Origin: Kordiimonas lipolytica | GTDB taxonomy: Bacteria; Pseudomonadota; Alphaproteobacteria; Sphingomonadales; Kordiimonadaceae | DNA length: 30,809 nucleotides | Assembly: GCF_001550065.1 (NCBI RefSeq) | Contig: NZ_LRUB01000016.1 | Coordinates: forward strand, 1-30,809 | Direction: 5' to 3' | Part shown: one piece after another, positions 1 to 30,809 of the stretch | Position numbering within the stretch: position 1 is the stretch's first letter | How the letters are laid out: the number at the start of each line of letters is the position of its first letter | The notes under the pieces: model-generated | Seen by the model: the letters and a program-made list of their open reading frames with translations, nothing else | The model's database searches: none | What the model was told of the DNA's origin: nothing | Translations under genes and position numbers: made by a program

Positions 1-26
1 TGAACCGCCCCGGGATTGTCGGAGGC
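1..26 (+). repeat. IS terminal inverted repeat (left in window, orfB end)
   Basis: The 26 bases match the reverse complement of 1296-1321 at 25 positions. The single difference is at base 19 (T here, C at the other end). This marks the transposase-distal tip of the IS3-family element. Confidence 0.9.
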
Positions 27-39
27 AGGTTGGTTTAAG

Positions 40-945
40 TTAAGCGGCCATGGGGCGTTCGTCCAGCATGGCGTAGTAATTTCTCTCAGCCTCGGCAGGT
101 GGAATGTTGCCGATTGGCTCCAGCAGGCGTCGATGATTGAACCAGTCGACCCATTCAAGCGTCGCAAATTCAACCATCTCAAATGACCGCCACGGCCCTC
201 GCCGATGGATGACTTCGGCCTTGTAGAGCCCGTTGATCGTCTCGGCGAGTGCGTTGTCGTAACTGTCCCCGACGCTGCCAACCGATGGTTCGATACCATC
301 TTCTGCCAAGCGTTCGGTGTATCGGATCGAGACATACTGGCTGCCCCGGTCACTGTGATGGATAAGCCCGCCTTTTCTTGCTGGCCTGCGGTCATGCAGA
401 GCCTGTTCAAGTGCGTCCAGCACAAAGCCCGTATGTGCCGTCCTGCTGACCCGCCAGCCAACGATGCGCCTGGCAAACACATCAATGACAAAAGCTACAT
501 AAACAAAGCCCTGCCATGTGGCGACATAAGTGAAGTCAGACACCCACAACATGTTGGGTGCCGGGGCATGGAACTCGCGGTTCACTTGGTCAAGTGGACA
601 AGGGGCTGACTTGTCGCTAAAGGTGGTGCGAACAGGCTTGCCTCGAATGGCGCCTTGTAGCCCCATCTCGCGCATCAGACGCTCGACTGTGCAGCGGGCC
701 ACATGAAAGCCTTCACGGCCGAGTTGACGCCATATTTTGCGGACACCGTAGACCAGAAAGTTCTCCTCAAAGACACGGGCAATCTCCGGCTTCAGTGCCA
801 TATCGCGCTGTGCCCGTGCAGACAGAAGTGACGGGTCACGGCGACAGGCCAGATGGTGGTGGTATGTGGATGGGGCGATCTGCAGCAAACGACAGATCGG
901 CTCGACCCCATACAGGTCCCGGTGCTCGTCGATAAAACTGATCAA
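40..945 (-). CDS. IS3-family transposase OrfB (DDE integrase domain)
   Basis: The 301-residue product is the catalytic half of an IS3-family transposase. An HTH_21-type region lies at about residues 40-100, followed by a retroviral-integrase-like core. The catalytic triad is visible as D137 (WVSDFTY), D199 (HHSDRGSQY) and E235 ([10 protein letters not shown]), giving the canonical DD(35)E spacing. The frame opens with TTG at 945-943 inside the orfA stop region (TTGA overlap) and is in the -1 frame relative to orfA. The active enzyme is therefore probably an OrfAB fusion made by programmed -1 frameshifting, as known for IS3 elements. No inactivating mutation is seen. Confidence 0.93.
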
Positions 946-1268
946 CGTCTCAGTGGGCGGTCGAGCTCCGCCTGGGCAAAATAAGCCGATGCCTTGCGCA
1001 AGATCTCGTTGGCTTGCCTCAGTTCCCGGTTCTCCCGTTCAAGGGCCTTCAGCTTGTCGGCAACCTCGGTCGGCATACCAGCCCGCTGGCCGCTGTCCAC
1101 CTCTGCTTTCTTGACCCATTCGTTCAGGGTCTGAGGGACACAGCCAATCTTGCTGGAGATGGATACAATCGCTGCCCAACGGGACGGATAATCGCCCTCA
1201 TGGGAAAATACCATGCGGACCGCACGGTCGCGGACTTCAGGTGAAAATTTGTTCGTGGTCTTGCTCAT
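942..1268 (-). CDS. IS3-family transposase OrfA (helix-turn-helix protein)
   Basis: The 108-residue product contains an N-terminal helix-turn-helix (about residues 8-55, with [13 protein letters not shown] and [13 protein letters not shown]). A leucine-zipper-like coiled coil follows ([22 protein letters not shown], about 72-95). This is the DNA-binding and oligomerisation part of IS3 transposases. The ATG at 1268 has a good ribosome binding site (AAAAGGAG, a few bases upstream). Its stop overlaps the first codon of orfB. It lies 28 bp inside the right terminal repeat. Confidence 0.93.
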
Positions 1269-1295
1269 AATGGCTCCTTTTACTCAGAAGTTGGA

Positions 1296-1321
1296 GCCTC
1301 CGGCAATCCCGGGGCGGTTCA
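1296..1321 (-). repeat. IS terminal inverted repeat (right in window, orfA end)
   Basis: Partner of the repeat at 1-26. Its outermost three bases (TCA on the plus strand) read as TGA on the minus strand and form the stop codon of the interrupted OLD-family gene. Confidence 0.9.
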
Positions 1322-2578
1322 GTTGAGGTAGTTCTTGAAGCCAAGTCCACTTACTACAATGACATCAATCCCCATCTCTTCTGGTAGTTTACCATGCTTA
1401 TCTTTGAATAGCTTTTTGACGATAAGTTCGTCAGAAGGGCCTTCAACGAGTATTGCTTTTTGAGCCAATACAATTCGAAGAGTGTCATACCCTGGCAAAC
1501 GCTTAATGCGTTTGATTGTTCCTGCATCTAAGTCTTTTAGCCTTGTATAATTTGCCCCTATCAAGCAGAGCTTATCCATGCTCAGCTTATTTAAAACATA
1601 GGAATTGTGTGTGGTAAGGAATAGCTGCTTGCCTGCATGGTGTAGTTCAACGTAACTAATCAATTTATTCAGACTCATGTGCGACAAATGGTTTTCGGGC
1701 TCCTCGATCAACACAAGGTCCAGAGTATCTGCATTATTGTGAAGTGCTAGCTTGATCTGAATTTGACATTGTTCGCCTTTCCCGATGTGGGCAAAGGGTA
1801 CATCGTCCACGGCTAGGTGTAGGTTACTTTCCCAAGTTGAATTGGATTTCACGTCAGTAGTAATCTTGAGGCTTTTGGATGTGATCATGTGATCATTGTC
1901 TAGCGCCGCGTTTATTCGGACGACCTCAGCATCAGCATCAAATTGAGTTTTGGTTTGGCGATACGCAAAATTGAGTGTTGATCTAGATGCCTCGTTTAGG
2001 GTCTCATTGAGAATGTTATTGATATATTTGTTCTTGCCGAATGTTGGGTGCAACCTATCAGGTTCAACGCACAAGATCTTCGCGGGATTTACAAATTTGT
2101 TGAGCTTTCTCCATGCGAAGTCAAACCACTCAACTGAGTAAAACTCGGTAGGAAGAGAATTGACTTTTCCGTCTGCGAGTAATCTCCCATAGGTCGGTTC
2201 CAGTTCTGGGCTAATGCCAATTTTGACGAATATACCTGTGCAATTCTCGTTTAAACTGTTGTTGGTTCCCCTTAGCTCTTCAGGAGCATCTGCCAGGTAG
2301 GCCTCTATGAGGACCTCGGGTAATTTGTCGGCAGTCTTTTGGTCCTCGTTACTATCCAGAAATGCCTGAACCGTTTGATTGTTAAAAAACTCAGCAGTTA
2401 ATTCACCTGCAAGTGGGCGACCATGAATCGTACAGTTCATGCAAGCCTCGATCGCTTCAAGGAGCGTGCTTTTACCGCTGTCGTTGTCTCCTACGATGAT
2501 GTTGGTATCGCTGTTGAATTCAAAAGTGGCATTCTGGAATTTCTTGAAATTTCGTATAACCAATTTCTCGATATGCAC
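1319..2578 (-). pseudogene. OLD-family ATP-dependent nuclease, truncated by IS insertion
   Basis: The product starts with an ABC/SMC-like ATPase: HIEKLVIRNFKKFQN, then Walker A GDNDSGKST, with Walker B LVLIEEPENHLS and the following switch segment LFLTTHNSY near the end. A Toprim nuclease domain then begins (ILVEGPSDELIVKKLF). The order ATPase-Toprim is that of OLD family nucleases, usually about 550-700 residues. Here the Toprim domain stops after roughly 55 residues, where the IS begins; TGA at 1321-1319 is the IS terminus. The rest of the gene should lie left of the window. I chose GTG at 2578 because the family motif starts there and AAGGA precedes it; an upstream in-frame start at 2659 is possible. 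The region is clearly more AT-rich than the catabolic genes, suggesting horizontal origin. OLD nucleases include phage-defence proteins such as GajA. Confidence 0.85.
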
Positions 2579-2796
2579 GCTGATATCCTTGGTCTGAAGA
2601 ATGGTGGCTTTGCAAGAGACTATCGCATAAGTGCAAGGATAACAATCTAAGGGGTTCAAGTTAAGCTTGCCCTCAAGCGCACCTATCGAACGTCCCCTTC
2701 TGGCCGAATACTGCCTTTAGTGGGAAGCAAGGCAGCCTTTGGTGCATGAGGTTACCAGTGCCCGCCTTAGTAGATGTGGATTGAAGGCACGGAACC

Positions 2797-3045
2797 TTAG
2801 CTAGGCAATCCGTCATTACCATAAAGGAATTTGTCTGCGTTCGCCGCATCGGCTTGGCCTTCTGAGCTTGCATTGAATGCACGCTCTGCTTTTGTCATTC
2901 TGCTCAGTCTCAATATTGTCAGGCTAATACCTGTATGGTCATCTTTGTCATCATCAATTTCCTCATCTGTGATGACATCGATTTCCAACAACTGATTTAG
3001 CAGCATCCGTCTCGCATCAATGCGTGCTTGTTCATATTTGCTCAT
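2797..3045 (-). CDS. Small hypothetical protein upstream of the OLD-family gene
   Basis: An 82-residue acidic protein with no family I recognise. It has an N-terminal helical-looking segment (SKYEQARIDARRMLLNQLL), an acidic patch (DEEIDDDKDD) and a basic middle. The start at 3045 is preferred because GAGG lies 5 bases upstream; ATG at 3048 and 3069 are alternatives. It has the same strand and AT-rich composition as the OLD gene 218 bp downstream, so it may belong to the same acquired module. It could also be a chance frame. Confidence 0.4.
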   Translation of the reverse strand: MSKYEQARIDARRMLLNQLLEIDVITDEEIDDDKDDHTGISLTILRLSRMTKAERAFNASSEGQADAANADKFLYGNDGLPS

Positions 3046-3428
3046 CATGTCCTCTATTTTACAGGTCAAGATATAGTGCCTAAAGCAAGATCCTATATTG
3101 TTACAAACATATGGACTTTGGGCACGTAGTGCGAGATCTTATTCCCTTTCACTTCCTTGGGTAAGGGCACCATAACCGTCGTGATGCGCAAGGGACGTTG
3201 TTCGTCAGATAGCAGACACTCAGATTTCGAGATCGAAGGTCCCCTACTCGCCAGATGTGGTCATGCCTGTTTCGCTTTGAGGAACCACACGACATGCGGT
3301 CTGTCTTCAGCGGGGCAAGGGGGGGGGAGCCCCTGGAAGGTCTCATCGGGTGTTGCAACAAGGCGTGGCCTGTGGCTGAGAATTTGCTACATTGTGCGGC
3401 GGGCGAGCTTGGTAGAGGGGAGGATGGC
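3046..3428. other. Intergenic region with one copy of a hairpin repeat
   Basis: No convincing gene is present here. The region holds one copy of the imperfect repeat described at 3211-3264 and the leader of the permease gene. In-frame codons upstream of 3429 are open, but the protein-like sequence only starts at 3429. Confidence 0.6.
3211..3264 (+). repeat. Imperfect hairpin repeat, copy 1
   Basis: AGCAGACACTCAGA (3211-3224) and CTCGCCAG (3247-3254), followed by GTGG and CAT, recur at 26535-26589 with the same spacing to within one base. Between the conserved flanks this copy has a short inverted repeat (TTCGA/TCGAA at 3226-3237), while copy 2 has a different, longer hairpin. This is a structured repeat family or a boundary sequence; its identity is unknown. 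Confidence 0.55.
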
Positions 3429-4853
3429 ATGGCGGTTGAAAAGGACATTTCAGGGGAAGCGTATCTCGCGAAACGACAGCTGCGTGCCGGAACGGCGGGC
3501 TGGCCGCTGCTGGTTGGCCTTGGCGTCGCCTATGTCATCTCCGGCGATTTCGCGGGCTGGAATTTTGGTCTGGCGCAGGGTGGCTGGGGTGGGCTTTTGC
3601 TTGCCACGGCCCTGATGGCCGTCATGTATACTTCGATGGTTTTCTCCCTGGCTGAACTTTCAGCCACAATACCTGCCGCAGGTGGGGGCTATGGCTTTGC
3701 CCGGCGCGCGTTCGGCCCGCTCGGGGGATTTCTGACCGGCACGGCCATCTTGCTTGAATATGCTGTGGCACCCGCTGCCATTGCTGTCTTCGTGGGGGCC
3801 TATCTGGACAGCCTGATGGGTCTTTCCGGATGGCCGGTCTCCCTTGCTTTTTACCTTCTTTTTGTCGGTGTTCATCTATACGGCGTTGGGGAAGCGCTGA
3901 AGTTGATGTTTGTCATCACGGCGCTTGCGGTTGCGGCGTTGATAGTTTTCATTGTCGCCATGGTGCCGCATTTCCAAGTATCCAACCTGTTCGATATCGT
4001 GCCCACAGGCGACGCGGGTACCAGTAGTTTCCTGCCATTTGGCGTTTTGGGCATCTGGGCGGCGATCCCCTTTGGTATGTGGTTCTTTCTGGCCGTCGAG
4101 GGCGTGCCCTTAGCGGCGGAAGAAACCCGGGACCCGGCGCGCAACATGCCAAAGGGCATGATCGGCGCCATGCTGGTTCTGCTTGTTCTCGCGGCCCTGA
4201 TGTTGGTGTTGGCGCCTGGTGGCGGTGGGGCCGCGGCGATTTCAACCGCCGGTGATCCTCTTATCGCCGCCTTGGAAAGCCCGGCGGCCTATGGCGGTCC
4301 AACAATGGTTGGTACCATTGTCAATATCACAGGGCTGGCCGGGCTGACGGCCAGCTTCTTTTCCATCATATTTGCCTACTCGCGTCAGGTGTTCGCCTTG
4401 TCGCGGGCGGGGTATATCCCGCGCTTCCTGTCGCTGACATCGAAGCGCAAGACCCCCCATTATGCCCTGGTCATCCCCGGCACGCTCGGTTTTCTGCTGT
4501 CGCTCACCGGGGAAGGAGATCTTCTGATCCTGATCGCGGTGTTCGGGGCGTCCATATCCTATGTGCTGATGATGGCCGCACATATTGTCCTGCGGATCAA
4601 GGAGCCCGACATGGCGCGGCCCTACCGGACGCCCGGGGGCACCTTTACATCTGGTTTAGCCCTTGTTCTTGCCGTGCTGGCTTTGTTGGCCGGTGTGCTG
4701 GTGAACCCCGTGGTCATTCAATATGCCGCAGGCTTCTATGTCATCATGGTCCTCTATTTCATGCTGGTGAGCCGGCACAGGCTGGTGGCCCATGCGCCAG
4801 AGGAAGAATTCGCCTTGATTGAAGAGGCTGAGCGGGGGCTTGCTGGCAACTAG
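3429..4853 (+). CDS. APC-superfamily permease, ethanolamine permease-like
   Basis: The 474-residue polytopic membrane protein has about 12 hydrophobic segments. The N-terminal part (VISGDFAGWNFGLAQGG, then FSLAELSATIPAAGGGYGFA) resembles the ethanolamine transporter branch of the amino acid-polyamine-organocation superfamily. The conserved cytoplasmic loop EETRDPARNMPKG is present. The ATG at 3429 is chosen because AGAGGGGAGG lies just upstream; the open frame from 3255 adds no family-like sequence. The likely substrate is ethanolamine or a related small amine or amino acid, taken up by proton or ion coupling. It is convergent with the hydrolase gene, 33 bp away. None of the shared 16-bp elements lies in front of it, so regulon membership is unproven. 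Confidence 0.85.
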   Translation: MAVEKDISGEAYLAKRQLRAGTAGWPLLVGLGVAYVISGDFAGWNFGLAQGGWGGLLLATALMAVMYTSMVFSLAELSATIPAAGGGYGFARRAFGPLGGFLTGTAILLEYAVAPAAIAVFVGAYLDSLMGLSGWPVSLAFYLLFVGVHLYGVGEALKLMFVITALAVAALIVFIVAMVPHFQVSNLFDIVPTGDAGTSSFLPFGVLGIWAAIPFGMWFFLAVEGVPLAAEETRDPARNMPKGMIGAMLVLLVLAALMLVLAPGGGGAAAISTAGDPLIAALESPAAYGGPTMVGTIVNITGLAGLTASFFSIIFAYSRQVFALSRAGYIPRFLSLTSKRKTPHYALVIPGTLGFLLSLTGEGDLLILIAVFGASISYVLMMAAHIVLRIKEPDMARPYRTPGGTFTSGLALVLAVLALLAGVLVNPVVIQYAAGFYVIMVLYFMLVSRHRLVAHAPEEEFALIEEAERGLAGN

Positions 4854-4886
4854 CCGATTGATTGCCCGCGCAGGCGAAGGGACGAT

Positions 4887-5762
4887 CTAAGGGTGCTTTC
4901 CGGCCACGAGTGGCTGGCCGTTTTCTCCGCGCATATGTTCGGCGAAGAACCTGACGGCAGGGGCGACGAGGGGTCGGCAGTCGTGGCCGGCACCTGGAAT
5001 TTCCTCAAGGGATACGGCCAGGTCTTGGGCCTGCCAGTTTTTATAGAGCGTATGCAGCCGGTCGATCCGGGTGACGCCGGCGTCATTGGCGCCGGGCATC
5101 CATTTGCCGCGACCGGGGCGATGGGTGATGGCATCGGTGTTTGTGTCTTCGCGGCCGACGAGAAGCTGTGCAGGCACCTGTCTCATGGCGGCCAAATCCA
5201 GAGACTTGCCAAACAAGTCTTCCATATTGCGGGTGCCGACCCACCAGTCCTGGCCCTGATCCAGGATGGTCACGGAACCGGGTGCCGCGATCGAGACAGC
5301 GGACAGCCGGTCAGGGTGCAGATAGAAGAAGCGGTGGGCAAAATGGGCGCCGCCAGAGAAGCCAAACAGCGCGAACCTGTCCACATTGATGCCATAGAGC
5401 GTGGCGGCTTCCTCGATCATCTGCAAGAGCAGCAGGTCGAAGCGGATATCGCGGTAGGCGATATATTTATAATTGTCATTGTCCTGGCGGTCGGCGATGC
5501 CCGAGGGGAACAGGGGGGCAAGGACGATCAGCTTCTCTTTTTCTGCGAGATCCGCGAACTGCATGCGGATGTCCTGATAGTCCCGGTCACTGCTGTGGAC
5601 AGCGACCAGCAAACGATATCCCTCAGGACCGTCCTTGAGGATCGACCGGGGGGCGTAGGTGCAGAATGAAAAGCGTTGGTCATGTTGGCAGGCGATGGTG
5701 GTCGACGCCCCCAGATAGTAACCGGATAATTGATAATTGTATTCTGTCGTCTGACCAGGCAC
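4887..5762 (-). CDS. Alpha/beta hydrolase (esterase/peptidase-like)
   Basis: The 291-residue protein has an alpha/beta-hydrolase core without a clear signal peptide. The nucleophile elbow GFSGG (S136) follows a conserved region resembling PHB-depolymerase/esterase-like hydrolases (LLVAVHSSDRD, then LIVLAPLFPSG). An acidic residue in GREDTNTD (D206 or D210) and H260 in GAGHD complete a plausible Ser-Asp-His triad. The start is GTG at 5762 with GGGGAG upstream. The gene is transcribed divergently from the TonB receptor, and one of the five shared 16-bp elements (5826-5841) sits upstream in its orientation. It therefore likely serves the same substrate, for example by opening an ester bond in the imported compound. 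The exact bond is unknown. Confidence 0.82.
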   Translation of the reverse strand: MPGQTTEYNYQLSGYYLGASTTIACQHDQRFSFCTYAPRSILKDGPEGYRLLVAVHSSDRDYQDIRMQFADLAEKEKLIVLAPLFPSGIADRQDNDNYKYIAYRDIRFDLLLLQMIEEAATLYGINVDRFALFGFSGGAHFAHRFFYLHPDRLSAVSIAAPGSVTILDQGQDWWVGTRNMEDLFGKSLDLAAMRQVPAQLLVGREDTNTDAITHRPGRGKWMPGANDAGVTRIDRLHTLYKNWQAQDLAVSLEEIPGAGHDCRPLVAPAVRFFAEHMRGENGQPLVAGKHP

Positions 5763-5825
5763 AGCCGGTAACTCCCCAATAAAGAATATAACACTGAACA
5801 GTAGCCCTTGATTCGAGCCTCATAA

Positions 5826-5841
5826 AAATAGTCGCCAATAA
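5826..5841 (-). promoter_or_regulatory. Shared operator/promoter element, site A (for 4887-5762 hydrolase)
   Basis: On the minus strand this reads TTATTGGCGACTATTT, matching the consensus AAATTGGCTACTATTT at 13 of 16 positions. It lies about 64 bases upstream of the hydrolase start and points towards it. Confidence 0.6.
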
Positions 5842-6028
5842 TGGCTATAAAATCAAGAATATTTTACGTCATTCGGGCCGATTTGAGGGAAAATTAGTGT
5901 CGATGGAAGCAATATATCGCAGATTTCTTTGATTTTTATGTAAATTAACTACATGAAAAATATACATAATTTTTTGCACGGTCGCAATTTTCAGGTGTGG
6001 CACCAATTTGGCGTTGAAAAAGGCTACG

Positions 6029-6044
6029 AAAATGGCTACTATTT
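6029..6044 (+). promoter_or_regulatory. Shared operator/promoter element, site B (for TonB receptor)
   Basis: It reads AAAATGGCTACTATTT, 15 of 16 to the consensus, and lies 73 bases before the chosen receptor start. Its TACTAT could itself act as a -10 hexamer. Confidence 0.65.
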
Positions 6045-6117
6045 TATAAATCAGTTACGAGGAACCGCTTTCATGCGTGCTTGGGAATTTATAAATTGTT
6101 CTTTAGGGAGAAGAGAC

Positions 6118-8256
6118 ATGTTTTGTCTGTCAGGTGAAAAGCTGATGAGGTCTGCATCGGTGATCGCCATTTCAGTTGTGGGGCTGCCCGCTGCCGTTTC
6201 GGCACAGGATGCCGGGGCGTCCGACGGGGCGTTGATGGAGGAGATTGTTATCTCCGGCTCACGTTTGCCGGCATCCATTGAATCCATGCCGGGGTCGGTT
6301 ACTATTATTGGCGAGGAAGAGCTTGGTAAGCAGCTTGCCGTGACGACAGACCTTGAGGCAATTCTGGGGCAGTTGGTGCCGGGTATGGGGACGAGCTCTG
6401 CGTCGCCCGCCAACTTCACCACCAGCCTGCGCGGCCGCAAGCCGGTGGTCTTCATTGACGGCGTGCCAATCACGCCGACACTCAATGATGTTGGCCGCGA
6501 GCTGCGCCTGATTGATCCGGCCGTCATTCAGCGCATTGAAGTGGTGCGTGGTTCGTCCGCTCTCTATGGCAACAGTGCCGGGGCCGGCTTCATCAACTAT
6601 ATCACCGGGCCAGGCAGGAAGGGCGAAAGCACTTTCACAACGGAAGTAGGGACGCAATTTTCCCTGACTGACCTTGGCAACGGGTTCCGTCCTTCCATCC
6701 GCCAGTCCATGAGCGGCGGGGGTGACAGCATCGATTATGTGGCGTCTGGCTACTATGAAAAAGTTGGCGGCTTCTTTGATGCCGACGGCGACCGGATCGC
6801 GCCTATTCCAAATGGCTTCAGCGGCCTCGCGGATTCCGACATCTATAGCCTTTATGGCAAGATTGGTTTCGATTTTGCCGAAGATCAGCGCCTTGAGGCC
6901 AGCATCAACAAATATCGCCAGAAGCAGGACACCGATTACACGTTGCTCGCTGGGGACGTGTCTGAAGGTATCAAGGCGACAGCCATTCCCAAGGATGGCA
7001 CGGAGATCGAGGAAGCTGACCAGTTTCACAGCAACCTTGTCGGCACGCTGACCTATACTCATGACGATATCATGGGCACGGGGTTGACGCTTCAGGGATA
7101 TTATCAGCGGTCGAAAAGCGTGTTCGACTATAACCCGAACCGTTTCCCGCTGACGGACAAGGCGTCAGCCCAGTCTGACACTGAATCCAAAAAATATGGC
7201 TTCCGCCTTGACCTGCGCACGCCGCTTGATTTCCTGTCGGATGGTGCCGAGCTGTTGTGGGGGGCGGACTATCTGCATGATGACACGGTCACCGGTCTTG
7301 TTGATGGTCGTGAGTTTGCACCCACCCAGGTTCTGAAAAGCCGTGCTGTGTTTGGTCAGTTGTTCATGCCGCTCTTTGATAAGCTCACGCTGACTGCGGG
7401 GGTCCGCCATGAAAAAGCTGACCTGACGATTGAGGATTTCACATCGCTGTTCACGTTGGCGGAAATTACCGGCGGCACGCTTGAGTATTCCGCAACGCCG
7501 GTGAATATCGGCCTGACCTATGATGTTTCCGATACGGTGAGCCTGTTTGGTGGCTTCTCGCAGGGCTTCGAGGTGGCGAGCGTTGGTCGTGTACTGCGGT
7601 CATACCCGGTGGATGTGAATGTTGTGATCCTGGATCCGGAACCCAACCTGATCGATAGCTATGAAGGTGGTGTGCGGACGCATTTCGAGAATTTCTCGAC
7701 CGAGCTTGCGGTGTTCTACACCACATCCACGAATGCGCTGACCTTTAGCCCCGACCCGAACAACCCGGCCAACAATGTGATCGAGCAACGGACGGCTGAT
7801 GAAGTGTATGGCATCGAATTTACCTTCAATGCGGATCTTTCCGACACCTGGCGGGTTGGTGGCAGCTATACCTGGCTTGAGGGCAAGGAAGACCGCGATC
7901 TGGACGGCACGTTCGAACGCTATATCCAGCATCGCCGTATCCCGCCACGCAAGATCACAGGTTATGTGGAGCATGATTTTGCCGATACGTGGAGCGTGCG
8001 CGTGCAGGGCCTCTATTCCGGGTCGAGGAAGAAATTCCCGGGCAGCACGGCCTTCTGGGAAGGCGATGTGAATGACTGGTTCCTGCTGGATGTGAGCGTT
8101 TCAGGCGAAGTGGGGCCAGGTACGCTGATTATTGGGGTTAATAATGCGCTGAATACCGACTATTTCACGCATATCTCCGAAACAGCGCAGCGGGATGACC
8201 GCTATTCCAAGGCTCCTGGTGCCACGGCATCGATCCGGTATCGCATCAGTTACTAA
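6118..8256 (+). CDS. TonB-dependent outer-membrane receptor
   Basis: The 712-residue product has an N-terminal signal peptide (basic start, hydrophobic core, cleavage likely after AVSAQ near residue 30). A TonB-box-like stretch (EEIVISGSR, about 41-49) and a plug domain (about 50-166, with LRGRKPVVFIDGVP and IEVVRGSSALYGNSAGAG) follow. The rest is a 22-strand-type barrel ending in an aromatic residue (RYRISY). It imports a scarce ligand, typically a ferric chelate, across the outer membrane using TonB energy. The start at 6118 is chosen because AGGGAGAAGAG precedes it and it begins the signal peptide; the open frame from 5953 runs through regulatory DNA. It is followed by a PepSY membrane protein and an ABC transporter, as expected for a complete uptake route. 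No N-terminal signalling extension is evident. Confidence 0.93.
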   Translation: MFCLSGEKLMRSASVIAISVVGLPAAVSAQDAGASDGALMEEIVISGSRLPASIESMPGSVTIIGEEELGKQLAVTTDLEAILGQLVPGMGTSSASPANFTTSLRGRKPVVFIDGVPITPTLNDVGRELRLIDPAVIQRIEVVRGSSALYGNSAGAGFINYITGPGRKGESTFTTEVGTQFSLTDLGNGFRPSIRQSMSGGGDSIDYVASGYYEKVGGFFDADGDRIAPIPNGFSGLADSDIYSLYGKIGFDFAEDQRLEASINKYRQKQDTDYTLLAGDVSEGIKATAIPKDGTEIEEADQFHSNLVGTLTYTHDDIMGTGLTLQGYYQRSKSVFDYNPNRFPLTDKASAQSDTESKKYGFRLDLRTPLDFLSDGAELLWGADYLHDDTVTGLVDGREFAPTQVLKSRAVFGQLFMPLFDKLTLTAGVRHEKADLTIEDFTSLFTLAEITGGTLEYSATPVNIGLTYDVSDTVSLFGGFSQGFEVASVGRVLRSYPVDVNVVILDPEPNLIDSYEGGVRTHFENFSTELAVFYTTSTNALTFSPDPNNPANNVIEQRTADEVYGIEFTFNADLSDTWRVGGSYTWLEGKEDRDLDGTFERYIQHRRIPPRKITGYVEHDFADTWSVRVQGLYSGSRKKFPGSTAFWEGDVNDWFLLDVSVSGEVGPGTLIIGVNNALNTDYFTHISETAQRDDRYSKAPGATASIRYRISY

Positions 8257-8275
8257 GGCGGTTCCTCTACCCCCA

Positions 8276-8331
8276 CCCTCGACATGAGGGCCCCTCCCCG
8301 TGCCCACCTCGATTATAATTGGGGTGGGCAC
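8276..8331 (+). terminator. Tandem hairpins between receptor and PepSY gene
   Basis: CCCTC/GAGGG (8276-8290) is followed by a perfect 9-bp stem GTGCCCACC/GGTGGGCAC (8300-8308 and 8323-8331) and CCCCTTTCTT. The weak T-run suggests a partial terminator or an mRNA-stabilising element that lowers expression of the downstream gene, rather than a strict stop. The C-rich 5' part could also pair alternatively with the last G-rich arm. Confidence 0.5.
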
Positions 8332-8359
8332 CCCTTTCTTGAGTGGAGAGTGCAGGCAA

Positions 8360-9376
8360 ATGCGTCGGACGATTTATAAGTTTCACAAGTGGCTGGGCCT
8401 GGCCTTTGGCATGTTGCTGATGGCACAGGCGGGGTCTGGCGTGCTGTTGAGCTTCCGCCCGCAACTGCAGGCGTGGGAGCTTTCACGGCACCCTGCGGCC
8501 AGTGCGGAAATGGGTGTGAATGACGCGGTCGCCGCTGTGCTTGATGCCTTTCCAGGGGCAAGGCCTGAGCGGGTTTATGTCGCGGCTGAACTGGGCGACC
8601 CTTTGGCTGTCCGGTTGGCGGACAGCAGCGATCCCCGTTTTGTGGCCGTGTGGAGAAAGCATGACGTCCTGGCCGTGGCCGGGTTGCCGCTCCATGGGGC
8701 GCTGCAGTGGCTGTTTGAATGGCACGAGGGCCTTTGGTGGAGTGGTGCAGGGCGCTGGGTGCTGGTCTTTCAGGCTTTCCTGCTTATGGGTTTTGTTGTC
8801 TCGGGGCTCTATTTCTGGTGGCCGCTCCGCCATAAGCAGGGCCTGAAGGTCAAGTGGCGGTCACCACCCGTGCGCCGCTGGTACGATGTGCATAGGATCA
8901 TTGGTATTTGTTCGGCGCCGTTTCTTGTGTTGGCGGTGCTGACCGGTGGGACAATGGCGGTCCGTGCCATGGCGGGCGGCAGCGCGCCTGTGTTGCCGGT
9001 GGGGCCGCGCGGGCCCGTCCAGGTTGATGAGGCATTCGAATGCGCTGCGTGTGGTCCGTTAAAGGAAATCCGCATGACGCCGGCTGGCGGCTACCGGCTG
9101 ATCTACGCTTCAAAGAAGGCGCCCTGGCCGTTGGCTGCCGACAGTATCGCTGTGTCAGCGAAAGGGCGGGCCAGTCCGAGGATGGCGCAGGACGCGACTG
9201 CTGCCCAGAAGCTGCTTGGCTGGATGTATCCGCTGCATACCGGGAAGGCAATGGGGGTGTTCGGGCAACTGGTCACGCTGGTGGTGGGGCTGGCGCTGTC
9301 CGTGTTGCCTGTCGTTGGCGGGCTTCTCTGGCTGCGGCGGCGCCCCAGGAAGAAATCTGTTGCGTGTGGCGCATAA
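8360..9376 (+). CDS. PepSY-associated membrane protein (putative ferric/heme-type reductase)
   Basis: The 338-residue membrane protein has about four transmembrane segments (roughly residues 12-32, 133-153, 178-200 and 300-325). It shows the conserved histidines of PepSY_TM proteins: H9 (FHKWLG), H112 (LPLHG), H122 (WHEGLWW), H178 (DVHRIIG) and H293 (YPLHTG). These proteins commonly accompany TonB receptors and are thought to bind heme and reduce ferric chelates. A periplasmic CAAC pair (C228, C231) is an extra possible redox or metal site. The start at 8360 is chosen because the PepSY motif begins there and GGAGAG lies upstream; an in-frame extension to 8300 would run through the hairpin. 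Its stop codon overlaps the shared regulatory element of the next operon. Confidence 0.85.
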   Translation: MRRTIYKFHKWLGLAFGMLLMAQAGSGVLLSFRPQLQAWELSRHPAASAEMGVNDAVAAVLDAFPGARPERVYVAAELGDPLAVRLADSSDPRFVAVWRKHDVLAVAGLPLHGALQWLFEWHEGLWWSGAGRWVLVFQAFLLMGFVVSGLYFWWPLRHKQGLKVKWRSPPVRRWYDVHRIIGICSAPFLVLAVLTGGTMAVRAMAGGSAPVLPVGPRGPVQVDEAFECAACGPLKEIRMTPAGGYRLIYASKKAPWPLAADSIAVSAKGRASPRMAQDATAAQKLLGWMYPLHTGKAMGVFGQLVTLVVGLALSVLPVVGGLLWLRRRPRKKSVACGA

Positions 9377-9390
9377 ATTGGCTACTATTT
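9375..9390 (+). promoter_or_regulatory. Shared operator/promoter element, site C (for ABC transporter operon)
   Basis: AAATTGGCTACTATTT, an exact copy of the consensus and of site D. It ends 29 bases before the GTG start of the binding protein and overlaps the stop codon of the preceding PepSY gene. If TACTAT (9383-9388) is the -10, the leader would be about 25 bases. Confidence 0.7.
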
Positions 9391-9419
9391 TGATATTGAG
9401 TCATTCTTAGGAGGAAATT

Positions 9420-10529
9420 GTGGAGCTTGGGAGTTTGAGAACGGCGTTTATAGCGTCTGTGTTGGTGTGTGGGCTTTCCCTGGCAGGGGCCGGCGCGGCA
9501 GATGTGCCCGACTATTACCCGGCAGACTATGAGGCGATGGTGGAGGCTTCCAGGTCCGAGGGCAGTCTTCTGATCTATTCGAATATCGCAGAATATAATT
9601 GGCGGGATATCTTTGTGGGCTTCTCGAAAAAATATCCCTGGATCAAGATCGAGAGCATTGACCTGGGGCCATCCACAAGCTTCGAGCGCTACTATTCGGA
9701 AAGCTCTGTAGGCAAGCGGACGGCAGACCTGATCGTGACCGGTGCGCCTGACGGCTGGTACCGGTTCGCTGCGAAAGGCGGGTTGGCGCAGTACTCGTCA
9801 CCTGAAGTCGAAAAGATGCCGGAGTGGAGCCGGCCGCTGCCAGGGCTTTACACGATCTCTGCAGATCCGATGGTGATCATTCATAACAAGCTGCTTTTGA
9901 AGGATGCGCCCGACAGCCTGGCCGATATCCGGGAGTTGACGGAAGAAGGTGGTCGGTATCGCGATAAGGTGACAACTTATAACGCCACCAGCCATTCCTT
10001 CGCCTATGATATTCACTGGTCAGTGACGAAGGCGTTTGGGGATGCGGCCTGGCCGCTTTTCGACGACCTGGGCAGCCTCACGCGGTCCGAAAGTGGTGGT
10101 GCCGTGATGGTGGAGAAGGTGACGAGCGGTGAATATGTAGCGGGCTATTTTGTCTCCGGTATCACAGTGTTCCAGCGGATGAACCAGGCGGGCCGCGACA
10201 AGATTATGGGATGGAGCCTGATCGAGGACGGTACCCCTGTTTTCCATCGCGGCATGGGGGTGACAACGGGGGCGGAAAGCCCGAATTCGGCGCGCCTGAT
10301 GCTGGATTATATCCTTTCGCATGATGGCCAGGTGGCCGTTGGCAAAGGCGGGCTGACGCCGTATCGCCCGGACGTCGGGAAGGATGAAGTGCCATATCTT
10401 TCTTATGGAGGGATCGTCGATGAGATCGGCGAGGAGAATATCATCCATGTGGAATATGACCCCGAAGCCTATGAGCAGCGTGATGTATTTCTCGCCCGTT
10501 GGAAGCAGGCTTTCCGCATCAAAAACTGA
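9420..10529 (+). CDS. ABC transporter periplasmic binding protein, ferric/spermidine-type
   Basis: The 369-residue product carries a typical signal peptide (MELGSLRTAFIASVLV, cleavage probably after GAGAA near residue 27). The mature part resembles the type 2 binding proteins of the FbpA/AfuA and related organic-anion families (EGSLLIYSNIAEYNWRDIF, then RTADLIVTGAPDGWY, with a late RLMLDYILS). The GTG start at 9420 has a perfect AGGAGG six bases upstream. It is the first gene of a ten-gene-scale co-directional run and carries the shared 16-bp element in front. It would capture the substrate after TonB-dependent entry. Members of this family bind ferric ions, ferric chelates, phosphonates or carboxylates, so the ligand cannot be read from sequence alone. 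Confidence 0.9.
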   Translation: MELGSLRTAFIASVLVCGLSLAGAGAADVPDYYPADYEAMVEASRSEGSLLIYSNIAEYNWRDIFVGFSKKYPWIKIESIDLGPSTSFERYYSESSVGKRTADLIVTGAPDGWYRFAAKGGLAQYSSPEVEKMPEWSRPLPGLYTISADPMVIIHNKLLLKDAPDSLADIRELTEEGGRYRDKVTTYNATSHSFAYDIHWSVTKAFGDAAWPLFDDLGSLTRSESGGAVMVEKVTSGEYVAGYFVSGITVFQRMNQAGRDKIMGWSLIEDGTPVFHRGMGVTTGAESPNSARLMLDYILSHDGQVAVGKGGLTPYRPDVGKDEVPYLSYGGIVDEIGEENIIHVEYDPEAYEQRDVFLARWKQAFRIKN

Positions 10530-10539
10530 GGTTCAACCA

Positions 10540-10576
10540 CGTTGGCCGATGCAAACCTGAAAGCATCGGCCCAACG
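10540..10576 (+). terminator. Intercistronic hairpin between binding protein and permease genes
   Basis: CGTTGGCCGATGC (10540-10552) pairs with GCATCGGCCCAACG (10563-10576) with one bulged C and a 10-base loop. There is no T-run. Such stems between a binding-protein gene and its permease gene usually protect the upstream mRNA or reduce downstream expression. The right arm ends directly before the permease ribosome binding site. Confidence 0.6.
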
Positions 10577-10587
10577 GAGAGTATGTT

Positions 10588-12309
10588 ATGCAAAATGCAG
10601 CAGTATCTGAAGAACAGCCGTTCGGTGTGGTTTTTTCCAGGGCGAAACTGATCCAGTATTCTGTCGCGGTTATTGCGCTGATACTGGTGGCGGTACCCCT
10701 TGTGCCCATCATGTATCAGGCGATGCTCGACAAACCCATCTATGACGGGCAGGCGATCCTGACGCTGGATAATTTCAGCCGCTTGTTCGCCAACCCCAAA
10801 TTCTATGAAGCTTTCAAGAACTCGGTGGTCCTGTCGGCGGTGACAACCGTCATCGCGGGTATTATCGGCGTGTCCACCGCTGTGTTCATCGGTCGTACCA
10901 ACATACCGGGCAAAAAGTTTTTCGGTGAAGTGGTCTTGTGGCCCATGTATGTGTCTCATCTGGTTTTGGCCTTTGGCTGGTTCATGATGTATGGGCCTTC
11001 GGGCTATGTGACGCTGCTGGTCGAGGGCTGGATCGGTGGCAAGCCGTGGGATCTGTATACAATGGCCGGCATGGCCATCGTGGCGGGTGCAGCGCAAGCG
11101 CCGTTGGTGCATCTTTTCTGTGCGTCCTCGGTGGCGCGGGCCGATGCGTCGCTTGAAGACGCTGCCAGAACTGTTGGCGCCGGGCCCTTTACGGTGTTGC
11201 GCCGGGTCACGGTGCCTTTGTTGCGTCCCGCCATTACCTATAGCGCCATGCTGAATTTCATCGGGTGCCTTGAAATGCTGTCCGTGCCGCTCATTCTGGG
11301 GACGCCGGTAGGCAAGGACTTCTTCACCACCTTTCTCTATACGCAGGGATACAGTGGTTCCAATCCAGACTATGGCCTGATCGGCGCGGCCGCCTGTTTC
11401 CTCTTGGTAATGATCAGTATCCTGATCTATCTGCAGTCCAAACTTTTGAAAAAGGCCGGCCGGTTTGTCACGGTGAAAGGCAAGGCCACGCGCCCGAAGA
11501 TATTCGACCTTGGGCGCTACCGCTGGGCGGTCTCCGCCGTGCTGGCGGTCTATTTCGGGCTGACGCTTTTCGTGACCGTTGGCGGGCTTGGGCTCAGGGC
11601 CTTCACCACTTTCCTGACACCGCTTCTGGCGCCATGGGAGTTGCTGACCCTCGATAATTTCGCGCTGATTTTCGAATATGACGCCTATCAGCGGTCAATC
11701 ACCAACAGCCTGTTGGTGGCCGGGATTGGCGCTGCGTTTGCCGTGGGCTTTGTCAGCCTGATCACGGTGATCATTCATCGATCGGGTTTCCGGTTCCGGA
11801 AGGTGCTCGAGTATGTCGCCCTTTATCCGCGGGCTGTGCCAGGCATTGTCGCGGGCATCGGCTTCTTCTGGGGCATGCTGCTGTTCCCTTTCCTCGGGCC
11901 GCTTCACGGCACCATCTGGATCCTGATCCTGGCCTTCACCATGCGCACGATCCCCACGGCTTTCGGGGCCATTTCACCGGCGCTGATGCAGCTGTCGAAG
12001 GATCTGGACCAAAGCTCGCGTACCGTGGGGGCAGATTGGTGGAGCACCCAGCGCAAGATCATTCTGCCGCTTCTCCGCCCGGCGCTTTTCGGGGCTTATG
12101 TCCTCCTGTTCCTGTCCTTCCTGAAGGAATATGCGTCTGCAGCCTTCCTGTTTGCGCCCGGCAGCGAAATCCTGGGCACCACGATGCTGCAATTCTGGGT
12201 CAATGGCGACAGTGGCCCGGTAGCCGCGCTGGCGGTCATCCAAATCATTTTAACAATCACTTTTGTGGTCTTTGCCCGCAAACTGTTGGGAGTGAAAGCT
12301 TATGGGTAA
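10588..12309 (+). CDS. ABC transporter permease, fused two-domain FbpB-type
   Basis: The 573-residue integral membrane protein consists of two BPD_transp_1 permease units in tandem. Each has an EAA-type coupling loop: EDAARTVGAGPFTVLRRVTVPLLRP near residue 188 and QSSRTVGADWWSTQRKIILPLLRP near residue 472 (quoted in parts of one loop each). The duplicated architecture is typical of ferric-ion and 2-aminoethylphosphonate-like transporters. GGAGAG precedes the ATG. The stop overlaps the ATPase start by 8 bases, indicating translational coupling. It forms the inner-membrane channel for the substrate delivered by the 9420-10529 protein. Confidence 0.92.
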   Translation: MQNAAVSEEQPFGVVFSRAKLIQYSVAVIALILVAVPLVPIMYQAMLDKPIYDGQAILTLDNFSRLFANPKFYEAFKNSVVLSAVTTVIAGIIGVSTAVFIGRTNIPGKKFFGEVVLWPMYVSHLVLAFGWFMMYGPSGYVTLLVEGWIGGKPWDLYTMAGMAIVAGAAQAPLVHLFCASSVARADASLEDAARTVGAGPFTVLRRVTVPLLRPAITYSAMLNFIGCLEMLSVPLILGTPVGKDFFTTFLYTQGYSGSNPDYGLIGAAACFLLVMISILIYLQSKLLKKAGRFVTVKGKATRPKIFDLGRYRWAVSAVLAVYFGLTLFVTVGGLGLRAFTTFLTPLLAPWELLTLDNFALIFEYDAYQRSITNSLLVAGIGAAFAVGFVSLITVIIHRSGFRFRKVLEYVALYPRAVPGIVAGIGFFWGMLLFPFLGPLHGTIWILILAFTMRTIPTAFGAISPALMQLSKDLDQSSRTVGADWWSTQRKIILPLLRPALFGAYVLLFLSFLKEYASAAFLFAPGSEILGTTMLQFWVNGDSGPVAALAVIQIILTITFVVFARKLLGVKAYG

Positions 12310-13378
12310 GCTGATTATTGATAACCTGTGCAAGCATTTCGGCGCCGTGAAAGCCGTTGACAATGTCAGCATCACGGTTGAAGACGGGGAATTCCTGACG
12401 CTTCTGGGGCCATCCGGATGCGGCAAGTCAACCACCCTGTTTGCTGTCGCGGGCCTTGACCGGCCCACAAGCGGGCGCATTCTGGTGGATGATGTAGTGT
12501 TTTACGACGGCAAACAGCAGGCCATGATGCCGCCTGAGAAACGCAATTGCGGCCTGGTGTTCCAGTCTTACGCTTTGTGGCCGCATATGACGGTCCGCGA
12601 CAATCTGGCCTTTCCGCTGGAAATTCGGAAAATCGGTAAATCCGAACAGCAGAAGCGCATCACTGACGCGTTGGCGCTCGTGGAGATGGAAACCTATCAG
12701 GACCGGTATCCGCACGAACTGTCTGGTGGCCAGCAGCAGCGCGTGGCATTGGCCCGCACACTGGTTTATGAACCGCGCTTGATGCTGCTGGATGAACCGC
12801 TTTCAAACCTGGATGCCAAGTTGCGGATTCGGGCCCGCCGCTGGCTCAAGGAACTGCAGGGGCGCCTTGGCCTGACAACCATCTATGTCACCCACGACCA
12901 GATCGAGGCCCTGACGCTGAGCGACCGCATTGCGGTGATGGAGGGGGGCAAGCTGGTGCAATTGGGTACGCCCGAGGAAATCTACAGCAGGCCGGTTTCG
13001 CCCTTCGTGGCCGACTTTATCGGCGCCAGCAACTTCATTGACGGGTTCGCAGGCGACGGCGCGGATGGGGCCGTCAGCATTTCACTTGCAGAAGGAGTGT
13101 CTATTCGGGCCAAGGCCCGCCCTGGAGTCATGAAAGGCAAGGCGGTGCGTGTAGCAGTGCGACCTGAAAATATTCGTCTTGTGAATGGCAGTGGTGTGCC
13201 AGATGGCAGCAATGCGCTTACCGCATCAATTCGTGACCGCGATTACCTGGGCGCGCGGTTCCAGTATATTCTGGATGTCTGCGGTACCGAACTGCGCATG
13301 GAGGCGGAGCAAAATCTTGAGGGAAGCCAAGTGGATATCAGTTTCACCCCTGAAGATTGCATTGCTTTCCCCGCTTAG
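12302..13378 (+). CDS. ABC transporter ATP-binding protein, FbpC/PotA-type
   Basis: The 358-residue ATPase shows Walker A GPSGCGKST (residues 36-44), a Q-loop (LVFQSYALWPH, near 84), the signature LSGGQQQR (near 139), Walker B LMLLDEP followed by LSNLDAKLR, and the switch histidine in VTHDQIEA. A C-terminal TOBE-like domain (from about residue 240) is typical of the carbohydrate, iron and polyamine uptake subfamily. It energises the 10588-12309 permease, whose gene it overlaps by 8 bases. Nothing is unusual in the catalytic motifs. Confidence 0.94.
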   Translation: MGKLIIDNLCKHFGAVKAVDNVSITVEDGEFLTLLGPSGCGKSTTLFAVAGLDRPTSGRILVDDVVFYDGKQQAMMPPEKRNCGLVFQSYALWPHMTVRDNLAFPLEIRKIGKSEQQKRITDALALVEMETYQDRYPHELSGGQQQRVALARTLVYEPRLMLLDEPLSNLDAKLRIRARRWLKELQGRLGLTTIYVTHDQIEALTLSDRIAVMEGGKLVQLGTPEEIYSRPVSPFVADFIGASNFIDGFAGDGADGAVSISLAEGVSIRAKARPGVMKGKAVRVAVRPENIRLVNGSGVPDGSNALTASIRDRDYLGARFQYILDVCGTELRMEAEQNLEGSQVDISFTPEDCIAFPA

Positions 13379-13393
13379 GAATAGGAGGTCGCG

Positions 13394-14263
13394 ATGGTCC
13401 ATATCATCAATGTTGCCTGTATCCAGAATTGTGCCACCGACGACCTTCAGGGCAATCTGGCCTGCCTGGATGACCTGATCCATGAGGCCGTACATCGCGG
13501 TGCCGACACCGTGGCGTTGCCCGAAGCATGTGAGTTTCTGAGCGACGACAATGACGCGATGAAGGCGCATGCCAAGCCGTTGGACGATCATAGTGCCTTC
13601 AGGATGCTGCAGAGCAGGGCGGAGCGCCACAGGGTCTGGATGCTGATCGGCTCGCTGACGGCCAGGGATGAAAATGGCCTCATGGTAAACCGGTCGCTAC
13701 TGGTTAACCCCAAGGGTGATCTTGTCAGCCACTATGACAAGATTCATATGTTTGACGCCAAGGTGCCGGGACAGAAAATGTCACGCGAGTCCGACCTGTA
13801 TCGTCCCGGTACCAGGGCCAAGCTGGTGTCGCTGTTTGGCGCGGTGATGGGTATGAGCATCTGCTATGATGTGCGTTTCCCGCACCTGTATCGCAGCCTT
13901 GCCAAGGCGGGAGCGACCATTCTGTCGGTGCCTGCCGCTTTCATGCAAGCCACGGGCGAAGCGCACTGGCATTCCCTTTTGCGGGCGCGCGCCATCGAGA
14001 ATGGCTGTTTCGTCATCGCCCCGGCACAAACCGGGCATCATTATGGTACCCGGCATAGCTATGGCCATTCCCTGATCGTCGATCCCTGGGGGCGGGTTAT
14101 TGCCGATGCCGGGACCGAGGTTGGTGTTTCCATGGGCGCCATCGATCTGGATGAGGTTACTCGGGCGCGGTCGTCAATCATGAGCCTGAACCATGACCGC
14201 AGGTTCGAACCGCCCGCCCCCACTGCCATGCAGGACCCTGTCAACGGGCGGTGTGGCGCATGA
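13394..14263 (+). CDS. Carbon-nitrogen hydrolase (nitrilase/omega-amidase-like)
   Basis: The 289-residue cytoplasmic enzyme shows the nitrilase-superfamily triad: E44 (ALPEACEF), K116 (HYDKIHMFD) and C157 (MSICYDVRFP). The last two motifs are those of the Nit1/Nit2 branch (omega-amidase, deaminated-glutathione amidase), which hydrolyse small carboxamides. AGGAGG lies before the ATG at 13394, 15 bases after the transporter ATPase. The stop overlaps the next gene as ATGA. In this operon it most likely releases ammonia or an amine from an amide of the imported substrate or of a gamma-glutamyl intermediate. The precise amide is not known. Confidence 0.9.
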   Translation: MVHIINVACIQNCATDDLQGNLACLDDLIHEAVHRGADTVALPEACEFLSDDNDAMKAHAKPLDDHSAFRMLQSRAERHRVWMLIGSLTARDENGLMVNRSLLVNPKGDLVSHYDKIHMFDAKVPGQKMSRESDLYRPGTRAKLVSLFGAVMGMSICYDVRFPHLYRSLAKAGATILSVPAAFMQATGEAHWHSLLRARAIENGCFVIAPAQTGHHYGTRHSYGHSLIVDPWGRVIADAGTEVGVSMGAIDLDEVTRARSSIMSLNHDRRFEPPAPTAMQDPVNGRCGA

Positions 14264-15759
14264 CCAAGGTGGCTGTTGCAGGCTTTCTGCATGAAACCAA
14301 CAGTTTCGCGCCGGGGCTGACAGGCCTGTCGGCCTTTGAGGCTGCGGATGCCTGGCCGGGAATGGTTGTTGGGGAAGCAATGCTTGCTGCCTTTGGACAG
14401 TCGAATATTGCGATGGCCGGTTTTCTGAAGGCCGCCCAGGAGAAAGCCTGGGAGATTACGCCGCTCCTCTGGTGTTCCGCCGGTCCCTCCGGCGTGGTGG
14501 AAGGGGGCGCTTATGATAGCATATCGACTGATCTCTTGGCGCGTCTTGAGCTGGCCATGCCGGTGGATGCCGTGTTCCTGGACCTTCACGGTGCCATGGT
14601 TTCGGAAACGGAGACGGATGCCGATGGTGTGTTGCTGGGCCGGGTGCGCGCGCTGGTAGGACCGGACGTGCCGATTGTCGCAGTCCTTGATTTCCACGCC
14701 AATATCTCTGAGCACATGGTGGCTGCGGCAGATATGCTGGCGCTCTACCGCACCTACCCCCATGTGGATATAGCAGATACCGGGCGGCGGGCGGCGGGGT
14801 ATCTGGCAGGGCTGCTTGAGGGAAGCCGACCGGAAAAGATTTTGCAGCCAATACCATTTCTATTGCCACTTGGCACGCAGGCTACACTGGATGGCCCCGT
14901 TGCCGCCCTGATGGCTGGCCTGCGGAAACTGGAAAGGGATACAGGCGCCAGGATCGAATTTGCCGCGGGTTTTCCGCTGGCTGATGCGTTCGAGACCGGG
15001 CCTGCGATTGTGACTTATGCGCCCGATAGAAAACTGGCCGAGGCCGTGGCGCACCAGTCTGCCGGGCTTCTGGCCGCGCGTGAAAAGGAATTCACGCTTC
15101 AGACGATGTCGCCGCGCGAGGCCGTGGCGGCAGCGCAGGAGGGGAGGCATGGGCATGGTCCCCTCCTGCTGATCGACACGCAGGACAATCCGGGCGGCGG
15201 TGCAGCGGGGGATACGGTGGGCCTGTTGCGGGCCATGATCGAAGGGGGGTGCCGCAGGGCCGTGATGGGCGTGCTGTATGACCCCGAAACGGCATTGCAG
15301 GCCCACAAGGTGGGGGTGGGTGGCGCGTTCGTGGCATCTATTGGGGCAAAATCCTGCCCGGGGCAGGAACTGCCCCTGCGGGGGCGGGCCAGGGTGATGG
15401 CGCTCGGTAGCGGTAATTTCGCTGGGACCGGCCCCTTTTACAAAGGGTGCAGTTTCGCTCTTGGCCCCATGGCCTGCCTTGAAGTCGGCGGGGTGCGGGT
15501 GGTGCTTTCCAGCGTCCGGCAGCAGGCGGCCGATCAGGCCATGTTCCGCCATGTGGGCGTTGAGCCCGCCGAGGCCGGAATTCTGGCACTGAAAAGTTCG
15601 GTCCATTACCGCGCGGATTTCGACGGGATCGCACGCGGCACCATCATTGTGAAATCGCCAGGGTTGAACACAGCCAGCCCGGCAGACCTGACATACCGAA
15701 ACGTGCGCCCCAATGTTCGGGTTGCAGGCGGTGAGCAACTCAAAAGAGGTACAGTATGA
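14260..15759 (+). CDS. M81-family metallopeptidase (MlrC-like)
   Basis: The 499-residue protein belongs to the MlrC/DUF1485 family. Family signatures are GFLHETNSFAP at the N-terminus, DLHGAMV (H110) and DFHANIS. D144 and H146 plus H168 (YPHVD) have the D-x-H-(21)-H spacing of the zinc ligands of microcystinase C. The ATG at 14260 is chosen because it overlaps the preceding stop as ATGA; an earlier in-frame start at 14251 is less likely. The family acts on linear peptides and probably other amides, but most operon-borne members are uncharacterised. It is coupled to the next gene by another ATGA overlap, so it should be produced in step with the nitrilase and the aldolase. Confidence 0.9.
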   Translation: MTKVAVAGFLHETNSFAPGLTGLSAFEAADAWPGMVVGEAMLAAFGQSNIAMAGFLKAAQEKAWEITPLLWCSAGPSGVVEGGAYDSISTDLLARLELAMPVDAVFLDLHGAMVSETETDADGVLLGRVRALVGPDVPIVAVLDFHANISEHMVAAADMLALYRTYPHVDIADTGRRAAGYLAGLLEGSRPEKILQPIPFLLPLGTQATLDGPVAALMAGLRKLERDTGARIEFAAGFPLADAFETGPAIVTYAPDRKLAEAVAHQSAGLLAAREKEFTLQTMSPREAVAAAQEGRHGHGPLLLIDTQDNPGGGAAGDTVGLLRAMIEGGCRRAVMGVLYDPETALQAHKVGVGGAFVASIGAKSCPGQELPLRGRARVMALGSGNFAGTGPFYKGCSFALGPMACLEVGGVRVVLSSVRQQAADQAMFRHVGVEPAEAGILALKSSVHYRADFDGIARGTIIVKSPGLNTASPADLTYRNVRPNVRVAGGEQLKRGTV

Positions 15760-16493
15760 AGCTGGGGGTGTGGCTCGCGACCGCCAACACGGCGGTGATC
15801 GAAATGGCCAAGGACCTGCGGGCTGATTTTGCAGTGTTCGATCTGGAGCATGGTATTTTTGACCCGACGGCTCTTGACGCCCTGGTTGGGTTCGCGGCTG
15901 CCCTGGGCGTGCTGCCGGTTGTAAAAGCCGGGGCGCCCGAGGGCCGTTTTGTGATGGAAGCGCTCGACCGGGGCGCGGCGGCCGTGCTGATCCCCCAGGT
16001 GCGGGACTATGGACACGCCCGCGATGTGACGGCCTATGCGAAATATCCGCCGCTGGGGTGCCGGGGGGCGTCTGGTGGACGAGTGTTCGGGTACAGGCCC
16101 GCGTCCGCGTCCTTCTATCGGGTCGAGGACACGCGCAAGCCCTGTTATGTCATGATCGAAACCGCGGGTGCCCTGGAGGATGTGGAGGCCATCGCGGCCC
16201 TGCCCACGGTGGACGGCCTGTTTGTTGGCCCGACAGATCTCGCCCTGTCACGGGGCCGGCCGGCATACGAACAATCACCAGCGGATTTTGCAGACATTGT
16301 CCGCATTGCGGCGGCTGCCAGGGCGGCTGGCAAACCTTGGATTTTTCCTGCCTGGTCGGAAGCTGAACAACGCTTTGCCTGTGACCACGGCGCCAGCATG
16401 ATGGTGGTAACCAACGAGCACGGCGCGCTGAAGGCGGGCCTGCAGGCCGGGCTGGATAGTGCCCGCCAGCGTCTGGAGGCGGTGGGGGCATGA
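15756..16493 (+). CDS. HpcH/HpaI-family aldolase
   Basis: The 245-residue protein has the HpcH/HpaI/citrate-lyase-beta TIM-barrel signatures. H32 is in FDLEHG, a metal-binding acidic residue is in [10 protein letters not shown] (about 135), and another is in [11 protein letters not shown] (about 161). These class II aldolases cleave 4-hydroxy-2-oxo acids or related compounds to pyruvate-like products. The usual arginine in the V-R-V/P strand is replaced by lysine ([10 protein letters not shown]57), which may mark a different substrate carboxylate. ATGA overlaps occur at both ends. Confidence 0.87.
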
Positions 16494-17995
16494 CACCAGC
16501 GCTTCACACGGTCCGCACCTGGGCCGCGCATGAACAGCACCCGAGGCACGACGAACTTGCCTGGAAGCTGGCGGGTGTGGCCTTCGCCCCGCAGCCGGAT
16601 GACGCTGTGGCAGATATGGTGATCAACCGCCTGATCGATAATGCCGGGGTGGCCGTTGCCGCCCTGAACCGCACGCCAGTGGCCGCCGCGCGGGCCCAGG
16701 CTCTCGCGTTCCCGCGCGCTGGTGGTGCGACACTTTTCGGTGTATCGCCCATGGTGCGGGTTGATGCGTCCTGGGCAGCCTGGGCCAATTCCGTTGCGGT
16801 GCGGGAGCTGGATTTCCACGATACCTATCTGGCGGCGGACTATTCCCATCCGGCCGACAATATCCCGACGCTTCTGGCTGTGGCGCAGCAGTGCGGTGCG
16901 TCGGGACGAAGCTTGTTACGCGCCATTGCGGTGGCCTATGAGGTTCAGATCGCCCTGACCCGCGGCATCTGCCTGCATGCCCACAAAATCGATCATGTCG
17001 CCCATCTGGGCGCGTCGGTTGCTGTGGGGATCGGCGCCCTTCTGGGGCTTGGCCGGGAGGTGATCTATCAGGCAGTGCAGCATGCGGTGCATGTGTCCTG
17101 TAGCACCCGGCAGTCCCGCAAGGGACAGATTTCCAGCTGGAAGGCCTATGCACCAGCCCATGCCGCCAAGCTGGCCGTTGAAGCCGTGGACCGCGCCATG
17201 CGAGGGCAAACATCGCCGTCGCCCATTTATGAGGGCGAGGACAGCATCATCGCCCGGCTGCTTGGCGGGGCAGGGCATGAGTATACGGTACAATTGCCGA
17301 AAGAAGGCGCGCCCGCCCGCTCCATTCTTGAAAGTTACACGAAGGCGTATTCGGCGGAATATCAAAGCCAGGCGCTGATCGATCTGGCCCTGCGGATGCG
17401 CGCTCGGATCGTCGATCTGGAAGAGGTTGCATCGATTGCCATCCATACCAGCCACCATACCCATCATGTGATCGGCACGGGAGCCGGGGACCCGCAGAAG
17501 ATGGACCCGCTGGCCAGCCGCGAAACGCTGGACCATTCCATCATGTATATCTTTGCCGTCGCGCTTGAGGACGGATGCTGGCATCACGAGAGATCCTATT
17601 TGCCCGCCCGGGCGGCGAGGCCCGAGACCGGGCGCCTGTGGCAAAAGATCTCAACCGTTGAGGATGCAGGCTGGACCGCGCGTTACCATGCGGCAGACCC
17701 GCGTGAGCGCGCCTTTGGTGGGCGTGTGGAAATCCTGATGAAAAACGGCAGCCTGATCGAGGACGAACTGGCAGTCGCCGACGCGCATCCTGCTGGTGCC
17801 GCGCCATATGGCCGACCGGAATATATCGGTAAATTCAGGAGCCTTACAGGCGGGATACTGACTGTCGGTGCTCAGGACCTGTTTCTGGCATCTGCGGCAA
17901 GATTGAATGACCTGACGGCAGGGGAGCTGGATGCGCTGGTGCCAGAGCTGTCGTCCCATGATCTGCTCCAGATCACCAACGAGGCGATATTCTGA
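16490..17995 (+). CDS. MmgE/PrpD-family protein (2-methylcitrate dehydratase-like)
   Basis: The 501-residue protein has the PrpD fold signatures: a helical N-terminal domain with [12 protein letters not shown] and [14 protein letters not shown], a lid motif [14 protein letters not shown] (about 218), and the C-terminal small domain (RDP-like region with FGGRVEI). PrpD dehydrates 2-methylcitrate to cis-aconitate-type products. The same fold also includes cis-aconitate decarboxylase and iminodisuccinate epimerase, so the reaction is open. The gene overlaps both neighbours (ATGA and TGATG). The pairing with a PrpB-like lyase suggests that a methylcitrate-like tricarboxylate is handled. No PrpC-like citrate synthase is present nearby. 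Confidence 0.9.
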
Positions 17996-18888
17996 TGCAA
18001 CAGGCATTCGTCAGTGTGGCGGCAAAGCGCCAGACCTTTCGTGCAGGACTGGCATCAGGCAAGATGCTGCGGTTTCCGGGTGCGATTTCGCCCCTGTGTG
18101 CAAAGCTTATTGAACGGAAAGGATTTGATGGCTGCTATGTGTCGGGGGCTGTACTTTCCGCCCAGCAGGCGCTGCCGGATATCGGCCTCACCACCGCGAC
18201 AGAGGTGATCGGCGCCAGCGGTGCCATATCGGCCGCAACAGCATTACCCACACTTGTGGATGCGGATACTGGCTTTGGCGAACCCGTCAATGTGGCGCGC
18301 ACGGTGGCGGCGCTTGAGGCGGCCGGGCTCGCGGGCTGCCATCTTGAAGACCAGCGCCTGCCCAAGCGGTGCGGGCACCTTGACAACAAGGAACTGGTGC
18401 CCGTGGAGGATATGTGCCGCAAAATCCGCGCCGCGCGCGAGATACGCGCCGATGATAGTTTTCTGTTGATGGCACGCACTGACGCCCGCGCCCTTGAAGG
18501 GCTTGATGCCGCTACCGAGCGGGCGAGGGCCTATGTGGATGCGGGTGCCGACGCGGTCTTTCCGGAGGCGCTGGCGAATGAGGCAGAGTTTGAGGCATTT
18601 CGGGCGGCAATCGATGTACCGCTTCTGGCAAACATGACCGAGTTTGGAAAGTCGCCCTTGCTGTCGCTCGATCAATTGCGCAATCTGGGGTACAATATGA
18701 TGATCTATCCGGTCACCCTGTTGCGTCTCGCCATGGCGGCCATGGAGCGGGGCCTTGATGTTCTTGCGCGGGACGGTAGCCAGGAAGGCGTTATCCCGGA
18801 TATGCAGACGCGTGAGCAGTTGTATGACCTGCTCGACTATGACGGCTACGGCCGTTTTGATGCCAGTATCACCAATTTCCAGCTGTAG
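17995..18888 (+). CDS. Isocitrate lyase/PEP mutase family lyase, PrpB-like
   Basis: The 297-residue product has the metal-binding motif VDADTGFGE (D89, D91) and the catalytic loop KRCGHL with C126. This loop separates true lyases (methylisocitrate lyase, isocitrate lyase) from phosphonomutases. The length and the sequence LEDQRLPKRCGH fit methylisocitrate lyase, which gives pyruvate plus succinate. 2,3-dimethylmalate lyase or another hydroxy-diacid lyase is possible. Its start overlaps the PrpD-like stop by one base. It is the last gene of the long operon that begins with the ABC transporter. Confidence 0.9.
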   Translation: MQQAFVSVAAKRQTFRAGLASGKMLRFPGAISPLCAKLIERKGFDGCYVSGAVLSAQQALPDIGLTTATEVIGASGAISAATALPTLVDADTGFGEPVNVARTVAALEAAGLAGCHLEDQRLPKRCGHLDNKELVPVEDMCRKIRAAREIRADDSFLLMARTDARALEGLDAATERARAYVDAGADAVFPEALANEAEFEAFRAAIDVPLLANMTEFGKSPLLSLDQLRNLGYNMMIYPVTLLRLAMAAMERGLDVLARDGSQEGVIPDMQTREQLYDLLDYDGYGRFDASITNFQL

Positions 18889-18950
18889 CGATTACCTTGG
18901 TGTTTCCCAGTGTTCAGTTAGCTGTTGCGGGCCTCATTTAATTGGCGTAT

Positions 18951-18966
18951 AAATTGGCTACTATTT
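18951..18966 (+). promoter_or_regulatory. Shared operator/promoter element, site D (for GS-like operon)
   Basis: AAATTGGCTACTATTT, identical to site C over all 16 bases and embedded in the same longer context (ATAAATTGGCTACTATTTT). It ends 28 bases before the GS-like ATG, the same distance as site C from its gene. Confidence 0.7.
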
Positions 18967-18994
18967 TAAAGCTTTGAATTACGGAGTGTGCAGA

Positions 18995-20344
18995 ATGTTA
19001 AGCTTGGCAGAGGTCAGGGACCTGATATCCGAGAACAGGGACCGTCATGTGAAGATTGGGCTGTTCGATATCGATGGTATCCTTCGGGGCAAATATCTGT
19101 CGGCTGACAAATTCCTCTCGGCACTCGACGGTGGGTTCGGTTTTTGTGACGTGGTGATGGGCTGGGACATGAACGACCAGCTGTATGACAATGTATCTTT
19201 CACCGGATGGCATACCGGTTACCCAGACGCACAGGCCCGCATTGTGCCCGAAAGCTACCGGACGCTTGAGGCAGAAGGCGGGACGCCCTTCTTTCTGGCG
19301 GAGTTTACCGGCAAGGCGGCCGAAATCTGCCCACGAAATCTGCTGCAACGCGTGCTGAAGCGTGCCGAAAACATGGGTTATACCGTCAAGGCGGGCATCG
19401 AATATGAGTTTTTCGTATTCGATGAATCGCCGGAAAGCGCGCGGGAAAAGGGGTTTCGCAATCTGAAACCCATTTCGCCCGGGGCCTTTGGCTATTCGGC
19501 GCTGCGCTCGTGCGAGCATGCAGCCTTCTATCAGGCGCTTCTGAAAGGCGCGGCGGATATGGGCATTCGGATTGAGGGGCTGCACGAGGAAACCGGCGCC
19601 GGCGTCCTGGAAGCCGCGCTCACTGTGAATGACGGCCTGGCGGCCGCAGACAATGCGGCGCTTTTCAAGTTGATGGCCAAGGTAGTGGCCCGTGCTCACG
19701 GCAAGATGGCCACTTTCATGGCGAAAAGCTGCCAGCAGTGGCCCGGCCAGAGCGGCCATATGCATTTGTCTTTATGGAAGGGTGACCAGTCGGCGTTCTT
19801 TGACGAGAAGGCTGAGTACCGGATGAGCCCGGTCATGCGCCAGTTCGTTGCCGGCCAGCGCGATATGATGCCGGAAATACTGGCGATGATTGCCCCCACC
19901 ATCAATGCCTACAGGCGGATGATCCCCGGCTTCTGGGCACCCACCACATCTACCTGGGGAGTGGAAAACCGCACCTGCGCCCTGCGGGTGATCCCGGGCA
20001 GCAAGAAAAGCCAGCGGGTCGAATACCGGATTTCTGCGGCGGACGCCAACCCGTATCTGGCACTTGCGGCGGCCATCGCTTCCGGCTTGTGGGGGATAGA
20101 GAATGGTCGCGACGCCGGCGAACCGAAGACAGGCAATGCCTATGACATCTCAGTGGGCGACGAGCACAAGTTGCCGCTGACGCTGTGGGACGCGGCCCAG
20201 CGCTTGCGGGCAAGCGAGGCGGCGCGCGACTGGTTCGGTGATGCCTTTGTCGACCATTTTGCCGCCACGCGGGAGTGGGAGGAGCGTGAATTCCGCAAGC
20301 ATGTCACCGATTGGGAACTCAATCGATATTTCGAAATTATCTAG
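18995..20344 (+). CDS. Glutamine synthetase-like gamma-glutamylamide ligase
   Basis: The 449-residue protein has the catalytic landmarks of the GS fold: GIEYEFFVFD, LHEETGAGVLEAAL, the G-x-G-x-H-x-H-like SGHMHLSLW, and NRTCALRVI, then VEYRISAADANPYLALAA. The N-terminus (VKIGLFDIDGILRGKYLS) is that of the PuuA/IpuC/FluG-like branch, which joins glutamate to amines rather than making glutamine for assimilation. The ATG at 18995 has GGAG upstream; TTG at 18974 is less likely. It opens a three-gene unit with an aldehyde and an alcohol dehydrogenase. A plausible job is activation of a released primary amine, such as ethanolamine or a diamine, as its gamma-glutamyl derivative. Confidence 0.88.
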   Translation: MLSLAEVRDLISENRDRHVKIGLFDIDGILRGKYLSADKFLSALDGGFGFCDVVMGWDMNDQLYDNVSFTGWHTGYPDAQARIVPESYRTLEAEGGTPFFLAEFTGKAAEICPRNLLQRVLKRAENMGYTVKAGIEYEFFVFDESPESAREKGFRNLKPISPGAFGYSALRSCEHAAFYQALLKGAADMGIRIEGLHEETGAGVLEAALTVNDGLAAADNAALFKLMAKVVARAHGKMATFMAKSCQQWPGQSGHMHLSLWKGDQSAFFDEKAEYRMSPVMRQFVAGQRDMMPEILAMIAPTINAYRRMIPGFWAPTTSTWGVENRTCALRVIPGSKKSQRVEYRISAADANPYLALAAAIASGLWGIENGRDAGEPKTGNAYDISVGDEHKLPLTLWDAAQRLRASEAARDWFGDAFVDHFAATREWEEREFRKHVTDWELNRYFEII

Positions 20345-20359
20345 GTGTGGGTCAGTAGT

Positions 20360-21742
20360 ATGTCAGTAAAAACCGTTTCCCCCATTGATGGCCAGATCGT
20401 TGTCGAGCGGCCCTATGTTGAGAACGATCAGGCATTTGCCTGTATTGATAAAGCCGGTGCCGTGCAAGCCGTGTGGGCGGATGTGCCGGTGAAAGACCGG
20501 GTGACGCTGCTTGGCAGGGCTGTGGACCATATGGTGGCCCACACCGATGACCTGGCGCGCGAGATCACATTGCAGATGGGGCGACCCATCAGCCAGACAC
20601 CGGGTGAGATTGCCGGCATGGCCACCCGTGCGCGCTATATGCTCTCCATTGCAGAGGAGGCGCTGGCCGACCTGCCGCGCCAGGCCCCTGAAGGGCAGCA
20701 TCATTTCATCCGCCGGGCACCCCTTGGGGTGGTGCTGGTTATCAGTCCCTGGAACTATCCGTATCTGACGGCTGTGAATGTCATCATCCCGGCGCTCGCC
20801 GCAGGGAACGCGGTGGTGCTGAAGCCGTCAGCGCAGACCCCATTGATTGGCGAGCGGTTCGCGGAGGCTTTCGAGGCGGCAGGCCTGCCTGCGGGCCTGT
20901 TCCAGTGCCTGCATCTGAGCCGTGAGACAACAACTGCCGTTGTTCGAGAGACCAACATCCATCATGTCGCCTTCACCGGCTCTGTCGCGGGCGGCAAGGA
21001 AATGGAAACAGCGGCGGCTGGCCGGTTCCTCAGCATGGGGCTGGAGTTGGGCGGCAAGGACGCGGCCTATGTGCGCGCAGACGCAGACATCCAGGCTGCG
21101 GCCGAAGGGCTGGTGGATGGTGCCATGTTCAATTCGGGTCAGTCATGCTGCGGCATTGAACGCATTTATGTGGCGGCGCATCGGTATCAGGAATTTGTCG
21201 AGGCCTGCGCGGCTATTGTGAAGGGCTATCGTCTGGGCAACCCGATGGACCTGGCGACCACGTTGGGGCCGGTGGTGAATGTGGCCGCGGCCAGTCACAT
21301 CAGGAGCGAAATTGCGAAAGCCATCGCCGCAGGTGCGACGCCGCTGGTGGATGAGGCAGCCTTTGGCATGGCCAAGGCCGGAACACCTTATGTGGCACCC
21401 CAGATTCTGGTGGATGTGGACCATTCCATGTCCATCATGACAGAGGAAACCTTCGGGCCGGTCGTGGGCATCATGCCGGTGGAAAGCGATGAGGTGGCGA
21501 TCGGCCTGATGAATGACAGCCCTTATGGCCTGACGGCCAGCATCTGGTCCCGTGATGAAGCGGCCTCCCTGAAGATTGCGGACAAGCTTGAGGTGGGTAC
21601 CGTGTTCATGAACCGGTGTGACGCGCTTGAACCTGCCCTGGCGTGGGTGGGTGTCAAGGATACCGGCAAGGGCTGCACCCTGTCGCGCTATGGCTATGAT
21701 GCCATGACGCGGCCAAAATCTTTCAACTTCAAATATTCTTAG
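20360..21742 (+). CDS. NAD(P)-dependent aldehyde dehydrogenase
   Basis: The 460-residue ALDH has the cofactor-binding SPWNYPYLTAVN and VVLKPSAQTP, the glycine-rich FTGSVAGGKE, the general base glutamate in ELGGKDAAY, the nucleophilic cysteine in FNSGQSCCGIER, and the late EETFGPVVGI. It oxidises an aldehyde to the acid. The start is ATG at 20360; GTG at 20345, directly after the GS-like stop, is the alternative. Between a GS-like ligase and an Fe-type alcohol dehydrogenase, it probably oxidises the aldehyde arising from an amino alcohol or amine moiety, as PuuC does in gamma-glutamylated putrescine breakdown. Confidence 0.92.
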   Translation: MSVKTVSPIDGQIVVERPYVENDQAFACIDKAGAVQAVWADVPVKDRVTLLGRAVDHMVAHTDDLAREITLQMGRPISQTPGEIAGMATRARYMLSIAEEALADLPRQAPEGQHHFIRRAPLGVVLVISPWNYPYLTAVNVIIPALAAGNAVVLKPSAQTPLIGERFAEAFEAAGLPAGLFQCLHLSRETTTAVVRETNIHHVAFTGSVAGGKEMETAAAGRFLSMGLELGGKDAAYVRADADIQAAAEGLVDGAMFNSGQSCCGIERIYVAAHRYQEFVEACAAIVKGYRLGNPMDLATTLGPVVNVAAASHIRSEIAKAIAAGATPLVDEAAFGMAKAGTPYVAPQILVDVDHSMSIMTEETFGPVVGIMPVESDEVAIGLMNDSPYGLTASIWSRDEAASLKIADKLEVGTVFMNRCDALEPALAWVGVKDTGKGCTLSRYGYDAMTRPKSFNFKYS

Positions 21743-21753
21743 GGCCTATTGCC

Positions 21754-22938
21754 ATGACATCGGAACAGGTAAATTTCTCAGCAAACTGGAACTATCCCAC
21801 GGCGGTGCGCGTCGGCGCGGGCCGCGTGCGGGAACTGGCGGCATTGTGCGCGCAGTTCGGCATAGCCAAGCCGTTGGTGGTGACGGACAGAGGCACCGCG
21901 AGCCTTCCGTTCACCGTGGCGATCATGAGGCAACTTGGTGATGCGGGGGTGCAAGCTGCGCTTTTTGATGCTGTCGACAGCAACCCCACGGTCACGAATG
22001 TGGAAGAAGGGGCGGTGGCGTTTCGGAGCGGCGGGCATGACGGTGTAGTGGCGCTTGGGGGCGGAAGTGGCCTTGATGCAGGGAAAGCGATCGCCCTTTA
22101 TGCCGGGCAGGATCGCCCGCTGCGGGATTTTGAAGACGCGGGCGACAATTGGATGCGGGTGAACGAAGCCGGGGTGGCGCCTGTGATCGCCGTGCCGACA
22201 ACGGCCGGTACAGGGTCCGAAGTGGGGCGGGCTTCCGTCATTACCTTCCCGGACACCCATGAGAAGAAGATCATCTTTCACCCGACAATGCTGCCAGTGG
22301 CGGTGTTGTCAGACCCTGAGTTGACGGTTGGCCTGCCGGCAGGTCTCACGGCTGCGACGGGACTTGATGCCTTCACCCACTGTTTCGAGGCCTATTGCGC
22401 CCCCGGCTATCATCCGATGGCAGATGGGATCGCGCTTGAAGGGATGCGGCTGATCAAGGCGTGGCTGCCGGTGGCCTATTCGGAACCCGGTCATATCGAG
22501 GCCCGCACCCATATGCTGGTGGCTGCCAGCATGGGGGCAACCGCTTTCCAGAAGGGGCTTGGTGCGGTTCATGCGCTCAGCCATCCCGTGGGGGCCTTCT
22601 ATGGCGCGCATCATGGGCTAGCGAACGCGGTATTCCTGCCCTATGTGATGCTGAGGAACCGGCCTGCCATCGCGGAGAAAATGGCGCGGCTGGGGGCCTT
22701 TCTGGGTTTGGAGAATCCCGGGTTCGATAGTGTGTATGAATGGGTGATGGACTTCCGGGCGCTGTTTGATATCCCGAACTCAGCCGAAGTGCTTGGTGTT
22801 CGGGAAGAAGATATTCCCGCGCTTGCGGCAGCCGCAGAGGCAGATCCGTCGATGGGGGGAAACCCATGCCCGATCAGCCGGGAAGGATTGGCGGACCTGT
22901 TCCAGAGGGCGTTGGCGGGGAAGCTTTCCCCCGCCTGA
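21754..22938 (+). CDS. Iron-containing alcohol dehydrogenase
   Basis: The 394-residue protein has the group III dehydrogenase motifs: GGGSGLDAGK for NAD(P) binding, then metal ligands D and H in TGLDAFTHCFEAY and H residues in GAVHALSHPVGAFYGAHHGLAN. It interconverts an alcohol and an aldehyde, so it may feed the adjacent aldehyde dehydrogenase. It starts 11 bases after the ALDH stop. Its own stop codon lies in the left arm of a short hairpin shared with the convergent GntR gene. Confidence 0.92.
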   Translation: MTSEQVNFSANWNYPTAVRVGAGRVRELAALCAQFGIAKPLVVTDRGTASLPFTVAIMRQLGDAGVQAALFDAVDSNPTVTNVEEGAVAFRSGGHDGVVALGGGSGLDAGKAIALYAGQDRPLRDFEDAGDNWMRVNEAGVAPVIAVPTTAGTGSEVGRASVITFPDTHEKKIIFHPTMLPVAVLSDPELTVGLPAGLTAATGLDAFTHCFEAYCAPGYHPMADGIALEGMRLIKAWLPVAYSEPGHIEARTHMLVAASMGATAFQKGLGAVHALSHPVGAFYGAHHGLANAVFLPYVMLRNRPAIAEKMARLGAFLGLENPGFDSVYEWVMDFRALFDIPNSAEVLGVREEDIPALAAAAEADPSMGGNPCPISREGLADLFQRALAGKLSPA

Positions 22939-22955
22939 GAGTGCTCAGGACTTTT
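22934..22955. terminator. Short bidirectional hairpin between convergent genes
   Basis: CCTGAG-AGTG-CTCAGG (22934-22949) is followed by ACTTTT on the plus strand. The dehydrogenase stop (22936-22938) and the GntR stop (22947-22945) sit in opposite arms. The stem has only 6 bp, so the strength is uncertain. Confidence 0.45.
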
Positions 22956-23604
22956 CGTCCGTTACCGGCTTCGAGAATTCCCGCCAGCGATTGAGGTGCC
23001 GATAGATGGTATAGTTCAATCCATCGCCGTCCCGGCTGCGCAGCATTTCGACCATCTGACGGTGATCCTCGTTACTGGCTCGCATGCCAGCAACCGTTTC
23101 CCAGCCGCCTTCCCGACCGGGAAGGCCGCGATCCCGCAGTTCCCGGATTTGAGTGATCAACAGGTCGTTGCCACCTATTGAGTAGAACCTGTTATGGAAG
23201 GCCATGTTGAGGTCGGTCAGTTCTGCCCGGCTGGCGGTATCGATCGCGGCTTCAAAGTCTTCCACCATCTGGCTCAGCTCGGCCACGTCGTCGTCGGAGC
23301 ATTTCTGCACCGCGAGGCGCCCGGCAGCGGTTTCCAGAATGGTCCGCACTTCATAGAGTTCGGCCCGCTCACGGTCTGACGGGTTGATCACCCTGTACCC
23401 GCGGTTCGGGACATGGTCGATCAGGTGTTTGGCGGCCAGCGCGGACAACGCCATCCTTACCTCGAATCGGTTCGCTTTATACCGATTTTCGATGTCAGCC
23501 TGCTTAAGCCACTCCCCCGGACGGAAATATTCTCCCAGAATATCCGCCTGCAATTGCTGTGCGACGCCAATTTCTGCCGCTTCCGCTGTGTTTTTCCTTG
23601 CCAT
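22945..23604 (-). CDS. GntR-family transcriptional regulator, FCD (FadR-type) subfamily
   Basis: The 219-residue protein has an N-terminal winged helix (about residues 12-75, LKQADIENRYKANRFEVRMALSAL-type recognition helices). A C-terminal all-helical FCD domain has the metal/ligand-type motif DLNMAFHNRFY and later EDHRQMVEMLRSRD. FCD regulators usually sense carboxylates and repress catabolic operons. The start is ATG at 23604; the frame extends to TTG at 23622, which lies within the shared element. The element ends only a few bases upstream of the ATG, so the gene is probably autoregulated and its mRNA nearly leaderless. It is the obvious candidate to bind the five shared elements. Confidence 0.9.
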   Translation of the reverse strand: MARKNTAEAAEIGVAQQLQADILGEYFRPGEWLKQADIENRYKANRFEVRMALSALAAKHLIDHVPNRGYRVINPSDRERAELYEVRTILETAAGRLAVQKCSDDDVAELSQMVEDFEAAIDTASRAELTDLNMAFHNRFYSIGGNDLLITQIRELRDRGLPGREGGWETVAGMRASNEDHRQMVEMLRSRDGDGLNYTIYRHLNRWREFSKPVTDEKS

Positions 23605-23609
23605 ATGAT

Positions 23610-23625
23610 AAATAGTAGCCAATAT
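23610..23625 (-). promoter_or_regulatory. Shared operator/promoter element, site E (for the GntR gene)
   Basis: On the minus strand this reads ATATTGGCTACTATTT, 15 of 16 to the consensus. It ends 5 bases before the GntR ATG, so a bound protein would cover the transcription and translation start. Confidence 0.68.
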
Positions 23626-23645
23626 TGTTAACAGATTTAATCGCC

Positions 23646-23651
23646 TATAAT
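23646..23651 (+). promoter_or_regulatory. Possible -10 box for the 23731 gene
   Basis: TATAAT matches the sigma-70 -10 consensus, with TTGTTA 15 bases upstream (23625-23630) as a weak -35. It would leave a leader of about 75 bases. This part overlaps the edge of site E, so the GntR protein could affect both directions. Confidence 0.35.
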
Positions 23652-23730
23652 TTATAGCAGCAATCGGCGGCCAATGCCAGTGTCGTGTTCGGGCGATTTG
23701 GGTTCAGATATGTAAACAGTGGAGGTGACG

Positions 23731-24648
23731 ATGAATGCGCCCAGTGCCAACCCTAAGACGTCAGTGCCGGAGAGAAAACCGGACGATATAATCCGTGTCC
23801 GCCTTGTGGAAGGCTATGATGTGGTGGCCTACAGTTTTGGCGCGGGCGACGATGTGCTGTTCTGCGCCAATGGCGGGCCGGGCCTGCCGTGCGACTATGT
23901 GCGCGATAGCCACAGCGTGATGGCGGACCGGGGCTTTCGCGTGGTGGCGTGGGACCAGCTTGGCTGCGGCCAGTCCGACCGGCCGGAGGATGCGAGCCTG
24001 TGGACGCTGGAGCGCTATGTGGCGGAAGCCGAACAGGTTAGGAAGGTGCTAGAGCTGGGGAAGGTTCATTTCCTTGGCCAGTCCTGGGGGACCTGGATGG
24101 GCACGGAATATGCGCTGACCCATCAGGAAAAGCTGAAGTCCCTCATTCTTGCCAATGGCAATTGCAACATCCCGCATCTTGTGCGGGAACTGAACCGGTT
24201 GCGCGAGGCCCTGGGGCCGGAAACCGTTGCCATGATGCAGCGTCATGAGGCAGAGGGGACACTCGACCATCCAGAATATCAGGCCGCCATCACCATACTG
24301 AACTACCGCCATGTATGCCGGCTGGATGAATGGCCGGCAGCGGTGAACCGGTCGCTCGAGGACTGGAACATGGGGCCTTATATGACCATGCAGGGCCCGA
24401 ACGAATTCACTTACACGGGCAATATGAAGGATTGGAACCGCATACCGGACATGCACCGGATCACAGTGCCCGTCTTGTTGTTGAGCGGCTTGTATGACGA
24501 ACTGACACCGGCCGGCACGGCGGAAATGCACCATGCGCTTCCGAATTCGGAAGTTCGGATTTTCAAGAACAGCTCCCACATGCCGTTCTTCGAGGAACCG
24601 GAAGCCTATTTCGACTGTCTTGAAACATTCCTGCGGAAGGTTTCCTGA
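23731..24648 (+). CDS. Alpha/beta hydrolase, prolyl aminopeptidase-like (S33)
   Basis: The 305-residue protein has the family layout of proline iminopeptidases. The oxyanion motif is ANGGPGLP (usually HGGPG; here N replaces H). The nucleophile is GQSWGTWMG with S118. The acid is in LSGLYDELTP, and the histidine is in SSHMPFFEEPEAY. The ATG at 23731 is preceded by GGAGGTG; the GTG at 23719 lies in that ribosome binding site. There is no signal peptide, so the enzyme is cytoplasmic. It is divergent from GntR and followed by a porin, so it may remove an amino-acid or acyl residue from the imported compound. Its membership in the regulon is likely but not shown by a clear element in its direction. 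Confidence 0.86.
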   Translation: MNAPSANPKTSVPERKPDDIIRVRLVEGYDVVAYSFGAGDDVLFCANGGPGLPCDYVRDSHSVMADRGFRVVAWDQLGCGQSDRPEDASLWTLERYVAEAEQVRKVLELGKVHFLGQSWGTWMGTEYALTHQEKLKSLILANGNCNIPHLVRELNRLREALGPETVAMMQRHEAEGTLDHPEYQAAITILNYRHVCRLDEWPAAVNRSLEDWNMGPYMTMQGPNEFTYTGNMKDWNRIPDMHRITVPVLLLSGLYDELTPAGTAEMHHALPNSEVRIFKNSSHMPFFEEPEAYFDCLETFLRKVS

Positions 24649-24678
24649 AGCTGACAACCGGGCCGACAGGCCCTCAAT

Positions 24679-25817
24679 ATGATGGAATTCATGATGACAA
24701 GACGGTGGTGTGCAAGCACCCTCGCTGGAGGGCTTGTGGCCTTTTGCAGCGGAAGCGGGGCAGTTTTTGCGGGCGACATTGATTTTTTCGGCCTGCTGCA
24801 GCTGGATGCCCTGGATGTCCATGCGGCCGACAATCAACAGCTGTCGGCAGGCAATGGCCTGCGGGCTTTGAAAACCGGGATAAAGGCGCGATTGTCCGAG
24901 CGCCTGGACACGCAGGTTGAACTTGCGGTGTCATCAAGCGGGGATGTCAGCCTGGATGACAGTTTTGTACGCTATCGCCTGGGCGACAATATGGCGCTCT
25001 CTTTTGGCTATCTGAAGATCTATCATACTCTTTCGGCGGCGACGAGCGAGACGGTCGGCGGCCTGCCGGAACGCAGCTTGGCCTCCAACGCGTTTGAGGT
25101 GGGCACTGGCGGCCAGCTTGGCGTGTTTCTTCAAACCGGTGGCGGCAATTGGAGTGTGCAGACGGGCGTGTCGTTTGATGACCTCAACGATGATACCGCC
25201 GACACCAATGGCTGGGGCCTGCATGCGCGTGCCACCTATGCACCCATTCTGGCGGAAGAGGCGTTCCTGCATGTGGGCCTGTCGGCCTATTACCGCGATG
25301 AAGACGACAATCTGCTGTTCCTGTCGGCCCGGCCGGAAGCCTGGCTTGACGGCGGCAGGATGTTTGCCAGTGGCCTCGTTGAGGCGGACCATTACCGCCA
25401 TGCCAACATTGAGCTTGCGACCTCCAGCGGGCCCTGGCTTTTCGACGCCGAATATGGCGGCCTTCGCACGAAAGGCAGGGAGGCCCACAGCTATGACGGC
25501 GGTCACATTGCCGCAAGCTATGTACTGACGGGTGAACACCGGGCCTATGACGCCGGGGCGGGGAAATTGAAGGCCTTCAGCCTTCACGACCGGTGACAGA
25601 AGGCAGTATGGGCGCCTGGGAAGTCGCCGTCCGCTATAGCCGCCTCGACCTGCGCGCTGGCGGTTTGGGCACCTATGGCCGTAACTGGTCGGCGTCCTTG
25701 AACTGGTACGTGACAGAAAACGTGCGCCTCATGATCAGTGCCACGGATTTCAGCACTGACGGCGACACACACCAAAGCGGCCATACTGTTGGGCTTCGCA
25801 TGCAATTTGGGTGGTGA
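24679..25817 (+). pseudogene. Outer-membrane porin, OprO/OprP-like, with frameshift
   Basis: The first frame (24679-25596) encodes a signal peptide (hydrophobic core, cleavage after VFAG) and beta-rich sequence resembling phosphate-selective-type porins (LKTGIKARLSERLDTQVELA). It stops at 25594-25596 inside the conserved end region. The second frame (25593-25817) continues with the typical family ending (GAWEVAVRYSRLDL, RNWSASLNWYV, LRMQFGW with a terminal aromatic residue). One base appears to be missing near 25591-25595 (CGGTG). Together the two parts give about 378 residues, a normal length. Either the gene is disrupted or the base is a sequencing error. The second part has its own GTG overlapping the stop, so coupled reinitiation cannot be excluded. 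The true start could be 24679 or 24691. Confidence 0.78.
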
Positions 25818-25899
25818 AGTAATGACCGCAGAGGGCCAGAAAGTGCGCTAGGTTGATAGGAGTAGAATGACTGTTTCCTGATCATAAAGGAGACAGATC

Positions 25900-26533
25900 A
25901 TGAAACTCTTCTTTCATCACGGAAATGCCCATCAGCCCTGGAACAAAGGCAAACTGATAGGGCAAAAGCCACCTCTCAAACTGAAGGAGATTGGGGCGAT
26001 CCGCATTCGCCTGCAATTGAAGGCTGCGGTTCGTGATCTTGCTCTATTCAATCTAGCGATCGACAGCAAGTTGCGCGCCTGTGATTTAGTGAAGCTCAAG
26101 GTCTCGGATGTTTGCGAAGGCTCAGAGGTGAAGCGTCGCGCAATGGTACTGCAGCAAAAGACAGGTAATCCGGTCCGATTTGAAATCTCGAAGCAAGTCC
26201 AAGCTCGGGAATCCATTTTGAAGTGGATCGCGAAGTCTGGGTTGGGGAATTCAGACTATCTCTTCCCCCAGCCGGATCGATCGAACTCGGCACCCCTCAA
26301 TGCGTCAATATGCCAGGGCGACGAAAGCCTGGATCAGTGATATTGGACTGGACCCAAGCAGCTATGGAGCGCACTCGCTCAGGCGTACCAAGGCTCCGCT
26401 CATCCACAAGCAAACCAAGAACCTTAGGGCGGTACAGCTACTCTTGGGGTATTCGAAATTGGAAAGTACGGTTCGCTATCTTGGTATTGATGTCGATGAT
26501 GCCCTCGAAGTTGCTGAGCAGCTGGAAATCTAA
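25900..26533 (+). pseudogene. Tyrosine recombinase/integrase-like protein, frameshifted
   Basis: The first frame (25900-26340) has the start of the catalytic domain (DLALFNLAIDSKLRACDLVKLKVSDV, quoted only for its R-containing core). The second frame (about 26300-26533) has the remaining active-site boxes: HSLRRTKA (H-x-x-R), LLLGYSKLES and the nucleophile tyrosine in TVRYLGID. The frames differ by +1, so one extra base or two lost bases near 26295-26300 break a roughly 210-residue gene. This is a known short recombinase family with the N-terminal PWNKG motif and no separate arm-binding domain. The ribosome binding site AAAGGAG precedes 25900. The GC content is lower than in neighbours, as expected for a mobile gene. 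The hairpin repeat begins two bases after the stop. Confidence 0.8.
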
Positions 26534-26534
26534 A

Positions 26535-26589
26535 AGCAGACACTCAGAGCGACCACTTTGGTGGTCGCTCTCTCGCCAGGAGTGGACAT
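26535..26589 (+). repeat. Imperfect hairpin repeat, copy 2
   Basis: It shares AGCAGACACTCAGA, CTCGCCAG and GTGG-x-CAT with copy 1 at 3211-3264. The centre is an 11-bp perfect stem (26546-26556 and 26561-26571) with a TTTG loop, which could also terminate the recombinase transcript. Confidence 0.6.
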
Positions 26590-26591
26590 AG

Positions 26592-26616
26592 AAAAAGGGA
26601 GAGCCGAAGCTCCCCC
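26592..26616 (-). terminator. Rho-independent terminator of the RTX gene
   Basis: On the minus strand an 8-bp stem (GGGGGAGC/GCTCTCCC, one G-T pair) closes a TTCG tetraloop and is followed by TTTTTC. It begins 24 bases after the RTX stop codon. Confidence 0.88.
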
Positions 26617-26639
26617 AGCGCCACAGTAACCGAATGCAG

Positions 26640-28829
26640 CTAGAGGTCCAACGTGGCGGATTGGAGGTCCGATAAGGTTAGTCCCACCAGGAACACGGAA
26701 GAGCCATCTCCGGTGTCGATCAAGACGCCGTCTTCACCGCCGGCTGTTGTTTCCTGGCTGGCAGCCAGAACATCGTCAATCGATGTGAAGTCCGTATTTG
26801 TGTTCACCAGATAGAGGGTATCAAACGCGGTGTCGAAATCGTCCACAACATCATTGCCGTGATTGTTGCCGAAGAAGAAGGTGTCCGCACCATCACCGCC
26901 GATCAGCAGGTCATTGCCAGCGCCGCCGAACAGTTGGTCGATGCCGTCACCGCCGTCAACCGTGTCATCACCGGCCCCGCCAAAGAGCGTGTCGTTGCCG
27001 TCGTCGCCGCTGATGTCGTCATTACCGTTTGACGCGAAGATATTATCGTCGCCGTCACCGCCTTCGATTTCATCTTCACCGTCATCCTTGCCGGCATAGA
27101 CAACATCGTTGCCGCCGCCAGAGACGATCCGGTCGTCGCCGTCGCCGCCGCCGATCACATCGTCGCCGTTGGCACCGTAAACCTGGTCGTCGCCGCTGCC
27201 TGACCAAAGACTGTTGCTGGCGCCGCCGTTGGTGTTTGCCTCACCGTCGTCGAACAGACCGTCACCATCAGCATCGTGCCAGCTGCCGGCTATGACCACA
27301 TCGTCACCGTCGCCGCCGTAGATTGTGTCATCGCCATCGTCGCCGATACCGTCGTTGTTGAAGTCATCGCCGACAAGGAAGTCGTTGCCTGCGCCGCCGC
27401 CAACAATATCGTTGCCGCTGCCGCCTGCGAAGCTGTCGTCGTCATCATCGTCAGCGCCGGCGAAGATTTCATCGTCGTCGTCGCCTCCGTCGATTGTGTC
27501 CTTGCCTGACCCGCCGGTCATGAAGTCATTGCCGCCGTTGCCCTTGAGGTTGTCGTTGCCGTTACCGCCCTTGACGCGCTGTGCGGAATCGTCGCCCTCG
27601 TGGTCGTCATCCTCGTCGCCACCCTCAAAGTCGTCGTCGTCCAGCTCATTATCGTCGTCGTCAAACTCGAAATATTCCGCGGACAGGTCTTCCAGGTTGG
27701 TGTTCTGAAGTGTCAGCGTTTCACCGTTGCCCAACTGAATGACCACGCTTGAGCCGACCTGGCTTGATGCAGCCAGCATTTCTTCGAAGCTGCCGAAGGC
27801 GTCGCAGTCATCAAGGTCGATCCGGTCGCCTTCGGCGCCGTTGAAATCGGTCAACACGTCGGATGAGTTCGAGTCGAATTCAAACTCGTCGGCACCTGCG
27901 CCGCCCGTTACCGTATCATCGCCGTCGCCACCGTCGATTTCATCATCGCCGTTGCCGCCAGACAGGATATCGGCGCCGTCGCCGCCCTTGATCTCATCGT
28001 CGTTGTCACCGCCGTCGAGGACGTCGGCGCCGTTACCGCCTTTGATTTCGTCTTCGCCAGCACCGCCTGAAATGGTGTCGTTGCCGTTTTCACCCTTCAG
28101 TTCGTCATGGCCTTCGCCGCCGATCAACTTGTCATTGCCGTCGCCGCCCTTGATTTCATCATCGCCAAGGCCGCCGTCCAGCGTGTCGTCGCCGTCGAAG
28201 CCCCGCTGTTCATCATCGTCGTCAGAGCCAAGGATGTCGTCGTCATCTTCGTCGTCGTCCTCGTCCTCGTCCTCTTCATCTTCATCGTCTTCTTCGTCTT
28301 CCTCATCGCCTTCCTCGTCGTCGGAAGCATCGTCGTCGTCGATTTCGTCTTCAGAGTCCTCATCGTCTTCTTCGTCTTCAGAGTCGTCCGCATCTTCGGC
28401 GTCATCATCTTCTTCATCAGCAACGTCAGCAGCGGCAAAGCGGAAGGAAGAAGCATCAAGATCAGAGAGGGAAGCACCCTGGAGCGTCAGCGTGTCGCCG
28501 CCTGGCAGGGCGATAACCACGCCGCCGCCAGAGTCGCTGGAAATGGCCAGCAGATCATCAATGGAATTAATGGTTTCATATTTGCGGAGGTCGACAACAT
28601 CGCCCTCGCCGGGGTTGAAATCGGTAACGACATCATTACCGCCTCCCCGGATTTTGAAGCGGTCGGCACCGCTGCCGCCAGTGAGGGTGTCGCTGCCGGA
28701 GCCGTCTTCCAGTTCATCGTTTCCTGCGCCACCCATCAGCACGTCGTTACCAGCCAGGCCTTCCAACTCATCATTGTTGGCGGTGCCTGTCAGCGTATCG
28801 TTGCCGCTTGTTCCAATAAAATCTGTCAT
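26640..28829 (-). CDS. RTX-type calcium-binding protein with acidic tracts
   Basis: The 729-residue protein is dominated by GGxGxDxUx nonapeptides that fold as calcium-binding beta-rolls (about residues 8-55, 210-315 and 419-655). Three related modules (about 67-131, 325-390 and 659-729) share the order DF-x-D-x-(I/V)DL, then S-(I/F)-(D/E)-(D/E)-(L/M/V)-LA-x-S, then TLTLQ-type strands and L-x-DL. The last one forms the C-terminus and probably the type I secretion signal. A tract at about 135-207 is almost entirely Asp/Glu/Ser. A second acidic stretch follows module 2. An EF-hand-like loop DADGDGLFDDGE (about 519-530) interrupts the last beta-roll. There is no N-terminal signal peptide, as expected for ABC-type secretion. 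GGAGAACGG precedes the ATG, and an ECF-type promoter lies upstream. No secretion genes are in the window. Confidence 0.9.
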   Translation of the reverse strand: MTDFIGTSGNDTLTGTANNDELEGLAGNDVLMGGAGNDELEDGSGSDTLTGGSGADRFKIRGGGNDVVTDFNPGEGDVVDLRKYETINSIDDLLAISSDSGGGVVIALPGGDTLTLQGASLSDLDASSFRFAAADVADEEDDDAEDADDSEDEEDDEDSEDEIDDDDASDDEEGDEEDEEDDEDEEDEDEDDDEDDDDILGSDDDDEQRGFDGDDTLDGGLGDDEIKGGDGNDKLIGGEGHDELKGENGNDTISGGAGEDEIKGGNGADVLDGGDNDDEIKGGDGADILSGGNGDDEIDGGDGDDTVTGGAGADEFEFDSNSSDVLTDFNGAEGDRIDLDDCDAFGSFEEMLAASSQVGSSVVIQLGNGETLTLQNTNLEDLSAEYFEFDDDDNELDDDDFEGGDEDDDHEGDDSAQRVKGGNGNDNLKGNGGNDFMTGGSGKDTIDGGDDDDEIFAGADDDDDDSFAGGSGNDIVGGGAGNDFLVGDDFNNDGIGDDGDDTIYGGDGDDVVIAGSWHDADGDGLFDDGEANTNGGASNSLWSGSGDDQVYGANGDDVIGGGDGDDRIVSGGGNDVVYAGKDDGEDEIEGGDGDDNIFASNGNDDISGDDGNDTLFGGAGDDTVDGGDGIDQLFGGAGNDLLIGGDGADTFFFGNNHGNDVVDDFDTAFDTLYLVNTNTDFTSIDDVLAASQETTAGGEDGVLIDTGDGSSVFLVGLTLSDLQSATLDL

Positions 28830-28869
28830 GTCCGTTCTCCAGATGAAAAAATCAATGCGTTATCTGGTT

Positions 28870-28895
28870 AACGGGATAGGAGGAGGGTTTATTCC
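28870..28895 (-). promoter_or_regulatory. ECF-type promoter of the RTX gene (GGAAT-N17-CGTT)
   Basis: GGAAT (28895-28891) and CGTT (28873-28870) are separated by exactly 17 bases on the minus strand, matching the two other sites in this locus. The -10 lies about 41 bases before the RTX ATG. Confidence 0.75.
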
Positions 28896-28967
28896 ATTGA
28901 AATGAATATTTTTTTGGAAAAACTGAAAAAGCTTAGAAAATTCAGGGTTTTGAAGCCCCTGAAGGCC

Positions 28968-29771
28968 TCAATCCCAGTTGCCAGTGATGGCTTTTTCTTC
29001 GTCGCTCTGGCTAAGGGCGTCGCCTTCCATCATGGACATGATCATGCTGCCGATGGGGTCGGTTGTGGCATCAGATGCAGTGACGAACATCCCATCGTTT
29101 GCAGGGGCGACTGCATCTGTCGCGACCACGGCCTTGATGCGCCAGCCACCGTTCTTTCTGCAGGCGATGCCATGTTGCGCGCTATTTGGCGCAGCGGTTG
29201 AAAACTCCCGGCAGAATGTCCCATCCGCAGTGCGGAAAGTGGTCAGGGGCATTGCTGCTGCCTGATCTTCAGAGCCGAAACGGACGGCCTGATGGCTGGC
29301 CGAGCTTTCAAGCGCTTGATAAAGCGGCGACTGGGGGCTTACCTGGCCCATGGCATAGTCGGTGATGCCACTGCTTTGTGGCATGCCGCCTGTGGACGTG
29401 AGGTTCCCGGCGCCAAAGCCGATGAACAAGGCGACCGAAGCCGCAATGGCCTGCGGCACGAACGGACGCTTCCAGAAAGACCTTGAGGCCTGCTCCGGTT
29501 GTTTCAGCGTAACCAGATTGTCAGGTCTTTCGGTTTTCTGATGTGCCAGCTTGCGTGCCAGATCATCAACAAGCGCCATCGTGTCCGGGCGGGCTGCCCG
29601 CTTCGGGGTGCCTGCCAGGCTGTCAGCGAGAAGGGCATCGGCTGCTCGCATTTTGTCAAGCTGGTCCCGCAGGGCAGGGGAACGCGCCAGCTCGTCTTCG
29701 ATTGCCCTGGACTTGGTCGGCGAAAGTTCGCCGTCCATGTAGGCCATCAGGTCTGTATCTTCAATCTTCAT
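28968..29771 (-). CDS. Transmembrane anti-sigma factor
   Basis: The 267-residue protein begins with an anti-sigma-type cytoplasmic domain (LMAYMDGELSPTKSRAIEDEL, residues 8-28 in part), lacking the HxxxCxxC zinc motif. One transmembrane helix follows at about 104-124. The periplasmic region carries two cysteines in TFCREFSTA and GIACRKNGGWR, a pattern also seen in outer-membrane surface-antigen-like domains. It would hold the adjacent sigma factor at the inner membrane until an envelope signal is sensed. Its ATG lies one base after the sigma stop and is preceded by a GGGAGAG ribosome binding site, so the two are co-translated. Confidence 0.85.
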   Translation of the reverse strand: MKIEDTDLMAYMDGELSPTKSRAIEDELARSPALRDQLDKMRAADALLADSLAGTPKRAARPDTMALVDDLARKLAHQKTERPDNLVTLKQPEQASRSFWKRPFVPQAIAASVALFIGFGAGNLTSTGGMPQSSGITDYAMGQVSPQSPLYQALESSASHQAVRFGSEDQAAAMPLTTFRTADGTFCREFSTAAPNSAQHGIACRKNGGWRIKAVVATDAVAPANDGMFVTASDATTDPIGSMIMSMMEGDALSQSDEEKAITGNWD

Positions 29772-29772
29772 G

Positions 29773-30324
29773 TTATCTCTCCCGTCCTCTACCGAACGGC
29801 ACCACGTTCTCGTTTTGCTGACGCGCTTTTGCGGACAGCTCCGTGAGTTTGGACCGGGCCCTGGCTAGCCTGCTCATTACCGTACCGACAGGTAGCGACA
29901 ATTGATCCGCCGCTTCCCTGTATGAATATCCTTCAACAACAACCAGCAGCAGGATTTCCCGGTGGTCCTCCTGCATCTGCGACAGAAGGGTTCCCAGTTC
30001 GGAAAGCCCGACCGCTGCTGTGGCTTGATTTTCTCCATCGATCCAGGGCTCATCCTTCGGGTTTTCCGGTTTGTCGGTTTCGCCGCGGACCTTCCGGGAT
30101 CTGATTTCATCCAGCCAAAGGTTCTTTGCTATGCGAAAAAGCCATCTATCCAGATCGGTTCCCTGTGTGAACTGATCGAACTTGGTGAGGGCTCTTTCGA
30201 TCGTTGAATGCAGCAGGTCTTCACCGTCATGAAGTGTCCCTGTCAGTGAGACCGCATAACGCCTCAGCCTTGGCAGCAGAGCCACCAATTCTTCACGCCA
30301 TTCGTTGGCAGGGTCATGTTTCAT
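29773..30324 (-). CDS. ECF-type RNA polymerase sigma factor
   Basis: The product of about 183 residues has sigma region 2 (EDLLHSTIERALTKFDQF and LDRWLFRIAKNLWLDEIR) and region 4 with its helix-turn-helix (EDHREILLLVVVEGYSYREAA and LPVGTVMSRLARAR). The frame extends to 30357, but the promoter at 30346-30371 places transcription start near 30338. ATG 30324 (MKHDPANEWREEL) or ATG 30336 is therefore the likely start. It is co-transcribed with the anti-sigma gene and probably activates its own promoter, the RTX gene and the divergent gene at 30571. Confidence 0.9.
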   Translation of the reverse strand: MKHDPANEWREELVALLPRLRRYAVSLTGTLHDGEDLLHSTIERALTKFDQFTQGTDLDRWLFRIAKNLWLDEIRSRKVRGETDKPENPKDEPWIDGENQATAAVGLSELGTLLSQMQEDHREILLLVVVEGYSYREAADQLSLPVGTVMSRLARARSKLTELSAKARQQNENVVPFGRGRER

Positions 30325-30345
30325 AACTGCGTTCATCACCTTGGT

Positions 30346-30371
30346 AACGGTAAGCAAGCGGAGTTTATTCC
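30346..30371 (-). promoter_or_regulatory. Autoregulatory ECF-type promoter of the sigma/anti-sigma operon
   Basis: GGAAT (30371-30367), 17 bases, CGTT (30349-30346). The spacer shares TGCTTAC with the divergent site at 30460-30485, and GGGAATAAA is common to both. Confidence 0.78.
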
Positions 30372-30459
30372 CACTTTTTTAATTTTTTTCAATTTATTAT
30401 GGCACAGAAAGCGGTTTCCTGCGCGTGTGAGTGTTAATCGGGGTTTATCTACTCAGTAG

Positions 30460-30485
30460 GGAATAAAATTGTGTGCTTACGCGTT
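30460..30485 (+). promoter_or_regulatory. ECF-type promoter of the 30571 gene
   Basis: GGAAT (30460-30464), 17 bases, CGTT (30482-30485), with TGCTTAC before the -10 as in the sigma promoter. It is about 85 bases upstream of the ATG. A 7-bp hairpin (ACAGCGC/GCGCTGT, 30519-30536) lies in the predicted leader. Confidence 0.75.
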
Positions 30486-30570
30486 TTCTTAATAGAATGG
30501 CGTTAAACGTCACCTGATACAGCGCGTTTGCGCTGTAAATTCGGCCCCCAAACACCTGGAGAACGGGATA

Positions 30571-30809
30571 ATGAATTATAGGCACCTGACATTGCTGTGC
30601 GGCTTTAGCGCGCTTGTTGTGTCACAGGTGGCTTTTGCCTTCCCCGATGTCTCCCAGATACCTGACGCGCGCCCTTCTGGGCGTACTTCCGCATATGTGG
30701 AAAGTGCCTTGTTCGCTTACTTCGGCCCTGAAGAGGATGAAGCGGAAGACCAGGCTGAAGATGAAGCCGAGGAAGAGGCCGAAGAGGAAGCTGAAGCACA
30801 AGCGGAAGC
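30571..30809 (+). CDS. Exported acidic protein, partial at window end
   Basis: The open frame starts at ATG 30571 with GGAGAACGG a few bases upstream, the same leader string as the RTX gene. The product begins with a signal peptide (MNYRHLTLLCGFSALVVSQ, cleavage probably after VAFA near residue 23). From about residue 53 it becomes an Ala/Glu-rich tract (EEDEAEDQAEDEAEEEAEE) that runs off the window. I do not recognise a family. It has the ECF-type promoter upstream and is divergent from the sigma gene, so it is a probable member of that regulon. No stop codon is seen in the 239 bases available. Confidence 0.72.
   Translation, partial: MNYRHLTLLCGFSALVVSQVAFAFPDVSQIPDARPSGRTSAYVESALFAYFGPEEDEAEDQAEDEAEEEAEEEAEAQAE

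Follow-up and report, generated by a model that had tools for sequence, protein, structure and literature searches.

PmiR of Pseudomonas aeruginosa is a sensor of 2-methylisocitrate. This protein (7xp0) is among the closest known systems to the locus of Kordiimonas lipolytica described here. As far as the available part of its description goes (PMC7797058), Atu1419 is a VanR-group FCD-GntR repressor of the hydroxycinnamate genes of Agrobacterium fabrum, whose operator ATGTATACAT is a perfect palindrome; it differs from the Kordiimonas regulator in sequence (20% identity), in its target genes, in the tetramer, which is a feature of Atu1419, and in its operator, which here is the asymmetric TTGGCTACTA with phased extra half-sites. 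Weaker half-sites flanking main GntR operators, as they do here, are reported in the available part of Suvorova 2015 (PMC4494728); there they lie 7 to 12 nt from the site centre, whereas here the left half recurs as a direct repeat 12 and 24 bp away, its nearest copy being some 12 to 16 nt from the centre.

The window, by which we mean the whole stretch of 30,809 nucleotides analysed, encodes at 22945..23604 (-) a regulator of 219 aa that belongs to the GntR superfamily and its FCD (FadR) subfamily (PF00392, 32.0 bits against a cut-off of 27; PF07729, 94.5 against 24.3). It has the marks of the VanR group, namely a six-helix FCD domain and ligands consisting of one Asn/Asp and three His: the structure model (pLDDT 89) has six long helices at 77-204 plus one four-residue helix, and the putative metal ligands N133, H137, H181 and H203, which probably bind metal, are invariant in 31 GntR sequences. 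Scores against the curated NCBIfam equivalogs for PhnR (phosphonate; phnR_burk, 93 of 271.5 bits) and NanR (58.6 of 260) fall under the cut-offs, and the nearest relative, from Kordiimonas lacus, is 91% identical. We read a 16-bp element repeated in the window as the predicted operator of this protein, which would act as a VanR-group repressor of its own gene and of the surrounding cluster, and we place the probability of this reading at roughly 0.8. The locus is thus most likely an autoregulated VanR-type FCD repressor regulon for the uptake and breakdown of an amide or amine compound; binding, repression, inducer and substrate are what we infer from sequence.

The cluster begins with a serine hydrolase of alpha/beta fold with a GFSGG motif (orf4887, 4887..5762 (-)), without a match in a Pfam search and weakly like poly(aspartic acid) hydrolase-1 and LpqC. 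It continues with a TonB-dependent receptor (6073..8256 (+), putative start at 6073 or 6118), a PepSY_TM protein (8300..9376 (+)) and an ABC importer (9420..13378 (+)) made up of a substrate-binding protein (9420-10529), a double permease (10588-12309) and an ATPase (12302-13378), of a type near iron or 2-aminoethylphosphonate binders at scores under curated cut-offs. Apparently in one operon with the ABC genes, and in an order identical to that in the genome presumed to be Kordiimonas pumila (G471), follow a nitrilase-type amidohydrolase, an MlrC-family metallopeptidase, an HpcH aldolase, MmgE/PrpD and a PEP mutase/ICL-family lyase (13394..18888 (+)). The next unit (18998..22938 (+), with 18998 as the likely start) encodes a gamma-glutamyl ligase, an aldehyde dehydrogenase and an iron alcohol dehydrogenase; since the ligase scores under the curated cut-offs for both gamma-glutamylputrescine synthetase (GGputSyn, 197.7 of 650 bits) and GlnA (232.8 of 429.15), it is classed as a GS-like ligase of some amine. 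Divergent from the GntR gene lies a proline-iminopeptidase-family alpha/beta hydrolase (23719..24648 (+)), also a member of the conserved cluster, which brings the hydrolases to three with orf4887 and the nitrilase. An Rfam scan at gathering cut-offs matched only the ALIL pseudoknot, and thus gave nothing in favour of a riboswitch.

All five copies of the element listed by an earlier, sequence-only reading were recovered at the same coordinates and on the same strands, with 0-3 mismatches: exact at 9375 (+) and 18951 (+), with one mismatch at 6029 (+) and 23610-23625 (-), and with three at 5826..5841 (-), the last reading TTATTGGCGACTATTT. Dinucleotide shuffles of the window would lead one to expect 0.13 copies (sd 0.37), and none of 100 shuffles contained five. 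A score matrix built from 28 sites taken only from loci outside Kordiimonas also ranks these five first, with scores of 21.8 to 29.8 against 10.5 for the next best and a maximum of 19.9 in 60 first-order Markov random sequences, and the finding is therefore not an artefact of a consensus derived from the five sites themselves. Direct reading bears out the imperfect palindrome AAATnGnnnnCnATTT within the element; TTGGCTACTA is present in four of the five sites, with variants that carry TTGGCGACTA or begin with ATGGC, and across 48 sites operator columns 5 and 10 are conserved at 100% and 98%.

Each site, as that reading had it, is directed at a gene on its own strand, these being the TonB receptor, the ABC operon (substrate-binding protein), the GS-like operon, the GntR gene and the serine hydrolase at 4887-5762 (-). 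Its placement of the sites between genes or at gene junctions holds with two qualifications: the PepSY ORF, which ends at 9376, shares its last two bases with the site at 9375, and the site at 6029 lies within a mechanical ORF, 5953-8256, so that if it is a promoter the TonB gene must begin later, with candidate ATGs at 6073 and 6118 located 28 and 73 bp past the site. The site ascribed to the start of the GntR gene instead ends 5 bases before the ATG at 23604 and does not cover it. The proposed tie to a hydrolase stands for orf4887 and fails for the alpha/beta hydrolase at 23719 (+), which shares its divergent region with GntR; no element lies on the own strand of that hydrolase/porin unit.

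The pairing of element and regulator extends well beyond Kordiimonas. Scanning a GTDB contig set with the 31-sequence GntR alignment yielded 55 loci (L001-L055), comprising L001-L017, in which the GntR is 47 to 64% identical and from which L004 was dropped, since it is a second copy, on a different contig of one MAG, of the L003 region, leaving 16 close loci, and 38 loci with more distant GntRs (L018-L055). With up to two mismatches the element is found in 15 of the 16 close loci (GntR about 47% identical or more), which span alpha-, beta- and gammaproteobacteria and one Verrucomicrobiota MAG, and in none of the 38 distant ones; the sole exception, L011, does carry two sites, located ahead of its TonB gene and beyond the fetched locus. 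The close loci have a common set of cluster genes in varying order, with the alpha/beta hydrolase in 14, the nitrilase in 13, the substrate-binding protein in 12, orf4887 and the ABC permease in 11 each, TonB in 8 and the GS-like gene in 5, all of these being minimum counts because the fetched loci reach at most 10 kb each way. In G471 the entire cluster of the window is present; GntR, TonB, the substrate-binding protein and orf4887 are each preceded by a site, and upstream of its GS-like gene lies a lone TTGGC in place of the element. The element is absent from a Nitratireductor locus (L054) that contains much of the cluster and whose GntR is 44% identical; between 3.5 and 13.5 kb this locus has no TTGGC or GCCAA in an A+T-rich context, and TTGCGC twice, 12 bp apart. 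On this comparison the same regulator and the same DNA word are paired in distantly related bacteria.

All sites of the cluster are directed at a gene in the window (5/5) and in G471 (4/4). Among the 48 sites, 32 have the start of a cluster gene within 320 bp on their own strand, 13 on the other strand only and 3 on neither, which makes site direction a tendency and not a rule outside Kordiimonas. For nine of the 13 the gene on the other strand is a nitrilase or a 23719-type hydrolase, and three (the 659 site of L010 and both of the L013 pair) are at the ends of their loci, where no assignment can be made; one tandem pair in L010 was set to the other-strand class. In Niveispirillum-type loci (L007, L012, G190) the site is directed away from the nitrilase gene.

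A large number of copies at unrelated promoters, which would have counted against regulation by this protein, was not found in the genomes of relatives, which served as a proxy. G471 (4.0 Mb) has five places with up to two mismatches, three of them in the cluster, and at up to three mismatches the element does not exceed its reversed control in number (46 against 82). A 14-mer with up to one mismatch occurs at 36 places in 15 of 16 GntR-bearing genomes (control, 6): 29 in the cluster, 2 outside the fetched locus at a distance of 5 to 7 kb, and 5 elsewhere, of which two were fetched, one (G001:C39) having no cluster gene nearby and the other (G013:C32) only an ABC-ATPase-like match 5 kb off. 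In the 296 genomes of one order the GntR is found at E 1e-50 or better in two, both with an exact 14-mer within 15 kb; two of the 294 genomes lacking it have the 14-mer, and the reversed control was found in four genomes as well. The protein is rare in the class (4 of 385 genomes at E 1e-40, two of them already known carriers) and in the family (1 of 29 at 1e-50). The regulon is most likely local.

More distant relatives of the regulator are accompanied by a different operator. The perfect palindrome TTGGCGCCAA occurs in 41 copies in 36 of the 38 distant loci, and the sister GntRs found there (Bosea, Paracoccaceae, Marinobacterium and others; L018-L055 except L044 and L054), at 33-41% identity, share the half-site AAATTGGC with the element but have a symmetric operator in place of the asymmetric one; the other half is GCCAATTT in the sister operator and TACTATTT in the element clade, and three base changes convert GCCAAT to TACTAT. 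Like the Atu1419 operator, the element contains a 10-bp site with G3 and C8; unlike that operator, it is not a full palindrome. A homologue of orf4887 lies near GntR in both operator clades, being present in 34 of the 38 distant loci (L044 and L054 included), and in 31 of these it is divergent and lies roughly 1 kb ahead of GntR; the GS-like gene has no match in the fetched distant loci. In a tree of the GntR proteins the asymmetric element is confined to one clade of 19 rows (98/93), alone in 17, together with the palindrome in L002 and with neither in the locus of L011, while the palindrome accompanies 36 of the other 38 rows; many rows are Bosea, so these counts are not independent. The palindrome lies on both sides of the drawing root, a midpoint root only, and is therefore the likelier ancestral state.

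It is conceivable that a regulator encoded elsewhere owns the element and that the GntR gene, which itself lies behind a site, is just one of its targets, the link between protein and element being one of sequence. Such an arrangement seems quite unlikely, given that the type of element switches with the GntR clade, that TTGGCGCCAA adjoins the distant GntRs, that copies outside the cluster are as few as would be expected of a local regulator, and that the geometry fits the VanR group. The assignment of the element to the GntR protein, already proposed from the window, is instead backed by their co-occurrence (15/16 against 0/38), by the tree and by the scarcity of other copies.

The element probably also contains a core promoter hexamer. 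In a non-redundant set of 38 sites (the 48 less those of L009, L010, L012 and G190) a hexamer starting with TTG lies exactly 17 bp upstream of TACTAT in 10, in agreement with the earlier suggestion that TACTAT is a -10 box, and TTGACA is matched at four of six positions in 7 cases with a spacing of 17 bp and in 6 with a spacing of 18 bp; the background of spacings is not flat, since phased TTGGC repeats give rise to further TTG peaks, at 11 bp (4 of 38 sites) and at 23 bp (5 of 38). The TonB promoter/operator (6008..6044 (+), 16-mer 6029-6044) has a candidate -35 box TTGAAA at 6014-6019 and TACTAT at 6037-6042; that of the ABC operon (9360..9390 (+), 16-mer 9375-9390) has TTGCGT at 9360-9365 and TACTAT at 9383-9388; and the orf4887 promoter pairs TTGATT (5851-5856 (-)) with GACTAT (5828-5833 (-)), a layout that is identical in G471, the spacer being 17 bp in all three. 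No good -35 hexamer is present at the GS-like promoter/operator (18942..18966 (+), 16-mer 18951-18966, TACTAT 18959-18964) or at the putatively autoregulatory GntR operator (23610..23625 (-), TACTAT 23612-23617 (-)), and a general sigma-70 scan of 5600-23900 gave 10 sites against 7.8 expected, flagging in sense only the TonB promoter among the five. TACTAT lies 7 bases before the GntR ATG in the window and 5 to 8 in G471, L002, L008 and L014, distances that would suit a leaderless mRNA; those to the first start codon in L001 and L005 (1 base), L015 (11) and L016 (21) would not.

A promoter signature of this kind, TACTAT with TTG at 17 bp, is what would be seen if the element were merely a strong sigma-70 promoter type, common by chance or duplication and not bound by GntR at all. 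This we consider very unlikely: the element goes with a single GntR clade and has few copies elsewhere, and the sister clade keeps AAATTGGC within its palindrome, where TTG lies 17 bp upstream of the right half (GCCAAT, taken as -10) in 0 of 20 cases. Nor are sigma-70 promoters known for an invariant GGC or A-T flanks such as the element has. The position of the -10 box in the sister clade shows no single peak.

Phased half-sites are a second unusual trait of the operator, recurring more weakly at 12-bp steps. Of the 38 sites, 8 have a further TTGGC (4 of 5 bases) at 12 bp upstream, 7 have one at 12 bp downstream and 6 have one at 24 bp upstream, against a mean of 0.78 (sd 1.2) over 104 lags that include -12 and -24, tandem sites such as the L013 pair seeing each other and so being counted on both sides. 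In the sister clade an additional TTGGC stands 12 bp upstream in 7 of 21, the average for 45 upstream lags (-12 included) being 0.49. In the window the TonB promoter has three half-sites in register at exact 12-bp steps (TTGGC 6008, AAGGC 6020, ATGGC 6032), the ABC promoter has GTGGC at 9366-9370, 12 bp before the main half-site, and the GS-like promoter has TTGGC at 18942-18946 and again, one 12-bp step further on, at 18954. Upstream half-sites at 12 and 24 bp (8 and 6 of 38, mean 0.78) could also suggest a GntR protein that binds mainly to activate, or that loads along the promoter, which we regard as the least likely reading, since the -10 box lies under the strongest part of the operator, and protein bound there would keep polymerase out, and since in the available part of its description the palindromes of Atu1419 overlap -10 boxes and Atu1419 represses (PMC7797058).

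For the VanR-group repressor that we favour, the following course of events may be envisaged. A GntR dimer would read the 10-mer TTGGCTACTA, making its two symmetric contacts at G3 and C8. The operator's right half would double as TACTAT, and bound repressor would therefore cover the -10 boxes of the gntR, TonB, ABC, GS-like and hydrolase units, the weaker TTGGC half-sites 12 and 24 bp upstream probably strengthening binding through a second dimer, until a small pathway metabolite at the FCD metal site released the repressor. The regulon would thereby serve to take up (TonB, ABC) and hydrolyse (three hydrolases) an amide-bonded compound, whose amine or amino-alcohol product might then be gamma-glutamylated and oxidised; in Kordiimonas the cluster also has genes for an amine branch (GS-like, ALDH, Fe-ADH) and for organic acids (HpcH, PrpD, PEP mutase/ICL). 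The simplest guess for the substrate is an amide-bonded compound too large for porins. Desferrioxamine was considered because one carrier, Niveispirillum irakense (L011), is presumably a desferrioxamine degrader. Ethanolamine- or alaninol-type gamma-glutamylation, suggested by the GS-like, ALDH and Fe-ADH set, was set aside, as a GS-like match in only 5 of 16 close loci cannot define the ligand of the regulon. Microcystin, suggested by the MlrC family, was also set aside, MlrC having a match in 1 of 16 close loci besides the window and G471.

Searches for the regulon, the 13-mer TTGGCTACTATTT, TTGGCGCCAA with a GntR, the Kordiimonas GntR and the gene combination returned no relevant paper, most subscription journals being outside the search. 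The regulon appears to be new, and its unusual part is the operator variant, in which one half seems to have been rewritten as a -10 box, giving it direction. Tentatively, and at somewhat less than even odds, an ancestral TTGGCGCCAA may have lost its symmetry in this way, the resulting directional operator/promoter module having been copied to each unit of the regulon and having moved from one phylum to another, while the half-sites phased at 12 bp would aid cooperative loading of further dimers. The comparison offers a testable DNA-recognition code for an uncharacterised GntR/FCD clade and defines its predicted regulon in many species at once. The symmetric and asymmetric operators form a natural pair for studying a dimeric repressor on an operator that would double as a core promoter element. 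A conserved uptake-and-hydrolysis cluster is thereby flagged, along with a built-in reporter promoter for finding its inducer.

The serine hydrolase encoded by orf4887 (4887-5762, minus strand) has no match in Pfam and belongs to a family with 1550 homologues at an E-value cut-off of 0.001. Members of this family lie near the GntR gene in both operator clades, that with the asymmetric element and its sister with the symmetric palindrome.

At the left end of the window, two minus-strand ORFs (40-945 and 942-1268) may constitute an insertion sequence; an ALIL pseudoknot (RF01497, 113 bits) lies at 871-987 on the same strand, and this structure is typical of frameshifting in IS3-type transposases. 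The possible insertion sequence adjoins a minus-strand gene (1319-2659) for an AAA ATPase with an OLD-like TOPRIM domain, possibly a defence-type nuclease. Farther along, 26640-28829 (minus strand) encodes a 729-aa protein with ten matches to RTX calcium-binding repeats.

Among the GntR-bearing loci, an Opitutaceae MAG labelled Verrucomicrobiota carries both cluster and element, reflecting either horizontal transfer or a binning error. One other MAG bears its GntR-hydrolase stretch twice, on two separate contigs, and the operator sequence is the same in both copies. In Nitratireductor (locus L054), two TTGCGC motifs spaced by 12 bp lie at 4965-4986, upstream of the orf4887 homologue; this pair may serve as operator for yet another GntR clade, in which phasing would likewise be 12 bp.
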